Assembly: GCF_011392125.1 (NCBI RefSeq)
Contig: NZ_JAAJBU010000005.1
Span: forward strand, 62,001-126,000
Source: Flavobacterium lotistagni
Lineage (GTDB): Bacteria; Bacteroidota; Bacteroidia; Flavobacteriales; Flavobacteriaceae
Direction: 5' to 3'
Length of the DNA stretch: 64,000 bases
Position numbers and translations under genes: made by a program. This document shows, one piece after another, positions 1-64,000 of the stretch. The notes under the pieces were generated by a model. The model did not search any database, had not been told where the DNA came from, and saw nothing but the letters and a program-made list of their open reading frames with translations. Positions within the stretch are counted from its first letter, which is position 1. Each line of letters opens with the position of its first letter.

Positions 1-54
1 TTATAGGTGAGCCAATTGACAAGCCGAGCCAAATTTAAACAAAAATTAACAACC

Positions 55-90
55 ATAAAAAACCATTCCCTGCTTTTATAGAGAATGGTT
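55..90 (-). terminator. Intrinsic terminator of dps
   Basis: AACCATTC pairs with GAATGGTT around a 14 nt loop. Read on the minus strand, the stem is followed by a T run, and it lies just past the dps stop codon. Bases 1-54 to its left hold nothing I can assign. Confidence 0.75.
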
Positions 91-113
91 GATTTATGTT
101 GAACTTATGTGAA

Positions 114-587
114 TTATTCCTGTAACCAAGCCTGCATCATCCATATCAGTTTTTCTTGTTCGGCTATAAAATCACTCATCATAGCATTAGTGCCTTCATC
201 ATTGATTTTGCCAGATTGCTCCAAAATGACACGTTCAATTTTTAACAAACTTGACAGCGAACCAACTATTAAATGAATTGCTTCGGTATCGGTGTGGATG
301 TTTTTACCAACTTGGAGTTGGCTGTTTTTGATGTAATCCTCAAAAGTATGAAGTGGAATTCCGCCTAAAGTAAGTACCCGTTCTGCAATAAGATCAATTT
401 TGAGTTGGCTGTCGTTGTAGAGTTCTTCGAATTTCAGATGCAAATTGAAGAAATTTTTTCCGCGAATGTTCCAATGCAATCCGCGTAGGTTTTGATAATA
501 CACTTGAAAATTGGCCAAAAGTAAGTTCAACTCGGCTACCATGATTTCAGTTTCTTTCAATGGAAGCCCTAAAATATTTGTTTTCAT
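114..587 (-). CDS. dps: Dps family DNA-protecting ferritin-like protein
   Basis: This is a 157 aa protein, the normal Dps length. Dps forms a dodecameric cage that oxidises Fe(II) with peroxide, stores iron and shields DNA during oxidative stress. The inter-subunit ferroxidase residues are all present and evenly spaced: His38 in GLHWNIRG, His50, Asp65 and Glu69 (in DLIAER). The helical pattern fits a four-helix bundle. It is transcribed divergently from an OxyR-type regulator only 95 bp away, which suggests peroxide-responsive control from the shared intergenic region. A hairpin terminator follows the gene. The function is secure; regulation by the neighbour is inferred. Confidence 0.95.
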   Translation of the reverse strand: MKTNILGLPLKETEIMVAELNLLLANFQVYYQNLRGLHWNIRGKNFFNLHLKFEELYNDSQLKIDLIAERVLTLGGIPLHTFEDYIKNSQLQVGKNIHTDTEAIHLIVGSLSSLLKIERVILEQSGKINDEGTNAMMSDFIAEQEKLIWMMQAWLQE

Positions 588-610
588 TGGATTGGATTTT
601 ACTTCAAAAG

Positions 611-643
611 TAAAGATATTCTTCGAACAAGACTCTGCTGCAA
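611..643 (-). promoter_or_regulatory. dps promoter (-33/-7)
   Basis: On the minus strand, TTG (641-643) is followed after 22 nt by TATCTTTA (611-618). This is one mismatch from the Bacteroidota -7 consensus TAnnTTTG, with a legal spacer. It abuts the oxyR -7 box, so one bound OxyR could affect both genes. Confidence 0.6.
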
Positions 644-655
644 ATTGATAGTGTT

Positions 656-663
656 TATATTTG
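656..663 (+). promoter_or_regulatory. oxyR -7 box
   Basis: TATATTTG is an exact match to TAnnTTTG, 19 nt before the oxyR ATG. I found no TTG element at a good distance, as expected for a promoter that needs an activator or is weak. Confidence 0.6.
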
Positions 664-682
664 CATCAAATCAGATTATAAA

Positions 683-1624
683 ATGACCATCACCCAACTT
701 CAATATGTTTTGGCTGTGGCTGAACATAAAAATTTCACTCTGGCTGCCGAAAAATGTTTTGTCACCCAACCTACCCTAAGTATGCAAATTCAAAAGGTAG
801 AAGAAGAACTCAATATTTTGATATTTGACCGCAGTAAAAAACCTATCCAACTCACTGAAATTGGGCAGAAAATCGTTAATCAAGCTAAGAATATTGTCAA
901 TGAAGCTGACCGGATAAAAGATATCGTCGAGCAGCAGAAAGGATTTATCGGCGGCGAATTTCGTTTGGGAATTATCCCGACTATTATGCCCACTCTACTT
1001 CCGATGTTTTTAAACAACTTTATCAAAAAATATCCGAAAGTAAAACTCATTATTGAAGAGCTCAATACTGATGAAATTATTACCAAACTCAACAACGGAC
1101 ATCTTGATGCCGCTATTGCCGCGACCCCGCTTATGGAGGAAAAAATAAAGGAAGTAGTGCTGTATTTTGAACCGTTCATGGCTTATATTCCACAGTCACA
1201 CCATAATTACAGTAAGTCTGAAATCGAAGTAAGCGATTTGAATCTGGATGAAATTTTATTACTGCAAGACGGGCATTGTTTCCGAGATGGTATTTTAAAT
1301 TTATGCAAAAATACTGTCAAACCCGAAGGCAATCATTTTCAACTGCAAAGCGGTAGTTTTGAAACTCTTATTAAATTGGCAGATGAAGGTTTAGGAATTA
1401 CTTTATTGCCTTACTTGCATACGCTAGATTTAAAAGAAGCCGACAAACTCAAACTAAAGCATTTCAAAGAGCCAAAACCGGCTCGTGAAGTCAGTCTAAT
1501 TTTTCCAAAAACAGAACTCAAAATCCATATTATTGATGCTTTGCGGAGTACCATTTCCGGAGTTGTAAAAGGCGCTATTGTTTTCCACAATGTTGAAATC
1601 ATTAGTCCGATTACCAAAAAATAA
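683..1624 (+). CDS. oxyR: OxyR-type hydrogen peroxide-sensing LysR regulator
   Basis: This 313 aa LysR-family protein has an N-terminal winged helix-turn-helix (about residues 1-60, ITQLQYVLAVAEHKNFTLAA) and a periplasmic-binding-like effector domain. The redox pair of OxyR is preserved: the motif HCFRDGILNLC puts cysteines at 199 and 208, the same numbers and spacing as the disulfide-forming pair of E. coli OxyR. Peroxide would oxidise these cysteines and switch the tetramer to an activator. Its divergent neighbour dps is a classic OxyR target. A strong hairpin terminator follows directly. The OxyR assignment rests on the cysteine pair and the context. Confidence 0.92.
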   Translation: MTITQLQYVLAVAEHKNFTLAAEKCFVTQPTLSMQIQKVEEELNILIFDRSKKPIQLTEIGQKIVNQAKNIVNEADRIKDIVEQQKGFIGGEFRLGIIPTIMPTLLPMFLNNFIKKYPKVKLIIEELNTDEIITKLNNGHLDAAIAATPLMEEKIKEVVLYFEPFMAYIPQSHHNYSKSEIEVSDLNLDEILLLQDGHCFRDGILNLCKNTVKPEGNHFQLQSGSFETLIKLADEGLGITLLPYLHTLDLKEADKLKLKHFKEPKPAREVSLIFPKTELKIHIIDALRSTISGVVKGAIVFHNVEIISPITKK

Positions 1625-1646
1625 AGGAACCCGAAAGTTCCTTTTT
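1624..1646 (+). terminator. oxyR terminator
   Basis: AAGGAAC and GTTCCTT form a perfect stem with a 6 nt loop. A T run follows, starting at the oxyR stop codon. Confidence 0.85.
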
Positions 1647-1668
1647 AATGTTTTTGCGTCAAATGGAT

Positions 1669-1872
1669 TTAACCCGCCACGTTGACGATACTTATGTATG
1701 GTTGTAATTCTGGTTTTTCACTGGTAAAATTAGTCAACCATTTCTTCAGCTGTTCTAACTCGTAAGGCAATAAATTTTTGATTGCTTTTCTGAGCTCTTT
1801 ACAAAAAAGAACCGGATCGAAGCTCACTCTTTCGAGCACCGATTTGGTGTAGTCGTAGATCATTCTAGGCAT
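1669..1872 (-). CDS. Small conserved protein, paralogue of the 2093-2290 gene
   Basis: This 67 aa soluble protein has no recognised domain. It aligns without gaps over its first 60 residues with the neighbouring 65 aa protein; both carry YTKxxLERVSFDPxLFCKEL, then LLPYExEQLxxWL and a TxEKPEL segment. The equal N-terminal lengths support this ATG over the internal Met4. The composition suggests two or three amphipathic helices. It has its own promoter and is separated from its paralogue by a terminator, so the two are expressed independently. Function unknown; I would treat it as a lineage-specific flavobacterial family. Confidence 0.8.
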   Translation of the reverse strand: MPRMIYDYTKSVLERVSFDPVLFCKELRKAIKNLLPYELEQLKKWLTNFTSEKPELQPYISIVNVAG

Positions 1873-1912
1873 AATGGTAAGATTTAGGGGTTATCTTAAT
1901 AAGAACGTGGGG

Positions 1913-1943
1913 TAAAAGTAAAAGAAAAAAACATAAGCTGCAA
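1913..1943 (-). promoter_or_regulatory. Promoter of the 67 aa gene
   Basis: On the minus strand, TTG (1941-1943) is followed after 20 nt by TACTTTTA (1913-1920), one mismatch from TAnnTTTG. The ATG lies 40 nt downstream. Confidence 0.5.
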
Positions 1944-2061
1944 GACAAACGGTAAAAAAACAACGATTAAATACCTAAAAAATCGACGAAATGCACTTTA
2001 TCGAAATTTATTAAGGATTAAATCTTACAGAATTCACACTACTATAACGATATCGTTCCAT

Positions 2062-2087
2062 AAAAAAAGAGCCGTTTAAGCTCTTTT
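2062..2087 (-). terminator. Terminator of the 65 aa gene
   Basis: AAAAGAGC and GCTCTTTT pair with a short loop. A T run lies on the minus-strand side, and the hairpin starts 6 nt after the stop codon. Confidence 0.8.
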
Positions 2088-2092
2088 AGTTG

Positions 2093-2290
2093 TTATCGGT
2101 TAACGTAAATCAGACACTGCCTTAACTCAGGCTTCTCGGCGGTGTAGCTCAATAGCCATTCTGTGAGTTGTTCAATCTCGTATGGTAAAAGCACTTTTAA
2201 AGCTTTGTCAAGTTCCTTACAGAAAAGTGTTGGGTCGAAACTCACTCTTTCGAGAATGTTTTTGGTGTATACATACATCGATTTTCTCAT
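2093..2290 (-). CDS. Small conserved protein, paralogue of the 1669-1872 gene
   Basis: This 65 aa protein clearly derives from the same ancestor as the next gene downstream, with identical blocks around LERVSFDP, LFCKEL, LLPYE and EKPEL. The DNA around those blocks is also similar, so this is a tandem gene duplication. It ends in YVNR, without the hydrophobic tail of its partner. The single Cys in LFCKEL is kept in both copies. No domain is recognised and function is unknown. It has an upstream -7 box and a downstream hairpin, so it is a single-gene transcription unit. Confidence 0.8.
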   Translation of the reverse strand: MRKSMYVYTKNILERVSFDPTLFCKELDKALKVLLPYEIEQLTEWLLSYTAEKPELRQCLIYVNR

Positions 2291-2345
2291 AACCTGAAGT
2301 GCATTGGGTTGGTTGGTGTAATAGATTTATTTGCTCTGTCAGAAT

Positions 2346-2353
2346 CAAATTTA
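2346..2353 (-). promoter_or_regulatory. -7 box of the 65 aa gene
   Basis: Minus-strand TAAATTTG is an exact TAnnTTTG match about 55 nt before the ATG. No clear -33 TTG is visible. Confidence 0.45.
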
Positions 2354-2407
2354 ATTAAAAAAAATAAAAGTGTTTTCCCAGAAAAATGTTAATTCACACA
2401 AGCAAAA

Positions 2408-3073
2408 TCATAATTTTTTAGTGGCACGCAACATTTCTCTTTTTCCTGGCGGGCCGGGCAGTTTCTCAACCGAAAAACCAACTTCAATCATACTTCTTCT
2501 TACCTCGCCCCTAGCGGCATAAGTAACTAAAACACCATTGTTTTTCATGGCTTTGAACATCTTGCAAAAAATTTCAGTGCGCCACAATTCTGGTTGGACA
2601 CGAAATCCGAAAGCATCAAAATAAATCAAATCGAACGCTAATACATCATCAATCTGATCAATGAATTGTTTTCTTTTGGTCAGCGAAAAAGTATCGGTCA
2701 ATGACCATTTTTCATTCCAAGGCGATGCGTGCATTTTCTCAAAAACAACCGATTGCTGACTGGCATTCAATTCGTTAACGTAATTCATTGAAGCTATTTC
2801 GGCTTCAGAAACCGGATAAGCTTCCACGCCAATATAATCGACTTGGATTTGAAGTTTAGCAGCTTCTAAAAAAGTAATAAAAGCGTTTAGACCAGTACCA
2901 AAGCCAATTTCAAGAATACTAATCGGCTTTCCTGCAAATAAAACCAATCCGTTTTGAATGAAAACATGATTGGCTTCTTGAATCGCACCGTGTTTGGAAT
3001 GGTAATTTTCGTTCCAGTCGGGTAAATATATCGTGGTAGAACCATCGGCTGTCTGGATGATTTCCCGCTTCAT
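2408..3073 (-). CDS. mnmD: MnmD-type tRNA U34 methyltransferase
   Basis: This 221 aa Rossmann-fold methyltransferase has the SAM-binding block ILEIGFGTGLNAF near residue 55 and later LIYFDAFGFRVQPELW, both typical of the MnmC N-terminal-type domain (DUF752). That activity methylates 5-aminomethyl-2-thiouridine at the wobble base of tRNA. Here it is a stand-alone MnmD; the FAD domain of enterobacterial MnmC is absent. I chose the ATG at 3073 because it lies just after the preceding stop codon, whereas the longer frame would run into that gene. It is the last gene of a three-gene cluster. Confidence 0.85.
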   Translation of the reverse strand: MKREIIQTADGSTTIYLPDWNENYHSKHGAIQEANHVFIQNGLVLFAGKPISILEIGFGTGLNAFITFLEAAKLQIQVDYIGVEAYPVSEAEIASMNYVNELNASQQSVVFEKMHASPWNEKWSLTDTFSLTKRKQFIDQIDDVLAFDLIYFDAFGFRVQPELWRTEIFCKMFKAMKNNGVLVTYAARGEVRRSMIEVGFSVEKLPGPPGKREMLRATKKL

Positions 3074-3075
3074 GA

Positions 3076-3522
3076 TTATTGAATATACAACTTTTTGATT
3101 CTTGCAATAGGCCCACCACATTTGCCTTCATGACAAGTAATGCAAGCTTTTACTCCATCGTTGAAATGCTGCTTCACATTTTCCGAATCGCTGTAAATCA
3201 ATTGCTGCGCCTTGATATAGGCTTCAGCTTTTTCTTTAAAAAAGTCGTCGTTATCAGCCTCATCAGTCATTTTAGCCGTATGTATTTTCAGAAAATGCTT
3301 CGGGAACTTACCGATAGTATCGCTTTTAATGATTCGCTCTTTCAAGCGCTGGTTATCGACATACATTTGTTCCATCAAGGCGGCCATTTCTGACATTTCA
3401 TACATCTTAAAACGGCTCTTAGGCTTTTCACATGCCGGCTTTACTTTGGGTTCCAGTTTTGGTTCCTTTTTATGACAGCTCAATACCACCAAGCAAATCA
3501 ATAACAACGAAACTTTTTTCAT
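3076..3522 (-). CDS. Lipoprotein with one c-type haem motif
   Basis: The 148 aa precursor has a lipobox at VVLSC (Cys16), so it is probably anchored in the envelope. A single CxxCH haem-attachment motif, CITCH (Cys127, Cys130, His131), lies near the C terminus, followed by EGKCGGPIARIKKLYI. The middle is charged and helical, resembling small cytochrome c families with a C-terminal haem site. It would carry electrons or bind a ligand in the periplasm. Its ATG overlaps the TAA of the DUF4920 gene by one base, so the two are probably translationally coupled. The exact partner is unknown. Confidence 0.75.
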   Translation of the reverse strand: MKKVSLLLICLVVLSCHKKEPKLEPKVKPACEKPKSRFKMYEMSEMAALMEQMYVDNQRLKERIIKSDTIGKFPKHFLKIHTAKMTDEADNDDFFKEKAEAYIKAQQLIYSDSENVKQHFNDGVKACITCHEGKCGGPIARIKKLYIQ

Positions 3523-3995
3523 TATTCTTTAATTAAAACCCCGTCTGCAAGGAACGAATAAGAAGTTTTAGGCTTGGTGATTTTCTCGATTTCGGCTTTG
3601 GATTTTCCCGCATCTTGCGCATAATGGCGTAATTCGGCTACACTTTCCACTTCTACAAATGCTTTACCGCTTATAATAACTTCGCTTCCTGCAGCATTCA
3701 GTGGCATGAAGAAAGCATAGTCCTTGAATTTAACAAAAGCGGTTTTCCCGTTGCCTAGTTCGAGGTTCATCCAGCAACCTTTTTTCGAACAAACATCGAC
3801 AATTTTAGAAGTGAATTTCACATTGAGCGAGTCGCCTTTTTTTAGCTTGCCGTATTTGGCTGCCATTTTTTCCTTGGAAATAGCGCCTTCTTTAGAAATT
3901 TTTGCTCCGAAAGAAGCATACTGATTGTTAGTCGATTTGTTTTGAGCGTATGCCGTTGAAACTGTAATCAAAAGCAATAAAATGATTTTTTTCAT
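3522..3995 (-). CDS. Secreted DUF4920 family protein
   Basis: This 157 aa protein starts with a clear signal peptide (MKKIILLLLITVSTAYA) and then a single beta-rich domain with the conserved block DVCSKKGCWMNLEL and later SGKAFVEVESV and SYSFLADGVLI. This matches DUF4920, a family found almost only in Bacteroidota. The two cysteines of CSKKGC could bind a metal or form a disulfide. It is coupled to the downstream haem lipoprotein, which suggests a shared envelope role, perhaps in redox or metal handling. No function is established. Confidence 0.8.
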   Translation of the reverse strand: MKKIILLLLITVSTAYAQNKSTNNQYASFGAKISKEGAISKEKMAAKYGKLKKGDSLNVKFTSKIVDVCSKKGCWMNLELGNGKTAFVKFKDYAFFMPLNAAGSEVIISGKAFVEVESVAELRHYAQDAGKSKAEIEKITKPKTSYSFLADGVLIKE

Positions 3996-4173
3996 GTATT
4001 GAGTTTTTTGGATTTTGCTAGAATTTTCGAAACAAAAATAAACGGATTATTGATAGTATTGAACACTTTAATTTTATTATTTTAGCCAAAATTAAAACCG
4101 AGGATTTTATTCTGTAAAATATCGATTTTTATGCGTTCATATCCAATTACTTACCTCAAAAAACAAGCAGTAA

Positions 4174-5241
4174 ATGAGTTCAAATCTTACTCACGAAATC
4201 GATATAGTTACCGTTCCTGTTTCTAAAATTGACAGTGTGGATTTTGAAAACCTAGCTTTCGGAAGCGTATTTACCGACCACATGCTAGTTTGCGATTTCC
4301 GTGAAGGCCAATGGCACAAACCTCAAATTAAACCTTACGAGCCTTTTATGATTGATCCTTCGGCCAAAGTTTTCCATTACGGACAAGCTATTTTTGAAGG
4401 AATGAAAGCTTATAAAACTGAGCAAGATGAAGTTTGGTTGTTTCGTCCGGATCAGAATTTAAATCGTTTGAATAAATCGGCGGTGCGGATGGCAATGCCG
4501 GAAATTCCGGAAGATATTTTCATGAGCGGTTTACACCAACTCATCAATTTAGAACGCAATTGGGTCAAAAAAGGAAAAGGCAACACCTTGTATATTCGTC
4601 CATTTATGATTGCCATTGGTAGTGGTGTGATTGCAGCGCCTTCTACACAATACCGCTTTATGATTATACTATCACCGGCGAAAAGTTATTATTCTGGCGA
4701 AGTGAAAGTACTGATAGCCGACCATTACAGCCGCGCAGCCAACGGTGGAATTGGTGCCGCAAAAGCAGCTGGTAATTATTCGGCGCAGTTTTATCCGACC
4801 AAGCTGGCTAATGATAAAGGTTTTCAACAAGTCATCTGGACCGATGATGCCACACATACCAAACTAGAAGAAGCCGGAACAATGAACGTGTTTTTCCGAA
4901 TCAATGATACTTTGTACACCGCACCGATTAGCGAAAGAATCCTCGATGGCGTGACGCGCAAAAGCTTGATTGCCCTAGCACAACGCGACGGAATCAAAGT
5001 GGAAGAACGATCCGTATTAGTTTCTGAACTTATAGAAGCAGCTCAAAACGGTAGCCTCAAAGAAATCTTTGGAGCCGGAACCGCTGCGGTGGTCAACCCG
5101 ATTTCTGGTTTTTCTTACGAGGAAAAATTTTATGAAGTGCCCAAACAAGAAAATTCAATCGCATTAGAGCTCAAGGAAAAACTAACTAATATTCAGTATA
5201 AATTGGCAGAAGATACTTTTGGCTGGACTGTCAAAGTATAA
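4174..5241 (+). CDS. ilvE: Branched-chain amino acid aminotransferase
   Basis: This 355 aa class IV PLP aminotransferase interconverts Leu, Ile or Val and their 2-oxo acids with glutamate/2-oxoglutarate. It has the group II BCAT sequence pattern: KVFHYGQAIFEGMKAY near residue 72, the PLP lysine at about Lys197 in AAKAAGNY, then EEAGTMNVFF and GVTRKSLIALA. The length fits the long BCAT subgroup. It stands alone between a divergent DUF4920 unit and a bidirectional terminator. It would serve both the last step of branched-chain synthesis and the first step of degradation or branched fatty acid supply. Confidence 0.95.
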   Translation: MSSNLTHEIDIVTVPVSKIDSVDFENLAFGSVFTDHMLVCDFREGQWHKPQIKPYEPFMIDPSAKVFHYGQAIFEGMKAYKTEQDEVWLFRPDQNLNRLNKSAVRMAMPEIPEDIFMSGLHQLINLERNWVKKGKGNTLYIRPFMIAIGSGVIAAPSTQYRFMIILSPAKSYYSGEVKVLIADHYSRAANGGIGAAKAAGNYSAQFYPTKLANDKGFQQVIWTDDATHTKLEEAGTMNVFFRINDTLYTAPISERILDGVTRKSLIALAQRDGIKVEERSVLVSELIEAAQNGSLKEIFGAGTAAVVNPISGFSYEEKFYEVPKQENSIALELKEKLTNIQYKLAEDTFGWTVKV

Positions 5242-5258
5242 ATTTCATACACCTAAAT

Positions 5259-5290
5259 AAAAAACCGAGAACAAAATTCTCGGTTTTTTT
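5259..5290. terminator. Bidirectional terminator between ilvE and the MazG-like gene
   Basis: AAAACCGAGAA and TTCTCGGTTTT form a perfect stem with a 4 nt loop. A run on one side and T run on the other mean it can stop both convergent genes. Confidence 0.9.
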
Positions 5291-5300
5291 ATGCAGTAGT

Positions 5301-5681
5301 TTAAATGATTTTAGAAAAATCGGGTTTGAAATAATTCGGGCCTTTCATCACTTTGCCGTCTTCGCGATAAATAGGTTTGCCGTCTTCGCCGAGTTTGCTC
5401 ATATTGCTGCGCTGGATTTCATCAAAAACAGCTTCAATCTTGTGTTGCAATCCGTGTTCGATGATGGTGCCGCAGAGAATGTAAAGCATATCGCCCAAAG
5501 CGTCGGCAATTTCTACCAAATCGTTATTTTGAACGGCTTCGAGATATTCTTCGTTTTCTTCTTTCATCAAATTGAACCGCAATAGGTTTTTGACTTCGCC
5601 CAAATCGGCTCTAGGAATTTCGCTGTGACCTATCTCGAAAGCTGTATGAAATTCGGTAACGGCCTGAAGTTGTTTTTGCAT
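5301..5681 (-). CDS. MazG-like nucleoside triphosphate pyrophosphohydrolase
   Basis: This 126 aa all-alpha protein has the EExxE...ExxD magnesium-binding signature of the MazG/dUTPase-like superfamily: KEENEEYLEA near residue 42, followed by EIADALGDMLYIL. Such enzymes hydrolyse NTPs or dNTPs, or related compounds such as phosphoribosyl-ATP, to monophosphate and pyrophosphate. A C-terminal tail (GEDGKPIYREDGKVMKGPNYFKPD) is typical of the stand-alone form seen in flavobacteria and phages. The exact substrate cannot be read from sequence. It is a single gene, convergent with ilvE. Confidence 0.8.
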   Translation of the reverse strand: MQKQLQAVTEFHTAFEIGHSEIPRADLGEVKNLLRFNLMKEENEEYLEAVQNNDLVEIADALGDMLYILCGTIIEHGLQHKIEAVFDEIQRSNMSKLGEDGKPIYREDGKVMKGPNYFKPDFSKII

Positions 5682-5734
5682 ATTTAAAGGAATTAATTCT
5701 CTTGCAAAATACCAACTTTAAAGCACCGATTGAC

Positions 5735-5742
5735 TACATTTG
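5735..5742 (+). promoter_or_regulatory. -7 box that fixes the start of the 62 aa gene
   Basis: TACATTTG matches TAnnTTTG exactly and lies inside an upstream TTG-started reading of the next gene. The real start must therefore be the ATG at 5760, not the TTG at 5730. Confidence 0.6.
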
Positions 5743-5759
5743 TCACAAAAATTATCATC

Positions 5760-5948
5760 ATGTTTTCAACCGGACAATTGGTTTTTGCCGTCTTGTTTTT
5801 CATTGCCTTTGTTATAGTAATTACCTTTTCTTACCGAAAAGACGTCGCTATTCACAACCGATTCTACAAAGGAAACTATAAAGTACTAATCGCTTTTCTG
5901 CTTTTTGTTGTCTTACTTTTTGTGATTAAAGTAGTGATGAAACGCTAA
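5760..5948 (+). CDS. Small two-helix membrane protein
   Basis: This 62 aa protein has two hydrophobic helices (FSTGQLVFAVLFFIAFVIVI and VLIAFLLFVVLLFVIKV) separated by a charged, basic loop containing YRKDVAIHNRFYKGNYK. The hairpin topology places the loop in the cytoplasm by the positive-inside rule. It looks like a conserved flavobacterial small membrane protein, but I recognise no named family. It has its own promoter and no operon partner. Function unknown. Confidence 0.7.
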   Translation: MFSTGQLVFAVLFFIAFVIVITFSYRKDVAIHNRFYKGNYKVLIAFLLFVVLLFVIKVVMKR

Positions 5949-6005
5949 CACTATCCAAAAAAAAACGCCTTCAAGAAGAAAGCGCTTTTTAAAGGAATAT
6001 GCGGA

Positions 6006-8024
6006 TTAATTCTCGTCGGGCAAGAAATTATAATTTTCGGAATACTGTAGCATTTGATCGGCAAAATACATGGGTTGCTTCACCTTGATATCAATGATAT
6101 TTCCTTTGATGTCTTTTTGTGGCTCCAAAATCGGATTGACAAAACCATTATAAGGCGGCGTGGTGAATTGCTTGTTTCTTTGTAGCACTTCTGCGTGCAA
6201 TTGCTGATTGACTTTCACACCATAATTTTCAACTAGGTTTTTTCCGGCCTTGTAATCGCCTTCAGATTTGATGCGCTGCACTTCACGCAATAAATCTCCG
6301 AACAAAACATGTAATTTCTCGTAATCGTTGATATTAAAATAGGTTTTCCCGTTGCGCGAAACTTGCTCAATCACGTTGTCTTTTTTGCCTTTTTCGAAAA
6401 CCCAAGCGCTCACCCATTGGCGGTTTCTCATGTGTGCTTCTTCTAGGTCAGCTCCTAATTCTAAACGAACCAACTGGGTCATCAAACCATTTCTGATGTA
6501 ACTGTCATAGGCTTCCTTTCCGAGATTTTGCCAATTATCGACCAAGCCCAACTCTTGCAATTTTGGATTGTATAAATAGTAAAGTCCGACCAAATCTGCG
6601 CGACCTTCTTCTAAAGTAGAAGCATAACTTTTCAAAGTTTCCTTAGGCGTACCCACACCTGGATTGATTTGCCCTGAAGCGTGACCAACTACTTCATGTA
6701 AAGCAGTGTGCAATTTATCGCCAAGTTCACCATACTTCTCTGCTAGTGCAATTTCTTCTGAATCATTGGCGAATTCAAGTAATTTTCCTTTACCTCCTGA
6801 TTTCGCATAGGAATCGATGATGTTCCCCAATGAAACTGACTTTGAACCATAGGCTGCACGAATCCAATCTGCGTTGGGAAGATTTACACCTATGGGCGTA
6901 CTTGGAGAAGAATCGCCTGATTCGCCAGCAACGGTAACTGTTTTATAGGAAACACCAACCACATTTTTCTTTTTATGTTGAGGCATCAGCGGAGAATGAT
7001 CTTCAAACCACTGGGCATTTTTAGATACAACTTCCATCTTGGCCGACATATCGAAATCTTTGATCTGAACAACGCCTTCATAAGAACCACGGTATCCGAG
7101 CGGATCGTTATATACTTCGATAAAGCCATTGATGTAATCGATATTGCCCTCAGTGGCTTGCAACCAAGCAATATTGTAATCGTCCCACGTTTTGAGATCG
7201 CCAGTTTTGTAATACTGGATGAGTAACCCAAGGGCATCAGCTTGATTTTGATTTTCAGCCACTTCTTTAGCTTTTTCTAGCCAATAAATGATTTTGTCGA
7301 TGGCAGGCCCATACATACCACCACTTCTCCATACTTTTTCTTCGAGTTGGCCATTCGCATTGCGTACAAGCTTAGAATTCAATCCGAAAGAATAAGGTTG
7401 GTCCGGATTCGGACTTTTCTTTTTGGCATAGAAATCTTCAACCTCTTTTACCGAAATACCTTTGTCGTAAAAATTAATCGCCGAACCAGACAACAACCCT
7501 TTCGATTCATCTAGGTTGACTTTTTTAGCATCTTCATCATTAAACAAGATATCAACAATTTTTGCATCGAGTGAAGTATTGGTCGCCTTGAGCAAACCTT
7601 TAAAATAATCTTTTGAAAAAGTAGGTTTGATTTTATCGCTGGCGTAATGGTGGTGAATCCCGTTGGAAAACCATACGCGCTTGAGGTAAATCTGAAACTC
7701 TTTCCATTGGTCGTCTTTTTCACCTTTATAATTGGTGTAGATTTTTTCTAAGGCTTTTCTTATTTTGAGGTTGTGTTTGTAATGCTGATCCCACATGATG
7801 TCACGTCCGGAATTGCCTGCCTCGGTAAGATAGTAAACCAAGAGCTTTTCTTTCAGCGTAAGTTTGTCCCAGCCTGGAATCTGGTAACGCAAAACACGGA
7901 TATCAGCAAATTGCTCAACGATGTAATCAAAATCATCTTGTGAAGTAGATTTTCCTGATTGTGCCTGTGAAAACAGCGAAAAACAAACTGTAGTGGCCCA
8001 ACAGGTGAAGTGTGATAGTTTCAT
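6006..8024 (-). CDS. Secreted dipeptidyl-peptidase III (M49 family)
   Basis: This 672 aa zinc peptidase releases dipeptides from the N terminus of oligopeptides. The M49 signature is complete: HEVVGH (His443, Glu444, His448) followed by EEGRAD (472-477), matching HExxGH and EExR/KA(E/D). Unlike cytosolic eukaryotic DPP III it begins with a signal-like segment ending near SQAQSG, so it probably works in the periplasm. The length agrees with the family. It is a monocistronic gene with a -7 box. The role is probably nutritional: trimming peptides made by secreted proteases. Confidence 0.92.
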   Translation of the reverse strand: MKLSHFTCWATTVCFSLFSQAQSGKSTSQDDFDYIVEQFADIRVLRYQIPGWDKLTLKEKLLVYYLTEAGNSGRDIMWDQHYKHNLKIRKALEKIYTNYKGEKDDQWKEFQIYLKRVWFSNGIHHHYASDKIKPTFSKDYFKGLLKATNTSLDAKIVDILFNDEDAKKVNLDESKGLLSGSAINFYDKGISVKEVEDFYAKKKSPNPDQPYSFGLNSKLVRNANGQLEEKVWRSGGMYGPAIDKIIYWLEKAKEVAENQNQADALGLLIQYYKTGDLKTWDDYNIAWLQATEGNIDYINGFIEVYNDPLGYRGSYEGVVQIKDFDMSAKMEVVSKNAQWFEDHSPLMPQHKKKNVVGVSYKTVTVAGESGDSSPSTPIGVNLPNADWIRAAYGSKSVSLGNIIDSYAKSGGKGKLLEFANDSEEIALAEKYGELGDKLHTALHEVVGHASGQINPGVGTPKETLKSYASTLEEGRADLVGLYYLYNPKLQELGLVDNWQNLGKEAYDSYIRNGLMTQLVRLELGADLEEAHMRNRQWVSAWVFEKGKKDNVIEQVSRNGKTYFNINDYEKLHVLFGDLLREVQRIKSEGDYKAGKNLVENYGVKVNQQLHAEVLQRNKQFTTPPYNGFVNPILEPQKDIKGNIIDIKVKQPMYFADQMLQYSENYNFLPDEN

Positions 8025-8061
8025 TATAGTTGTATTTTAGTTTCGATTTAAAAATGCAAAA

Positions 8062-8069
8062 CAAATATA
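8062..8069 (-). promoter_or_regulatory. -7 box of the DPP III gene
   Basis: Minus-strand TATATTTG is an exact consensus match about 38 nt before the ATG. No -33 TTG lies at a standard spacing. Confidence 0.5.
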
Positions 8070-8175
8070 ATATAGTTTCACCTACTTGACAGCTAAATAA
8101 TATCGGCACATTGATAAAATGGTCTTATTTTGAATATTAATTTCTAACTTTACGAAGTTCACCAAACCTAGATTT

Positions 8176-9288
8176 ATGACCATTCTAAAGTATCTTTTCC
8201 TGCTTTTATTGCTCGCACTTTTTGCTACAACAGTTTATGTAGCCACACTCGACGGGAATTTTGAAGTCACGACTTCGGCAGTAATAAAATCTCCAAGAGC
8301 CACCCTTTTCAATTTCGTGAACGATTATCGCAATTGGGAAACCTTTGTTTCATGGAAGAAAGAAGATCCAAGTGCTCAATTTTTCTATCCGGGAAATACC
8401 GTTGGTAAAGGTGGTTCTTATTCTTGGAAAAGTAACGAAGGTGATGGTGATATGACGACTACAGCCATTCAAGATGGCCAATCGATTAGTCAAAAAGTAC
8501 ACTTAAGTGGCGCTGAATCTAGTTCAACTTGGGTGTTTAAAGATACCGTTGGCGGCACCAAAATTATATGGCGTTCAAAAGGAAAGATGAGCTTTAAGTA
8601 TAAAATGTATGCGTTGTTCAAAGGCGGTGCATCAGAAACTTATGAGAGCAATCAACAAAAAACTTTGGCCCAACTAGAAAAAACTTTGGCCTATGAAATT
8701 AACACATACAAAATAAAAGTTAATGGTTTGGTCAAGAAAACAGGAACTTTTTATCTGAAGCAATCTATTAACAGTAAAATTGAAAAAATTGCTTCCAATC
8801 TTCGGATTATGATTCCGAGGATGATTCGCTTTACTGAAAAAAACAAAATTACTACCACAGGCCACCCGTTTGTGATATATCACACCTATGATACCGTAAA
8901 TGGTGTCAGTAATTTGTCGGTTTGTATTCCCGTGAAAGAGGAAATTCATATTAGTGAAGGTAGTGATATGAGTTCGGGATTACTTTATCCGTTTCAAGCG
9001 GTAAAAACTACGCTCATAGGCGATTATTCTCATACCCGTGAGGCTTGGAGCAAAACTAGAGATTATCTTAAAAAAAACTACTTAACCGAAAATCTTGGAG
9101 GCACTGCATTGGAAATATACAGCACCAATATGGTTCAGGTGGCCAATCCATCGAAATGGGTTACTGAAATTTACGTTCCGATTAAAGCGCAAGCTCCGGC
9201 AGCACTTGTTAACACTGCAGCAACATCGGTTCCTCTCCCGACAACCGCACCTGTTGAAACGACAAGCCCGGAAACCAATACGCCTTAA
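8176..9288 (+). CDS. Membrane-anchored SRPBCC plus GyrI-like ligand-binding protein
   Basis: This 370 aa protein has one N-terminal transmembrane helix (about 4-26) and then an SRPBCC (START-like) domain to about residue 170, recognised by VIKSPRATLFNFVNDYRNWETFVSW. A second region (about 185-335) ends in WVTEIYVPIK and resembles the GyrI/effector-binding fold; both folds bind hydrophobic small molecules. A Pro/Thr-rich tail (residues 340-370) follows. It lies 57 bp upstream of an ECF sigma gene on the same strand and could be co-transcribed with it. Ligand and role unknown. Confidence 0.7.
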   Translation: MTILKYLFLLLLLALFATTVYVATLDGNFEVTTSAVIKSPRATLFNFVNDYRNWETFVSWKKEDPSAQFFYPGNTVGKGGSYSWKSNEGDGDMTTTAIQDGQSISQKVHLSGAESSSTWVFKDTVGGTKIIWRSKGKMSFKYKMYALFKGGASETYESNQQKTLAQLEKTLAYEINTYKIKVNGLVKKTGTFYLKQSINSKIEKIASNLRIMIPRMIRFTEKNKITTTGHPFVIYHTYDTVNGVSNLSVCIPVKEEIHISEGSDMSSGLLYPFQAVKTTLIGDYSHTREAWSKTRDYLKKNYLTENLGGTALEIYSTNMVQVANPSKWVTEIYVPIKAQAPAALVNTAATSVPLPTTAPVETTSPETNTP

Positions 9289-9345
9289 ATTTTCTCGCCC
9301 GATTAAACCATTGGTGAAAAATCGACTCCAATCGAAAAAATTGAC

Positions 9346-9885
9346 TTGGAAGAACAGGAATTCATAGCACAATTGCTCGATCCGAAAACGCAAAATGCCG
9401 CGTTTGCGAAACTCCTGAACGACTATCAGAAGCCATTATACCGTCACATCCGCAATATTGTAATCGATCACGACGATGCTGACGATGTTCTACAAAACAC
9501 TTTTGTAAAAGTTTTCCGTCACCTTCAAAACTTCAAAGGTGAAAGCAAACTATTTTCTTGGGTATATCGGATTGCAACAAATGAAGCGATTACTTTCATC
9601 AACAGGAAAAACAAACAAACCAAAATTACAAGCCAGGATTTGCAAAGCAGATTGGTTGAAAACCTTAAAGCAGATCAGTATTTTGACGGTAACGACATCC
9701 AGATCAAATTACAAAAAGCCATAGCCACGCTGCCGCAGAAACAACAACTCGTTTTCAAGATGCGGTATTACGAAGAAATTAAATACGAAGATATGTCGGA
9801 GATATTAGGCACTTCTACCGGAGCATTAAAAGCGTCTTACCACCATGCGGTAAAGAAGATTGAAAATTATATAACCGGACATTAA
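9346..9885 (+). CDS. ECF-type RNA polymerase sigma factor
   Basis: This 179 aa sigma-70 family ECF factor has region 2 (YRHIRNIVIDHDDADDVLQNTFVKVFRHL near residues 32-60, with the DDADDVLQ polymerase-binding core), the GESKLFSWVYRIATNEAI helix, and region 4 from about 125 (LPQKQQLVFKMRYYEE followed by the helix-turn-helix of SEILGTSTGALKASYHHAVKKI). No ATG is available at a sensible place; TTG at 9346 is the best start, though a slightly longer product is possible. The next two genes look like its membrane partner and periplasmic sensor. Confidence 0.9.
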   Translation: MEEQEFIAQLLDPKTQNAAFAKLLNDYQKPLYRHIRNIVIDHDDADDVLQNTFVKVFRHLQNFKGESKLFSWVYRIATNEAITFINRKNKQTKITSQDLQSRLVENLKADQYFDGNDIQIKLQKAIATLPQKQQLVFKMRYYEEIKYEDMSEILGTSTGALKASYHHAVKKIENYITGH

Positions 9886-9915
9886 ACCCAACTATGCTAA
9901 ATTTGTCATACGACC

Positions 9916-10329
9916 ATGAAAACATTTAAACTTGATGAGCATCCCAAAATAACCTCGGGTTTTAAAATTCCTGATGGTTACTTTGACGGTCTGCAAGAGA
10001 AAATCCAGCAAAAAATTGATCATGAGCCTACTCCGGTGATTGCTTTGCATTCGAACAAAAAAACTTGGATTTGGGCCGCAGCCGCAGTACTGATAATTGC
10101 CACCGGGATTCCGTTGGCGAATTACCTCAGTCAACCGAATGTAGAAATCGATTCAACCACCTTAGAAAATTACTTGGTACGCCATACTGAAATTAGTAAT
10201 GAAGATATCGTCGAGCTCATGGACGATGAAGAAATAGCCAAAATCCGCGTTGATATGAAACTTGAAGACCGCGAACTTGAGGAAGCATTGAGTGGTGTAA
10301 ATACCATAGAAGATTGTTTAATTAACTAA
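9916..10329 (+). CDS. Single-pass membrane protein, probable anti-sigma partner
   Basis: This 137 aa protein has a soluble N terminus containing FKIPDGYFDGLQEKI, one transmembrane helix (about residues 49-71, WIWAAAAVLIIATGIPLA) and an acidic C-terminal region. The GYF-type motif and single helix are common in small membrane proteins encoded right after ECF sigma factors in Bacteroidota. It sits 30 bp after the sigma gene and 12 bp before a CpxP-like periplasmic gene. The anti-sigma role is inferred from context; no zinc-finger anti-sigma motif (HxxxCxxC) is present. Confidence 0.7.
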   Translation: MKTFKLDEHPKITSGFKIPDGYFDGLQEKIQQKIDHEPTPVIALHSNKKTWIWAAAAVLIIATGIPLANYLSQPNVEIDSTTLENYLVRHTEISNEDIVELMDDEEIAKIRVDMKLEDRELEEALSGVNTIEDCLIN

Positions 10330-10341
10330 AGAAACAACCCG

Positions 10342-10794
10342 ATGAAAACCTATAAAATCATATTACCTTTTTTACTTTTAATCAGCACTTTCGGATTTTC
10401 GCAAGGGCATATGAAACAACAAAAAGAAAAAATCAAAGCGCTTAAGGTGGCGTATATCACCGAAGAATTACAACTCACTTCAGAAGAAGCTGCTAAATTT
10501 TGGCCACTTTACAACGCATTCGACGACAAGCAAAAAGAATTCAAACAAGAAAAAAGACGGGCCTATCTAGACAGAATGGACGGCACGGAAATTAACAAAC
10601 TAACCGACAAAGAAGCTACCGCCATGTTGAGCCAAATAGAAAATAATGAAGAAGAACTTTACCAGCTCAGAAAAAGATTCGTCGCCAGCCTCAAAGGCGT
10701 GATTCCGGCCATTAAAATCATCAAACTCAAAAAAGCTGAAGAAGGCTTTAATCGGAAACTACTGCAACAGTATCGCAACAAATTTAAAGACTAA
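10342..10794 (+). CDS. Periplasmic CpxP/Spy-like sensor protein
   Basis: This 150 aa protein has a signal peptide ending near FSQG. The mature part is an almost continuous charged helix with LTSEEAAKFWPLYNAFDDKQ at about 40-60, a variant of the LTxxQ region of CpxP/Spy chaperones and of flavobacterial proteins annotated as sensor of ECF-type sigma factor. It would bind misfolded envelope proteins or metals and feed back on the sigma factor system upstream. It is the last gene of the sigma operon and is followed by a strong terminator. Confidence 0.8.
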   Translation: MKTYKIILPFLLLISTFGFSQGHMKQQKEKIKALKVAYITEELQLTSEEAAKFWPLYNAFDDKQKEFKQEKRRAYLDRMDGTEINKLTDKEATAMLSQIENNEEELYQLRKRFVASLKGVIPAIKIIKLKKAEEGFNRKLLQQYRNKFKD

Positions 10795-10803
10795 TTAAAC
10801 TAA

Positions 10804-10831
10804 AAGACCGCAATCAACAGCGGTTTTTTTT
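10804..10831 (+). terminator. Terminator of the ECF sigma operon
   Basis: ACCGC pairs with GCGGT (loop AATCAACA) and an eight-T run follows. Confidence 0.85.
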
Positions 10832-10979
10832 CTGGCTAACGCAAGTATATTCAAGCAATTCTGACTATTAACATAAAATTATAACCTCACAAAAAAAGCG
10901 CTGGCACAGTAATTGGAATTCCGAACAAAACAATCATCTCAACTACGATTGTTGCAGTATTAATCAAAACCTCACCGTC

Positions 10980-12257
10980 ATGAAAACCAAAACTATTTTT
11001 CTCGCTTGCACTTTGTTTCTGACCTGCGGAATCTTCGCCCAAGATCGCACCACAGTCAATGCCATGAGTTCAGAAATCAGCGATAATCTTGACCTTCGCG
11101 CCATTGCCTCTATTTTTGGTCAGGCCAAGAATCTCGAAGATTTTGAAAGACAACTCAACGATCCGCAAACCCAGCTTTCGAATCTCGACCTTAATGATGA
11201 TAATCAGGTAGATTATCTTAGAGTCATTGAATCTGCTGAAAAAAATACACACCTGATTATTGTTCAAGCGGTTTTAGGAAAAGATCTTTTTCAGGATGTA
11301 GCTACCATCGAAGTAGAGAAAGACCGTAACAATAAAGTACGAGTTCAAGTAGTGGGTGATGTTTATATGTACGGAGACAATTATATTTACGAACCCGTTT
11401 ATGTAACTGTTCCTGTGATATACAATACTTTTTGGGTGCCGCGCTATCGTCCGTATTGTTCGGCTTGGTATTGGGGATATTACCCAACTTATTATTACGC
11501 TTGGACTCCGTTTCCGGTTTTTAGATACCGCCACCACATTAATATCCACATCAATTTTCACAACCATTACAATTACGTAACTACACGAAGCTGCACTAGG
11601 GCTTATGCCTTACACCGGCCATTAAGAGCCAACTATTGTGAGAGAACTTATCCAACCAGAGCTTTCGCTTACCGCAACAATACTGTCAAGAACAGTTATG
11701 AGTTGAATCAGACCAGACAAATTAAGAACGTGCGTTATCCTAACGACGTAGCTTATACCAATACAACGAAAGGAAGAAATCCTGACCCGATCAAACAAAG
11801 TACAAGAACTGAGAATCATTCTGGCACAAGAACCAATTCTGCGAATTTTGACCCTATCAGACAAAGTCCTAGAAATGAAGGTTCTTATCAAAATACAAGA
11901 ACCAACGAGCCTGTAAAACTAAGCACCAGAAATGAGGGTTCTTATCAAAGCACGAGAACCAACGAACCTATAAAACTAAGCACCAGAACAGAAGTATACG
12001 GAACTCGAAATCAAGAACCAATCAAACAAAATACAAGATATGAAACTAGTCAAATCGGAAGGCAAAAACCTGATCGCGACACCAGAACCAATAACCAAAC
12101 TAATAACGGCGAGCGTACCAGAGGAATTTCAACTCCGAAGTTCGAAACAGGAAATTCCACAAGCCACACCTCAAGAGTTTACAACTCTGGAAACATCGGT
12201 AGAGAAAATTCACCACGCGGCGAAAGAACTTCAAACAACGAACGAAGAAGCCGTTAG
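10980..12257 (+). CDS. Secreted low-complexity protein with Arg/Asn-rich repeats
   Basis: This 425 aa protein has a signal peptide (cleavage near GIFAQ) and a folded N-terminal part (about 25-145). An aromatic/His-rich segment (about 150-200) with YYWGYYPTYYYAW and HHINIHINFHNHYNY comes next. A long Arg/Asn/Thr/Ser-rich tail follows, with imperfect units such as TRTNEPVKLSTRNEGSYQ. Two units repeat exactly at a 57 bp (19 codon) period. The tail is strongly basic and disordered. The aromatic/His segment might bind metals or surfaces. It is monocistronic, flanked by terminators and close to the sigma operon, which might control it. No named family; function unknown. Confidence 0.7.
   Translation: MKTKTIFLACTLFLTCGIFAQDRTTVNAMSSEISDNLDLRAIASIFGQAKNLEDFERQLNDPQTQLSNLDLNDDNQVDYLRVIESAEKNTHLIIVQAVLGKDLFQDVATIEVEKDRNNKVRVQVVGDVYMYGDNYIYEPVYVTVPVIYNTFWVPRYRPYCSAWYWGYYPTYYYAWTPFPVFRYRHHINIHINFHNHYNYVTTRSCTRAYALHRPLRANYCERTYPTRAFAYRNNTVKNSYELNQTRQIKNVRYPNDVAYTNTTKGRNPDPIKQSTRTENHSGTRTNSANFDPIRQSPRNEGSYQNTRTNEPVKLSTRNEGSYQSTRTNEPIKLSTRTEVYGTRNQEPIKQNTRYETSQIGRQKPDRDTRTNNQTNNGERTRGISTPKFETGNSTSHTSRVYNSGNIGRENSPRGERTSNNERRSR
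11879..11992 (+). repeat. Tandem 57 bp in-frame repeat
   Basis: Two near-identical 57 bp units begin with GGTTCTTATCAAA at about 11879 and 11936. They encode GSYQ-TRTNEP-KLSTR. More diverged units lie on both sides (about 11777-12050). The repeat keeps the reading frame, so length variation would change the tail without breaking the gene. Confidence 0.8.
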
Positions 12258-12278
12258 ATAATCCAAGATTCTAATTCT

Positions 12279-12308
12279 AAAACACTGCTCAATGCGGTGT
12301 TTTTTTAT
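12279..12308 (+). terminator. Terminator of the repeat-protein gene
   Basis: AACACTGC pairs with GCGGTGTT (one G-T pair) around TCAAT, followed by a T run. Confidence 0.8.
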
Positions 12309-12355
12309 TTCAGAAAAATACTGTTACTGTGACCTTGCTAAAAATAAATGCCGTT

Positions 12356-12389
12356 TTGTAAAAAATATGTATTTATAATAGTAAATTTG
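12356..12389 (+). promoter_or_regulatory. kup promoter
   Basis: TTG (12356-12358) is followed after 23 nt by TAAATTTG (12382-12389), an exact -7 box. The ATG is 26 nt further on. Confidence 0.7.
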
Positions 12390-12414
12390 TCCTCTTTTTT
12401 TAAAAGCTTTTTAT

Positions 12415-14376
12415 ATGAGCGCGCAACATCACGGTCTTCACAGTAAACTCACCTTTGCAGGTTTATTGATTACACTAGGGATTATTTACGGCGATATTGG
12501 TACTTCCCCGCTCTACGTAATGAAGGCCATCATTGGAACACATGCCATTAGTTCCGATGTTGTACTCGGCGGAATTTCCTGTATTTTTTGGACGCTTACT
12601 TTACAAACCACCATCAAATACGTACTAATTACCTTAAGTGCTGACAACCACGGCGAAGGCGGAATTTTTGCCTTATATGCACTGGTCAAAAGAACTAAAG
12701 TAAGATGGCTCATTATTCCGGCAATTATTGGCGGTAGCGCACTTTTAGCCGATGGAATTATTACACCGCCGATTTCAGTTTCTTCAGCAGTAGAAGGAAT
12801 TCGTACCTTTTATCCGGATATCAATACAGTACCGATTGTTATCGGAATTTTATTTGCCTTGTTTTACATTCAGCAATTTGGCACCAAACTCGTTGGAAAG
12901 TTTTTTGCTCCGTTGATGTTACTTTGGTTTGGCATGTTAGGCGTACTAGGAATACTTCAAATAGCTGATCATCCTGAGGTATTCAAAGCCATCAACCCTT
13001 ATTATGCTTATCATTTGCTAACAATTCACCCGGAAGGGTTTTATGTGTTGGGTTTTGTCTTTCTCTGTACAACCGGAGCCGAAGCTCTGTACTCAGATAT
13101 GGGGCATTGCGGTAGAAAAAACATTCGTATCAGTTGGATTTTTGTCAAAACCACGCTCGTTTTGAATTACTTCGGACAAGCCGCTTACCTAATCCAACAC
13201 GAAGGTCAAACTTTATTAGGGTTGGGTGGCAAGAATGGCAATCCATTTTACCTGATTATGGCTGATTGGTTCCAACCAATTGGAATCGTCATCGCGACTA
13301 TTGCAGCAATTATAGCATCTCAAGCCCTAATTAGTGGCTCGTTTACTTTAATTAACGAAGCCATGCGATTGAATTTCTGGCCGAAAGTTAAAATCAAATA
13401 CCCCACTGAATTGAAAGGTCAGCTTTATATTCCGTCAATCAATTGGTTATTATTGGCTGGTTGTATCATGGTTGTTTTACATTTCGAGGAATCAAGCAAC
13501 ATGGAAGCCGCTTATGGCTTAGCTATCGTGCTGTGCATGATTATGACTACTTTGCTGCTGAACTATTACATGATTATCAAAAGGGTTTCTTGGTATTTTA
13601 TCGCGCCTATTATCCTAGTTTATGTCGTTCTTGAATTTAGCTTTTTGGTCGCCAACTTGAAGAAATTCACCCATGGCGGATATGTCACTTTGTTCATTGC
13701 CTGTATCCTTATCGGTATTATGGCTACTTGGTTCCGCGCCAAGAAAATCAGCAAGATGTACACTAAAATCGTCAAAATCGATGACTATAAAAAAGTACTT
13801 GCCGAACTTAGCGTCGATTTATCTATCCCAAAATATGCCACCCATTTGGTTTATATGACTAATGCAGGCCGGATTGACGAGATCGAAGAAAAGGTCATGT
13901 ATTCGATTTTGCAGAAAAGACCCAAACGTGCCGATATTTATTGGTTTGTGCATGTGAATATTCTCAGCGAGCCATACAAAACCGAATATAAAGTCACCGA
14001 AATTGTTAAAGACGACGTGTTCCGAATCGATTTCAACTTAGGTTTCCGCGAACCAACGAAAATCAATCTGATGTTCAAAGAAGTCTTGCGCGATATGGTA
14101 AAAAAAGGCGAAGTAGATGTAACCAGCCGTTACGAATCGCTCAGTAAAAACAATATCATTGGCGACTTTAAATTTGTGCTTTCCGAAAAATTCCTGTCCA
14201 ATGACAGTGATATGCGTTGGGACGAGAAAATCATCATGAACACTTACTTCTTCATCAAAAAACTGAGTTTGTCTGAAGAAAAAGCGTTTGGCCTTGACAG
14301 CAGTTCGGTGAAAATTGAAAAATTCCCGATGGTACTGCATCCGCCAGAAAAAATGTGCCTCACTCGCATCAATTAA
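12415..14376 (+). CDS. kup: Kup family potassium uptake protein
   Basis: This 653 aa protein couples K+ import to protons across the inner membrane. The N-terminal Kup signature GIIYGDIGTSPLYVMKAI is present near residue 20, followed by LSADNHGEGGIFALYALVK. About twelve transmembrane helices run to residue 440, and a soluble C-terminal domain follows (about 450-653), as in all Kup proteins. The length is normal. It has its own promoter; an rRNA methyltransferase gene follows 31 bp later on the same strand without an obvious terminator, so read-through is likely. Confidence 0.95.
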   Translation: MSAQHHGLHSKLTFAGLLITLGIIYGDIGTSPLYVMKAIIGTHAISSDVVLGGISCIFWTLTLQTTIKYVLITLSADNHGEGGIFALYALVKRTKVRWLIIPAIIGGSALLADGIITPPISVSSAVEGIRTFYPDINTVPIVIGILFALFYIQQFGTKLVGKFFAPLMLLWFGMLGVLGILQIADHPEVFKAINPYYAYHLLTIHPEGFYVLGFVFLCTTGAEALYSDMGHCGRKNIRISWIFVKTTLVLNYFGQAAYLIQHEGQTLLGLGGKNGNPFYLIMADWFQPIGIVIATIAAIIASQALISGSFTLINEAMRLNFWPKVKIKYPTELKGQLYIPSINWLLLAGCIMVVLHFEESSNMEAAYGLAIVLCMIMTTLLLNYYMIIKRVSWYFIAPIILVYVVLEFSFLVANLKKFTHGGYVTLFIACILIGIMATWFRAKKISKMYTKIVKIDDYKKVLAELSVDLSIPKYATHLVYMTNAGRIDEIEEKVMYSILQKRPKRADIYWFVHVNILSEPYKTEYKVTEIVKDDVFRIDFNLGFREPTKINLMFKEVLRDMVKKGEVDVTSRYESLSKNNIIGDFKFVLSEKFLSNDSDMRWDEKIIMNTYFFIKKLSLSEEKAFGLDSSSVKIEKFPMVLHPPEKMCLTRIN

Positions 14377-14407
14377 AAAATATGACCCGTTGCGGTTATA
14401 AATTCCC

Positions 14408-15625
14408 ATGAGATTACACCGAAATTTAGTTTATACCACGATTGATTCGCTGCATGCGATTTTCAACGAAGGTGAATATGCCGACAAAGTCGTAGCGCGC
14501 GCCTTGAAAAAAGACAAACGCTGGGGCAGTTCCGACCGTAAATTCGTAGCTGAAACCATCTATGAAATCGTACGTTGGAAACGACTCTATGCTGAAATTG
14601 CTGAAGTTAAAGAACCCTATGACCGCGATGATTTATGGCGGATGTTTGCTGTTTGGGCCGTACTTCGAGGTTACCCGATTCCCGATTGGCGTCAACTTGA
14701 AGGCACTCCGCAACGCAAAATTAAAGGTCGTTTTGACGAGTTGTCGAAAATCCGCACATTCCGCGAATCGATTCCGGATTGGATGGACGCTTTGGGAGTA
14801 AAAGAACTCGGTGAAGCCGTCTGGACTAAAGAAATTGCGGCCCAGAATCAGCCAGCCAAAGTAATCCTGCGCGTGAATACTTTAAAGACCACCAAAGAAA
14901 AACTTCGGGCCATTTTGATGGATTTGAATATTGAAACCGAATTCCTTAAAGAACAACCCGATGCGCTGGTGTTAAAAGAGCGCGCTAACGTGTTTTTAAC
15001 AGAAGCTTTCAAAGAAGGATTGTTCGAAGTGCAGGATGCGAATTCACAATTGGTGGCGGCTTATCTCGATGTAAAACCTGGCATGCGAGTCGTTGATACT
15101 TGCGCCGGAGCAGGCGGAAAAACCTTGCACATTGCCTCGCTCATGCAAAACAAAGGGCAACTTATCGCAATGGATTTGTATGAGAGTAAGCTCAAGCAAT
15201 TGAAACTTCGGGCGAAAAGAAACGGCGCTTTCAACATCGAATACCGCATTATCGACTCCACCAAAGTCATCAAGAAACTGCATGAAAAAGCAGATCGGGT
15301 GCTTATTGACGCACCTTGTAGCGGCCTGGGCGTACTGAAAAGAAACCCTGATGCCAAATGGAAACTGCAGCCTGAGTTTATTGATAACATCCGCAAAGTA
15401 CAATCAGAAGTGCTGGAAAGCTACTCTAGAATTGTAAAGCCCGGCGGAAAGCTGGTTTACGCCACATGTTCAGTCTTACCTTCTGAAAATCAGGAGCAAA
15501 TTATGCGTTTCTTAACAACCGAAACCGGCAAAAAATTTACCTTTGTCAAAGATTCTAAAATACTCGCCTCAGACTCTGGATTTGACGGGTTTTACATGGC
15601 CCTTCTAGAAAGAAATACCATTTAA
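14408..15625 (+). CDS. RsmB/NOP2-type RNA (cytosine-5) methyltransferase
   Basis: This 405 aa SAM-dependent methyltransferase has an N-terminal NusB-like helical region and then a catalytic domain: SAM motif VVDTCAGAGGKTLHIASL, the DAPCSGLGVLKRNPDAKW motif IV, and motif VI YATCSVLPSENQEQI. The two catalytic cysteines (in APCSG and ATCSV) are present. The family methylates C5 of cytosine in rRNA, most often C967 of 16S rRNA for RsmB. It is shorter than E. coli RsmB and the exact target base is uncertain. The next gene starts 12 bp later. Confidence 0.88.
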   Translation: MRLHRNLVYTTIDSLHAIFNEGEYADKVVARALKKDKRWGSSDRKFVAETIYEIVRWKRLYAEIAEVKEPYDRDDLWRMFAVWAVLRGYPIPDWRQLEGTPQRKIKGRFDELSKIRTFRESIPDWMDALGVKELGEAVWTKEIAAQNQPAKVILRVNTLKTTKEKLRAILMDLNIETEFLKEQPDALVLKERANVFLTEAFKEGLFEVQDANSQLVAAYLDVKPGMRVVDTCAGAGGKTLHIASLMQNKGQLIAMDLYESKLKQLKLRAKRNGAFNIEYRIIDSTKVIKKLHEKADRVLIDAPCSGLGVLKRNPDAKWKLQPEFIDNIRKVQSEVLESYSRIVKPGGKLVYATCSVLPSENQEQIMRFLTTETGKKFTFVKDSKILASDSGFDGFYMALLERNTI

Positions 15626-15637
15626 CATTTACCTACT

Positions 15638-16717
15638 ATGAAAAAAATCTATTTTTTACTGACCCTTTTGTGCGCTACTGTGGCCTTGGCCCAACCTCCA
15701 GCAGGTTATTACAATACAGCTACCGGAACTGGTTACACACTAAAAACGCAATTGTTCAACATCATCAATGACCATAACGATCGAGGTTACTCTGGGCTTT
15801 ATACCACTTATCTGACTTCGGATAAGGATTTTTTCTATGAGAATGACGGAACGATGCTCGATTTATACACTGAAAATCCAACTGGGTCGGAATGCGCTTT
15901 TACTTACGGCACCGGTCAAGACGATGGCACGCTCGGCAACAACGAATGCGAAAGATATAACCGCGAACACTTGGTTCCGCAATCTGTTTTCTCTGCTGCC
16001 ACACCGATGTATTCGGATGCCCATTTCGTATTGCCGTCAGACAAACATGTCAATGCCCAAAGAGGTGATTTGCCTTTCGGTAAAGTGAACAACGCCAACT
16101 GGACTTCTGTTAATGGAAGCAAACGCGGTTCAAACCTTAATTCAGGTTATTCTGAAGGATATTCGGCTACGGTTTTTGAACCAATTGATGAATTCAAGGG
16201 TGATATCGCCCGTTGCTTATTGTATTTTGCCACACGTTATGAAGACGTGGTTGCCGGCTATTCATACGTAATGTTCAACGGAACAAGCAACCAAGTTTTT
16301 TCGCAACCTTTCTTAAATATTTTGCTTACTTGGAACGCGATTGACCCCGTGAGCCAAAGAGAAATTACGCGAAACAATGCAATTTACGCCCGACAAGGCA
16401 ACCGAAATCCATTTATTGACAACAACACTTATGTAACTCGAATCTGGGGTGCGCCTTTAGCCACCGACAATTTTGAAGCTTTGACTGCAGTAAGTGTTTT
16501 CCCTAATCCGACGAACAATCATCAAGTGACCATTAGCGGAGTTTCTGAAATCGAGAACCTTGAATTGTATGCGGTCAGTGGCCAATTGGTTCGCAAAATA
16601 GAACATCCAGAATTTCAAAACAATGCCTATACGCTGGAGAATTTGCCCTCTGGTTTCTATTTGTTGAAGATCACTACTGCCAATAAATCGGTTGTGAAAA
16701 AGTTGATGGTGAATTAA
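15638..16717 (+). CDS. Secreted endonuclease I with type IX sorting domain
   Basis: This 359 aa protein has a signal peptide (end near ALAQP) and an endonuclease I domain to about residue 275. It carries the nuclease core CERYNREHLVPQSVF (catalytic His in NREH) and the later SDAHFVLPSDKHVNAQRGDLPFG, plus a GNRNPFIDN block. The last 75 residues (VSVFPNPTNNHQVTISG ... LPSGFYLLKITTANKSVVKKLMVN) form a type A type IX secretion C-terminal domain, so the enzyme is exported to the surface or medium. It would cut extracellular DNA or RNA for phosphate and nucleosides, which could feed the purine-degradation locus in this window. Confidence 0.92.
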   Translation: MKKIYFLLTLLCATVALAQPPAGYYNTATGTGYTLKTQLFNIINDHNDRGYSGLYTTYLTSDKDFFYENDGTMLDLYTENPTGSECAFTYGTGQDDGTLGNNECERYNREHLVPQSVFSAATPMYSDAHFVLPSDKHVNAQRGDLPFGKVNNANWTSVNGSKRGSNLNSGYSEGYSATVFEPIDEFKGDIARCLLYFATRYEDVVAGYSYVMFNGTSNQVFSQPFLNILLTWNAIDPVSQREITRNNAIYARQGNRNPFIDNNTYVTRIWGAPLATDNFEALTAVSVFPNPTNNHQVTISGVSEIENLELYAVSGQLVRKIEHPEFQNNAYTLENLPSGFYLLKITTANKSVVKKLMVN

Positions 16718-16740
16718 AAAGACAACCATTTTTATCATAG

Positions 16741-16769
16741 ATGCTTCCCGCAACGGAGGCATTTTTTTT
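16741..16769 (+). terminator. Terminator between the two endonuclease genes
   Basis: ATGCTTCC pairs with GGAGGCAT (one G-T pair), followed by an eight-T run. TACTTTTA just downstream (16801-16808) is a candidate -7 box for the second gene. Confidence 0.8.
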
Positions 16770-16825
16770 ATCTCAAGTTCATGATATCTACTAAACTGAC
16801 TACTTTTACCAATAAAAGACTGACT

Positions 16826-17911
16826 ATGAAAATAAATTACCTGTTCCTTTTTCTCTTAACGCTAACGTCCGTATTGGCCCAGAATGGTGCTCCTGCAGCT
16901 TATTATAACGGCTTTGATTTCAATCTCAACGGAATGGCTCTAAAAGACGCATTGGCCACAAAAATCACACAAACCCATACCCATTTACTAAGTTATCAAG
17001 ACGCTGAAGACGCCATCAAAATCATCGACGTCGACCCTACAGATTCAGAGAATTTATTTTTGGTATACGGTTTCAGCAACACCATTTGCCCGACCGATGT
17101 TTCAGGTCATAAAGACCACCGCAAACGCAACAAAAATGATGACGGCACCGGCGCTTGCCAATGGAACCGCGAACATACATTTGCGAAATCTTTAGGTAAT
17201 CCTTCATTAGGCGATGACGGTCCGGGTTCAGACGCACACCACATTCGTCCGTCAGATGTAGACCGTAACTCTGACCGAGCCAGTAGAAAATTTACTGCCG
17301 GTTCAGGCAATTCAAACTTTGTGGGTTCCTTCTGGTATCCGGGTGATGAATGGAAAGGCGATATCGCGCGCATGATGATGTACATGTATTTGCGCTATGG
17401 CGACCAATGTAAGCCGAATTATGTTTGTGTGGGCGCGACCAACAGCGTTGATGCGAATATGATTGACACTTTATTACTATGGAACGCTGAAGATCCGGTA
17501 ACCGAAATGGAAGATTTCCGCAATACTTATTTGGGTGATGCCAACAACACTTATGGGCAAGGCAATCGCAATCCGTTTATTGACAATCCTTATTTGGCCA
17601 CAGTGATTTGGGGCGGACCAATAGCCGAAAATCGTTGGCCAACTGTTTTCTTAAGCAATGAGACTTTCGATTGGTCGGGCAGTATTGCCGTTTTTCCAAA
17701 CCCTACTCGCGACGGCCGAGTCCAGATTATCAGTAATAATATCATCGAAACCATTGAAATCATTAACCTCAACGGGCAATTGATTCAGAAAATTCTAAAT
17801 CCAACGAGCATTGACAAGACTTATACTGTAGAGAATTTACCCAAAGGCTTTTACTTCCTCAAAGTGGAGGCAAATCAACAAACCACGACAAAGAAAATCG
17901 TAGTGAACTAG
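16826..17911 (+). CDS. Second secreted endonuclease I with type IX sorting domain
   Basis: This 361 aa product starts at the ATG with a proper signal peptide (MKINYLFLFLLTLTSVLAQ). An earlier ATG at 16781 is upstream of the likely promoter. It has the same layout as the preceding gene: nuclease motif CQWNREHTFAKSLG, then SDAHHIRPSDVDRNSDR, GQGNRNPFIDNPYLATVIWG, and a type IX sorting domain (IAVFPNPTRDG ... TTTKKIVVN). The first third differs clearly from its neighbour, so this is an old duplication. Having two suggests different substrates or conditions. A minus-strand terminator for Rho follows directly. Confidence 0.92.
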   Translation: MKINYLFLFLLTLTSVLAQNGAPAAYYNGFDFNLNGMALKDALATKITQTHTHLLSYQDAEDAIKIIDVDPTDSENLFLVYGFSNTICPTDVSGHKDHRKRNKNDDGTGACQWNREHTFAKSLGNPSLGDDGPGSDAHHIRPSDVDRNSDRASRKFTAGSGNSNFVGSFWYPGDEWKGDIARMMMYMYLRYGDQCKPNYVCVGATNSVDANMIDTLLLWNAEDPVTEMEDFRNTYLGDANNTYGQGNRNPFIDNPYLATVIWGGPIAENRWPTVFLSNETFDWSGSIAVFPNPTRDGRVQIISNNIIETIEIINLNGQLIQKILNPTSIDKTYTVENLPKGFYFLKVEANQQTTTKKIVVN

Positions 17912-17943
17912 CAAAAAAAAACTCCAATCAAAAGATCAGAGTT
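17912..17943 (-). terminator. Probable rho terminator
   Basis: On the minus strand, AACTC pairs with GAGTT around an imperfect inner stem and a nine-T run follows. It lies between the convergent endonuclease and rho genes. Confidence 0.55.
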
Positions 17944-17978
17944 CCTCATTATTAATTATTCCTTATTAATTAATTTCC

Positions 17979-19709
17979 CTAGTCGTTCATCGAGATCAAG
18001 AATTCTTCGTTGTTTCTGGTTTTCTTGAATCGGTCGTTGATGAAATCCATCGCTTCCACCGGATTCATATCTGATAAGTATTTGCGCATGATCCACATTC
18101 TCTGTAGCGTTGAAGCTTCGAGTAATAAATCGTCGCGCCGGGTACTCGATGAAGTCAAGTCGATCGCAGGGAAAATACGCTTGTTGGCAATCTTACGGTC
18201 GAGTTGTAATTCCATATTTCCGGTTCCTTTGAATTCCTCGAAAATCACTTCGTCCATCTTAGAACCAGTTTCAGTAAGCGCTGTGGCGATAATACTGAGC
18301 GAACCACCGTTTTCGACATTTCTCGCCGCACCAAAAAAACGTTTCGGCTTCTGCAAGGCGTTGGCATCGACACCACCACTAAGTACTTTTCCGGAAGCGG
18401 GTTGCACCGTATTATAGGCTCTAGCCAAACGCGTAATCGAATCGAGCAAAATCACTACATCATGACCACATTCCACCAAACGCTTGGCTTTTTCTAGTAC
18501 GATATTGGCAATTTTTACGTGTTCTTGCGGTTCGCGGTCAAAAGTCGATGCAATCACTTCACCTCTTACCGAACGTTGCATATCTGTCACCTCTTCGGGG
18601 CGTTCGTCGATGAGCAATACCAACAGATAAACTTCCGGATGGTTCGCGGCAATCGCATTGGCAATATCCTTCAACAACATCGTTTTACCGGTCTTGGGCT
18701 GCGCGACAATCATTCCGCGTTGGCCTTTACCAATGGGTGAGAACAAATCGATGATTCTAGTAGAAATTGAGCTTCCTTTCTCTGCCATTTTGAATTTTTC
18801 CATCGGGAAAATCGGCGTCAAATGCTCGAACGAAACCCGGTCGCGCACAATTTGCGGATCGTGCCCATTAATTTTTAAAACGCGTACCAACGGGAAAAAC
18901 TTTTCTCCCTCTTTCGGCGGACGCACCACACCTTTCACCGTATCCCCAGTTTTCAAACCAAATAACCTGATTTGTGAGGTCGACAAATAAATATCATCAG
19001 GAGAAGCGAGGTAATTGTAATCTGAAGAACGCAAGAAACCATAACCATCAGGCATCATTTCTAGTACACCTTCACTTTCAATAATCCCATCGAATTCGAA
19101 ATCGGCATCGCGGAAATTAACGTTTTTCTTATTTTTAAAATTAGGATTCTGGTTGGGGTTGTTCCCATTGCCGTTCCCATTACCATTGAAATTTCCGTTA
19201 CCGTTCTGATTTTGGTTTTGGTGCTTGTGGTGCTGGTTCGGATTCACTTTTTTCTCCTGAACAACTTCTTCTTGTTGTGAAGTTTCTGCCACTACAGGCT
19301 GATTTTCTTCTGGAACTACTGGTTCAACGGCTGCCGCTTTTTCAGCTTTGCTTGCCATCTTTTTCTCGTACTCCGCTTTACTGAACTTGCCCTTTTCTTT
19401 TTTAGGTCGGCCTCTACCGGGTTTTTCGGTCTCCGTTGGCTTTTCGGTTTCGGCATTAGGCTCAACTGCCGAGAACAATGTAGCTTCAGTAGCTGCCGGC
19501 GCAGATTGGTCAGACGAAATTCTCTGCCTTTTTGGCCTTCCGGGGCTTTTGGCTTTCGTTGTCGGCATTTCAGAGGCGGCCTGTTGATCGAGAATCATCT
19601 GGATCAAGGTTTCTTTTTTAACGCCGTGGTATTTGATCGATTTGGATAATTTGGCAATTTCCTGTAGCTCAGGAAGCTTCATTTCTTTTAATACAGAAAT
19701 ATCAAACAT
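17979..19709 (-). CDS. rho: Transcription termination factor Rho with disordered insert
   Basis: This 576 aa hexameric RNA-dependent ATPase releases stalled transcripts. It has an N-terminal Rho-N helical domain (1-45), a long low-complexity insert (about 50-215), and the cold-shock-like RNA-binding domain ([16 protein letters not shown], residues 215-290). The ATPase core follows, with Walker [10 protein letters not shown], a [11 protein letters not shown] block and the R-loop region ending SMND. The insert has an acidic/Pro-Ala part and an Asn/Gly/Gln/His-rich stretch at about 154-189, coding for repeats such as [14 protein letters not shown]. coli Rho (about 419 aa) lacks it. Bacteroidota Rho proteins commonly carry such inserts. 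Confidence 0.95.
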
Positions 19710-19865
19710 GTATGTGCTTTGAATTTGAGGTTGATTTGGAATATACTATAAAATGAGAAGTGTGATAGCAGTAGAAAAGCTCGTATAATGAAGTGGTTAC
19801 GAATTTCTTCTGCAATAATACGAATAAATATTAATCATACAATAGCAATTATAAAAAAGAAAATA

Positions 19866-19873
19866 TATTTTTG
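19866..19873 (+). promoter_or_regulatory. -7 box that fixes the DUF4293 start
   Basis: TATTTTTG matches TAnnTTTG and overlaps the upstream GTG at 19873, so translation must begin at the ATG at 19891. Confidence 0.55.
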
Positions 19874-19890
19874 TGCCACAATCCAACAAA

Positions 19891-20304
19891 ATGATCCAAA
19901 GAATTCAAACGGTTTATTTAGCATTAGCATTTATAGTCACTGGCGTACTTCCGTTCGTTTTCCCGTTATGGACGCTAAGCAACAACCAACCTGAATTTTT
20001 CATGGCACACCAAGTGTATTCGGTACTTTTCGGGCTGAGCACTTCTTTATCGCTTTTGAGCATTTTGTTCTATAAAAAAAGACAACATCAATTTGTCTTG
20101 GGCAGATTGAACATGATATTAAATTTAATTTTATTAGGCTTATTTGTTTATCGATCGCTAAATTTATCTGGAGAAGCCATCGCGGTTTCTGAGAAGGGTA
20201 TTGGGATGTTTCTTCCTATAGTTGCTATCGTTTTTCTAGTTTTGGCCAACAAAGCCATTAAAAAGGACGAAGATCTCGTAAAATCAGTCGACCGATTGAG
20301 ATAA
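19891..20304 (+). CDS. DUF4293 membrane protein
   Basis: This 137 aa protein has four predicted transmembrane helices, starting with MIQRIQTVYLALAFIVTGVLPF, the typical DUF4293 opening. The family is Bacteroidota-specific and usually sits beside rho, divergently oriented, as here. The C terminus is short, charged and cytoplasmic (ANKAIKKDEDLVKSVDRLR), also a family hallmark. Function is unknown; the stable neighbourhood is the only clue. A strong terminator follows. Confidence 0.85.
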   Translation: MIQRIQTVYLALAFIVTGVLPFVFPLWTLSNNQPEFFMAHQVYSVLFGLSTSLSLLSILFYKKRQHQFVLGRLNMILNLILLGLFVYRSLNLSGEAIAVSEKGIGMFLPIVAIVFLVLANKAIKKDEDLVKSVDRLR

Positions 20305-20336
20305 ACCTATAAACTTAGTTTATTTAGTGCGAAGAA

Positions 20337-20365
20337 AAACCTGGATTAGCGTCCGGGTTTTTTTT
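20337..20365 (+). terminator. DUF4293 gene terminator
   Basis: AAACCTGGA pairs with TCCGGGTTT (one mismatch) around TTAGCG, and a long T run follows. Confidence 0.85.
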
Positions 20366-20463
20366 CTTTAGAGTACCTTAGTGCCTTAGCAGCTGAGGTT
20401 AAATTGACAACAAATAAAAATCCTATTTGCACTTTAGGCGCTGGACTCCATACTTTACAATAA

Positions 20464-20629
20464 CGAACTCAGGAACTAAAAAACCTAATAGTCCATCCGA
20501 CAAACCAATCCTATTGCTGCCTGTAAATGAACTCAGGCACTAAGGAACTAAGGCACTCAGGCACTTAAAAAAACTAATGCCCATCCGACAAACCAAACTT
20601 CTTGCTGCCTGTAAATGAACTCAGGCACT
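20464..20629. repeat. Tandem repeat with 88 bp period
   Basis: CCATCCGACAAACCAA occurs at 20493 and again at 20581, and TTGCTGCCTGTAAATGAACT also recurs 88 bp apart. The two roughly 64 bp cores differ at only a few positions. Between them lie short CACTAAGG/CACTCAGG units, also found at 26930-26950 and, inverted, at 20371-20399. There is no coding potential. The repeat reaches the 3' end of the phosphodiesterase gene. Confidence 0.85.
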
Positions 20630-20634
20630 CAGCC

Positions 20635-21129
20635 CTACTTCTTCCCCAACTCCACAATTTCCAAGTCGCGGATATTTTCGCCGTCAATCACAAAGCGCAA
20701 CATCGTTCTCACCTGATGAAAACCGCTTTTGCCCGCAGCGCCCGGGTTCATATGTAGCAAATTGAGTTTCTTGTCGAACATCACTTTCAGAATATGCGAA
20801 TGCCCGCAAATGAACAACTTCGGTGGATTGGCATTGATTTCCGCCCTGATTCCTTGAGAATATTTCCCCGGATAACCGCCAATATGCGTGATCCAAACAT
20901 CTATGCCTTCACAGAAAAAACGGTTGTTTAGCGGAAATTCCATTCGTGCCTTATCATCGTCAATGTTGCCGTAAACCGCGCGCAGAGGTTTGTGTTTTTT
21001 CAGGGTGTCGGTCACTTCCAAATTGCCAATATCGCCAGCATGCCAAACCTCATCAGCTTGGGCTACATATTTCAGAATCACATCATCTATATGGCTGTGC
21101 GTGTCGGAAAGCAGTAGGATTTTCTTCAT
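20635..21129 (-). CDS. YfcE/MJ0936-type metallophosphoesterase
   Basis: This 164 aa calcineurin-like phosphodiesterase has the dimetal motifs DTHSH near residue 9, the DEVWHAGDIGN block, VYGNID (GN[DE]-type), THIGGYPGKY and FICGHSHI. YfcE-family enzymes cleave phosphodiester bonds of small or artificial substrates with Mn or Mg; the natural substrate is usually unknown. The length is standard. It stands alone, with repeats directly at its 3' end and a DUF389 gene upstream on the same strand 51 bp away. Confidence 0.88.
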   Translation of the reverse strand: MKKILLLSDTHSHIDDVILKYVAQADEVWHAGDIGNLEVTDTLKKHKPLRAVYGNIDDDKARMEFPLNNRFFCEGIDVWITHIGGYPGKYSQGIRAEINANPPKLFICGHSHILKVMFDKKLNLLHMNPGAAGKSGFHQVRTMLRFVIDGENIRDLEIVELGKK

Positions 21130-21180
21130 TTAAAGATGCATCAAAAAAGGCTTCTGGCAGAAACTATGACCTGTTCCTTA

Positions 21181-22476
21181 CTATTCTTTGACCAGTTTTA
21201 TGTTGTTAGTTTTCAATTGCTGCTTCAACCATGAATTAATCTTTTCCGAATCAATTTTACGATTGGGCTGGTCAGTTTGGTAGAGCAACACAGTCACGGT
21301 TTTTGTTTTCTTTGGATCCGAATTAACGAAATGTTTCCCAATAGAGACATTTTTCAATTCAGGAAACAAAATTGCCATTTCTTTGATTGTTTGCGTATCA
21401 TCAATCTTGTATTGTTTTAACTCATTTTGAAGATCACTGATTAAAATATCTTTTTCCGAGGCGATTTTGTTTTGATTTCCCAATTCGTTTAAAATTTCTC
21501 CTTTTAAATCTTTTGAGTCTTGCTTGATTTCAAGTTTTGTATTTGTGATTCCGTATTGCAATAATTTTTTATTTAACGACTTCACTTCAGCATAAGTAAA
21601 CTTTTTAGCCAGAAACGCGAGTTGGATTTTCTTAGGGCTTGCATTAAATTTTGTTTGCTTGTAAATTAAGATGTCACCATTACCCGTCAATTCATTTGCA
21701 ATGAACTGTTCTACATTTTGATGGTACTTTTTCTCTTGAAACAGATTGTACGCCAAGTAAAAACTGGGAACAATCATCACGATTATTAAAACTGTTATTC
21801 CGTATCTGATTCGCTTTTCAATTTTTGTATTTAAGGTTTTAATGGGCTTATAGTTTAAATACTTAACGATAAAAAAAGTAGCGATACAAATAAAAAAACA
21901 GTTAATTGTGTAGAGATAAAACGCCCCGAAAAAAAAAGAAAAATTAGACGTAGCCAAGCCATATCCCGCCGTACAAAGTGGTGGCATCAACGCCGTTGCA
22001 ATGGCAACCCCAGGAATTGGATTGCCTTTTTCTGTTCTTGTCAACGCTATAATCCCAACCAAACCTCCAAAAAAAGCAATCAACACATCATAAATATTGG
22101 GTGCTGTTCTGGCCAATAATTCGGACTGTGTTTCTTTAAACGGACTAACCAAAAAATAAATCGAGGCTACACTCAAACTCACCACAGTAGCAATGATCAA
22201 ATTTTTGGCGGATCTTTTTAACAAATCAAAATCGAAAATCGCTAGTGCAAAACCGGCCCCTACAATTGGACCCATCAGGGGTGAAATAAGCATTGCACCA
22301 ATAATAACTGCGGTCGAGTTTACATTCAATCCGACCGACGCGATGACAATAGCGCAAGCCAAAATCCAAAGATTAGAGCCGCGAAAAGAAATGTTCGATT
22401 TAATATTTTCTAAAACCTTTTCTTTTTTCTCTTCGCCCTGATTTAGATTTATAAAATCAAAAAAAACATTTTTCAT
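21181..22476 (-). CDS. DUF389 (TIGR00341-type) membrane protein
   Basis: This 431 aa integral membrane protein has an N-terminal cytoplasmic stretch, then about six helices between residues 30 and 250 including SVGLNVNSTAVIIGAMLISPLMGPIVGAGFAL, the DUF389 hallmark, and a GVAIATALMPPLCTAGYGLA block. The C-terminal 180 residues are soluble, charged and probably coiled-coil (ASEKDILISDLQNELKQYK). DUF389 proteins are widespread but uncharacterised; transport or stress roles have been guessed. It is in the same orientation as the phosphodiesterase gene downstream. Confidence 0.85.
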   Translation of the reverse strand: MKNVFFDFINLNQGEEKKEKVLENIKSNISFRGSNLWILACAIVIASVGLNVNSTAVIIGAMLISPLMGPIVGAGFALAIFDFDLLKRSAKNLIIATVVSLSVASIYFLVSPFKETQSELLARTAPNIYDVLIAFFGGLVGIIALTRTEKGNPIPGVAIATALMPPLCTAGYGLATSNFSFFFGAFYLYTINCFFICIATFFIVKYLNYKPIKTLNTKIEKRIRYGITVLIIVMIVPSFYLAYNLFQEKKYHQNVEQFIANELTGNGDILIYKQTKFNASPKKIQLAFLAKKFTYAEVKSLNKKLLQYGITNTKLEIKQDSKDLKGEILNELGNQNKIASEKDILISDLQNELKQYKIDDTQTIKEMAILFPELKNVSIGKHFVNSDPKKTKTVTVLLYQTDQPNRKIDSEKINSWLKQQLKTNNIKLVKE

Positions 22477-22592
22477 CTTTTTATTTCGATTAAGTTAAGA
22501 TTTGTACTAAAGTAACCAATCTAATTTAGAATATGGTTCATTGCAATTATCGAACTAAAAAAAGAGCTTTAGCAATCAACTCCATTCAGAAT

Positions 22593-22625
22593 TTGCTGAA
22601 CGAATATTTTTTTTCTTTAGATTTG
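22593..22625 (+). promoter_or_regulatory. Promoter of the TMEM175-like gene
   Basis: TTG (22593-22595), a 22 nt spacer and TAGATTTG (22618-22625) form a full consensus promoter. It lies inside the upstream part of the longer reading frame and fixes the start at 22650. Confidence 0.75.
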
Positions 22626-22649
22626 AAATCGAACACAAATACTAAATTC

Positions 22650-23339
22650 ATGAACGAGCAACAAAACGAAGAAATCCGCGAAGAAATCAAGAAAGAATTC
22701 CAACTTGAACGCATGGTATTGTTTAGCGATGCGGTTTTTGCGATTGTCATTACGCTCATGGCCATCGAAATTAAAATTCCGGAAGCGGAACTTGAAAGCG
22801 GTAAAAATCTAGGCCACGCCTTGATTCACTTGTTGCCGACTATACTGGCCTATATTGTCAGTTTCGGGTTTATCGGCATGATTTGGTATCAGCACTTAAA
22901 CATGTTTGCGATGCTGAAAGACTATGACAAAGGGCTGATTTTCCGCAATTTGCTGCTGCTTTTTTTCATCGGTTTGTTCCCGTTCAGCGCCACCTTGATT
23001 TCGCATTCCAAAGGGCAAATGGTACCGTTCTTTATCTACCTCGGAATTATCTTGCTTTGCACGGTAGCGCAATACCTACTCTATCATTACATCATTTTCA
23101 AAAAACCACTGATTCGCTTAAACATTGATACCTCAGTACACGAACTTGAGCTATACAAAAGAAAAGTCTCCTTAATCGGTTTGTCCGTTGGTGGCGTGCT
23201 GATTTTCATTACCTACCAACTGATTCCAGATCCGAACATGAAATCCTTATCTACATTGTGGATGGCCGGATTCGCCTTAATCTTTAGTATCATCATGAAA
23301 CGAAAGAAAGCCAAAAATCAAAAACTGAATGCTAATTAA
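22650..23339 (+). CDS. TMEM175/DUF1211 family potassium channel-like protein
   Basis: This 229 aa protein has six predicted transmembrane helices. The first carries the family signature RMVLFSDAVFAIVITLMAIEI (FSDAVFAI), which lines the pore of TMEM175-type K+ leak channels. The ATG at 22650 is chosen because a complete promoter lies just upstream; the longer frame from 22533 would start before it. Bacterial members form tetramers with one repeat per chain. Its end overlaps the end of the convergent arsC gene by 4 bp, so the two units have no terminator between them. Confidence 0.85.
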   Translation: MNEQQNEEIREEIKKEFQLERMVLFSDAVFAIVITLMAIEIKIPEAELESGKNLGHALIHLLPTILAYIVSFGFIGMIWYQHLNMFAMLKDYDKGLIFRNLLLLFFIGLFPFSATLISHSKGQMVPFFIYLGIILLCTVAQYLLYHYIIFKKPLIRLNIDTSVHELELYKRKVSLIGLSVGGVLIFITYQLIPDPNMKSLSTLWMAGFALIFSIIMKRKKAKNQKLNAN

Positions 23340-23749
23340 AGCTGGTCTTTTACAAAATCTTCACAATAGATTTTAATTTGATCTCTTACTTTTCGGAAAG
23401 CTTCAAAAATTTCTGAGGCGGTTCCTGTAGCTTTTGCCGGATCGGGAAAATTATAATGGAATCGCTGCGCCTGTCCGGGAATGAATGGGCAATTTTCCTG
23501 CGCATGATCGCAAACGGTAATAATGTAATCGAAAGCTATATCTACGTATTCATCCACGTGATTTGAAGTGTGGCCCGAAATATCAATGCCATCTTCAGCC
23601 ATAATCGAAATCGCCTTCGGATTCACGCCGTGTGTTTGAATACCGGCGCTGTATATTTGAGCTTTGTTTTTAGCGAAGTGCCGCAGATAACCTTCTGCTA
23701 TTTGGCTGCGGCAACTGTTTCCGGTGCAGAGTACTAGAATTTTTTTCAT
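23336..23749 (-). CDS. arsC: Thioredoxin-type arsenate reductase / LMW phosphatase fold
   Basis: This 137 aa protein has the low-molecular-weight phosphatase P-loop near its N terminus, CTGNSCRSQIAEG (CX5R), preceded by KKILVL. It resembles ArsC of the thioredoxin-coupled class, which reduces arsenate to arsenite through the P-loop Cys and further cysteines; here later cysteines lie in VCDHAQENC. The Asp of FPDPA is the general acid. I chose the ATG at 23749 because an upstream small gene ends 10 nt before it. It is the last gene of an arsR-led operon, and no arsenite pump follows. Confidence 0.85.
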   Translation of the reverse strand: MKKILVLCTGNSCRSQIAEGYLRHFAKNKAQIYSAGIQTHGVNPKAISIMAEDGIDISGHTSNHVDEYVDIAFDYIITVCDHAQENCPFIPGQAQRFHYNFPDPAKATGTASEIFEAFRKVRDQIKIYCEDFVKDQL

Positions 23750-23759
23750 TGGATCGATT

Positions 23760-23885
23760 TTAGACAAAAAGCCAAATTAAATTAATGATGCAAAACTTCG
23801 GATCGAAACCAAAAATCAATTGCAAAATAATCACCGAAGTCACGATAATCAAAGGCTTTTTGTGTTGGATAATTTTCTCTTTCAT
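23760..23885 (-). CDS. 41 aa single-pass membrane mini-protein in the ars operon
   Basis: This short frame starts ATG AAA GAG AAA ATT 3 nt after the DUF6428 stop and ends 10 nt before the arsC ATG, so it fills the gap exactly. The product has a basic start (MKEKIIQHKKP), one hydrophobic helix (LIIVTSVIILQLIFGF), then DPKFCIINLIWLFV with a single Cys. Tight spacing on both sides, a good ATG and membrane-like composition support a real gene. It may help arsenic export or anchor a partner, but nothing is known. It was too short to be listed by ordinary ORF calling. Confidence 0.65.
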   Translation of the reverse strand: MKEKIIQHKKPLIIVTSVIILQLIFGFDPKFCIINLIWLFV

Positions 23886-23888
23886 CGC

Positions 23889-24350
23889 TTAACAACAACC
23901 GCCGCCCGGAGTGCAGCATGACACTTCTTTTTTAGATTGACTATTCAATTGCTCTTTAGGAATGCCACAATGATCACTCGCCAAACAAGCCGTATTTTTT
24001 GAAAGCAGAATAAAACGTTCACCATTAAAGCCTAAATCATATTTGCCAATGGTGTCGGTTTGATACTCTACTTCGATGGCTAAATCTTCCAAAGCCAAAG
24101 TTCTCTCTGAAAGATCAATGATTTTTAACAATTTCTGTGGCGCTAAGCGGTGATCCAAGTCATTCGCGTTCCAAAGCTGAAAATTGATTGCTTTCTCAGT
24201 TCTAACCGTGCCACCACAATCGATGAAATGTTTGGTAATCGCTCCAATTTCGGTAATGTGGAAATGTTCCGGTACAGGAATTCCGCTTTCTAATTCAAAT
24301 TTTACGACCTCTAGGGTTTGCAGTATGTTTTTGACTTCTGATAATTTCAT
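23889..24350 (-). CDS. DUF6428 family protein with Cys-rich C terminus
   Basis: This 153 aa soluble protein begins MKLSEVKNILQTLEVVKFEL and has the PVPEHFHITEIGAITKHFIDCGG block characteristic of DUF6428, a family found in Bacteroidota ars operons between arsR and arsC. The last residues are CCTPGGGCC, with two vicinal Cys pairs suited to binding arsenite or another soft metal. A metallochaperone or scavenging role is my inference. It is flanked by arsR (17 nt upstream) and the 41 aa gene (3 nt downstream). Confidence 0.85.
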   Translation of the reverse strand: MKLSEVKNILQTLEVVKFELESGIPVPEHFHITEIGAITKHFIDCGGTVRTEKAINFQLWNANDLDHRLAPQKLLKIIDLSERTLALEDLAIEVEYQTDTIGKYDLGFNGERFILLSKNTACLASDHCGIPKEQLNSQSKKEVSCCTPGGGCC

Positions 24351-24367
24351 GATGTGAATATTTTAGA

Positions 24368-24697
24368 TTAACAACAACTATTTTTCTTTTCAAGATGAGC
24401 CGAAACCTGCTCGGAAAAACTTTTAATTTTCTCGAAACCCGATTCGTTAATGCAATAACAAATTGAATTGCCTTCAATACTGCCTTTGATTAAACCGGCA
24501 CTTTTGAGTTCTTTTAAATGCTGTGAAACCGTAGGCTGCGACAAGGGCAATTCATTAACAATATCGCCGCAAATACAAGCATTCACTTTCAACAAATGCT
24601 CGATGATGGCAATACGCGCCGGATGACCTAAGGCTTTGGCCAACATAGAAAGTTCGTTCTGTGTTTCGGTGAAATGATCGGTTTTAGTGGCTCCCAT
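24368..24697 (-). CDS. arsR: ArsR family arsenic-responsive repressor
   Basis: This 109 aa winged-helix repressor has the recognition helix LSQPTVSQHLKELKSAGLI. NACICGDIV provides cysteines in the alpha-3 region where ArsR binds As(III), and the C terminus ends in NSCC. Binding of arsenite would release the operator. The promoter directly upstream contains a perfect 12 bp palindrome over its -7 box, the expected layout for self-repression. It heads the operon arsR-DUF6428-41 aa gene-arsC. Confidence 0.92.
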   Translation of the reverse strand: MGATKTDHFTETQNELSMLAKALGHPARIAIIEHLLKVNACICGDIVNELPLSQPTVSQHLKELKSAGLIKGSIEGNSICYCINESGFEKIKSFSEQVSAHLEKKNSCC

Positions 24698-24714
24698 TTT
24701 ATCGTTATATTTTT

Positions 24715-24752
24715 ATATTGCAATATTACGATAAACATTTTTAAACCACCAA
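24715..24752 (-). promoter_or_regulatory. ars operon promoter with palindromic operator
   Basis: On the minus strand, TTG (24750-24752), a 21 nt spacer and TAATATTG (24721-24728) form the promoter. ATATTGCAATAT (24715-24726) is a perfect 12 bp palindrome over the -7 box. It is nested within a wider inverted repeat, TTATCGT/ACGATAA, at 24699-24705 and 24727-24733. This is the likely ArsR operator. Confidence 0.75.
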
Positions 24753-24807
24753 AACTTTTTTGATTTTTTTTAGCGAATACTAATTAAGCTGCTATGGCAG
24801 AACTTTG

Positions 24808-24815
24808 TAACTTTG
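24808..24815 (+). promoter_or_regulatory. truA -7 box
   Basis: TAACTTTG is an exact TAnnTTTG match 26 nt before the TTG start codon. Confidence 0.55.
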
Positions 24816-24841
24816 ACGCGCTATTCAAGAGAAACTGAGCT

Positions 24842-25597
24842 TTGAGATATTTCATCCAATTCGCATACAACGGAACGCATTACCACGGTTGGCAATACCA
24901 GCCCAACGCTGTTTCTGTTCAGGAAACTTTAACAAAAGCCCTGCAAACGATTTTGGGTAAAAATCTGGAGCTAATGGGCGCAGGCCGCACTGATACCGGC
25001 GTGCACGCTAAAATGATGTATGCGCATTTTGACCTTGAAAAAAATTTTGACGCTGCCAGTATCGTGCACAAGCTCAACTCTTTTTTACCAAAAGACATCG
25101 CGGTGTTTGAAATTATTCCCGTAGCTGATACCGCGCACGCCAGATTTGATGCGAAAAAACGAACTTATCAATACCACATTCATACGTTTAAAGACGTGTT
25201 TCAAAACGATTTGAGCTGGTACAATCCGCAAAAACTCGATGTCGAATTGATGAATGAAGCAGCGAAGATTTTACTCAAACACACCGATTTTGAATGTTTC
25301 TCGAAAGTGCATACCGATGTCAACACGTTCAATTGCAAAGTGTTCGAAGCTTATTGGAGGCAAGAAAACCACCAACTGATTTTCACCATTTCAGCCGACC
25401 GTTTTTTAAGGAATATGGTGCGCGCGATTGTCGGAACACTCATCAATGTAGGCACTAAAAAGATTACATTAGTTGATTTTGAAAACATCATTCTCAGCAA
25501 AAAACGCAGCGAGGCCGGATTTTCGGTACCCGCCCACGGTTTATATTTAACAGAAATTGAATACGATTATTTAGCAGTAAGTTACCTGCAAGCTTAA
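24842..25597 (+). CDS. truA: tRNA pseudouridine(38-40) synthase TruA
   Basis: This 251 aa enzyme converts uridines 38-40 in the anticodon stem to pseudouridine. The start RYFIQFAYNGTHYHGWQYQPN and the catalytic motif GAGRTDTGVHA (nucleophilic Asp in RTDTG) are classic TruA, as are RFLRNMVRAIVGTLI and the C-terminal AGFSVPAHGLYL. Translation must begin at TTG (24842), since this is the only start that gives the normal N terminus. The next gene follows 5 bp later, so both are probably on one transcript. Confidence 0.95.
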   Translation: MRYFIQFAYNGTHYHGWQYQPNAVSVQETLTKALQTILGKNLELMGAGRTDTGVHAKMMYAHFDLEKNFDAASIVHKLNSFLPKDIAVFEIIPVADTAHARFDAKKRTYQYHIHTFKDVFQNDLSWYNPQKLDVELMNEAAKILLKHTDFECFSKVHTDVNTFNCKVFEAYWRQENHQLIFTISADRFLRNMVRAIVGTLINVGTKKITLVDFENIILSKKRSEAGFSVPAHGLYLTEIEYDYLAVSYLQA

Positions 25598-25602
25598 AGA
25601 AA

Positions 25603-26544
25603 ATGACAAAAAATATCCAACAATTTAAACTGCTTATCATCGCGCTTTTCGTTTCTCATATTTTATGTGGTCAGAAAATTGAAACCGTTTATTTGGACGA
25701 GAATGACAAAACAAAAAATATGTTTATCACTGTTTTTCCTGAAAATGGACAAATAAAATCATTCATGGTTTTGCTAGACGGATTCGGAAACAATCCAACA
25801 AATGTGTTGTCGCAAACTGAAATTCCTAAAATTGCTTCACAAAACGGAACCTTAACGATTATTCCACTTTTAAAAACCGGCCCTTCGTATTTTGGAAGCG
25901 ATTTAACTTCTCAGCAATCTTTGAAAGAAATCATCGAATTTGCTATGAACAAGTATCAATTAAAAAACAAAGAATTTTATATCGGTGGGTTTTCTATTGG
26001 CGGAACTTGCGCCATAAAATTCTCCGAACTATCTATTCAAGAAAATTACTCAATAAAGCCTAAGGCTGTTTTTGCCATTAATCCACCACTCGACTGGGAA
26101 CGCTATTATAATGCAGCAAAAAGAGTTGTTAGGTTGTCAAATCCTACTGAGGTAAATCAGGAAGTTTTTTACATGATTGAAAGAATTGAAAAGGAAATGA
26201 ATGGAACTCCGAAAAATGCTTTGGAAAATTATTATGTTCAATCGCCTTATTCATTTTCTGACATTACACAAAAGGCAGTAAAAAACTTGATAAAAACTCC
26301 AATTATGATAATATCGGAACCTGATATTCAGTGGTGGCTTAATGAACGTAATTATGATTGTTCATATAATAACATTACAGATCAGTCAGCCATGATTAAT
26401 GAATTACAAAGGTTAGGAAACAAAAACGCCGTTTTAGTGACTACAATAGACAAAGGATATCGAAAACCAAATAATATGAAGCATCCAAGTTCCTGGAGTA
26501 TTGCAGATGCTGGTCAAATAATAAAATGGTTACAATCACAGTAA
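25603..26544 (+). CDS. Secreted alpha/beta-hydrolase-like protein
   Basis: This 313 aa protein has a signal peptide (end near ILCGQ) and an alpha/beta-hydrolase core: oxyanion-side strand SFMVLLDGFGNNP, then the nucleophile elbow GGFSIGGTCA (Ser in GFSIGG). A late His in MKHPSSWS could complete a triad. The composition is more AT-rich than most neighbours, and an imperfect repeat zone follows, so it may be a recent insertion behind truA. An esterase or peptidase-like role is possible; the substrate is unknown. Confidence 0.65.
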   Translation: MTKNIQQFKLLIIALFVSHILCGQKIETVYLDENDKTKNMFITVFPENGQIKSFMVLLDGFGNNPTNVLSQTEIPKIASQNGTLTIIPLLKTGPSYFGSDLTSQQSLKEIIEFAMNKYQLKNKEFYIGGFSIGGTCAIKFSELSIQENYSIKPKAVFAINPPLDWERYYNAAKRVVRLSNPTEVNQEVFYMIERIEKEMNGTPKNALENYYVQSPYSFSDITQKAVKNLIKTPIMIISEPDIQWWLNERNYDCSYNNITDQSAMINELQRLGNKNAVLVTTIDKGYRKPNNMKHPSSWSIADAGQIIKWLQSQ

Positions 26545-26740
26545 ATAAAAAGCCTGCAGGTAACCCTACCTACGCGAGCACCGCTGGTTTTTCCTAACCT
26601 CTCGCCTATTTTTCACGAAGAAATTCTATCTTAGCAGAGAATACTCGGTTCGCTAATTCCGCGCCGTCGCGTAGCTAGCAACCGCTATAAACGGTAAGCT
26701 ATATGCTGTCAGCTGTTAGAAATAGGAAACATTGCCCAGC

Positions 26741-26791
26741 AGCCCTAGCCCTGATGATTTGATATTAAGAGGAGGAAGCCCGGTGGGCTTC
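26741..26791 (+). repeat. Hairpin repeat, degenerate copy A
   Basis: AGCCCTAGCCCTGATG (26741-26756) is followed by a perfect hairpin GAAGCCC-GGT-GGGCTTC (26775-26791). The right arm seen in copies B and C is missing. Confidence 0.7.
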
Positions 26792-26840
26792 AGGTATAAG
26801 AAAAAGTCAACTTGAAAATAAATATTCAAGATTTTCGAAA

Positions 26841-26925
26841 AGCCCTAGCCCTGATGGTAGTGTAAATCCTTTTGTTCTGGGGTTCAGAACAAAAGATTGC
26901 AACGCACAGCAGGTTCCCGGCTCCT
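26841..26925 (+). repeat. Hairpin repeat, copy B
   Basis: Left arm AGCCCTAGCCCTGATGG, central hairpin with a perfect 11 bp stem CTTTTGTTCTG/CAGAACAAAAG (26869-26895, loop GGGTT), and right arm AGCAGGTTCCCGGCTCCT. It ends 26 bp before the ABC transporter start, on the same strand. Confidence 0.8.
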
Positions 26926-26950
26926 AAAAAACTAAGGCACTCAGCAACTC

Positions 26951-28723
26951 ATGAAAGCAAAAGCATTCGACACCAACGTTTTCAAACGCATCCTGAAATA
27001 TGCCGCACCTTACCGTTGGCGGTTCAACAGCGTGATTGCCTTTGCCGTTTTCTTGTCGGTATTTGCAGCGTTGCGGCCGTACTTGCTCAAACAAACCGTC
27101 GATGATTACCTCAAAGTACACGATGCGCGCGGGCTTTTGTTCTACATTACACTCATGGGCGTGGTGCTGCTGGCTGAAGTGCTCTCACAATTTTATTTCG
27201 TGCTTTGGGCGAACTGGCTCGGGCAAGATATTGTGAAAGACATTCGCATCAAACTCTTCCGGCATATGCTGAGTTTTAAGATGCAGTATTACGATCATTC
27301 GCCGGTTGGGCAACTGGTAACGCGCACGGTTTCTGACATTGAGCAAATTGCGAAAATCTTCAGCCAAGGTTTGTTTATGATTATCAGCGATTTGATGAAG
27401 ATGCTTGTGATCTTGGTTTTTATGTTCTACATGAATTGGGAACTGACTTGGATTGTGATTGTTGCGATGCCGATTTTGCTGTTCTTCACCCGGATTTTCC
27501 AACGTAAGATGCAAGTGGCTTTTGAGGAAGTACGAACACAAGTAGCAGCCATGAACACTTTCGTGCAAGAACGCGTGACCGGAATGAAAATCGTGCAATT
27601 GTTCAACCGCGAGGAAATCGAGGCCGAAAAATTTAGTCAAATTAATGATAAACACCGAAAAGCTTGGATCAAGACGATTCTTTACAACTCGATTTTTTTC
27701 CCGATTGCCGATATTATTTCGTCTTTGACTTTAGGCTTTGTAGTACTTTACGGCGGATTCAAGATTCTCGGCGGCCACCATTTCACGACTTTCGGCGATT
27801 TGTTTTCCTATACGATGTTCATCGGAATGTTGTTCAACCCGTTACGGCAAATTGCCGATAAGTTCAACGAGATGCAGATGGGCATGATTTCGGCCAATCG
27901 CGTGTTCGACATCATTGATACCGAAGACCACATTCAAGACAACGGAACTATTGAAGCACCGAAATTTTCAGGCAATATTGAATTCAACGACGTGCATTTC
28001 AGTTATGTCAAAGGCGAGGAAATCATTAAAGGAATCGATCTGAAGGTAAAAGCTGGCGAAACTGTAGCGATTGTTGGGTCAACTGGCGCCGGAAAATCAA
28101 CGATCATCAATTTGCTGAACCGTTTTTACGAACTCGACAAAGGCTCGATTTATATAGACGGTATCGATTTGAAAGCTTACCAACTGGATTCCATCCGACG
28201 ACAGATTGCGGTAGTTTTGCAAGATGTTTTCCTGTTTGCCGATACCATTCTGAACAACATTACGCTCAACAATCCGGAGATTTCACGCGAAGCTGTAACG
28301 GAAGCTGCAAAGAAGATTGGTGTACACGATTTTATCATGAGCCTGCCGCAAGGTTACGATTACAATGTGAAAGAACGCGGTGTGATGCTTTCCTCGGGCC
28401 AGCGCCAATTGATTGCGTTTTTGCGCGCTTACGTGAGCCAGCCGAGTATTTTGATTCTGGATGAAGCGACTTCTTCGGTCGATACGTATTCTGAGGAATT
28501 GATTCAAAATGCCACTGCGAAAATTACCGAAGGCCGCACTTCGATTGTAATTGCACACCGTTTGGCTACAATTGTCAACGCCGATAAAATCGTAGTCATG
28601 GACAAAGGGCTCATTGTAGAGCAAGGCAATCATATCGAACTACTGAATATTGCCGACGGTTATTATAGAAATCTTTACTACTCGCAATTTTTGGTCGAAA
28701 CCGATTCGTCAATTGACAATTGA
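26951..28723 (+). CDS. ABC-type exporter, fused permease and ATPase
   Basis: This 590 aa half-transporter has six transmembrane helices (about 25-300) of the type I exporter fold and a C-terminal ATPase with Walker A VGSTGAGKST, signature LSSGQRQLI, Walker B ILILDEATSSVD and the H-loop in IAHRLATI. It should work as a homodimer, like MsbA or Sav1866, exporting lipids or hydrophobic compounds. The substrate is not readable. The region just upstream is a repeat block with no clear promoter, so transcription may start inside the repeats. Confidence 0.92.
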   Translation: MKAKAFDTNVFKRILKYAAPYRWRFNSVIAFAVFLSVFAALRPYLLKQTVDDYLKVHDARGLLFYITLMGVVLLAEVLSQFYFVLWANWLGQDIVKDIRIKLFRHMLSFKMQYYDHSPVGQLVTRTVSDIEQIAKIFSQGLFMIISDLMKMLVILVFMFYMNWELTWIVIVAMPILLFFTRIFQRKMQVAFEEVRTQVAAMNTFVQERVTGMKIVQLFNREEIEAEKFSQINDKHRKAWIKTILYNSIFFPIADIISSLTLGFVVLYGGFKILGGHHFTTFGDLFSYTMFIGMLFNPLRQIADKFNEMQMGMISANRVFDIIDTEDHIQDNGTIEAPKFSGNIEFNDVHFSYVKGEEIIKGIDLKVKAGETVAIVGSTGAGKSTIINLLNRFYELDKGSIYIDGIDLKAYQLDSIRRQIAVVLQDVFLFADTILNNITLNNPEISREAVTEAAKKIGVHDFIMSLPQGYDYNVKERGVMLSSGQRQLIAFLRAYVSQPSILILDEATSSVDTYSEELIQNATAKITEGRTSIVIAHRLATIVNADKIVVMDKGLIVEQGNHIELLNIADGYYRNLYYSQFLVETDSSIDN

Positions 28724-28878
28724 TATTGGGTAACGGATAATTAAAAAAATCTGGAAATAATGTTTAATTTCGCACTGGATTTTTTCCGATTAAAAAAAGA
28801 AGAAATAAAATACATATTATACGGCACGAGCGTCAGCGACTGCATTTTTTACCTTAATAACAAATAAAACTTTAAAAA

Positions 28879-30267
28879 ATGAAATACGATGTTATTGTTT
28901 TAGGAAGTGGCCCGGGCGGTTATGTAACGGCGATTAGGGCTTCCCAACTGGGCTTTAAGACAGCCGTGGTTGAAAAGGAAAACTTAGGCGGTGTTTGTCT
29001 CAATTGGGGATGCATCCCGACCAAAGCCTTGCTCAAATCAGCACAGGTTTTTGATTACCTAAAACACGCATCAGACTACGGATTGTCTGTTTCTGCTTAT
29101 GATAAAGACTTCAACGCTGTCGTGGCCAGAAGCCGCTCGGTTGCCGACGGAATGAGCAAAGGCGTGCAATTCCTGATGAAGAAAAACAAAATCGACGTGA
29201 TCGAAGGTTTCGGAAAACTCAAGCCAGGAAAAAAACTTGACGTAACTGCCGCCGACGGAAAAGTCACCGAATATTCGGCCGATCATATTATCATTGCCAC
29301 CGGAGCCCGTTCGCGCGAGTTGCCAAATTTGCCGCAAGACGGTAAAAAAGTAATCGGTTACCGCCAAGCGATGACTTTACCTAATCAGCCAAAATCTATG
29401 ATTATTGTAGGTTCGGGTGCTATTGGTGTTGAGTTCGCTCATTTCTATAACTCCATGGGAACCGATGTCACGATTGTAGAATTCATGCCGAATATCGTTC
29501 CGGTTGAAGACGAAGATATCTCTAAACAAATGGAACGCTCGATGAAAAAAGCCGGCGTAAAAATCATGACGAGTTCGTCGGTCGAAAAAATCGATACGTC
29601 GGGTTCAGGTGTGAAAGCAACGGTTAAAACAGCTAAAGGCGAAGAAATTCTTGAAGCCGAAATTTTGCTTTCTGCCGTCGGAATTAAAACCAACATTGAA
29701 AACATTGGCCTAGAAGAAGTAGGCATCGCGGTAGACAAAGACAAAATCCTTGTGAACGCCTATAACCAAACAAATATTCCGGGTTATTATGCCATTGGCG
29801 ATGTTACGCCCGGACAAGCTTTGGCACACGTAGCTTCTGCTGAAGGAATTAACTGTGTAGAAAAAATTGCGGGCATGCACGTGCAACCAATCGATTACGG
29901 AAACATTCCGGGTTGTACTTATGCCACGCCAGAAATTGCTTCAGTCGGTCTGACCGAAAAACAAGCCAAAGAAAAAGGTTACGAACTCAAAATCGGTAAA
30001 TTCCCATTTACTGCTTCCGGAAAAGCCAAAGCTGCTGGAACACCAGACGGTTTCGTGAAAGTAATCTTCGATGCCAAATACGGAGAATGGTTGGGTTGTC
30101 ACATGATTGGCGCCGGCGTGACCGACATGATTGCCGAAGCTGTGGTAGCCAGAAAATTGGAAACTACTGGACACGATATCCTAAAAGCCGTGCATCCGCA
30201 CCCAACGATGAGCGAAGCAGTGATGGAAGCTGTGGCCGATGCCTATGGAGAAGTGATTCATTTGTAA
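28879..30267 (+). CDS. lpdA: Dihydrolipoyl dehydrogenase (E3)
   Basis: This 462 aa FAD-dependent disulfide oxidoreductase reoxidises dihydrolipoamide of the 2-oxoacid dehydrogenase and glycine cleavage complexes with NAD+. It has the FAD motif VLGSGPGGYVTAIRA, the redox pair in GGVCLNWGCIP (Cys40, Cys45), the NAD-binding VGSGAIGVEFA and the C-terminal active-site HPHPTMSEA (His-Glu). The length is normal. Upstream 155 bp is AT-rich with no gene or certain promoter. No E1/E2 genes are adjacent; a stand-alone E3 is usual in flavobacteria. Confidence 0.95.
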   Translation: MKYDVIVLGSGPGGYVTAIRASQLGFKTAVVEKENLGGVCLNWGCIPTKALLKSAQVFDYLKHASDYGLSVSAYDKDFNAVVARSRSVADGMSKGVQFLMKKNKIDVIEGFGKLKPGKKLDVTAADGKVTEYSADHIIIATGARSRELPNLPQDGKKVIGYRQAMTLPNQPKSMIIVGSGAIGVEFAHFYNSMGTDVTIVEFMPNIVPVEDEDISKQMERSMKKAGVKIMTSSSVEKIDTSGSGVKATVKTAKGEEILEAEILLSAVGIKTNIENIGLEEVGIAVDKDKILVNAYNQTNIPGYYAIGDVTPGQALAHVASAEGINCVEKIAGMHVQPIDYGNIPGCTYATPEIASVGLTEKQAKEKGYELKIGKFPFTASGKAKAAGTPDGFVKVIFDAKYGEWLGCHMIGAGVTDMIAEAVVARKLETTGHDILKAVHPHPTMSEAVMEAVADAYGEVIHL

Positions 30268-30289
30268 CACTCACTCCAACATAATATCC

Positions 30290-30323
30290 AAAATCCGTCT
30301 GTTCAACCAAGGCGGATTTTTTT
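30290..30323 (+). terminator. lpdA terminator
   Basis: AAATCCG pairs with CGGATTT and a T run follows. The hairpin resembles the two near-identical ones at 33053 and 34609. Confidence 0.85.
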
Positions 30324-30327
30324 ATTC

Positions 30328-30335
30328 TATATTTG
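30328..30335 (+). promoter_or_regulatory. -7 box of the CotH-like gene
   Basis: TATATTTG, an exact consensus match, lies 26 nt before the ATG and just after the lpdA terminator. Confidence 0.55.
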
Positions 30336-30361
30336 AACCTACAAAACCGACACTATCTTTC

Positions 30362-32431
30362 ATGAAAACCAAGTTAACCGTTCTATTTTTTCTTTTAGTC
30401 AGCTCTTTCTCCTACTCACAAACTTTTTCAGGAACAACCGGAACAGTGAGCGACGACGGACAGCCCAATGATTTTATTGCAACGGTTTCAGGGCTCGCAG
30501 TCAACCAGTTAGGCAACTCGTTAGGTTTGGTTCAGGTCTGTCTCAATATTACACATACTTACGATTCCGATTTAAATGTATTCCTGATTGCGCCCGACGG
30601 AACCACCATTAACCTTTTCTCGGGCATCGGTGGCAGCGATGACAATTTCAACAATACTTGCCTAAATCAAAGTGCCGCCAATTCGATCAATACTGCCAGT
30701 GCGCCGTTCACCGGAATTTTCAAACCACAAGAAACGTTGGGCAATTGCAATAACGGTCAAAACGGAAATGGCAACTGGACGCTTCGCATTGTAGATACTT
30801 ACGCGCAAGACGAAGGTATCGTCAATCATTGGAGTTTAACTTTTGGCGACAATGCAGCCACGCCTTTTGTTTTTACTTCATCGAATTTGCCGATTGTGAT
30901 TATCAACACCGGTGGCGTTCCTATTGCTGATGAGCCTTCGATTGCCGCCACTATGCAAATCATCGATAACGGTCAGGGAAATACCAATTATGTCACCGAT
31001 ACGCCGAATGATTATAACGGACAAATTGCCATAGAATACCGCGGTGCCTACTCGCAATCTTTGCCTCAAAAGCCTTTTAAGATAGAAACTCAGGATATTG
31101 AAGGCGCAGAACTGAATGTTTCACTGCTCGGAATGCCCGAAGAACACGATTGGAATTTGATTGCCAATTACAACGACAAAGTTTTCATGCGCAATAGTTT
31201 GGCCTATCAACTTTTTACCGATATGGGCCATTATGCAGCCAGAAACCGCTACTGTGAAGTGGTGGTCAACGGGGTTTATCAAGGAATTTATTTGCTCATG
31301 GAAAGCCTCAAAAGAGACAACAATCGCATCGACATTGCCAAACTCGAAGCCACCGAAAATTCAGGCATCGACCTTACCGGCGGCTATATTCTGAAAAACG
31401 ATTATTGGGATGATTCCAATAGCTGGCAAACGCAATTTCACCCTATTGACCATCCGGAACTCGACGTGCATTTGGTGTATGATTATCCGAAGCCCGATAA
31501 TATCACCATAGAACAAAAAACCTACATCCAAGATTTCATCAACGATTTCGAAACAGCGCTATATAGCACCAACTTTGCCGATCCGGTGACTGGTTACGCG
31601 AAATATATCGACACAGATTCTTTCATTGATTACTTGATTTTAAACGAACTCACCCGCAATAACGACGGTTTCAAGAAAAGCAGTTATTTCCACAAAGACA
31701 AGGATGCTGCATCGGAAATGGCAAAACTTAAAGCCGGCCCGGTTTGGGATTTCGATTGGGCGTGGAAAAACATCAACGAATGCCCAATACTTTCCGTTAC
31801 CGACGGCTCGGGTTGGGCGCATCACATTAACGATTGCCAGCCCGATATCAATTCGCCAGGTTGGTATGTGAGATTGCTACAAGATCCGCATTTTCAGGAT
31901 TTATTTCGCTGCCGTTGGGAAAACCTGCGCACCACAATTTTAAGTATACCGGCGTTAAACACAGCCATCGATGCCCGCGCCAATTACCTAGATCAAGCCC
32001 AAGTACGGCACTTTGAAAAATGGGGCAATTTGGGGGTAAATTCCGGAGCACCTGAACTTGATAACGATCCGGCTACTTTTGCCGGGCAAATCACGAAGTT
32101 CAAAAACTGGATTGCCACCAGAATTGCTTGGCTTGACAACAACATTCCGGGGAATTCGGACAGTTGTAACCTCAGCACGAATGTTCCTCTAAATCCGGAT
32201 TTTCAGATTTATCCTAATCCCGCCAAAGACCAACTTCATTTGATTAATAAAACCAGCGCGAGTGTCACGGTAGAGATTTTTGATCTTTGGGGGAAATTGG
32301 TGCTGAAAACGATTGTCGATTCGCACAATCAAATACTCAATGTATCACAACTAATCGACGGGATTTACTGCTGCAAAATAGCGCACGATAACAACAATAG
32401 CTCGGTGCTGAAACTGGCGATACTGCATTAA
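30362..32431 (+). CDS. Secreted CotH-kinase-like protein with P domain and type IX sorting signal
   Basis: This 689 aa protein has a signal peptide and a proprotein-convertase P domain (about 20-165; DLNVFLIAPDGTTINLFSG and NWTLRIVDTYAQDEG). A CotH-like domain follows (about 180-600), with EYRGAYSQSLPQKPF, MRNSLAYQLFTDMGHYAARN and the metal-binding-type AGPVWDFDWAWKN. A C-terminal sorting domain (FQIYPNPAKDQLHL ... GIYCCKIAHDNN) ends it. CotH proteins in spore-formers are atypical kinases of coat proteins; a secreted version may modify or bind surface glycans or proteins. The substrate is unknown. It is a single gene with its own promoter. Confidence 0.85.
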   Translation: MKTKLTVLFFLLVSSFSYSQTFSGTTGTVSDDGQPNDFIATVSGLAVNQLGNSLGLVQVCLNITHTYDSDLNVFLIAPDGTTINLFSGIGGSDDNFNNTCLNQSAANSINTASAPFTGIFKPQETLGNCNNGQNGNGNWTLRIVDTYAQDEGIVNHWSLTFGDNAATPFVFTSSNLPIVIINTGGVPIADEPSIAATMQIIDNGQGNTNYVTDTPNDYNGQIAIEYRGAYSQSLPQKPFKIETQDIEGAELNVSLLGMPEEHDWNLIANYNDKVFMRNSLAYQLFTDMGHYAARNRYCEVVVNGVYQGIYLLMESLKRDNNRIDIAKLEATENSGIDLTGGYILKNDYWDDSNSWQTQFHPIDHPELDVHLVYDYPKPDNITIEQKTYIQDFINDFETALYSTNFADPVTGYAKYIDTDSFIDYLILNELTRNNDGFKKSSYFHKDKDAASEMAKLKAGPVWDFDWAWKNINECPILSVTDGSGWAHHINDCQPDINSPGWYVRLLQDPHFQDLFRCRWENLRTTILSIPALNTAIDARANYLDQAQVRHFEKWGNLGVNSGAPELDNDPATFAGQITKFKNWIATRIAWLDNNIPGNSDSCNLSTNVPLNPDFQIYPNPAKDQLHLINKTSASVTVEIFDLWGKLVLKTIVDSHNQILNVSQLIDGIYCCKIAHDNNNSSVLKLAILH

Positions 32432-32533
32432 ACAAAGCGGCAAAAACAAAATTATCTGTTTAAAAAACAGCTTGTTATACAAATTTGATTAAATTTACTT
32501 GAATTGAATCTTAACAAACTAATATTGAACAAG

Positions 32534-33031
32534 ATGAAAAAAACTGCATTTCTTATCGTATTGACCACGTTGGGTTTACTTTTAAATACAAGTTGTAAAA
32601 AGAAAGACCTCATGTTATCAGACAGTGAAACCTTTGATTTAGCTGCTGCCAAAGCTGCTGTTGAAGATGTTTACACCGATTTCGAAACGGCTTTCAACGC
32701 CAAAGACGCCATGTCATTGGCGAATTGTTATACCATCGATGGAAAATTTATGGGACCGAACATGAAAGCGGTTCAAGGCCGGGCCAATATCTCGCAAACT
32801 TTTAAAGAATGGTTCAAAGAAGACACTTCCAGAATCGATTTGACTTTGGTAGATATTTGGGGCAATGAAAACAACTTAACGGTAGAGAACACTTGGAAAA
32901 TTTCAGACAAAGACGGCAAAGTACTCGATGAAGGCAAATCCATTGAAGTCTACAAAATGGAAGACGATAAATGGAAAATGGTTCGCGATTGCTACAATTC
33001 GGATATGCCACCCATGCCGATGGGCAAATAA
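32534..33031 (+). CDS. SnoaL/DUF4440-like (NTF2 fold) lipoprotein
   Basis: This 165 aa product has a lipoprotein signal (LLLNTSC|KKK, Cys21). The mature part is a cone-shaped NTF2-like fold: AVEDVYTDFETAFNAKDAMSLANCYTIDG, then GRANISQTFKEWFK and VYKMEDDKWKMVRDCYNSD. This matches the DUF4440/SnoaL class, which often binds or turns over small ligands or serves as an envelope stress protein. The ATG at 32534 gives the signal peptide; the frame before it has none. A terminator follows. No neighbour suggests a specific job. Confidence 0.8.
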   Translation: MKKTAFLIVLTTLGLLLNTSCKKKDLMLSDSETFDLAAAKAAVEDVYTDFETAFNAKDAMSLANCYTIDGKFMGPNMKAVQGRANISQTFKEWFKEDTSRIDLTLVDIWGNENNLTVENTWKISDKDGKVLDEGKSIEVYKMEDDKWKMVRDCYNSDMPPMPMGK

Positions 33032-33052
33032 CCCGCACACAAGAATTCAAAG

Positions 33053-33088
33053 AAAATCCGCCTGCCGAACTGACAAGCGGATTTTTTT
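33053..33088 (+). terminator. Terminator, copy 1 of a repeated hairpin
   Basis: AAAATCCGC pairs with GCGGATTTT and a T run follows. The core, including its loop, is almost identical to the one at 34609-34643; only two loop bases differ. Confidence 0.85.
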
Positions 33089-33121
33089 ATTGCTTAAAAT
33101 AATCGCAAACGGACTTTGCCA

Positions 33122-33982
33122 TTAATGGAGTAAGTCGCCCAAGCCAAAAGCGGATACAAACTTCTGATAATCGCCCGCTGCCTTATCGTTGGTCTCTTTT
33201 ACGAAATTTCCGGTAAGCGAATCAACAACGGTGCGAAGTGGCCGCTTGCTTTGCGGAAGTGAAACCAGATGCAGTACGGCATCGGCTACATCCTGTGGGT
33301 TTGGCTTAGCATTTTCAAACAACTGTGAAATGCCGTGCCCGATTTGCTCCGGTAGGCCTGCAAGATTTCCATATTCAGCTGCCAGAGTAGTATCGGAACC
33401 GTAGCTTGATTTGGAGAATATTTCTGTAGGATACGCGCCAGGCTCAATGATCGCCACATCAATACCCAACGGCCTAACTTCATAATGCAGTCCTTCGCTG
33501 ATGCCTTCAACAGCAAATTTCGCTGCATTGTAAAAGGCCATGAACGGTGAAGAAAAGCGTCCCAAAACACTCGAGGTGTTGATAATGAGGCCATCCTTTT
33601 GTTTTCTCATCTGTGGCAATACCGCTTTGATGGTACGCCAGGTTGCTTTGACGTGAATGTTGAAGAGTGCGTCGATGTCTTCATCAGAAAAAGTTTCGGC
33701 AATACCACTGATAAAATTCCCGGCATTATTGACTAAGACGTCGAGTCGGCCCTCTTTTTTGATAATCTGGTTGACTGTAGCAGCGACCGATTCGTGGCTC
33801 GAAAGATCGGTTTCGATAACCGTTACGTTGGGAAGCTTGGAGAGTTGCTCCGCACTTTCTCTGTTACTGGTCGTACTGTTGCGCATCGTAGCATATACGA
33901 TATGACCCGCTTTTGAAAGTGTATGGGTGTGCAAATAGCCAAAGCCGCTGTTGGTTCCTGTGATCAGAATTACTTTTTTCAT
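33122..33982 (-). CDS. Short-chain dehydrogenase/reductase
   Basis: This 286 aa classical SDR has the NAD(P)-binding motif ITGTNSGFGYLH at residue 6, the NNAG strand motif (VLVNNAGNFISG), catalytic Ser in INTSSVLG and YNAAK (Tyr-xxx-Lys). It reduces or oxidises a carbonyl or alcohol; the substrate is unknown. It is divergent from an HxlR regulator 150 bp away, a common pairing in which the regulator controls the oxidoreductase in response to a reactive carbonyl or similar stress. Confidence 0.9.
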   Translation of the reverse strand: MKKVILITGTNSGFGYLHTHTLSKAGHIVYATMRNSTTSNRESAEQLSKLPNVTVIETDLSSHESVAATVNQIIKKEGRLDVLVNNAGNFISGIAETFSDEDIDALFNIHVKATWRTIKAVLPQMRKQKDGLIINTSSVLGRFSSPFMAFYNAAKFAVEGISEGLHYEVRPLGIDVAIIEPGAYPTEIFSKSSYGSDTTLAAEYGNLAGLPEQIGHGISQLFENAKPNPQDVADAVLHLVSLPQSKRPLRTVVDSLTGNFVKETNDKAAGDYQKFVSAFGLGDLLH

Positions 33983-34033
33983 TTTGTTTTTTAGTTTACT
34001 GTTACAATTGATGAAAGGATTATTAAAAAAATA

Positions 34034-34064
34034 TTGGTTTATAAAAGTGTATTAGTTACTTTTA
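34034..34064 (+). promoter_or_regulatory. Promoter of the HxlR gene
   Basis: TTG (34034-34036), a 20 nt spacer and TACTTTTA (34057-34064) form a near-consensus promoter. It sits inside a longer open frame and moves the true start to 34133. Confidence 0.6.
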
Positions 34065-34132
34065 GCGACCGTAAAATAACAGCAATTAAAATTACCCTAC
34101 AAGAAGGCACTAAGCCGAAACCCAGTTACCAA

Positions 34133-34540
34133 ATGGAAACGATTACAGCAATTGCAGCACAAGAGAACCAAAAAAAAATTTCAGTTTTTTTCGAATCACA
34201 GCAAAAAACCTGCGGCAGTCTATGCCCAGTAAAAGATATACTACATGCGGTATCCGACAAATGGTCGATTCTGATTATGGTGCAGTTGGGCTATCATAAA
34301 ACCATGCGGTTCAACACGCTGAAGAAGTCTATTGGCAGTGTATCACAAAAAATGCTTACCGTAAAGGTGCGGCAACTGGAATCTTTTGGTTTGGTCAATA
34401 GACAGATTTTTCCTGAGATACCACCCAAAGTAGAATATACCATTACGCCGTTGGGTGAGGAATTCTTGAGTCATCTGATGCAGTTGCTCGATTGGACCTG
34501 CAGCAATATCGAGCAGATCAAGCGCGCCAAAAACAACTGA
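34133..34540 (+). CDS. HxlR family winged-helix regulator
   Basis: This 135 aa regulator has the HxlR pattern: CPVKDILHAVSDKWSILIMVQLGYHKTMRFNTLKKSIGSVSQKMLTVKVRQLE. The Cys before PV, near the N terminus, is the conserved sensor cysteine of the family. The ATG at 34133 is favoured over an upstream TTG because the promoter lies between them and 135 aa is the usual size. It is divergently paired with the SDR gene, its likely target. Confidence 0.85.
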   Translation: METITAIAAQENQKKISVFFESQQKTCGSLCPVKDILHAVSDKWSILIMVQLGYHKTMRFNTLKKSIGSVSQKMLTVKVRQLESFGLVNRQIFPEIPPKVEYTITPLGEEFLSHLMQLLDWTCSNIEQIKRAKNN

Positions 34541-34608
34541 TGATTGCCTATTGACAGCGGTGTACCGATGGAAATGACCAAGGCTATGGTTTCAATGACA
34601 CCACAAAA

Positions 34609-34643
34609 AAAATCCGCCTGTAGAACTGACAAGCGGATTTTTT
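34609..34643. terminator. Terminator, copy 2 of a repeated hairpin, bidirectional
   Basis: AAAATCCGC pairs with GCGGATTTT, with an A run before and a T run after. It lies between the convergent HxlR gene and the Ntn-hydrolase gene. Confidence 0.85.
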
Positions 34644-34645
34644 GT

Positions 34646-35926
34646 TTAATGAAATACATCGTACAATCCCCAATAAAAGAACAGTACTATCAGCATGAGA
34701 TAAAACAAATTATTTAAAACTAAAAAACTCCTTGAAATTTTGGTCCATACTTGTTCCCTAAACAGCTTTCTACAAAAAACCAGTAGCGGAACTATCAAAA
34801 TCAGCAGCAAAAACGGAAGATAAGATGCAATATCAATCAACCCAAACTTGTAATGCTGATAAGGTGCCGGAAAATAATAAATCCCGATTTCAGTCGATAG
34901 TGCAAACATATAATACATCAGGCTAAAATCCAACACCGAAAGCCCAAGTTTAAACAGTCTGTAAGGCGATTTTACTCTGATAAAACCAATCAAGAAATAC
35001 AAGCCCGAGCCAAAGAAAAATACCAAGCAAAACTTCAAAAGTAAATCCATGGTAGCATTATTCAGCGGCGTTTTGAAATCCTGAAGTTTCTGGAATTCGG
35101 CATTCGGCGGAAATAACTTCGTCACATCTATAATGTGGTCGCCTTTGGCCAGTTCTTCCTTTAAGTTGAAAATCTGCTGCTTTGTATAATCGTGGTAAAA
35201 ATACAAACGCACAAACCCGTCGTTCAAATCCCAGATGGTTGTAAGCAGCGTACCATCGCCGATTTTCTCGCGACAAACATGCATCGTATCAGACAGCGCG
35301 CGACAGAAATCAATGTCAGTACCGATTTTATCTTTCAGGAAAGCCACTCCGTTCACATAACGTTCCTGCTTGATTTCGCTGAAATCCTCAATCTGCGACG
35401 GACAAAAATTAGCCAGTACATATTTCGGATCATTGCCAATGGTAGTGCTGTAAGGTTCGACGACCAAATATTTCCCACTTCGGTCAATGTAAATCAGGAC
35501 ATCTTTGTTGAAAATACTATGATCGAACTGATCGATGTAAGCTTTGGCCTCATCTACCGTTTTACAGCTATGCAGCACGGTTTTGAGAAACACGGTTTGG
35601 CTTTCGATGGCTTTGACTCCTAAGGATGCTTTGCCCACCACACCGGGCGCGGCCAATCTGGAAAATGCAAGCCCGAATTCATTCATCCCCGACTGCGGCG
35701 CGAAACCGTGCGAACCATCAAAACGAGCCCCAGTGAAACAGCAACCTAAACCTTGGGTCTCAAACCAAATCCTTGGCGTGAAAAGCCAGGTGTCGTGGTT
35801 GCAACCTACCATGGTTTTGCCATTCGCAGTGACTTTGTACATACTGCAAGCCTTGGCCGAGTCATAAAAAAAGAGCATCAGTATAGTGGCCAATATGACT
35901 ACCAGCAATCTTAAAAATGATATCAT
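34646..35926 (-). CDS. N-terminal-nucleophile hydrolase fused to a membrane tail
   Basis: This 426 aa protein begins with a signal helix ending SAKA, directly followed by Cys27 in CSMYKV. Cleavage there would expose the N-terminal Cys nucleophile of choloylglycine/penicillin-V-acylase-type linear amide hydrolases. GKTMVGCNHDTW and NEFGLAFSRLA fit that fold (about 27-290). The last 125 residues hold four transmembrane helices, which ordinary members of the family lack. The enzyme face would be periplasmic. The likely substrate is an N-acyl amide, unknown. It is convergent with HxlR and lies 26 bp downstream of a GldL-like gene on the same strand. Confidence 0.75.
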   Translation of the reverse strand: MISFLRLLVVILATILMLFFYDSAKACSMYKVTANGKTMVGCNHDTWLFTPRIWFETQGLGCCFTGARFDGSHGFAPQSGMNEFGLAFSRLAAPGVVGKASLGVKAIESQTVFLKTVLHSCKTVDEAKAYIDQFDHSIFNKDVLIYIDRSGKYLVVEPYSTTIGNDPKYVLANFCPSQIEDFSEIKQERYVNGVAFLKDKIGTDIDFCRALSDTMHVCREKIGDGTLLTTIWDLNDGFVRLYFYHDYTKQQIFNLKEELAKGDHIIDVTKLFPPNAEFQKLQDFKTPLNNATMDLLLKFCLVFFFGSGLYFLIGFIRVKSPYRLFKLGLSVLDFSLMYYMFALSTEIGIYYFPAPYQHYKFGLIDIASYLPFLLLILIVPLLVFCRKLFREQVWTKISRSFLVLNNLFYLMLIVLFFYWGLYDVFH

Positions 35927-35952
35927 GTTTTTTGATTTTGGTTGAAAAGTGT

Positions 35953-37077
35953 TTACTCCAACAGTATTTTCTGATTTTGCAACACCAGCATCTGCACCTG
36001 CACCAAATTGTTCAAAGCGTCTTTCACTTTAGCTTGACTCCAAAAATCTACGGCATTTTCCGGAATTGGCTCAAAACCGGATTTTGAACCATTGGCCTGA
36101 TTGAACGCCAGTATTTTCTGTTGCAATTCTTTGAGATTTTTCTCTGTGCCACCAGAAAGGTAGGCATTCACCCAAGTCTCGCCAATTAGAGCTTCTTTGG
36201 TTTCAAAATCTGCGGTGATTGCTTTTTGTCCGGTTTCTTTCATCAGCAATTGTGATTTGATGCTCTCGCACAAAGTGTAGATTTCCTTTGCATTTAAATC
36301 TTGCGGTTCAACTGAAAGTAGTTGCTGCTCGTTCTTCAAGATTTGCTCATTCCTGAAAAAATAAGCCGTATCTTCTAGACGCTGAAAATGCGTTGTTTGC
36401 GGAATCCTGACCAAAGTCAAAATCAATCCGCAACCACAAAGCAACAAAATCGAGGAAACGGTAGTGTTCACCTTAGTCTGCGGATTCCTGATTCCAGTAA
36501 AAAAATACACCGGCAAAAACACAAACAGCATAATCATCAGCGAAGCCGTAGTCATCATATTCGCCAAAGGCCAATGCATGATTTTGAACAACACGCCAAC
36601 AGAAATCAAAACTGCTGAGATAGCGCCAACCACCAAAATCGCTTTGTCTGTATTTTGCTGCTTTTCCTTGATCTTCAAAGTAAACAGCAAAGGCAGGAAA
36701 ATAAAACTCAGGGCAAACAAGCCCAGTACGATGCAAACCGCCGCTCCGGGCCAATGCATGAATTTCAAAATGATACCGAAACTTAAAACTGCTGCAGCAA
36801 AAGTGCCACTGTATAACATGATTTTTTTCATCACATAATAATTTTTGTGGGTTAATAAATGCTGGGTCTCTACTTCTATCTCGCGCAATTCGGATTTGTA
36901 AAAACTACCGACCGTTGCCAAATAAAAGCGCTCAAAGTCCCCATTTTCTTCAAGCTCATGCTCGATGATACAACAAATATGATCCAACAGGTCTTGCTGC
37001 AGGCTAACCGACTCAATGCCACGTGCACTAATGTCATTGAGGATGAAATCAATTTGCGAATCGCTCAGGCAATACAT
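35953..37077 (-). CDS. Membrane protein with GldL-like HWPG motifs, PadR-linked
   Basis: This 374 aa protein has a soluble N-terminal helical domain (1-80, SLQQDLLDHICCIIEHELEENG) of the type found after PadR regulators. Four to six transmembrane helices follow, with two copies of an FKxMHWP motif (FKFMHWPGAA and FKIMHWPLAN). The same motif occurs in GldL, the inner-membrane motor protein of type IX secretion and gliding. A soluble C-terminal part (about 225-374) follows. It starts 1 bp after padR, so they form an operon. Proton-channel or sensor roles are possible but unproven. Confidence 0.7.
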   Translation of the reverse strand: MYCLSDSQIDFILNDISARGIESVSLQQDLLDHICCIIEHELEENGDFERFYLATVGSFYKSELREIEVETQHLLTHKNYYVMKKIMLYSGTFAAAVLSFGIILKFMHWPGAAVCIVLGLFALSFIFLPLLFTLKIKEKQQNTDKAILVVGAISAVLISVGVLFKIMHWPLANMMTTASLMIMLFVFLPVYFFTGIRNPQTKVNTTVSSILLLCGCGLILTLVRIPQTTHFQRLEDTAYFFRNEQILKNEQQLLSVEPQDLNAKEIYTLCESIKSQLLMKETGQKAITADFETKEALIGETWVNAYLSGGTEKNLKELQQKILAFNQANGSKSGFEPIPENAVDFWSQAKVKDALNNLVQVQMLVLQNQKILLE

Positions 37078-37078
37078 T

Positions 37079-37420
37079 CTATATCGTTTGGGGTTGTATG
37101 TCTAACAAGAATTTCATCGTGTTCATGAAATCGGCCAATTCGCTGATTTTCTCATCAATCGTCGATTTTCCTTTCGGGCTCAGGCTATAGTATTTGCGCA
37201 CGCGTTTGCCGATATACTCAGTTTCAGTCGTGACTAGTCCGTCGGCTTCGAGCGCATGCAAAGTCGGGTACAGCGCGCCTTCAGTAATCTGGATTTTGTC
37301 CGAAGTGAGCTCTTTCACCTTTTGGGTAATCTCGTAACCGTACATGCGTTTGTTATTTTCGAGCTGCTTCAAAACAATCGTTTTCAAAGTGCCTTTAATG
37401 AGTTCAGAAGAATAAATCAT
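37079..37420 (-). CDS. PadR family transcriptional regulator
   Basis: This 113 aa winged-helix regulator has MIYSSELIKGTLKTIVLKQLENN, RMYGYEITQKV, then the recognition region ITEGALYPTLHALEADGLV and the beta-wing RKYYSLSPKGK, all typical of PadR. The ATG at 37420 gives the family-standard N terminus; an earlier start would add 14 residues of odd composition. The membrane gene downstream is its likely target. The promoter region overlaps a repeat element at 37472-37545. Confidence 0.88.
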   Translation of the reverse strand: MIYSSELIKGTLKTIVLKQLENNKRMYGYEITQKVKELTSDKIQITEGALYPTLHALEADGLVTTETEYIGKRVRKYYSLSPKGKSTIDEKISELADFMNTMKFLLDIQPQTI

Positions 37421-37471
37421 TTGGTTTTTATTTTTTGGGCGTTGCCGCGCATTGCACATCATCTTGTCTGT

Positions 37472-37545
37472 TCCGCTAATTCGCGCGGCCGGGCTGTCCG
37501 CAGTACGCGGTACTGCTTCCCATCCCTAACGCAGGCCATCCGGAA
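37472..37545. repeat. Intergenic repeat with a variable hairpin
   Basis: Conserved-looking arms (CCGCTAATTCGCGCGGCC and CATCCCTAACGCAGG) flank a perfect hairpin GCAGTAC-GCG-GTACTGC (37500-37516). The design, arms around an unrelated hairpin, is like copies A-C elsewhere, but the arms differ. It is GC-rich compared with its surroundings and lies just upstream of padR. Confidence 0.65.
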
Positions 37546-37660
37546 ACAACAACGCAAAAATACATAAGAATATTATGCATACAACAATTGGGCATCTATT
37601 TTTTTTCAATTCAATCAAAAAAAGCCTATTTTTAGAAACTGCTTTTAAACCCGTAGCTTT

Positions 37661-39055
37661 ATGAAAACCCTTTACTGTCAAGCCTTAGCATTGGTTTCCA
37701 CTTTGTGTATCGTGAGTTGTAATTCGCCTAAAAAAAATGAGAGCGATTCGGCAAAAAACCGCTACCAACCCCACGAATATGTCGAACTCAAACATCCGGA
37801 TTGGGCCAAAAACGCCACAATCTACGAAGTCAATGTGCGGCAATTTACCCCTGAAGGCACTTTCAAAGCATTCGAAAAACACTTGCCCAGAATTAAAGCG
37901 ATGGGCATCGACATTATCTGGCTCATGCCGATCCACCCGATTGGGGTTGAAAAAAGAAAAGGCACTCTAGGCAGTTATTATTCGGTCAAGGATTATTATG
38001 GCGTCAACCCTGAATTCGGCACCAAAGAAGATTTCAAAGCACTCGTCGATAAAATCCACAGCATGGGCATGCACGTAATCATTGATTGGGTCGCGAACCA
38101 TTCTTCCTGGGACAATGCGCTCGCCAAAGAACATCCGGATTGGTATTCCAAAACACCAGAAGGCCATTTCCAGCCAACACCTTGGTACGATTGGGACGAT
38201 GTGATTGATTTCGATTACGAAAAACCCGGATTGCGCCAATACATGACCAAAGCTTTGGTGTATTGGGTAAAAGAACTCGACATCGACGGTTACCGTTGCG
38301 ACACGGCTGGTTTCGTCCCGACCGATTTCTGGGACAACGCCCGCGCCGAAATGGATGCCGTAAAACCAGTTTTTATGCTTGGCGAATGGGAATCGCGCGA
38401 CTTGCACAAGAAAGCTTTCGACATGACTTATTCTTGGACGCTTTTTGAAAAAATGACTGCAGTAACCAAAGACCACAAACCGCTGGGCGGCCTGATTGAA
38501 TATATGGCGCACGACGTCAGCACTTTTCCGCGCAATGGTTATCGCATGGTGTTCACAGACAATCACGACATGAATTCCTGGAATGGCAATCAGTTCGCGA
38601 ACTTCGGCGAAGGTTTGGAAGCTTCAATGGTTTTGTGTGGCACCATCAACGGAATGCCGCTGGTGTATGGCGGACAAGAAGCCGGACTGGATCGTTCGCT
38701 TAAATTTTTCGACAAAGACCAAATTGATTGGAGCAAGCTGCCTTACGAAAGTTTGTTCAAGAAGCTCTTCGAACTCAAACACCAAAACCAGGCTTTATGG
38801 AATGGAAATGCCGGTGGCGAAATGATCCGCATTTACAATGACAAACCTTTGCAAGTGATTTCTTTTTCCAGAGCAAAAGCCAGCCAACAAGTTATTTCCA
38901 TCATCAATTACAGCGAGCAAGCAGCCGAAGTAACCTTGAATTCAAAATACCAAAAAGGAAATTATACCGAATGGTTCTCCGGCGCTAAAATCGAACTCAA
39001 AGGCGACGATAAATTTAAACTAGAACCTTGGAAATATCTGGTGTTGGTGAAGTAA
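37661..39055 (+). CDS. GH13 alpha-amylase family lipoprotein
   Basis: This 464 aa protein has a lipobox near residue 20 (TLCIVSC). The catalytic barrel has the GH13 regions: DWVANHSSWDN, GYRCDTAG (Asp nucleophile), LGEWES (Glu acid/base) and FTDNHD (transition-state Asp). A short C-terminal beta domain follows. It hydrolyses or rearranges alpha-glucans; the exact specificity is unclear. Lipid anchoring suggests a surface or periplasmic role in glycan use. No susC/susD genes are nearby. It is convergent with the outer-membrane protein gene with zero spacing. Confidence 0.9.
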   Translation: MKTLYCQALALVSTLCIVSCNSPKKNESDSAKNRYQPHEYVELKHPDWAKNATIYEVNVRQFTPEGTFKAFEKHLPRIKAMGIDIIWLMPIHPIGVEKRKGTLGSYYSVKDYYGVNPEFGTKEDFKALVDKIHSMGMHVIIDWVANHSSWDNALAKEHPDWYSKTPEGHFQPTPWYDWDDVIDFDYEKPGLRQYMTKALVYWVKELDIDGYRCDTAGFVPTDFWDNARAEMDAVKPVFMLGEWESRDLHKKAFDMTYSWTLFEKMTAVTKDHKPLGGLIEYMAHDVSTFPRNGYRMVFTDNHDMNSWNGNQFANFGEGLEASMVLCGTINGMPLVYGGQEAGLDRSLKFFDKDQIDWSKLPYESLFKKLFELKHQNQALWNGNAGGEMIRIYNDKPLQVISFSRAKASQQVISIINYSEQAAEVTLNSKYQKGNYTEWFSGAKIELKGDDKFKLEPWKYLVLVK

Positions 39056-39682
39056 TTATTTCATCAGGAAATTCACCCCAAAATTGAAACTGGAACGCAC
39101 ATTTCGGGTGGCGGAATACGCTTCTTTAAAAACTTCCGAAAAGCCATAATTTTCTTCGTATTCAAAGAATATTTTTAGTTTATTGCTCACCGGAATTTTA
39201 ACTCCAACGCCTAATGCAACTCCAAAGTCTGTGGTGTTGAAACCTTCTTTGACGTCGGTTGAGAAACGGGTTTCTTCTGCATTCAATAAAAATCCAGCAT
39301 AAGGACCAAAGTTCAGGTACCAGTTCTTAGTGCGTCCGAAATGCCAGTTGGCCATCACGGGAATGGTCAGGTAATTCAAGTTAAAATCTGTTTTATAGCT
39401 GCTGTCTATTACATTTGGGTCAAAACTGTAAAACTCAATAAAGCCATTGTCCCAACCTTTCTGATCATAAATCAATTTGGTTTTGATACTCCAGGTGCGC
39501 GAAAAATAATAATCGGCTGAAACCCCAATATTAAAACCTGATCCAGCATCTGTGCTACCTTCAGAGGAATTTATGGCCGATCTGTTGAATCCGATATTCG
39601 AACCAAACTCGACAGTACCTTTTTGTTGGGCATTAATGACTACTGAAAACAAGACAACCAGAACAAATAATGATTTTTTCAT
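39056..39682 (-). CDS. PorT-type outer membrane beta-barrel protein
   Basis: This 208 aa protein has a signal peptide (end near VINAQQ) and then eight alternating beta-strands, as in outer-membrane beta-barrel domain 2 (PorT/OprF-like). It ends with an aromatic/hydrophobic strand, SSFNFGVNFLMK, as barrels do. GVSADYYFSRTWSIKTKLIYDQKG is the usual second-strand pattern. Ligand and partner unknown. The gene end abuts the amylase end. Confidence 0.8.
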   Translation of the reverse strand: MKKSLFVLVVLFSVVINAQQKGTVEFGSNIGFNRSAINSSEGSTDAGSGFNIGVSADYYFSRTWSIKTKLIYDQKGWDNGFIEFYSFDPNVIDSSYKTDFNLNYLTIPVMANWHFGRTKNWYLNFGPYAGFLLNAEETRFSTDVKEGFNTTDFGVALGVGVKIPVSNKLKIFFEYEENYGFSEVFKEAYSATRNVRSSFNFGVNFLMK

Positions 39683-39741
39683 GAGACGATTTAAATTTCG
39701 ATAAACGTATTACATTTTTTTGATTGAGCCAATAAAATCTT

Positions 39742-40866
39742 CTAAATCGATTGGAGTTGTTCCACTAGATAATCAATATCTTCATTCGCATTGAAATGGC
39801 TAAAAGAAATTCTCAGCGATGGCTTTTGAGCTGCGGCTTCATCAAGGATTTCAGCCAATACATGCGAAGGTTTAGCACTACCCGATTGGCAGGCACTACC
39901 ACGGGAAACCGCAATACCTTTCATGTCAAGATGGAACAACAACATCGCAGTCTTGTCTTGAGAAAAAGGAAGTTGAACATTCAGAATATTATAAAACCCG
40001 TCTGGATTTCCATTGATTTTGTAACCAGGAAAATGTTGTTCAAACTGAGAAACTGCATAGGCTTTGAGTGAAGAAATGTATTCTTGATGCACTTCGAGCT
40101 GGCTCATACTCAGTTCCAAAGCTTTGGTTAATCCGGCAATATTGTGCAAAGATTCAGTGCCCGGGCGCAGTCCTTTTTCTTGTTCACCGCCGTAAAGCAT
40201 CGGCTGCATTTCTATGCCTTTTCGAACAAATAGCAACCCAACTCCTTTCGGACCGTGAAATTTGTGCGCGCTGGCGACGATAAAATCAACCGGTAATTCT
40301 TGTAAATTAAGTAGTGTTTTACCCACTGATTGTACGGTATCGGAATGAAAATACGCGCCATGTTGTTTACAAATCCTACCGACCAAAGCCAAATCAAGCA
40401 CGGTTCCTATTTCGTTATTGACGTGCATCAACGATACTAGTGTTTTCTTGTTTTCTGAAAGCAACTGCACCAAATGATTCACGTCGATTTCGCCATTAGG
40501 CTGAACCTTTACATAATCCACTTTGATTTTAAATTCGGCTTGCAAAGCTTCAAGTACATGCAACACAGCATGGTGCTCAATTCGGCTCGAAATAATCCGT
40601 TCTACTTTTAACTGAACGACCACGTTTCGGAGCACCCAATTGTTAGATTCTGTTCCGCCCGAAGTAAAAATAATTTCTTGCGACAGCGCTCCAATGGCTT
40701 TAGCTACAGACTTTCTGGCAAGTTCCAAAACGCCTTTGCCTTGTCGTCCGAAACTGTGTGTCGATGAAGGATTTCCGAAATCTTCTTGCATTACACGAGT
40801 CATTTCAGCAATGACTTCCGGAGCAATGGGCGTAGTGGCTGCGTTGTCTAAATACACCTTTTTCAT
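39742..40866 (-). CDS. Cysteine desulfurase (NifS/IscS-like)
   Basis: This 374 aa PLP enzyme takes sulfur from cysteine as a protein persulfide. It has YLDNAATTP at the start, the PLP lysine in VASAHKFHGPKG and the catalytic Cys in SRGSACQSGSAKPSHVL. The loop length is like class I IscS/NifS. It may supply sulfur for Fe-S clusters, tRNA thiolation or the terminal Mo=S ligand that xanthine dehydrogenase needs, but it is 17 kb from that operon. A consensus -7 box (TACCTTTG on the minus strand, 40872-40879) lies so close to the ATG that the mRNA may be leaderless. Confidence 0.88.
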   Translation of the reverse strand: MKKVYLDNAATTPIAPEVIAEMTRVMQEDFGNPSSTHSFGRQGKGVLELARKSVAKAIGALSQEIIFTSGGTESNNWVLRNVVVQLKVERIISSRIEHHAVLHVLEALQAEFKIKVDYVKVQPNGEIDVNHLVQLLSENKKTLVSLMHVNNEIGTVLDLALVGRICKQHGAYFHSDTVQSVGKTLLNLQELPVDFIVASAHKFHGPKGVGLLFVRKGIEMQPMLYGGEQEKGLRPGTESLHNIAGLTKALELSMSQLEVHQEYISSLKAYAVSQFEQHFPGYKINGNPDGFYNILNVQLPFSQDKTAMLLFHLDMKGIAVSRGSACQSGSAKPSHVLAEILDEAAAQKPSLRISFSHFNANEDIDYLVEQLQSI

Positions 40867-40961
40867 GCCGCCAAAGGTAATGATTTTGACCGTCGCATCG
40901 TATTGAATTTAGATTGTCTGTTCTTAATTCATCTCTCTTGATACAATTCGTATTTTAAAAC

Positions 40962-40991
40962 TTGTTCGGGCGAATTAAAATCCTACTTTTG
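40962..40991 (+). promoter_or_regulatory. Promoter of the lipoprotein gene at 41013
   Basis: TTG (40962-40964), a 19 nt spacer and TACTTTTG (40984-40991) give a full consensus promoter. The ATG is 22 nt downstream. Confidence 0.75.
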
Positions 40992-41012
40992 CGATAATAA
41001 AATAGCTTAGGC

Positions 41013-41987
41013 ATGAAAAAAATTCTCGGATTACTGGCCCTGATTCTCGTTTTCAGCAATTGCGATGACGGCGATATGACAATTGAAACTATCGATTTTC
41101 AAGATGTACAGGCTGCTAGTTGTGGAGAAATTATTTACAAACTCAATGGTAACGAAGCTTTGTACATGAAAATTCCAACCGCTGCCAATGCATTTGCCAA
41201 TGAAATCACACCCACTGACGAACCAAGAATAATTACAATTGGAAGTTCTGTAAACGTGACTTATCGTGCTTACAACGGAAATGTTACTGCCGCCAATTTG
41301 TGCAATTCTCCTGCTCCGATTTCACCAACGGCTACTACTGAATGGACAGCTAGTGCTGGAACTATCGAAATCTCAACTATTGCCGTTTACTCAACACCTG
41401 ATGCAGTTACCGGAGCTACTAAAATTCTGAAGTATTTGCACAATATCGTGTTTAAAAATATAGTGTTTAACAAACCCGAAGGCACACAGGTATACGAAAC
41501 TTTCCCGTTTGGCGAATATGCCACCACAGCCACAACTTTGCCTTTGACTTTTAATCCGGACAACGTAGCCGTTTGCCCATCGAACCAATTACTTTACAAC
41601 GCTGGCAGCAACGACATCGAAGCGATTTACATTCAGAATTTTGATTCGAATCTGTTGAACACTTCTAATTTGGGAACGCCAAAAACAGCACTGATTTCAG
41701 CTACCAGCAACAAATTGGTTTATCGCTTATTTGAAACCGCTTTAACCACCACTAATCAAGAATATTTCTGCGGTAGTTCATTACCGAGCACACCAACAGT
41801 AACCCAAGAGTGGACAGCCCAAAATGGTGTCGCCGATACAAGCGGTATTATTGAAGTAGTCACTACGACAAACGGTTCTGGATTTTTGCACACCATTACC
41901 CTAAAAGCGGTAACCTTCCAAAAAGGCAACAGCACCTTTTATTTAGGCAATTCGATTGTCATAGGAAACTTGTTGACCACAAATTAG
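41013..41987 (+). CDS. Lipoprotein with two tandem related domains
   Basis: This 324 aa lipoprotein (lipobox LVFSNC, Cys17) has no recognised domain. It is an internal duplication: the first half runs NVTYRAYN..LCNSPAPISPTATTEWTASAGTIEI..YLHNIVFKNIVF, and the second SNKLVYRLF..CGSSLPSTPTVTQEWTAQNG..IIEV..FLHTITLKAVTF. Each half has one Cys in the same place and ends in a beta-rich block. The repeat unit is about 150 residues. It has its own promoter and no operon partners. It would face the periplasm or the cell surface; function unknown. Confidence 0.7.
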   Translation: MKKILGLLALILVFSNCDDGDMTIETIDFQDVQAASCGEIIYKLNGNEALYMKIPTAANAFANEITPTDEPRIITIGSSVNVTYRAYNGNVTAANLCNSPAPISPTATTEWTASAGTIEISTIAVYSTPDAVTGATKILKYLHNIVFKNIVFNKPEGTQVYETFPFGEYATTATTLPLTFNPDNVAVCPSNQLLYNAGSNDIEAIYIQNFDSNLLNTSNLGTPKTALISATSNKLVYRLFETALTTTNQEYFCGSSLPSTPTVTQEWTAQNGVADTSGIIEVVTTTNGSGFLHTITLKAVTFQKGNSTFYLGNSIVIGNLLTTN

Positions 41988-42006
41988 ATTCTAACAAACA
42001 AAAAAT

Positions 42007-42564
42007 TCAACTAAGTTTTGAATTCTGTTTAAAATAAACTTCAGTCGCGCCCATACCGTATTTCTGATAATTAGCATCGCGGAACGAAATGTTCTCGTAG
42101 CGACCCAACATAAAGTCGAGTTCGGCTTTCAAAATTCCTTCTCCTACACCGTGTATAAAAATGATTTTTGGAATGCGGTTTCTGATCGCGAATTCTATAT
42201 GCCGTTTTGCCGTTTCTGATTGCAAAGTGAGAATTTCGTGATGGCTCATCGACCGGAAATTTTTGACGAGCTTTTCGATATGAAGATCAAATTCTGGCGG
42301 CGGAATTTCACCTTTTACTTTAAGTTCAGGCACGGGATTCTTCCTTTTAGCAGTTTCTTTTTCTAGTTTAATTTTTTCTGAATTGAAACTTTCGATATTT
42401 TTACTTAAACTGCTGGTTTTAAAATTTTTAATCAACTGATTGACAAAATACGTCATCGTAAAACCTTCATCGGTTTCAATGGTAATTTCGTTATTTTTGA
42501 TTGAAATCACTGTGCCATCGATAGCATCGTCAAGCACTGAAACTTGGTCGCCAATTTTAAACAT
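42007..42564 (-). CDS. DUF2027-Smr domain protein
   Basis: This 185 aa protein has an N-terminal KOW-like/DUF2027 part (MFKIGDQVSVLDDAIDGTVISIKNNEITIETDEGF) and a C-terminal Smr domain, as in MutS2. The Smr motifs LDLH-like FDLHIEKL and IIFIHGVGEG(I)LK are present; HGxG is the nuclease/DNA-binding signature. It may bind or cut branched nucleic acids or RNA on stalled ribosomes. It overlaps the upstream small membrane gene by 8 bp, so translation is probably coupled. Confidence 0.85.
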   Translation of the reverse strand: MFKIGDQVSVLDDAIDGTVISIKNNEITIETDEGFTMTYFVNQLIKNFKTSSLSKNIESFNSEKIKLEKETAKRKNPVPELKVKGEIPPPEFDLHIEKLVKNFRSMSHHEILTLQSETAKRHIEFAIRNRIPKIIFIHGVGEGILKAELDFMLGRYENISFRDANYQKYGMGATEVYFKQNSKLS

Positions 42565-42739
42565 CGCCTTCCTCCTTTTCTTGATTTTTGCTAGGCGTTT
42601 TCGCGCTGAGTTTCATCATCCCAAACATAAAAACCACCACCGCTAAAATGACAATATAAATGTTTTTTTTAGGCTGCCCTACTTCATAAAAAGCAACAAT
42701 TATTGCCACAATCATTATCGGAATTAGTAATTTTTTCAT
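42557..42739 (-). CDS. Small membrane protein upstream of the Smr gene
   Basis: This 60 aa protein has two transmembrane helices (LLIPIMIVAIIVAFYEV and IYIVILAVVVFMFGMMKL) and a charged tail (SAKTPSKNQEKEEGDV). Its last 8 bp overlap the start of the Smr gene. The ATG at 42739 is right because a consensus -7 box at 42764-42771 lies between it and an earlier possible start. No family is recognised; it is a typical flavobacterial mini membrane protein. Confidence 0.7.
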   Translation of the reverse strand: MKKLLIPIMIVAIIVAFYEVGQPKKNIYIVILAVVVFMFGMMKLSAKTPSKNQEKEEGDV

Positions 42740-42763
42740 CTGGAATTGATTTAAGAATCGGTT

Positions 42764-42786
42764 CAAAAATAGCAACTTTAAATTTG
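42764..42786. promoter_or_regulatory. Back-to-back -7 boxes of divergent genes
   Basis: Minus-strand TATTTTTG (42764-42771) faces the 60 aa gene. Plus-strand TAAATTTG (42779-42786) faces the DUF2752 gene. Both match TAnnTTTG exactly and are only 7 bp apart, so the two polymerases would compete. Confidence 0.5.
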
Positions 42787-42829
42787 CACTACTGATTTTA
42801 CAATCATATTTTTTCGTAAAATTGTAAAG

Positions 42830-43126
42830 ATGAAAACGCTGATTTTAGACTTACAAAGGTATATGATTCCGTGCCTGAACAAAAAACTTTTTGGAATCGA
42901 TTGTCCGGGTTGTGGCACACAAAGAGCCATATTGCAATTGATCAACGGCAATTTCTCGGCTGCATTTCATCAATTTCCGGCCATATATACTACCATTTTA
43001 CTGTTCGGTTTTCTTGCCTTGCATTATATCGACAAAAGCCGCAATTACCACAAAATTATTATTAGTCTTGCAGTGATTAATGCTATGATTATGATAGTTG
43101 CCTATATTTACAAAATGACGCTTTAA
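42830..43126 (+). CDS. DUF2752 membrane protein
   Basis: This 98 aa protein has the family signature FGIDCPGCGTQRAI, in which CPGCG resembles a zinc or disulfide site, followed by AFHQFPAIYTTILLFGFLALHY. Two or three transmembrane helices are predicted. DUF2752 is widespread and uncharacterised. It is followed 10 bp later by a CCC-motif membrane protein gene, a pairing seen across Bacteroidota, so the two probably function together. Confidence 0.9.
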   Translation: MKTLILDLQRYMIPCLNKKLFGIDCPGCGTQRAILQLINGNFSAAFHQFPAIYTTILLFGFLALHYIDKSRNYHKIIISLAVINAMIMIVAYIYKMTL

Positions 43127-43136
43127 AACAAACATC

Positions 43137-43475
43137 ATGGAAAAACAAAAATTACCCAATTCCACAGTCGTTCTTATTTTAGGAATTTTATCAATTTTAA
43201 CTTGTTGCTGTTGGGGCATCATCGGTTTAGTACTCGGAATCGTTGCCCTGAATTTAGCCAAAAAAGACATTGCTCTTTACACAGAAAACCCCGAGCACTA
43301 TGATGGCTACTCAAATGTGATTACCGGCCGCGTTTTAGCAATTATCGGAATTGTATTGAGTTCGATTTACTTGCTCATCAATATATATATGTATACGGTT
43401 CTCGGTGAAGAAGGCATCAAGGATTTCCAACAAAACCTCATCGAAAAAATCAAACACCAACAAGAAATGGAATAA
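43137..43475 (+). CDS. CCC-motif membrane protein
   Basis: This 112 aa protein has two transmembrane helices, the first starting at ILGILSILTCCCWGIIGLVLGIVAL. The three consecutive cysteines at the membrane face give the family its name. It is related to DUF4190-type proteins. It forms an operon with the upstream DUF2752 gene and is followed by a strong terminator. Lipidation or disulfide shuffling of the Cys triplet is possible; function unknown. Confidence 0.85.
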   Translation: MEKQKLPNSTVVLILGILSILTCCCWGIIGLVLGIVALNLAKKDIALYTENPEHYDGYSNVITGRVLAIIGIVLSSIYLLINIYMYTVLGEEGIKDFQQNLIEKIKHQQEME

Positions 43476-43478
43476 AAC

Positions 43479-43509
43479 AAAAATCCTCCTGAATCGGAGG
43501 ATTTTTTTT
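43479..43509. terminator. Bidirectional terminator between CCC-motif gene and rocD
   Basis: AAAATCCTCC pairs with GGAGGATTTT (loop TGAATC), with A and T runs on both sides. Confidence 0.9.
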
Positions 43510-44752
43510 ATGCTTCAAACTGTTTCAGGGTTCGGATTATAATCGATACGCAATCGAGCAGTTGTTCTTCGTTCATGACCAATGGCGGTGCAAATCGGAT
43601 GATGTTGCCGTGCGTTGGCTTGGCTAATAAGCCGTTGTCGCGTAAAGCCATGCAAATATTCCAGGCTGTATCGCTTTCTTCGGTATCGTTGATGACAATC
43701 GCATTGAGCAAACCTTTCCCTCGAACTATGGTTGCGATATTTGAGGTTTGAATGTACTTGCCAAGTTCCTGACGGAAAATTTTACCTAATCGTTCTGCAT
43801 TTTCAGCCAGATGTTCTTCTTTAACAACTTCTAGTGCCGCAACCGCAACCGCAGCAGCAATTGGGTTTCCTCCAAAAGTTGAACCATGTTGCCCGGGTTT
43901 AATGACATTCATGATCGGATTATTGGCCAATACAGCTGAAACCGGATAAACTCCGCCTGACAATGCTTTACCCAAAATCAAAATATCCGGCTGCACGTTT
44001 TCGTGGTGAACTGCCAACAATTTTCCGGTTCGTGCAATTCCGGTTTGTACTTCATCTGCAATGAATAGCACGTTATATTTTTCGCAAAGTGCTTTTGCTT
44101 GGGCAAGATATCCTTCGTGCGGCACATAAACACCGGCTTCACCTTGAATGGGTTCTACCAGAAAACCAGCGATATTTGCCGAAGATTGTAATGCCTGCTC
44201 TAAAGCTTCAATTGAATCATAAGGCACTTTAATAAATCCTTCGGTATAAGGTCCAAAACTTTTGCGCGCGTTTTCGTCGTTAGAGAACGAAATAATGGTG
44301 GTCGTTCTTCCGTGAAAATTGCCTTCACAAACAATGATCTGTGCTTGCTGCGGCGCCACTCCTTTGACTTCATAAGCCCATTTCCGGCAAATTTTCAAAG
44401 CCGTTTCAACAGCTTCAGCACCAGTGTTCATCGGTAATACTTTATCAAACCCGAAGTAATTTGTAAGGTACTGCTCGTAAGGCCCTAGTTGGTCGTTGTA
44501 AAAAGCTCGTGAAGTAAGGGTAAGTGTTTGTGCCTGACGCATCATGGCGCCAACAATCTTCGGATGGCAATGCCCTTGGTTGACTGCGGAATAAGCCGAT
44601 AAGAAATCGTAGTATTGTTTTCCTTCAACATCCCAAACATAAACGCCGTCGCCTTTGCTGAGTACCACCGGAAGCGGATGGTAATTGTGAGCACCGTATT
44701 GGTTCTCGAGCTCCATTAATGCAGCAGAACTTGTTTTTTCTAAAACTGACAT
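43508..44752 (-). CDS. rocD: Ornithine-oxo-acid transaminase
   Basis: This 414 aa class III PLP aminotransferase turns ornithine and 2-oxoglutarate into glutamate semialdehyde and glutamate. The start [31 protein letters not shown] is diagnostic of OAT, as are [26 protein letters not shown] and the PLP lysine in [17 protein letters not shown], then [11 protein letters not shown]. It links arginine/ornithine breakdown to proline and glutamate. It has a full consensus promoter and is monocistronic. Confidence 0.95.
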
Positions 44753-44818
44753 GGATAGTATTTTTTAAATAAATGATAACAATTCCTACTTATGGAGAGA
44801 AATCATCCAATGCTGTTA

Positions 44819-44850
44819 CAAATCTAGGCAAAAAACTGAGCTTTTGACAA
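44819..44850 (-). promoter_or_regulatory. rocD promoter
   Basis: On the minus strand, TTG (44848-44850), a 21 nt spacer and TAGATTTG (44819-44826) match the consensus. This leaves a leader of about 60 nt before the ATG. Confidence 0.7.
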
Positions 44851-44879
44851 TTTTCAGCTATAAATTACTCTTAAGCCAA

Positions 44880-45923
44880 TCAGAAACGAATCGTAAAAGT
44901 TGCGCCTTTGTTCGCGCCTTCGCTCGCGGCCATCAATCGGCCTTTGTATCTTTCTACAATGGTTTTACACAAATACAAACCAATCCCTGTGGAAGGTTCG
45001 TTGGCCGTACCTTTCTTTTTGTGACTGGTAAATTTTTGAAACAGCGCATCGCTTTGTTCTAAATCGAAGCCCATGCCTTGGTCGTTAATTGTGATAACCA
45101 ACCGTTCTTTCTTCAGATAATACCGCACCATAATCTCGCTGTCTGGGAAAGAGAATTTAATGGCATTGTCTATTAGGTTGACCAAAACCCGAACGAGAAG
45201 TTCCGGGCTAATCAACAACTGCTTTTCGATCACTTCCACCTCAGAAACTAAGCTGATATTTTTTAAAACCAACTGTTGTTTCACCTGCTGTTCCACACTG
45301 GCTTGGATGTTTTGAAAATTAATCGAATGCCATTCCGGAACTCCTTTGGTAATCTCATCTTGCGCTTTGAGTAATCGGATAAAATTCTCAATGAAATGCA
45401 ACTGTTGCGAAGTCGATTGGTAAATGAGTTCAGCAAACTGCTTGATACTCGGAGAAGCGTCTTCTTTTAAGATAAGTTCTGCCAACGATTTTGAATTGCC
45501 CGTAAAGGTTCTCAAATCGTGCGACAACAAATAAGTCAAATCTTGTTTTTCGTTGATGTATTTCTCGTTGTCTTGAATCGTTTCCAGAATGTTGCGCATG
45601 AGCAAGCCAGCTTCATCTTTATATTCTATCGGAAGCAGCGGCATGGTGCGGTAATTTCTGTAATTATTGAGTGCATCTGATGCCAACTCGATTGGTGTAA
45701 TCAAACGTTTCAATACCAACAGCGTAATTCCCGTTGCTACCAAGGTCATCAGCAAAGTGAAAATTAACATCGTGACCGGCGAAGTCGAATGGGGCGCAAA
45801 CAGCACAAAAAACAAAATCCCGATTAGCGGTATATGAATACCCAAAAAGGCAATGAAAAGAAATTTAAAGGCGTAACTATTTTGAAGAAACCCTACTCGG
45901 GACAATCTTTTGTATAACTGCAT
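44880..45923 (-). CDS. Orphan sensor histidine kinase
   Basis: This 347 aa protein has two transmembrane helices (about 22-43 and 52-72), a HAMP-like linker, and an H box LTYLLSHDLRTFTGNSK (His in SHDLRT) with T-F-T where most kinases have PL. The ATPase motifs are present: N box NLIDNAIKFS, G1 DQGMGF and G2 STGIGLYLCKTI. Only a few residues lie between the two helices, so the signal is probably sensed within the membrane or cytoplasm. No response regulator is adjacent. Confidence 0.88.
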   Translation of the reverse strand: MQLYKRLSRVGFLQNSYAFKFLFIAFLGIHIPLIGILFFVLFAPHSTSPVTMLIFTLLMTLVATGITLLVLKRLITPIELASDALNNYRNYRTMPLLPIEYKDEAGLLMRNILETIQDNEKYINEKQDLTYLLSHDLRTFTGNSKSLAELILKEDASPSIKQFAELIYQSTSQQLHFIENFIRLLKAQDEITKGVPEWHSINFQNIQASVEQQVKQQLVLKNISLVSEVEVIEKQLLISPELLVRVLVNLIDNAIKFSFPDSEIMVRYYLKKERLVITINDQGMGFDLEQSDALFQKFTSHKKKGTANEPSTGIGLYLCKTIVERYKGRLMAASEGANKGATFTIRF

Positions 45924-46035
45924 CAGCGTTAATTTGGTTAAGAAATCATACTCACCGCTCCAATTGGGGTGGTTAAAACTACAAAAGATTTTTTTTCAAA
46001 TCGCAGTCAATCAACAAAATATCGACGTAATGCAT

Positions 46036-46071
46036 GAAAAAAGCCACAACTACCCAAAAGCAATTGTGGCT
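46036..46071 (-). terminator. Terminator of the purine-degradation operon
   Basis: On the minus strand, AGCCACAA pairs with TTGTGGCT and a T run follows. It lies 27 bp after the DUF6986 stop. Confidence 0.8.
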
Positions 46072-46097
46072 CGAAACGATTTATAGCTAAGCTTGCG

Positions 46098-47432
46098 TTA
46101 TTTCGCCATTCTGTTTTCAAGGATTTTCTTGAACGATCGGCCTCGGATTTCTTCCAGTGTCAAACCGGTAGCCAAAACTTCTTCTTCGGTAATTGCCCCA
46201 CTATTCAGTGCTCGCAAGAAGTAATTCAACAAACCTTGTCCGGTCGCCGCATCGTCAAACACATCGCCAATCAAAGTCGCACGTGCTGCCTTGTCTACAA
46301 AAGTTTTCAAACGCTCTACCGCATCATCGTAGCTTTCTAAAAAGAACGCGTAAACGGCCGCATAACGCATCGGGAACTGCGCCGGGTTCAAATCCCAACC
46401 TTGGTAATAACCGTTCCAGAGCGAATGGCGGATATGATCATAACCTTTCTTCCACGCGCGGTGCACCACTTGGCGGTTTTCTTCTTCTTGCTCCGGAGTC
46501 AAATCGCCTCGATGCGGGCCAATCGGCATCGTGTTAGTCGCTCCGTCGCTGAGCCAAATTCCGGTATGCGCCAAAGCCACTTTGGTCATGTGGTGCGCAA
46601 AATCGCAAACCGGATGGTCCATTTCCTGATATTTGGCTGTAATGCTGCAACTCGCGGTATAGTCATAAGTTCCGAAATGCATCGCCACACACCTGCCCTG
46701 CGCCGCCTTGATAAAACGGTATAACGGATTGGTGCCGTTGATGTCCATGATAGCCTGTGTCGTTTCGACCATCATTTCCATTTTCAGGATTCCTTTAGTA
46801 AGTTTTAGTTCTTCTTCCAAGATTGTAAAGAAATTCGCCAAAGCTTCCGGTTGCTCGGGAATCGTGACTTTGGGCAACATCACCACAAAATTATCGGGCA
46901 ACTTTCCACCGGTTTCGCCCACCAAAGTTGTCAGGAAAATATCCAACGTGCGCAAACCGCGCTCTTTCATTTCTTCAGTAAAAGGCTTGATGCGGATGCC
47001 GATAAAAGGCGAAAGTGTCTTATCCTGCATGCCTTTAGCAACTTCTTTGGCCGCCGTGACTGCCGTGGCATCTTCTTCCTCGTTGCTGCGGTTGCCGTAA
47101 CCGTCTTCAAAATCGATCCGGAAATCCTCAATCGCCTCCGATTTCAATTTCGCCACGACCTTATCGTAAATGCGCTTGCTGAAATCATTACCGCCAGTGA
47201 GCCCGAATGCTTTCCCAAAAACCTCATGGTTGGGCGCATAAGTTTCCAGAATTTCTAAGGCACGCTGGCCCAAAGCAATCGGCGCATCCGATTTGAAAAG
47301 GTTCGCCCCGCCATATAAAGTATGTACAGGCTGGCGCTCGCTGCGGTCTCCGGGATAAATCTCGTTAAAAGCCGTATTGGCGGCACGCAAATTCCCGAAA
47401 AGCTGTTCTTTTTTATTTTGTGGAATGGTCAT
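46098..47432 (-). CDS. DUF6986 protein, CitE/malate-synthase-like lyase fold
   Basis: This 444 aa protein belongs to the HpcH/HpaI aldolase and citrate lyase superfamily. Visible active-site blocks are GIRIKPF (Arg; compare VRIN of CitE), EMMVETTQAIMD (metal-binding Glu; compare IETP) and AMHFGTYDYTAS (metal-binding Asp; compare GAEDYTAD of CitE and GRWDYIFS of malate synthase). It is at the tail of the urate operon, 137 bp after the HIU/OHCU gene with a hairpin repeat between. It probably handles glyoxylate or ureidoglycolate made by allantoicase; that is inference. Some databases name it phosphoenolpyruvate kinase, for which I see no motif evidence. Confidence 0.7.
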   Translation of the reverse strand: MTIPQNKKEQLFGNLRAANTAFNEIYPGDRSERQPVHTLYGGANLFKSDAPIALGQRALEILETYAPNHEVFGKAFGLTGGNDFSKRIYDKVVAKLKSEAIEDFRIDFEDGYGNRSNEEEDATAVTAAKEVAKGMQDKTLSPFIGIRIKPFTEEMKERGLRTLDIFLTTLVGETGGKLPDNFVVMLPKVTIPEQPEALANFFTILEEELKLTKGILKMEMMVETTQAIMDINGTNPLYRFIKAAQGRCVAMHFGTYDYTASCSITAKYQEMDHPVCDFAHHMTKVALAHTGIWLSDGATNTMPIGPHRGDLTPEQEEENRQVVHRAWKKGYDHIRHSLWNGYYQGWDLNPAQFPMRYAAVYAFFLESYDDAVERLKTFVDKAARATLIGDVFDDAATGQGLLNYFLRALNSGAITEEEVLATGLTLEEIRGRSFKKILENRMAK

Positions 47433-47474
47433 TTTTTTATGTTGAATGTTAAATGTTGAATTTTAAATGTATTA

Positions 47475-47556
47475 AGAAGCTGGAACCTGCTTTCCACTGT
47501 ATCTTTTCCCGTCTGAAAAGCCGGAAAAAGGATGCCGTTCCAATCAGGGCTAGGGC
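47475..47556 (-). repeat. Hairpin repeat, copy C
   Basis: On the minus strand: left arm GCCCTAGCCCTGATTGG, then a hairpin CTTTTTCCG/CGGGAAAAG (one G-U pair), then right arm AGCAGGTTCCAGCTTCT. Order and arms are the same as copy B at 26841, but the stem sequence is different. The repeat lies between the HIU/OHCU gene and the DUF6986 gene and is read in their direction. Confidence 0.8.
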
Positions 47557-47569
47557 ATCCGGGTCGTGA

Positions 47570-48418
47570 TTAACTTCCGCGGTAAGTGCTGTAACCGAAT
47601 GGGTTCACCAATAACGGAACATGGTAATGCGTCTGATCGAAAGTCGTGAACTGGATTTCTACTTCGGGGTAAAACGTTTGCGTGTGTGTTTTGCCGTAGT
47701 ACATACCTGTATCGAAAACCATTCGATACACATCCGGTTTCAGGTTTCTGTTCTGTGGCAACAAATCCGGAATTCTGCCGTCGGCGTTGGTAATGCCTTG
47801 CGCAATGGTTTGCCAATGGTGCCCCACTTTTTTCTGCAAACGAATGGAAATGTCTTTTCCAGGTTTTCCAACTGCTGTATCTAAAACGTGCGTCGTAATC
47901 TGGCTTACTTTCAAAAACGAAAAATCCGCTTCGGTCAGCAACTTTTTAAAACGGATAATTGTAATCTTAGCCTGCTCGCCCATCGCAATCTCGCGTTCTT
48001 CCTCGGGTGAATTCTTCAAACGATCGTGCAGCAATTGCAACATCTCCGTAGCCGATTTACCGGTCGCGCAAACAATAAAGATAAACCCAAATTTCGTCTC
48101 GTAATGCATATTCGCCTCGGCCAAAGCTTCGATAGTTTCGGTAGTCGCCACAGCCACGCTGGCCTGCTCTTTTCCGGCGAACTTTTCTGCTAGGCTTTTC
48201 ACATCGCCAATTTTCGGATGGTGCGTAAACGATTCTAGCCAATCTTCCTTATCGCACTGGTTATACCAGATTTCGGTTGCGGTTTCCACCAATTGCTTCT
48301 CATCAGCAAAAGGAAAATGCTGCATCATCGAATCTGCCCATCGTGTCGAACCACAACAAGCAAACAAATGCTCTCGTGCCGTCGTTTTATCTAAAGTATT
48401 AAATGCTGCTAATGTCAT
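47570..48418 (-). CDS. Fused OHCU decarboxylase and 5-hydroxyisourate hydrolase
   Basis: This 282 aa bifunctional enzyme turns 5-hydroxyisourate into S-allantoin. The N-terminal half (about 1-165) is OHCU decarboxylase: ACCGSTRWADSMMQHFPF, FTHHPKIGDVKSL (catalytic His in HPxIG) and HYETKFGFIFIVCATGKS. The C-terminal half (about 168-282) is the transthyretin-like HIU hydrolase: ITTHVLDTAVGKPG, DGRIPDLLP, HYHVPLLVNPFGYSTYRGS, with the family-ending YRGS. The order is the same as in the plant allantoin synthase fusion. It follows puuD by 2 bp, matching the order of the reactions. Confidence 0.93.
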   Translation of the reverse strand: MTLAAFNTLDKTTAREHLFACCGSTRWADSMMQHFPFADEKQLVETATEIWYNQCDKEDWLESFTHHPKIGDVKSLAEKFAGKEQASVAVATTETIEALAEANMHYETKFGFIFIVCATGKSATEMLQLLHDRLKNSPEEEREIAMGEQAKITIIRFKKLLTEADFSFLKVSQITTHVLDTAVGKPGKDISIRLQKKVGHHWQTIAQGITNADGRIPDLLPQNRNLKPDVYRMVFDTGMYYGKTHTQTFYPEVEIQFTTFDQTHYHVPLLVNPFGYSTYRGS

Positions 48419-48420
48419 AT

Positions 48421-49836
48421 TTATTTGGTACTGGCGCCTTGTTCAATCCAACAACGGATCAGTTGGCGCTCTTCTTCAGTCATATTGGTTTTGTTGTTCT
48501 GAGGCATCGTTTTGGTCACGACCACTCGCTGCATAATCAAGTCCTTTTTCTTCAAAATGTCTTCGGGCGTGTCATACATGACGCCGTTCGGAGCTACTTT
48601 GTATACGTCATCCGTCGGATTAGACGAGTGGCATTGCACGCATCTTTTCTGGATAATTTCATTTACTTCACTGAAAGATACTTCTTTTTTGCAAGCATAA
48701 GGATCGGTGCTCGGAGCCGAAATAAAACAAGCCGCCAACAAAATCACCACCGACACCGGCAGGATCCAAACATTCAACTGTCTTTTTTCTTTTAAGTTCA
48801 GATAATGCTTCACGCCGGCTGTTCCGAGCGAAATGATTCCGAGCATCAACCAAGGATATTCATAACCGAAAGTAGACGGAAAGTGGTTGCTGACCATCAC
48901 AAACAAAACCGGCAAAGTGAAATAATTGTTGTGCAGCGACCGCGCCAAGGCATTTTTCCCCAAAGTCGGATCAAGCGGCAAGCCTTTCTTAGCAGCTGCA
49001 ACCATCGCTTTTTGTGACGGAATGATCACGAAAAATACATTGGCCACCATAATACCACCAATCATCGCCCCAAAATGGATGTATGCCGCGCGCGCGCTGA
49101 ACACATGGCAGTAAAAAATCGCAAACAAAATCAGTAAGGCAAACCCTATCAAAGCAAACAATTGTTGGTTTTTGATCAGCCTTGATTTGCACATTTGGTC
49201 ATAAATCAGCCAAGCCACCACAAACGAACCTACGCCGATAGAAATGCCTTGAGCCGCCGAAATATCGAGTACGTTTTTATCGATCAGCAAAGCCGAGGCG
49301 TTGAAATAATACACCACGAACAACAGGCAGAATCCGGTCAGCCAAGTAAAATAAGCTTCATATTTGAACCAATGTAAATGTTTCGGAATTTCTTTCGGGG
49401 CCACTTTGTACTTTTCCAAATAATAAAATCCGCCGCCGTGCACCGCCCATAGGTTTCCGGCCAATTCATCGCGCACATTCTCAGTTCGGTTAAGCGCATT
49501 TTCCAGAAATACGAAATAGAACGAAGCGCCAATCCACGCTATTCCAAAAGTAATATGCATTAATCGAATCACGATATTGAGCCATTCCATCATGTGGCTT
49601 TCGAGCGCTGTGTCTTGCACCAAAAGATAAGTATTTACGAGTATTCCGAGAATGGCCAGCAGCATTCCGGTGTACATATAATTCAAACTCGTGGTTTGAA
49701 TCGGCTCGCCGTCTTCGTTTTCTTTGCCCTTCCCGAAAATGAAATTCGGCATTTTATACGAAAGGTAGCCCAGCGTAATCAGTACGCCAAAATACACTAC
49801 GTATAAAACCAGCAATATGAAAATATTGACCTTCAC
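48421..49836 (-). CDS. puuD: Membrane urate oxidase PuuD with cytochrome c domain
   Basis: This 471 aa protein has eight or nine transmembrane helices (about 5-380) and a C-terminal c-type cytochrome domain with haem motif CVQCH (Cys399, Cys402, His403) and a probable axial Met in TKTMPQNNK. This is the PuuD layout: urate oxidation with electrons passed to the respiratory chain instead of making peroxide. IAWIGASFYFVFLENALNR near residue 97 matches the family. It is the only urate oxidase in the window; uricase and HpxO are absent. The stop/ATG junction with alc overlaps by one base. Confidence 0.93.
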   Translation of the reverse strand: MKVNIFILLVLYVVYFGVLITLGYLSYKMPNFIFGKGKENEDGEPIQTTSLNYMYTGMLLAILGILVNTYLLVQDTALESHMMEWLNIVIRLMHITFGIAWIGASFYFVFLENALNRTENVRDELAGNLWAVHGGGFYYLEKYKVAPKEIPKHLHWFKYEAYFTWLTGFCLLFVVYYFNASALLIDKNVLDISAAQGISIGVGSFVVAWLIYDQMCKSRLIKNQQLFALIGFALLILFAIFYCHVFSARAAYIHFGAMIGGIMVANVFFVIIPSQKAMVAAAKKGLPLDPTLGKNALARSLHNNYFTLPVLFVMVSNHFPSTFGYEYPWLMLGIISLGTAGVKHYLNLKEKRQLNVWILPVSVVILLAACFISAPSTDPYACKKEVSFSEVNEIIQKRCVQCHSSNPTDDVYKVAPNGVMYDTPEDILKKKDLIMQRVVVTKTMPQNNKTNMTEEERQLIRCWIEQGASTK

Positions 49837-50852
49837 TATCGAACGATTTTACCAAAAATTCTAAGTCGGCTCACGCCACCATCGGGAAAAATATTCAATC
49901 TAACGTGCGTAATCACTTGACCTTTCTGCACTTCATTGCCAAACTCGTGGATGAAATCGGCATTGAGTTTTTGCTGCGGTAGTAAGATTTGCCAATTGGC
50001 ATTTTCCAAATTATCAGTATCAGAACAGCACGCTTCAATCGAACAACTATCAGGATAATTCCCTTTGAAATGGCAAGTATCTACAATGATTCGGTCGACG
50101 ATTCCTTTATGCGCCAATCTCAAAATTACCCAATCGCGGTTGTTTGGCGTACGGTTGCGCTTGGTTTCCCAGCCATCGCCCATGTTTACGCCACGGCCGG
50201 GCATGATTAAATTGCCCATCGCGCTGAAAAACATATCGTTGCAGGCCATGGCTTGTCCGCCGTTGATGGCTGCTGCCAAATCGATTTCTTCTGTGGTCGA
50301 AACGCTGTTCCAATCTTTGAAAACTTCGCCGTAAACGCGGAACCTCGCCACACCCCCATCAGGATAAATATGCAATCTGAGATGCGTATAAATTTCGTCA
50401 CTGCTACACTCATAAAAGTTCTGCGAACCCGGATCTAAGTGCGATTTCGGCAAAATCTCTTTCCAAGCTACAGTTTCCCAATTTGTATCTTCGGGCGCAT
50501 CGGGTAAATAAGCGGCTTCTACAGAGGCATGTGGCGGATGGTTGCCCAAAAAGAAATTCGTATCGATGTCAAAACCGATAATTTTTCCTGAAGTCGCCAA
50601 TTGGATAATGGCCCAATCGTGACCGGGCGTGCGTTTGCGACGGCTTTCCCAACCGTCCATCCATTTGCCGCGGTCGGTGTATTTGTCGGCTATGAAAATG
50701 CCTCGCGTCGGGGCAATCAGGTTTTCTTTTTCTGCGAAGAAATCGTCGGTAGCATACAATACTTTTCCGCCCAATCTGGCTGCTGCCAAGTCAGTAAGCT
50801 GTGCAAATGCCGGTGATTCCTTAATGATTTCGGTTACTTTTGTAAAAGCCAT
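49836..50852 (-). CDS. alc: Allantoicase
   Basis: This 338 aa enzyme splits allantoate to S-ureidoglycolate and urea. It has two repeated allantoicase domains (about 20-170 and 190-335). The first carries DKYTDRGKWMDGWESRRKRTPGHDWAIIQLA, and the second repeats it as MGDGWETKRNRTPNNRDWVILRLA, each followed by HxKGNxPxxxSIEA-type blocks and LHIYPDGGVARFRVYGE. It overlaps allB by 19 bp. Because it frees urea and ureidoglycolate, a urease and a lyase should act next; neither is visible nearby. Confidence 0.93.
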   Translation of the reverse strand: MAFTKVTEIIKESPAFAQLTDLAAARLGGKVLYATDDFFAEKENLIAPTRGIFIADKYTDRGKWMDGWESRRKRTPGHDWAIIQLATSGKIIGFDIDTNFFLGNHPPHASVEAAYLPDAPEDTNWETVAWKEILPKSHLDPGSQNFYECSSDEIYTHLRLHIYPDGGVARFRVYGEVFKDWNSVSTTEEIDLAAAINGGQAMACNDMFFSAMGNLIMPGRGVNMGDGWETKRNRTPNNRDWVILRLAHKGIVDRIIVDTCHFKGNYPDSCSIEACCSDTDNLENANWQILLPQQKLNADFIHEFGNEVQKGQVITHVRLNIFPDGGVSRLRIFGKIVR

Positions 50853-52159
50853 TGTCCTTTATTTTTATTTTTTATCAATTGATTCTGATAGACGGTTTCG
50901 CCATTCACGATGGTTTGCAACACCACGCCGCTCAAGCTTTCTGCAATATAGGGACTTATTTTATGCCGGAAAAAGATATCGCTTTCCACAATAACCTGAC
51001 TTTCCTCTGGATTCCAGATCACTAAATCAGCGTCGTTGCCGATAACAATGGTTCCTTTTTTATCGGTTTTAAGAAACTCAGCCGGTTTTGAGGTCAATAG
51101 CGGAATAAACTTTTCCAAAGCCATCGTTCCTTTCAAAGCCGTCCAGGAAGCGCTCAGCAAAAACTGAATTCCGGCAATACCACCCCAAGCTTTTTTGAGA
51201 TTACCTATAGTGATTTCCTTAATATCGGCAGGCGCTGGCGAATGATCGGTGGTGATGAAATCGAGCACTCCGGTTTGAAAAGCTGCTTTCAGATGTTCGT
51301 TATTGGCTCGTTCCCGAATCGGTGGTGCACATTTATAAATGGTTTTCCCATCGGGAATTTCTTCAGCGTTGAAGTAAATGTATTGGGAACAAGTTTCAGC
51401 AGTAATAGGCAATCCTTCTTTTTTAGCAGCTTCAATCAATGCCAAAGCTTCATCCGAGGCCACGTGAACAATATGCACCGGACAATGATACTTTCTACAC
51501 ATTCGAATCATCAAATCGACCGCATCGTTTTCCCATTTTTTCGGACGGCTGGCCAGATAATGCTGATAACTCGTAGGATGATTTTCGAAATTAGAATCTA
51601 CTTCAGTGTCGTATAATTCGCAATGCGCCAATAACGGCAAATTGTATTTCGCGATAATCGGCATTGCTTCGTCTAAGTCTTTTTCGGTAACGTTCGGAAA
51701 CTCATCAATCCCGGAATGTGTCAAAAAACACTTCACGCCTACAACTCCGGCTTTGATTAATGATTCCAAATGGCTTGCATTTCCGGGAATCAGTCCGGCG
51801 TAAAAACCTACGTTTACATTGAGTTTACCTTTGGAAGCTTCCAGTTTTTCCTCAAAAGCCGCTAAGGTTGTGGTAACTGGGCTCGCATTGAGTGGCATAT
51901 CGACAATGGTGGTGGTTCCGCCGGCTGCTGCGGCTTGGGTAGCGGTTTCGAATCCTTCCCACTCGGTGCGCCCAGGCTCATTGATATGCACGTGAACATC
52001 AATCACACCAGGCATAATCACAGAATTGAAAAAATCTTCCGCCTCTGGCGATTGTTCAAAAAGGATGTTTGTAATGGTTCCGTTAGCAAAAATTACAGTG
52101 GCGGGCTGCAGTTTCCCATCAACCCAAACCCGTCGGCTATAAATGCTTCGTTGCTGCAA
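50834..52159 (-). CDS. allB: Allantoinase
   Basis: This 441 aa amidohydrolase opens allantoin to allantoate. Metal-binding residues are in place: HVHINEPG (first His pair) at about 57, the carbamylated lysine in GVKCFLTHSG, HC in LLAHCELY, VHIVHVAS and the Asp in FITTDHSPAP. These match AllB rather than dihydroorotase or hydantoinase. It leads the urate-degrading operon and has the strongest promoter of the locus. The ATG gives a 23 nt leader from the predicted start of transcription. Confidence 0.93.
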   Translation of the reverse strand: MQQRSIYSRRVWVDGKLQPATVIFANGTITNILFEQSPEAEDFFNSVIMPGVIDVHVHINEPGRTEWEGFETATQAAAAGGTTTIVDMPLNASPVTTTLAAFEEKLEASKGKLNVNVGFYAGLIPGNASHLESLIKAGVVGVKCFLTHSGIDEFPNVTEKDLDEAMPIIAKYNLPLLAHCELYDTEVDSNFENHPTSYQHYLASRPKKWENDAVDLMIRMCRKYHCPVHIVHVASDEALALIEAAKKEGLPITAETCSQYIYFNAEEIPDGKTIYKCAPPIRERANNEHLKAAFQTGVLDFITTDHSPAPADIKEITIGNLKKAWGGIAGIQFLLSASWTALKGTMALEKFIPLLTSKPAEFLKTDKKGTIVIGNDADLVIWNPEESQVIVESDIFFRHKISPYIAESLSGVVLQTIVNGETVYQNQLIKNKNKGQWLLQK

Positions 52160-52186
52160 AGTGTTCGTTTTAAAAATTCCAACCTA

Positions 52187-52216
52187 CAAATATAGATTTT
52201 AATCGAAATAATGCAA
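52187..52216 (-). promoter_or_regulatory. allB operon promoter
   Basis: On the minus strand, TTG (52214-52216), a 19 nt spacer and TATATTTG (52187-52194) match the consensus exactly. It separates the guaD-moaA operon from the allB-puuD operon. Confidence 0.75.
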
Positions 52217-52227
52217 CTAGACCAGAA

Positions 52228-52243
52228 ATTTTGTTATCAAAAT
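52228..52243. promoter_or_regulatory. Inverted repeat upstream of the allB promoter
   Basis: ATTTTG-TTAT-CAAAAT is a perfect 6 bp dyad, 12 bp upstream of the -33 TTG. It might be an activator or repressor site; no regulator gene lies in the locus. Confidence 0.35.
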
Positions 52244-52259
52244 AGTATTGCTCGAACGG

Positions 52260-53264
52260 CTATCCACCAATGGCAATCATGCTTCGGTTTTGGGAAAATA
52301 ATTCGGGATTCTGGAACTGCGCGTCGTCTTCCATGCCGCCTCGAACCGGTTTTTTTGAGCGTAGGTTTTGTTGGATTAAAGGAAGAATGGATTCGCCGCG
52401 GCGTAAAGTTTCCAGCAAAGGCGTTTCAGAATTTGAGAAAAGACAATTCTTGAGCTTACCATCAGCGGTCAATCGAATGCGGTTACAAGTGCTGCAAAAC
52501 GGATTGGTGACCGAAGAGATAATCGCAAAACTACCTAAGTAAGAAGCGATTTTGAAATTTTTAGCCGTATCGTTCGGCGCATCTTCAAGGCGTTGGATTT
52601 CGTTTACTGCAAACTCAGTTTCCATTTGATGAAGGATTTCCGCATAGGTAACCAATTTTGATTTGTCCCAATCGTTGCCGTTGAAAGGCATGAATTCGAT
52701 GAAACGAACCTGCACTTTTTTGAATTCCGTCAAAGCGATGAAGTCTAGGATTTCGTTGTCATTAAAATGCTTCATCAAAACCACGTTCAGTTTCACTTGA
52801 AAACCTTCGCCAAGCAACAAATTGATGTTTTCAAAGACGGCTTCGAAATAATCCCGGCGCGTGATGCGGTTGAATTTGGCTTTGTCTAGGCTGTCGATGC
52901 TGATGTTGACCGTTTTGATTCCGGCTGCTTTAAAAGTATCTATGAAATTCGGAACGAGAATTCCGTTGGTGGTTATGGTTAAATTCACACCTAGTTTCCC
53001 CAAACGCAATAAAATATCTTTCGCGTCTTTCCTAACCAAAGGTTCGCCACCGGTGACGCGGATTTTCTTCACACCCAATTGCACGAAAGTTTCAGCTATT
53101 TGGAGGATTTCATCGGCGGTCATCAATTGCGGTTTGGGCGTTAAATGAATTCCGTCTTCCGGCATACAATAAGTACAGCGCAAGTTGCAATGTTCCGAGA
53201 TGGAAATGCGCAGATAATCGTGACCGCGCCCAAAAGCATCCTGCAACGCCGCTTTATTTTCCAT
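52260..53264 (-). CDS. moaA: GTP 3',8-cyclase MoaA
   Basis: This 334 aa radical SAM enzyme carries out the first step of molybdopterin synthesis, turning GTP into 3',8-cyclo-7,8-dihydro-GTP. It has the N-terminal [4Fe-4S] site CNLRCTYCMPEDG, the C-terminal cluster CSTCNRIRLTADGKLKNCLF, and the essential C-terminal GG (IAIGG). The ATG at 53264 is used because it gives the usual N terminus and the shortest overlap (11 bp) with moaCB. It is the last gene of the upstream operon. Confidence 0.95.
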   Translation of the reverse strand: MENKAALQDAFGRGHDYLRISISEHCNLRCTYCMPEDGIHLTPKPQLMTADEILQIAETFVQLGVKKIRVTGGEPLVRKDAKDILLRLGKLGVNLTITTNGILVPNFIDTFKAAGIKTVNISIDSLDKAKFNRITRRDYFEAVFENINLLLGEGFQVKLNVVLMKHFNDNEILDFIALTEFKKVQVRFIEFMPFNGNDWDKSKLVTYAEILHQMETEFAVNEIQRLEDAPNDTAKNFKIASYLGSFAIISSVTNPFCSTCNRIRLTADGKLKNCLFSNSETPLLETLRRGESILPLIQQNLRSKKPVRGGMEDDAQFQNPELFSQNRSMIAIGG

Positions 53265-54168
53265 GCTGCGAACCGTTGATAATGTCGAACAAATGCAACA
53301 CCGAAGGAAAAACCGCATCCATCGATTCTGCCGCGCCAGAGGTTGAACCCGGCAAAGCCATCACCAGCATATCGCCTTTGAACCCAACAACTGAGCGTGA
53401 CAACATTGCATAAGGTGTGCGCTCTTGCCCATAAGAACGAATGGCTTCCTCGATGCCCGGAATGCGTCGGTCGATTAATGGCATTAAGGCTTCGGGTGTG
53501 ACATCTTTTTTAGATAAACCGGTGCCGCCAGTGAAAATAAGCAAATCGGTTTTTGTGCTCTGAAACTGTTGTACTTGCGCTTGAATCGCTTCGATTTGGT
53601 CGGGAATAATCTGATAATACGCAGTTTTTACACCGAACTTCTCCAACTTTTTGAGGATGGTTTTACCGGAAGCATCTGTTTTCGTTCCCACTGAAACGCT
53701 ATCAGAACAAACGACCACTGCTGCCGAAAGCCGCGAGTAATCTTTACCGGCGAAATCTGATTTTCCACCTTTTTTATGTAGCAGTTTGATAGTGGAAATT
53801 TCGACGTTTTTATCTATCGGTTTGAGCATGTCATAAATCGTTAGCGCTACAATCGACGCGCCGTGCATGGCTTCCACTTCAACTCCGGTTTTGTAAATGG
53901 TCTTGACTTCAACCTCGATTACAATTGAATCTTGCAAGCATTCGAACTCGATACCTGTGAATTCAATCGGCAAAGGATGACAATCAGGAATTGCGCTCGA
54001 GGTATTTTTCACCGCGAACAAACCGGCTGCTTTTGCTGTGGCCAAAACATCGCCTTTGGGAACGGTTTTCTCTACTACCGCGCGAATAGTTTGCGGCGAA
54101 CCGACTTTGACAATCGCTTGGGCAACGGCCGTTCTGAGCGTGCTGATTTTATGCGTAATATCGACCAT
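53254..54168 (-). CDS. moaCB: Bifunctional MoaC-MoaB/Mog protein
   Basis: This 304 aa fusion has an N-terminal MoaC (about 1-140), cyclic pyranopterin monophosphate synthase, with MVDITHKISTLRTAVAQ, IPDCHPLPIEF, KTGVEVEAMHGASIVALTIYDM and KPIDKNVEI. A C-terminal MoaB/MogA domain (about 150-304) has TGGTGLSKKDVTPEAL and VMALPGSTSGAAESMDAVFP, which adenylates molybdopterin before molybdate insertion by MoeA. The fusion places an early and a late step in one protein. It directly follows moaE with no gap. Confidence 0.93.
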   Translation of the reverse strand: MVDITHKISTLRTAVAQAIVKVGSPQTIRAVVEKTVPKGDVLATAKAAGLFAVKNTSSAIPDCHPLPIEFTGIEFECLQDSIVIEVEVKTIYKTGVEVEAMHGASIVALTIYDMLKPIDKNVEISTIKLLHKKGGKSDFAGKDYSRLSAAVVVCSDSVSVGTKTDASGKTILKKLEKFGVKTAYYQIIPDQIEAIQAQVQQFQSTKTDLLIFTGGTGLSKKDVTPEALMPLIDRRIPGIEEAIRSYGQERTPYAMLSRSVVGFKGDMLVMALPGSTSGAAESMDAVFPSVLHLFDIINGSQHGK

Positions 54169-54615
54169 TTAAGTATTTTTTTTCCAAGTGTAACTTTCGT
54201 CTTCAAAAATCTCTTTGCCAAAAACCGGGGCCTTTTCCTTAATGGCTTCGACCAGAAATTTGAGGGCTTCAAAAGTGGCTTTTCTTCTCGGCGCAGACAC
54301 AAAAACAAACAAGCAGATTTCTCCTGTTTTCACGTAACCCAAACTATGGTAAATATGCAAACAAGTCAACTCAAAAGTTTCGAACGCAGCTTCACGAATT
54401 TCGTGCAACACCGCTTCAGCCATACTTTCATAAGCCGAATATTCAATGCCCGCGACTATTTTCCCATCTATCTCGTCCGCGCGGACTTGACCGAGGAAAA
54501 TGTTGTGCGCTCCAATGCTGGTTTTGCTTTGGTGTTTGGCAATCGAATCGCCGATGAACGCAGCCGAAATGGCACCGGTAACAAACGAAGATTTTTTTGG
54601 TTTTGCTGTTTCCAT
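54169..54615 (-). CDS. moaE: Molybdopterin synthase large subunit MoaE
   Basis: This 148 aa subunit makes the dithiolene of molybdopterin with thiocarboxylated MoaD. Family blocks AIKEKAPVFGKEIFE, VSAPRRKATFEALKFLVEAIKE (catalytic Lys of RRKA region) and CLHIYHSLGYVKTGEI are present. The N terminus is longer than in E. coli MoaE by a few residues. It is 1 bp downstream of moeB. Confidence 0.92.
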   Translation of the reverse strand: METAKPKKSSFVTGAISAAFIGDSIAKHQSKTSIGAHNIFLGQVRADEIDGKIVAGIEYSAYESMAEAVLHEIREAAFETFELTCLHIYHSLGYVKTGEICLFVFVSAPRRKATFEALKFLVEAIKEKAPVFGKEIFEDESYTWKKNT

Positions 54616-54616
54616 A

Positions 54617-55669
54617 TCACTTTTGAATCAAAGTTGCGACGCCATTTTCGAGGTGAAATACCGAAGTATATCCTTTTTTATTGAGGTAATTCGCCGCTTG
54701 AAAACTCTGGTTTCCGAACCGACAAAATAAGATAATTTTTTGGTCTTTGCGGTATTTTTCCAAATAGTTTTCGAGTTGGTCAATCGGCACATTGACGATA
54801 TTCTCTGCTTGAATTGCAGCTTCTTCATAAGTTTCCTTGAGGTCGATAATTATCGTCGAATCATCATGGAGAAACCTCATAAAATCAATCTTAGAAACAC
54901 TTTTAACGGCCTGAGAATTTCGTTGGTGAATATCGATTCCACGCAACAATCCGTGTTGCACCGCAAGCGCATTTTTCGGGATTTCGATGGTTTGTATTTG
55001 GGCCGACAATCCGTCGTAAATGAGTAACTTTCCGCTTAAAACACTACCGATGCCGAGAATGATTTTCAGTACTTCGGTGGCTTGTAAAATTCCTATCGTG
55101 TTGGGCAAAACGCCGAGCACGCCCGAATCGTCACAATTCAGAGCATTCAGATTTTCATTTTCCGGAAACAAACAGCGGTAAGTGGGGCCGAGCTCATAAT
55201 TGAACACCGAAAGCTGGCCTTCAAACCGATGCACCGAAGCGTAAACCATCGGGATTTTCAGCACCAAAGCCACGTCGTTAATCAAGTAGCGAGCGATTAA
55301 ATTATCGGTACAATCAATAATGATATCATAACCATCGGCAATTCCGAAAGCATTTTCTTCGGTAAAATTGCATTGATAAACGGCCAATTTGATTTCAGGA
55401 TTCTGCTTCAAAATAGCTTCGGATGCAACCATTACCTTTGGTTTGCCTATGTCGTTTACGGTATATAAAACCTGCCGGTTCAAGTTGCTTTCCTGCACCA
55501 AATCTGCATCGACGATACCGATACAGCCTAAACCCGCTGCTGCCAAATGTTGTAAAACCGGACAGCCCAAACCACCGGCACCGATAACTAATACTTTAGC
55601 CTCAGCGAGTTTTTGCTGGCCGTGAGTTCCGATTTCGGATAAGGCGATTTGTTTTTCGTAGCGTTTCAT
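54617..55669 (-). CDS. moeB: MoeB-type adenylyltransferase with rhodanese domain
   Basis: This 350 aa E1-like enzyme adenylates the MoaD C terminus. The ATP motif GAGGLGCPVLQHLAAAGLG is at residue 32, with catalytic IIDCTDNLIARYLIND. The C-terminal rhodanese domain (about 255-350) has the active-site Cys in LFCRFGNQS, so the protein may pass sulfur to MoaD itself. Oddly, the usual MoeB zinc site is incomplete: the CxxC before LFP is TYRC here, and no second CxxC follows. It lies 3 bp after moaD. Confidence 0.88.
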   Translation of the reverse strand: MKRYEKQIALSEIGTHGQQKLAEAKVLVIGAGGLGCPVLQHLAAAGLGCIGIVDADLVQESNLNRQVLYTVNDIGKPKVMVASEAILKQNPEIKLAVYQCNFTEENAFGIADGYDIIIDCTDNLIARYLINDVALVLKIPMVYASVHRFEGQLSVFNYELGPTYRCLFPENENLNALNCDDSGVLGVLPNTIGILQATEVLKIILGIGSVLSGKLLIYDGLSAQIQTIEIPKNALAVQHGLLRGIDIHQRNSQAVKSVSKIDFMRFLHDDSTIIIDLKETYEEAAIQAENIVNVPIDQLENYLEKYRKDQKIILFCRFGNQSFQAANYLNKKGYTSVFHLENGVATLIQK

Positions 55670-55672
55670 GAT

Positions 55673-55915
55673 TTATCCGCCGGCAAATGGTGGCAATAAG
55701 GCTATTTCGTCGCCATCAATTAGCGCTTCATTTTTACTAATCAGTTTCTCGTTCAAAGCAATCGAAAACGTAACATTCTTGATCTCAGGATATAACTCTT
55801 GAAGATAACAAAGTAACTTTTCAATAGTATCGATGGATGCATCTAAAGGTAAAAACGTTTCCTTTTTCTGGGTGAAATCGGCAATGATACCGAAATATTT
55901 TACCGTTAGCTGCAT
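55673..55915 (-). CDS. moaD: Molybdopterin synthase small subunit MoaD
   Basis: This 80 aa ubiquitin-fold sulfur carrier ends in PPFAGG; the terminal Gly-Gly is thiocarboxylated for sulfur transfer to MoaE. Its length and the beta-grasp pattern (VKYFGIIADFTQK, SIALNEKLI) fit MoaD. Gaps of 3 bp to moeB and 2 bp to the permease gene indicate co-transcription. Confidence 0.92.
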   Translation of the reverse strand: MQLTVKYFGIIADFTQKKETFLPLDASIDTIEKLLCYLQELYPEIKNVTFSIALNEKLISKNEALIDGDEIALLPPFAGG

Positions 55916-55917
55916 CG

Positions 55918-56664
55918 TTAAGTCGTGTATAATTTTAAAATCGCAATGCCTAAAACAAAAGCCAAAACATTGCGCAACGTGGCTGTATTGAACTTTCGGC
56001 TTCCGTAATAACTTCCGAGAATACCGCCAACCAGCACAACACTAATGACCGCTGCTGATGACAATGGCAAACTTCCGCCTTGGGAAACAAAACCAAAAAG
56101 CCCGGCGAGCGAATTCACGAAAATAAACAAAGCGGAAACGGCCGCAGTAGGCTTCATATTGGCCCAACCCAAAAACAAAATCACCGGGCTCAGGATAATG
56201 CCGCCGCCAATTCCGATCAAACCAGACAAAAACCCGATAGTGGCTCCAATAAGTAAAGCCAACGGAAAATTGACGGGTTTCAAAACGGCTTGTTCCTTAC
56301 CGAAAACGCCGAGCAACCGCAAAACTGCAATAATCAAAACCGACGCTAGGATTACTTTATAATAATGGGTTTCAACCGTTAGCAATCCGCCCAAAAAAGA
56401 AAACGGAATTGAAGTCAAGGCAAACGGATAGAACAACTTCCAATCGAACTGTTTTTCGCGGTAATAAAAATAGAACGAAATTCCTGAGACCAAAATATTC
56501 AAGACTAAAGCCGTAGGTTTCATCACCGAAACGGGAAATGCAAAAAGGCTCATCACAGCAATATAACCGCTGGCACCGCCGTGGCCGACACTCGCGTACA
56601 GGAAAGCGACAATCGGCAAAAGCAACAGCAATAATGGCGTGTGTAAAAGTTCGCTGAACAACAT
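55918..56664 (-). CDS. TauE/SafE family permease
   Basis: This 248 aa membrane protein has about eight helices and the TauE/SafE blocks GHGGASGYIAVMSL near residue 28 and GFLSGLIGIGGGIILSPVILFLGW near 150. The family moves sulfite, sulfonates or other small anions. Its place between moaD and moeA is notable: there is no molybdate ABC transporter in the locus, so import of molybdate or export of a sulfur oxyanion is conceivable. That role is inference. Confidence 0.8.
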   Translation of the reverse strand: MLFSELLHTPLLLLLLPIVAFLYASVGHGGASGYIAVMSLFAFPVSVMKPTALVLNILVSGISFYFYYREKQFDWKLFYPFALTSIPFSFLGGLLTVETHYYKVILASVLIIAVLRLLGVFGKEQAVLKPVNFPLALLIGATIGFLSGLIGIGGGIILSPVILFLGWANMKPTAAVSALFIFVNSLAGLFGFVSQGGSLPLSSAAVISVVLVGGILGSYYGSRKFNTATLRNVLAFVLGIAILKLYTT

Positions 56665-56694
56665 CCTAAAATTTTATAGCCTACAAAGATAGCA

Positions 56695-57864
56695 CTATAA
56701 TAAATACAGCGCGACAGGTTCATTCGCGGGCAAACGGTAATTTCCACCGGGCACGTAAACCAGTGCATTTGCCAGCGCAAAAGTATCGAGCATTGATGAA
56801 TCCTGATGGTCGAGAACTGTCACTTTTTCGCCGGAAACTATTGCTTTGAGAAACTGGTCGCGCGGATTGTTTACTTCCAAATCATGAGCGAGTTTACTTC
56901 GGGTTTTGGTTCCGTAGTTTGTTTGGTGACCCGACATTTTTTGAAGCGTCGGCCACACATAAACGTAAAAGCAAGTCAAACTCGCCGCAGGATTTCCAGG
57001 AAGAGCAAAAATCATTTTATTGTGATACTTTCCCGCGAACAAAGGCTTTCCGGGCTTTTGGTTGACTTTGTAAAATAAGGTTTCGACATTTAACTGCTGC
57101 AATGCTTTTCCAACGAAATCATAATCGCCAACAGAAATTCCGCCTGAAATCATCAGCAAATCGTTTTCTTCTATAGCAGATTTTATCGCGGATTGGGTGT
57201 TTTCAAAATCGTCATCTACTTGATACAAACTGATTTGATTGAAAAGCTTAGATTGTAAAGCAGCCTGTAACATGATTGCATTGCTTTCATAAACTTGCCC
57301 GTGTTGCAACGGATTTCCGGGCGCAGCCAACTCGTTTCCGGTGACGATAATCCCAACTTTAGGCTGATTGAAAACCTTGATCGAAGTCAAGCCCAAACCA
57401 GCAAGAAATCCAATTGCAGCCGGACTTAAAAAAGTACCTTTTTCAAGCGCAACGGCAGTTTTCCGGATTTGAGAACCCAAAGGCCGAACATTGGTTCCGG
57501 GCAAAATGGCTTCGTCTAGCAAAAGCTGGTGGCCGTTAGTGGAAACTTTTTCAATTTGAATCACTGCTTGAGCCGAATCAGGAACAGGCGCTCCGGTAAA
57601 AATCTTCGCCGCTTGGCCAGGTTTTAGTTGCACCGTTTGCGAATCTCCGGCTTTAACTTCACCCACAATCTCATAAGTCAATTTCTCGTGTAAGGCCAGC
57701 GCAAAACCATCCATGTTCGATTGTCTGAAAGGCGGCATGTTGATGGGCGAACAAATGGTCTCGGCAAGAATATATTGGTGCGCTTGAACCAGTGGAACTT
57801 CGATTTCTTTCAATCGAAAATCCAATTTTTCCAATATCGAAAAGGCTTCGGCAACGGAAATCAT
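56695..57864 (-). CDS. moeA: Molybdopterin molybdotransferase MoeA
   Basis: This 389 aa protein inserts molybdate into adenylylated molybdopterin. Domains are recognised by PFRQSNMDGFAL at residue 46, IFTGAPVPDSAQAV, MISGGISVGDYDFVGKAL (ISGGxSxGxYD) and the MoaB-like core FALPGNPAASLTCFYVYV. Its length is standard. It overlaps xdhC by 4 bp (ATGA), so the XDH and cofactor genes are translationally linked. Confidence 0.93.
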   Translation of the reverse strand: MISVAEAFSILEKLDFRLKEIEVPLVQAHQYILAETICSPINMPPFRQSNMDGFALALHEKLTYEIVGEVKAGDSQTVQLKPGQAAKIFTGAPVPDSAQAVIQIEKVSTNGHQLLLDEAILPGTNVRPLGSQIRKTAVALEKGTFLSPAAIGFLAGLGLTSIKVFNQPKVGIIVTGNELAAPGNPLQHGQVYESNAIMLQAALQSKLFNQISLYQVDDDFENTQSAIKSAIEENDLLMISGGISVGDYDFVGKALQQLNVETLFYKVNQKPGKPLFAGKYHNKMIFALPGNPAASLTCFYVYVWPTLQKMSGHQTNYGTKTRSKLAHDLEVNNPRDQFLKAIVSGEKVTVLDHQDSSMLDTFALANALVYVPGGNYRLPANEPVALYLL

Positions 57865-58778
57865 GTGGCTTTGTTTTTAACGCTGATGAGTTCTGCCGCA
57901 ACACTGATGGCAATTTCCTGTGCCGATTCGCTTTTGATGTCAATCCCAATCGGCCAACACACGGCATCGAGTTGATTCTGGCTAAATCCGTCTTGAAGCA
58001 AATGATTTTTTAAAGTGGCGATTTTTTCCTGACTGCCCATCATTCCGATATATTTGAAACGACGACCGAGCAAACGCCTGATAATGATATCGTCGGTGCG
58101 ATAACCAAACGACATAATCACTACATAAACATTGTTGCCTTCAGGAATTTCTTTGTCGATGTGTTCAAACTCGACGGTTTTCTGGAAATGCGCAAACGTA
58201 TTGGCCTGCATCGTATTGAGGTTTTCGCGGTGATCGAGCACGTAAATCTCAAAATCGAGCCTTGCTAAAACTTCGCTCAAAGCCAAACCTACATGGCCGC
58301 CGCCGACAATATAAACGCGGTTGGGCAAGGTTACCGATTCGACAAATTCCCAATCGTGGTTAATCATTGGATGCAAATTGAGGTCAAGCCCTTTTTCAGT
58401 GTAACGGATATGCAGATTTTTCTTTTGGATAATAGCATCGATGGTGGCCAGATGGCTCAAATTCAAATCATAGAAAGCGATGGTTTGCTCACCGGAACAA
58501 ATCATGCCTGACTGATCAGTTGGTGCTGTTTTGTCGTGAATCTGATGTTTAATAAACGGAAGAAAATGCTGCGTTTTAAGCAAACTGCGCGCGTATTCGA
58601 CGAGTTTGTGTTCCATGATGCCGCCGCCGATGGTGCCGAACATTTGTTTCTCAGACACAGCCATCTTAAAACCTTTGCGACCCGGACTACTGCCTTCGTT
58701 GAAAATTACGACCATCAAAACAAGGCGGCGTTCTGCAAGCAAACATTCACGGACTTGTTTGTAAAAATTGATCACCAC
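57861..58778 (-). CDS. xdhC: XdhC family molybdenum-cofactor insertion protein
   Basis: This 305 aa chaperone binds sulfurated molybdenum cofactor and loads xanthine dehydrogenase. The N-terminal XdhC/CoxI domain has FNEGSSPGRKGFKMAV and GTIGGGIMEHKLVEYA, and the C-terminal NAD-type domain has YIVGGGHVGLALSEVLARL. The conserved Cys is visible in MICSGEQ. It is between xdhB and moeA, as expected for the assembly step. Confidence 0.9.
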   Translation of the reverse strand: MVINFYKQVRECLLAERRLVLMVVIFNEGSSPGRKGFKMAVSEKQMFGTIGGGIMEHKLVEYARSLLKTQHFLPFIKHQIHDKTAPTDQSGMICSGEQTIAFYDLNLSHLATIDAIIQKKNLHIRYTEKGLDLNLHPMINHDWEFVESVTLPNRVYIVGGGHVGLALSEVLARLDFEIYVLDHRENLNTMQANTFAHFQKTVEFEHIDKEIPEGNNVYVVIMSFGYRTDDIIIRRLLGRRFKYIGMMGSQEKIATLKNHLLQDGFSQNQLDAVCWPIGIDIKSESAQEIAISVAAELISVKNKAT

Positions 58779-58790
58779 GGCTTGCGTTCT

Positions 58791-61037
58791 TTATTTCTTA
58801 TACAAATCCATCAATACCTTCTCAGGCGTATAAGGCGCATTCACAGCTAGGTCTGCATTTGGATTGAATGCACGAACGGCATCGCGAATCGCAAAATAAG
58901 CTCCTAATCCGTACATCAACGGAGGTTCGCCCACCGCTTTGGATTTTTTAATCGCGAGTTCGTGGCCTTCAGTTTCCAGGTGTTTGATATTGATTTGTTT
59001 CGGCACCGAATAAATATCAGGCACTTTATAAGTAGACAAAGCATTGGAAAGTAACCTGCCTTGGTCGTTGTAGACAATTTCTTCGAGTGTCATCCAGCCG
59101 ATGCCCTGCACGAGTCCGCCTTCGATTTGGCCATTGTCGATATCGGTGTTCATGCTTTTCCCGAAATCGTGCACCACATTGACCGCATCGAATTCGTAAG
59201 TACCTTTTAAGCAATCTACGGTTACTTCAACAATTGCGGTTCCATATACGTGATAGGCAAACGGATGGCCTTTTTCTTTGGTTTTATCATAATGGATGGT
59301 TGGCGTAGCGTAGTGTGCGTTTTCAGTCAAGGCAACCCGCAACACATGGGCTTTCATCACCAAATCGGGCCAACTGATTTCAGTAGCTTTATCGTTAGCG
59401 AAAACAAACTCGTCGTTGATTTGGATTTTATCAGTATTGAGTTCTTTTTGAGCGACCGTAATCAATCTTTCCAAAAGCGCGTTACAAGCCAGTTGCAAAG
59501 CCTTTCCGTTCAAATCCGCTCCGGCACTCGCAGCAGTAGGCGACGTGTTGGCCACCCGCAAAGTATTGGTCGATTCGATGCGCACCCTTTTCGCGCTGAT
59601 GCCGAAAGTTTCGGTCACGATCTGGAGCATTTTCGTATTGACGCCTTGCCCCATTTCGACTGCTCCGGTGCTCACCACAATACTACCATCGTGATAAATA
59701 TGTACCAAGGCGCGCGCGTGGTTCATCATGGTGTTGGTGAACGAAATTCCGAAACAAATCGGTTGCACGGCAAGTCCTTTTTTGTATCTGGAATTGGTAG
59801 CATTGAAATCGGCTACTCGCTTTTTCTGTTGTTCGTATTGGTAAGTCGCGGTACAATCGTCCCAGGAAGCATGCGCATTGGTTTGCTGTAAAATCTGTCC
59901 GTAAGACAATTCGTTGCCATCGACCACTAAATTCTTTTTCTGGATTTCCGCCGGGCTGACGCCTAAAGTTTCCGCTGCTTTGACAATCGCTGCCTCAATT
60001 GCAAATTTCCCTTGCGGACCGCCAAAACCACGAAAAGCGGTATTCGGAGGCAAATTGGTTTTACAACTATAAGCTTTCGCGTTGACATTCGGAATGTAAT
60101 AAGCATTGGTCGAATGGAACAAAGTGCGCTCCATCACGGCCGGCGACAAATCGGCTGCGGCACCTGCGTTTTGGTAATGCGTCACTTCGTAAGCTAATAT
60201 TTTCAAATCTTTGGTCAAACCGATTTTGAAATCAGCCGAATACGGATGGCGTTTTCCGGTCATGCGCATATCGTCCATGCGGTGCATCGACATTTTCACG
60301 GGTTTGTGTAAAACTTGCGTTGCCAAAGCCACCATGACAGCCCACGGAGTAGCTTGGTCTTCTTTTCCACCGAAACCGCCACCGAGACGAACCGTATCGA
60401 TTTCTACTTTGTGCATCGGAATATTTAGCACGCGCGCGACCATTCTTTGTACCGCTGTTGGGCCTTGTGTGGAAGAAGAAATCACGATGCTGCCATCTTC
60501 TTTCGGACGAGCATAAGCACCTTGGGTTTCAATGTATAAATGCTCCTGGCCGTTGACATCCGAGCGTCCTTCGATGATGTGCTCACACTCTGACCAAGCC
60601 TCTTCGGTATTGCCCAGTTTAAAATTGCGCGGCGGCATGATGAGTTTGCCATGCGCTTGGGCTTCCCTAGGATTAACAATCACAGGAAGTTCTTCGTAAA
60701 CTACCTTAATTAATCTAGCTGCTTGGCGGCAATGGTGTTCAGAATCGCCTACAATCAAAGCAATCACTTGGCCTCTGAAATGAACTTCACCGTCAGCAAA
60801 CAAGGGTTCATCTGGAATGATGCCGCCAATTTGGTTTTCGCCGGGAATGTCTTTCGCGGTAAGGATGGCCACGATACCTTTTGCTTTCGAAGCGGCTTCT
60901 AAATCTAGACTTTTGATTTTGGCGTGGGCAACGGTAGCATCAAATGGCAAAGCATATAAAGTGCCTTGTAATTCCTGAATGTCGTCGAGGTAAATCGATT
61001 TTCCCCGAACGTGGTTTTGTGCATCTATATTAATCAT
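58791..61037 (-). CDS. xdhB: Xanthine dehydrogenase molybdenum-binding subunit
   Basis: This 748 aa large subunit binds the molybdenum cofactor and oxidises xanthine (or hypoxanthine) to urate. Key regions: GGGFGGKEDQA, MTGKRHPYSADFKIG (the XDH-specific substrate-pocket loop), AFRGFGGPQGK (Arg in FRGFG) and VEMGQGVNTKMLQ; the catalytic base Glu occurs near VGEPPLMYG. The arrangement matches XdhB of Rhodobacter rather than aldehyde oxidases, which lack GKRHP. It overlaps xdhA by 4 bp. Confidence 0.93.
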   Translation of the reverse strand: MINIDAQNHVRGKSIYLDDIQELQGTLYALPFDATVAHAKIKSLDLEAASKAKGIVAILTAKDIPGENQIGGIIPDEPLFADGEVHFRGQVIALIVGDSEHHCRQAARLIKVVYEELPVIVNPREAQAHGKLIMPPRNFKLGNTEEAWSECEHIIEGRSDVNGQEHLYIETQGAYARPKEDGSIVISSSTQGPTAVQRMVARVLNIPMHKVEIDTVRLGGGFGGKEDQATPWAVMVALATQVLHKPVKMSMHRMDDMRMTGKRHPYSADFKIGLTKDLKILAYEVTHYQNAGAAADLSPAVMERTLFHSTNAYYIPNVNAKAYSCKTNLPPNTAFRGFGGPQGKFAIEAAIVKAAETLGVSPAEIQKKNLVVDGNELSYGQILQQTNAHASWDDCTATYQYEQQKKRVADFNATNSRYKKGLAVQPICFGISFTNTMMNHARALVHIYHDGSIVVSTGAVEMGQGVNTKMLQIVTETFGISAKRVRIESTNTLRVANTSPTAASAGADLNGKALQLACNALLERLITVAQKELNTDKIQINDEFVFANDKATEISWPDLVMKAHVLRVALTENAHYATPTIHYDKTKEKGHPFAYHVYGTAIVEVTVDCLKGTYEFDAVNVVHDFGKSMNTDIDNGQIEGGLVQGIGWMTLEEIVYNDQGRLLSNALSTYKVPDIYSVPKQINIKHLETEGHELAIKKSKAVGEPPLMYGLGAYFAIRDAVRAFNPNADLAVNAPYTPEKVLMDLYKK

Positions 61038-62437
61038 ACGAGATCATTGATGTTAATCGTATCGGGAAATAACTCGATGAAATGCGCGAAGAACAATTGT
61101 CGCCCGAGCAATCGTTTGTAGGATTCGGTACCGCGCGCATCACTGATGGGTGAGATTTCGGTTTGCAAGATAACTTCAGCACTTTTGAGAGTTTCTGTTG
61201 CAATTGATTTGCCTTTCAAGAACTCGCTGGTTTTGGCGAGATATTTCGGAATCGGACCAACGCCACCCATTGATACATTGGCTTCGGTAATTATTTGATT
61301 TTCGGTTTTGAGATACATTGCAGTATTCACACTGGCGATATCCAAATATTGGCGTTTGCAAACTTTTTCGAAATGGAATCGAGCCGTGTTACTTGGTATT
61401 TCGAAAGTGATTTCGGTGATAATTTCATCCGCTTTTTTATCGAGCGTTTTGTAACCAAGGTAGAAATCTTTGAGCGGCAATTTCCGACGTACGCCATTTT
61501 TATCGGCCAAAGTCAGTTCGGCTTTCAAGGCCAAAAGAATGATTGTGAAATCACCAATAGGCGATCCGTTGGCAATGTTTCCGGCAATCGTTGCAATATT
61601 TCGAATCGGTGTCGAGGACAACAATTTCATGTACTGATACCAATTCGGAATTGCCCCAAGTAAAGTGTCATTTTGCATCAAATCAGTAACCGTTACGGAA
61701 GATTTGATTTTGCATTTAGAACCATCAATGATAATTCCGTTGAGTTCGTTCCTGTCGAACAAATATTCCAAATCCATGGCGTGCATTTCCTCGTGTTTCT
61801 GAACGTAAAGATCGGTTCCGCCACCAATAGGCACGGCGCCGCTACTCGCATAAGCCTCTACTTGGATTGCTTTTAACCTAGATTCAATTTCTGTAAAATA
61901 ACTTGGGATAAAGTCGTTTTCAGCCAACCATTTCAGAGGATTTTTGTCGTCTTTCTGTTGCAATTGCGAACTGAATTTTGCCGTGGCGCGTTCAATCGAT
62001 TTATAACCGGTGCAACGACAAATGTTGCCGTCAATCGCGCTGATGGCATTCTCATACGTTGGCTCAGCACTCGTGAGCGCAAAGCCGCACATCGAATTCA
62101 CAAAGCCCGGCGTGCAGAAACCACATTGCGTTCCCGAGCTTTCGACCATGGCTGCTTGTGCGCGGTTGAGTTTGTCGGGCAAATTCATTCCTTCGACCGT
62201 CACCACGTGTTTGCCATGAACATTCGGCAGTGGTGTTAAACAAGAAGTGGCGCTGATATAATCGAGTTTTCCGTTTTTGAGAGAACCAATTAGAATCGTG
62301 CACGCACCGCAATCGCCTTCACGGCAGCCAATTTTGGTTCCGCGCAGGTTTTCATCATAACGAATGAAATCAAGCAAGGTAGTGCTGGCCGCTTTTTCGG
62401 TCTCGATGAGCCGGTCATTTAATATAAATTGAATCAT
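61034..62437 (-). CDS. xdhA: Xanthine dehydrogenase iron-sulfur/FAD subunit
   Basis: This 467 aa small subunit carries two [2Fe-2S] clusters and FAD. The first cluster is CREGDCGACTILIG near residue 38, and the second is CGFCTPGF with CRCTGY (about 105-150). The FAD domain has AVPIGGGTDLYVQKH and TIAGNIANGSPIGD. It passes electrons from the molybdenum site to NAD+. It is 14 bp after guaD and fits the two-subunit bacterial XDH. Confidence 0.93.
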   Translation of the reverse strand: MIQFILNDRLIETEKAASTTLLDFIRYDENLRGTKIGCREGDCGACTILIGSLKNGKLDYISATSCLTPLPNVHGKHVVTVEGMNLPDKLNRAQAAMVESSGTQCGFCTPGFVNSMCGFALTSAEPTYENAISAIDGNICRCTGYKSIERATAKFSSQLQQKDDKNPLKWLAENDFIPSYFTEIESRLKAIQVEAYASSGAVPIGGGTDLYVQKHEEMHAMDLEYLFDRNELNGIIIDGSKCKIKSSVTVTDLMQNDTLLGAIPNWYQYMKLLSSTPIRNIATIAGNIANGSPIGDFTIILLALKAELTLADKNGVRRKLPLKDFYLGYKTLDKKADEIITEITFEIPSNTARFHFEKVCKRQYLDIASVNTAMYLKTENQIITEANVSMGGVGPIPKYLAKTSEFLKGKSIATETLKSAEVILQTEISPISDARGTESYKRLLGRQLFFAHFIELFPDTININDLV

Positions 62438-62451
62438 GGAATCGTTTGGAA

Positions 62452-62934
62452 TCAGTATTCTATTTTCTTGGTACTTTCACTCCAAAGGCGGAAGGCTTCT
62501 AGGGCTTCGTCGCGCATCATTTGGACGGTTTCAAGTTTTCTGTTGGTGTAAGGAATTTCAATTTCCTCGTAAATGAATTGGTCGTCGAACTGGATATCAG
62601 CCGCATCTTTTTTGGTATTGGCGAAGTACATTTTATCAGGTCGCGCCCAATAAATAGCACCTAAGCACATTGGGCAAGGTTCGCAACTAGTATAAATTTC
62701 ACAGCCGTCGAGCTGAAAACTCCCGAGTTCTTTACAAGCATTTCTTATCGCCACTACTTCAGCATGCGCCGTTGGGTCATTGGTTGATGTTACTGAATTG
62801 GCTCCGCGCGCGATGATTTTTCCGTCTTTGACAATCACGGCTCCAAATGGGCCGCCTTGTCCGCTGGTTACATTTTCAATCGACAGGCGAATGGCCTCCT
62901 GCATAAATTCATTCTTGTTGGTTGTAGCACACAT
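62452..62934 (-). CDS. guaD: Guanine deaminase (CDA-fold)
   Basis: This 160 aa zinc deaminase has TAHAEVVAIRNAC (His-Ala-Glu) and EPCPMCLGAIYWARPDK (PCxxC). The size and the C-terminal segment are like Bacillus GuaD, which turns guanine into xanthine. As first gene of the XDH operon it gives the pathway its entry point. It could instead act on another nucleobase, but the context favours guanine. It has a -7 box and a dyad upstream. Confidence 0.88.
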   Translation of the reverse strand: MCATTNKNEFMQEAIRLSIENVTSGQGGPFGAVIVKDGKIIARGANSVTSTNDPTAHAEVVAIRNACKELGSFQLDGCEIYTSCEPCPMCLGAIYWARPDKMYFANTKKDAADIQFDDQFIYEEIEIPYTNRKLETVQMMRDEALEAFRLWSESTKKIEY

Positions 62935-62949
62935 ATTATTTATTTTCGG

Positions 62950-62957
62950 TAAATATA
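62950..62957 (-). promoter_or_regulatory. guaD operon -7 box
   Basis: Minus-strand TATATTTA differs from TAnnTTTG at one base and lies 16 bp before the ATG. No TTG is in register, consistent with a regulated promoter. Confidence 0.5.
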
Positions 62958-62982
62958 GTAAAAGTTGTAAATTTGCCTTAAA

Positions 62983-62996
62983 GTGTCGGTTGACAC
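62983..62996. promoter_or_regulatory. Dyad upstream of the guaD promoter
   Basis: GTGTC-GGTT-GACAC is a perfect 5 bp inverted repeat about 26 bp upstream of the -7 box. It is a candidate regulator site for the purine/Moco operon. Confidence 0.35.
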
Positions 62997-62997
62997 A

Positions 62998-63030
62998 AAA
63001 AAACAGCGACTTATAACAGCCGCTGCTTTT
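62998..63030 (-). terminator. Terminator of the alcohol dehydrogenase gene
   Basis: On the minus strand, CAGCGGC pairs with GTCGCTG (one mismatch) around TGTTATAA, and a T run follows. Confidence 0.7.
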
Positions 63031-63047
63031 ACGAATATTTAAATTGG

Positions 63048-64000
63048 TTAGGCTTTAAGTGATGCCATATCGATCACAAAACGATACCGCACATCGCTCT
63101 TGAGCATTCTTTCGTAGGCGTGGTTGATGTCTTGGATTTTAATCAGTTCGATTTCCGATACGATGTTGTGCTCGCCACAGAAGTCCAGCATTTCCTGAGT
63201 TTCAGCAATGCCGCCAATCAGCGAAGCCGCCACTGCCTTTCGGCCCATAATCAACGGAACGGTATTGAGAATCGGATCTAAACCGCCGAGATAACCTACC
63301 AACACCAAAGTACCATTAATGTTCAAAGTACCTACGTAAGGGTTAACATCATGAACGTAAGGAACCGTATCAATAATGAGGTCGAACTTGCCTTTGACAG
63401 CTTCCATTTGAACATCGTCAGTTGAGATAACTACCGCGTCGGCACCCAAATCGAACGCATCTTTTTCTTTGCCCGGGCTTCTAGAGAACAAAGTAACATC
63501 GGCGCCCAAACCTTTAGCCAATTTAATAGCCATATGCCCTAATCCGCCCAAACCGACTACAGCTACTCTGGTTCCTTTACCAACTTTCCAGTGGCGCAAG
63601 GGCGACCAAGTAGTAATTCCGGCACACAACAAAGGCGCAGTGGCTGCGAGGTCAAGATTCTCGGGAACTTTCAAGACAAAATGCTCTTCAACAACAATTT
63701 TCTCCGAGTAACCACCGTAAGTCATACCGCCCAAATATTTGTCGGTGCTGTTATATGTACCGACCCAGCCGTTAAGGCAATATTGCTCTAAATCCTGTTG
63801 GCAACTGCTGCAAGTTCCGCAAGAGCCGACCAAACAACCTACAGCAGCGAAATCGCCTACTTTGAGTTTGCTTACTTCATTTCCCACACGAGTGACTTTC
63901 CCTACAATTTCATGACCCGGAACGGCCGGATAAGTCGTGAAACCCCAATCGTTGCGCGCAGTATGCAAATCGGAATGACAAACGCCACAATACATAATTT
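63048..64000 (-). CDS. NAD(P)-dependent zinc alcohol dehydrogenase (5' end beyond window)
   Basis: The visible 315-plus residues are a medium-chain zinc dehydrogenase of the AdhP/YahK type. They include CGVCHSDLHTARNDWG (catalytic zinc Cys), GHEIVGKVTRVG, GSCGTCSSCQQDLEQYC (structural zinc, four Cys), and the nucleotide motif VVGLGGLGHMAIKLAKGLGA. The frame stays open to the right edge and the family starts about 35 residues earlier, so the true start is outside. It interconverts an alcohol and aldehyde. It is separated from guaD by a terminator. Confidence 0.9.
   Translation of the reverse strand, partial: IMYCGVCHSDLHTARNDWGFTTYPAVPGHEIVGKVTRVGNEVSKLKVGDFAAVGCLVGSCGTCSSCQQDLEQYCLNGWVGTYNSTDKYLGGMTYGGYSEKIVVEEHFVLKVPENLDLAATAPLLCAGITTWSPLRHWKVGKGTRVAVVGLGGLGHMAIKLAKGLGADVTLFSRSPGKEKDAFDLGADAVVISTDDVQMEAVKGKFDLIIDTVPYVHDVNPYVGTLNINGTLVLVGYLGGLDPILNTVPLIMGRKAVAASLIGGIAETQEMLDFCGEHNIVSEIELIKIQDINHAYERMLKSDVRYRFVIDMASLKA

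Follow-up and report, generated by a model that had tools for sequence, protein, structure and literature searches.

The locus described here lies within the window, that is, the whole 64-kb stretch of DNA that was analysed, and comprises two intergenic elements, copies B and C, together with the genes and subfeatures listed in table 1.

Table 1. Features of the two elements and of their surroundings (positions in the window)
Feature	Position	Strand	Basis or remark
tRNA pseudouridine synthase gene (PseudoU_synth_1; truA-like)	24842..25597	+	Same kind of gene precedes the Flavo-1/ABC site in relatives
313-aa ORF, no Pfam match, between truA-like gene and composite	25603..26544	+	
"Copy A": duplicated left arm (26742-26755), module X (core GATATTAAGAGGAG, 26761-26774) and leader	26742..26841	+	5' unit of the composite ending in copy B
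Copy B, whole Flavo-1 element with flanks	26837..26934	+	Rfam core 26843-26920; RF01705 69.1 bits, model R1 86.3 bits
Copy B left arm GCCCTAGCCCTGAT	26842..26855	+	Direct reading; exact 14-mer counts
Copy B collar, 5' strand GATGGTAGTG	26853..26862	+	Partner AACGCACAGC at 26901-26910; A.G/G.A positions kept in 146-148 of 150 copies
Copy B variable apical hairpin CTTTTGTTCTG..CAGAACAAAAG	26869..26895	+	Identical apex in 7 of 150 copies
Copy B right arm AGCAGGTTCC	26908..26917	+	Direct reading
ABC transporter gene (ABC_membrane + ABC_tran), downstream of copy B	26951..28723	+	Upstream site bears Flavo-1 in many species
DUF6986 gene, downstream of copy C	46098..47432	-	
Copy C, whole Flavo-1 element with flanks	47466..47561	-	Rfam core 47479-47555; RF01705 64.6 bits, model R1 80.7 bits
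Copy C right arm AGCAGGTTCC	47482..47491	-	Direct reading
Copy C left arm GCCCTAGCCCTGAT	47543..47556	-	Direct reading; exact 14-mer counts
OHCU decarboxylase-HIUase fusion gene, upstream of copy C	47570..48418	-	

Both copies are members of the Flavo-1 family (Rfam RF01705), whose model they match along its full length (positions 1-76 of 76) with scores above the gathering score of 42 bits. The exact 14-nt left arm occurs at 59 places in this genome, 36 on the forward and 23 on the reverse strand, whereas a reversed control occurs on neither; taken with the model scores, this means that the resemblance exceeds chance. A preliminary description of the same DNA, which had seen here a repeat with constant arms and a covarying hairpin in copies B and C, is thus confirmed by direct reading, by the 14-mer count and by the RF01705 scores, and its statement that such elements are widespread in Flavobacterium and of no described function was correct. 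Its interpretation stands as regards structural selection and spread in the genus, while the same-strand placement before genes that it proposed (considered below) and its copy A do not. What had been taken for a third copy with yet another hairpin is instead a duplicated left arm, 100 nt upstream of the complete copy B, joined to the lineage-specific module X; the model R1, at E 0.05, finds only copies B and C in the window. The composite and one subfamily are peculiar to the lineage of this genome. Flavo-1 was first reported in 2010 (Weinberg et al.; PMC2864571), and no function is stated for it in the literature searched, yet this genome carries at least 149 copies. The family itself was therefore already known, and what is new here concerns the symmetry of its collar, the types of outer arm, the composites, the shared sites and the absence of an orientation bias.

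The plus strand of the element folds into a hairpin of three layers, an outer arm, a collar and an apex above a bulged C. The outer arm consists of TAGC, the AGC of which pairs with GCT over a short 3' bulge, and then of CC-N-G; in copy B the left-arm AGCC can pair with GGCT at 26919-26922, and helix 1, with the pairing of AG to CT included, is paired in 99.8% of cells over 150 copies. The 5' tag TAG lies inside CCCTAGCCC, with T10 present in 148 of the 150 copies. The collar, formed by two A.G/pair/pair/G.A blocks and the bulged C, is nearly invariant in the same copies (A18.G in 148, G21.A in 146, A23.G in 148, G26.A in 146, bulged C in 148), and its four mismatch positions recur in low-copy Bacteroidota genomes (25/25, 26/26, 25/26 and 26/26), in a set of 26 rows from 30 loci selected for their scores under a model that itself includes the collar. 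By contrast with this near-constancy, there are 129 different apices among the 150 copies, and the apex and even the outer arms are interchangeable between copies. Some apical loops are long, of similar length and spacer-like, and were considered as guide sequences; this idea was set aside, as several of them are alike by eye and are probably diverged relatives.

The evidence for this fold is comparative rather than thermodynamic, given that the RNA folding energy of copy C (z -1.08) does not favour the family structure, the value for copy B being z -2.85. In an alignment fitted to the structure and holding the best 150 of 167 matches, 96.1% of 3366 cells are paired with 528 double changes, and the covariation score is 0.393, against 0.111 when shuffled and at most 0.083 when slid; when 42 copies are aligned with MAFFT, without fitting, the corresponding values are 95.8% of cells paired and a score of 0.380. 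The argument from compensatory change to structural selection, made earlier from copies B and C, whose middle stems are indeed both paired with a bulged C beside an AT pair, is hence upheld, and across the 150 copies the stems vary while keeping their complementarity, the loss of which had been named as evidence against the argument. Wobble-type cells at paired positions are more often G.T than A.C, 73 versus 18 among paralogues and 16 versus 7 among orthologues (the orthologue alignment includes one reverse-strand row from our own locus, counted in its covariation and G.T/A.C figures and excluded from the tree count and Mantel tests below). Since A.C is G.T on the opposite strand, this asymmetry argues that one strand folds, and not a double-stranded cruciform.

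Flavo-1 is a dispersed intergenic repeat, with matches spanning 68-129 nt. The figure of 149 copies is a lower bound, as 150 of 885 candidates were scored. The family is present in 26 of 40 genomes, two congeners (G018 and G020) being without match. Among 50,697 records from phages and 72,556 from plasmids, copy B has no blastn match at E 0.01, though the great variability of the element makes this test a weak one; three viral contigs fit the Flavo-1 pattern and reach the cut-off, at 42.2, 45.4 and 62.6 bits.

Many copies occupy sites that are common to several species, in one orientation and with compensatory change. The site of copy B, upstream of the ABC-transporter gene, is common to the genus and holds the element in 33 of 41 loci, always in one orientation, the loci being a non-random set of 20 chosen because the BLAST alignment reached the element, 20 hand-picked because it did not, and our own; 12 of the hand-picked loci have the element, two of them weakly (L198, E 0.004; L206, E 0.16). 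In a second region there are four shared sites, where by our count all 18 occurrences agree in orientation with the others at their site. Compensatory changes at the ABC site occur along the gene tree, as counted by parsimony on the fitted alignment with swapped apices included, and Mantel tests against gene distance give r 0.28 for the apex (p 0.001) and r 0.44 for the collar (0/2000). Presence of the element requires 7 changes on the same tree, against a mean of 7.4 for shuffled labels, with 256 of 500 shuffles as low; presence alone is consequently no proof of a single origin. Apparent shared neighbours across genera (L240 and L288) were dropped, as on reading they look like related but different genes.

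These observations bear directly on the possibility that Flavo-1 is a purely selfish repeat without any host role, slowly lost or repeatedly inserted, in which recombination among copies, or repair templated by the hairpin, restores the pairing. Its copy number, which among species of one genus ranges from 0 to at least 149, the unclustered presence at the ABC site and the swapping of apices at one site between sister species (loci L179 and L181) would all suit this explanation, as would the N16 pair, which is Watson-Crick in 150 of 150 cells, of four types and with zero wobble, as though both sides had changed together. However, hairpin-templated repair would eliminate features that rank with the best conserved of the element, namely the bulge and the four A.G mismatches, and intact folds persist at sites where the divergence of the flanking genes reaches more than 0.5 changes per site, with near relatives having apices in common. 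We regard the explanation as quite improbable.

How the copies lie relative to genes can be judged from two counts, both based on our own ORF and codon-usage gene calls. In this genome, where 141 of the 149 copies are outside called genes, those between two same-strand genes are sense in 33 cases and antisense in 56; an independent set (80 of 120 stretches, omitting 5 copies inside genes and 25 at locus edges) has 20 sense and 15 antisense. The apparent antisense bias of the first count (two-sided binomial p 0.019) did not repeat and was abandoned (pooled p 0.13), so there is no repeatable bias, and a position upstream of a gene on the same strand, proposed from copies B and C, is not a general property. 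A role in chromosome organisation was also considered and rejected: the strand split lies within shuffles, with no replication-strand bias (split test 0.63 and 0.126; 24 leading and 35 lagging copies in G010 by our count), and the largest Flavo-1-free gap of G010, at 1.57-1.99 Mb, lies away from the sign changes of its sampled skew at about 1.0 and 2.5 Mb.

The same counts weigh upon a cis-acting RNA, that is, an mRNA element near gene starts or ends that would affect processing, stability or translation, its collar being bound by an RNA-binding protein. The maintenance of elements at shared intergenic sites with compensatory change agrees with it, A.G pairs are well known from RNA, and in two groups of three loci (among the same 80 of 120 stretches and gene calls) a gene of one kind begins 23-25 nt (first group) or 28-31 nt (second group) after a sense element ends. 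Rfam, moreover, places Flavo-1 among the sRNA genes, and Weinberg et al. (2010; PMC2864571) considered it probably RNA, even if the column "cis-reg?" of their table has "n" for it. Consistent sense placement upstream of genes, as expected of such an element, is contradicted by the counts given above, and the gap types are much alike whether the element is present (84 tandem, 26 divergent, 19 convergent) or absent (115, 43 and 32). In a transcriptome study of F. psychrophilum (PMC9723704), Flavo-1 matches are reported as sense or antisense to transcribed regions, and many fall outside these. Together with the missing orientation bias, this favours DNA over RNA, and we hold a cis RNA to be unlikely. 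A family of intrinsic terminators, which strong intergenic hairpins might suggest, is hardly credible, for the 3' side is rich in A rather than U, with no U-run, and convergent gaps are not preferred.

This A-rich stretch, directly 3' of the element (with four positions that are 75-89% A among 129 copies), and the folding of the plus strand might instead indicate a retro-element, whose RNA would be copied by a reverse transcriptase. Against it, five of the 16 genomes of the genus searched, all with Flavo-1, lack an RVT_1 match at E 0.001 (G001, G003, G008, G012 and G013, some of them fragmentary assemblies); this genome has one match. The link to reverse transcriptase was dropped for this reason, and we consider such an origin very improbable. 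A link to RAYT transposases was likewise rejected, as the presence of Y1_Tnp does not follow that of Flavo-1 and their neighbourhoods do not correspond. Y1_Tnp occurs in 22 of 40 genomes, in G018 and G030 without Flavo-1, while at E 0.001 it has no match in this genome (G000) or in G004, G011, G012, G016 and G025, all with Flavo-1. Conversely, Flavo-1 lies at 3 of 28 Y1 loci, some clipped by contig ends, at a distance of 1.5-3 kb, a fourth locus having a weak match (E 0.18), and the REP-associated transposases of relatives have other repeats of their own next to them. No Y1 relative is near Flavo-1 in 116 stretches of this genome or in 120 named loci, and one is in 30 loci of low-copy genomes. 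In one low-copy genome (locus L372), some 160 bp separate an IS200-type gene from a match with type-B arms that is weak, scores below the cut-off and was missed by R1; being a single case, it is not taken as support. The two obvious enzyme classes, RAYT and reverse transcriptase, are now unlikely.

Taken together, these results show that copies can persist at one position over long periods, during which the two sides of the hairpin vary in concert about a nearly constant middle section. Our preferred explanation, to which we would give somewhat less than an even chance, is that Flavo-1 is a REP-like structured repeat, recognised by a protein on one folded strand, dispersed and then retained in place. 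We infer REP-type behaviour in the following form. A putative structure-specific protein would read the collar of a single folded strand, in all likelihood ssDNA that replication or repair lays open, with the 5' TAG and 3' CT possibly serving as guide and cleavage dinucleotide, as in REP and IS200 hairpins. This protein may have dispersed copies in bursts; afterwards these would have been kept, with selection on collar and pairing, while the apex, presumably unread, would drift through paired changes and at times be swapped. Counting against the REP-like reading, the Y1_Tnp search of the genomes found no enzyme for it, the loci compared offered no clean pair of empty and filled sites at high identity, the copies show no replication-strand bias, and the long retention exceeds what is expected of a selfish repeat. 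A bolder version, which we think rather unlikely, is that Flavo-1 would be the binding site of a Bacteroidota-wide structure-specific protein that reads the collar only, REP-like but without RAYT or reverse transcriptase, its copies domesticated at fixed sites. With base and apex acting as interchangeable adapters, one protein could serve hundreds of sites sharing almost no other sequence. The problem has thereby become testable, with a defined collar as bait, shared sites, and the match-free congeners G018 and G020 as natural controls.

The REP consensus of Escherichia coli is GCC-K-GAT with ATC-M-GGC. In descriptions of REP elements and their RAYT (TnpA-REP) enzymes (PMC8266576, PMC3733652), one strand forms a hairpin whose mismatches are conserved and in which a pair close to the foot covaries freely, and the element has a CT dinucleotide as well as a 5' tag; all of these have counterparts in Flavo-1, as do the many intergenic copies. 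Unlike REPs, which are palindromes of 20-40 bp with a 5' GTAG (or CGTC) tag and flank the gene of their transposase, Flavo-1 has matches of 68-129 nt, carries TAG, does not adjoin RAYT genes, even at the few Y1 loci where it occurs, and is found in genomes without a Y1_Tnp match. With regard to RF01705, the fold of copies B and C is identical, although the RF01705 matches listed omit 37 of the 166 TAGCCCNGAT arms in the stretches examined, some of which belong to whole elements with other apices. Relatives also have RAYT genes, which on our reading of their motifs would belong to subclass 2.6, and beside these lie other repeats, one family resembling CCCGATAGCGCGGATTTGCAATCCGTGCCCAC, without the Flavo-1 collar. 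As described (PMC6006769), the repeats of group 5 or subclass 2.6 RAYTs are from Bacteroidetes, lack GTAG and have further copies elsewhere in the genome, in all of which they are like Flavo-1.

The repeat family pointed out in the preliminary description is real and already known: copies B and C both score above the cut-off of the Rfam model RF01705, Flavo-1, and what we add are measurements of its structure, spread and retention. In the table of Weinberg et al. (2010; PMC2864571), Flavo-1 is marked y, for probably, under 'RNA?' and n under both 'cis-reg?' and 'Switch?'. The relevant part of the 2021 transcriptome of F. psychrophilum (PMC9723704) reports that Flavo-1 matches coincide with several 5' transcribed regions, their orientation to these being indistinct (sense or antisense) and many matches lying outside. 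The passages on Flavo-1 in a 2022 review (PMC9029176) give no function, and we found none published in the papers searched for Flavo-1 or RF01705.

Features in the window and parts of the Flavo-1 element (copy counts refer to 150 copies)
Feature	Position	Strand	Description
Copy B	26843-26920	+	RF01705 Flavo-1, 69.1 bits (cut-off 42)
Copy C	47479-47555	-	RF01705 Flavo-1, 64.6 bits (cut-off 42)
truA-like gene	24842-25597		313-residue ORF between this gene and the Flavo-1 site
Outer arm			TAGC, its AGC pairing 3' GCT across a short bulge; then CC-N-G and partner
Collar			5' GATNGYARYG, 3' ARYGNANAGC; two adjacent blocks of A.G, pair, pair, G.A
Bulged C			kept in 148/150 copies
Apex			129 different sequences among 150 copies; several length classes
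3' tail			Y-C-T-R-A with A-rich stretch

The left arm of 14 bases occurs 59 times in the genome of F. lotistagni, its reversed control never. RF01705 finds at least 149 copies there, a floor because only 150 of the 885 candidates were scored. Our own model, R1, was built from 42 copies; at a threshold of E 0.001 it gives 167 matches in 88 stretches, which were picked around copies and total about 0.8 million bases, and the anatomy in the table is drawn from the best 150 matches. The four purine-purine positions of the collar are kept in 148, 146, 148 and 146 of the 150 copies, while two freely varying positions remain paired: N16, at the foot of the hairpin, is Watson-Crick without exception, four kinds of pair being used (71, 40, 38 and 1 copies), and N20, in the collar, is so in 145. 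Taking all pairs together, this alignment, which was fitted to the structure, has 96.1% of its 3366 cells paired, against 80.9% in shuffles; a MAFFT alignment of 42 copies, not so fitted, gives 95.8%. Double changes number 528 against 136.5 in shuffles, with slid controls far lower, so that the stems, as first proposed from two copies, vary yet stay complementary throughout the genome. At paired positions G.T exceeds A.C, both in the copies (73 vs 18) and in the orthologous set described below (16 vs 7), and therefore it is the strand shown that folds, as RNA or single-stranded DNA, rather than both strands of a cruciform. Folded alone, copy B does well (z -2.85 as RNA, -2.52 as DNA) and its opposite strand fairly well too (-2.12 and -2.05); copy C falls short of the family fold (-1.08 and -1.92).

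Flavo-1 is carried by 26 of 40 genomes compared, that of F. lotistagni counted in, and by 38 of 247 in a phylum-wide sample; within the genus its number ranges from 0 (G018 and G020) to at least 89. Among the pattern matches listed, the named genomes include members of Flavobacterium, Chryseobacterium, Halpernia, Kaistella, Pedobacter and Chitinophagales, with one Treponema MAG besides. In G060, a single-contig genome, 58 of 86 matches lie on the plus strand and 28 on the minus; a split into arms is not significant (0.126).

Nearly all copies are intergenic, 141 of the 149 having no overlap above 20 bp with a called gene, and the types of gap containing elements resemble those without. F. lotistagni has 33 sense and 56 antisense copies, an antisense excess that was not repeated in the named genomes (20 sense, 15 antisense). 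Since no orientation is repeatable, the placement upstream of a gene on the same strand, described earlier for copies B and C, finds no support as a general rule, something that two copies could not reveal. In another region, set against that of 13 relatives, there are four intergenic sites, each filled in three or six species and with a single orientation per site wherever it is filled (18 occurrences in all); two further sites are filled in F. lotistagni only, and two relatives each carry a single element at some other place.

Copy B is followed by an ABC transporter gene. Among the alignments listed when this locus was searched against 398 genomes of the genus, 22 besides our own start right at the beginning of the element rather than at the gene. 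We chose 40 loci, half with alignments reaching the element and half without; Flavo-1 lies upstream of the ABC gene in 33 of 41 (own included), always in one orientation (33/33), and the loci 'not reached' carry it in 12 of 20 cases, two of them weakly. On the other side of the site relatives have a truA-like gene, the frame of which, by eye, seemingly reads through the element in L173, L176, L177 and L196. On a midpoint-rooted gene tree the carriers fall on both sides, and presence requires seven changes, no fewer than shuffled labels, so that losses or repeated gains are frequent. Parsimony counts 59 double changes keeping the pairing, 10 single changes keeping it and 22 breaking it. Distances of both apex (r 0.28, p 0.001) and collar (r 0.44, 0/2000 permutations) track gene distance, as expected from inheritance in place and not from repeated insertion alone; the sister species L179 and L181 have similar collars and unrelated apices, and hence apices are sometimes replaced. 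L199 and L205 have no Flavo-1 here; other short repeats (CTATAAGCTTTAGGCTATAAGC and the like) are present. Long retention near gene starts is the chief point for the main rival to the reading we favour, namely that Flavo-1 acts at the RNA level.

The outer arms, to judge from the alignments, can be exchanged as the apex can. A second arm type (like GCGTTAGGGAT...AGCCCGGCC...GGCAACGCCC; at least nine rows) accompanies the same collar, and 9 of the 167 R1 matches cover model positions 16-73 only, a form also common in distant, low-copy genomes. In low-copy genomes the four collar positions are kept in 25/25, 26/26, 25/26 and 26/26 (26 rows, chosen by score, from 30 loci). Some apices, at L201, L203, L204, L210 and L211, all upstream of the ABC gene, and at C15:25536 in F. 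lotistagni, contain a nested hairpin whose core is like AAAGCGACCNRCGGAAGCTCTT and which has a varying stem of its own; an Rfam search of L201 and L203 matched nothing other than RF01705.

Next to the copy A arm at 26742 comes a module with core GATATTAAGAGGAG, and copy B follows 100 nt on. We count 17 such arms in the F. lotistagni stretches, one of them truncated by the end of its contig; in every case with two visible arms, the N16 base is identical between the first and the second, whether the class is C, G or T. At C2:36240 about 40 nt of leader plus arm are duplicated. The core of this module X is present 25 times in F. lotistagni; of the other genomes searched, G012 has one and G013 two, and the remaining 23 have none. 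Copy A is therefore part of a local lineage expansion. Most occurrences of module X (GATATTAAGAGGAG...GTCCAGTGGAC, e.g. 26742-26841) precede a Flavo-1 of like orientation by about 100-240 nt. Degenerate short repeats of type CTAAGGCACTCAGCAACTCA fill intergenic DNA beside Flavo-1, both at 26929-26950 and around several other copies.

Because the collar mismatches are kept, N16 and N20 are almost without wobble and both base and apex are exchangeable, these features point to recognition of the folded strand by a putative protein that would read the collar; we infer this mechanism from the anatomy. Some genomes full of Flavo-1 gave no match to Y1_Tnp (Y1/RAYT transposases), and a reverse transcriptase seems not to be needed; the F. 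lotistagni genome has one RVT_1 match, at C12:1088-1669, close to the contig start. On either side of the REP-associated transposase genes of relatives (L126-L143) stand palindromic repeats of several distinct families, such as CCCGATAGCGCGGATTTGCAATCCGTGCCCAC, which may be the repeats called 'atypical' in subclass 2.6. In one distant genome an IS200-type transposase gene stands some 160 bp away from the sole RF01705 match, a weak one (L372, 1501-1603). By definition Flavo-1 is not a REP, its length and tag being wrong and no RAYT gene standing beside the elements. For the REP of E. coli, PMC8266576 describes a mismatch bulge needed for cleavage, a loop and upper stem that can be altered, and a 5' tag held to guide cleavage at CT. 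Flavo-1 has a similar layout of TAG, hairpin with mismatches, short linker and CT, and since this layout matches we prefer, by analogy, a REP-like mode in which Flavo-1 would act at the DNA level.
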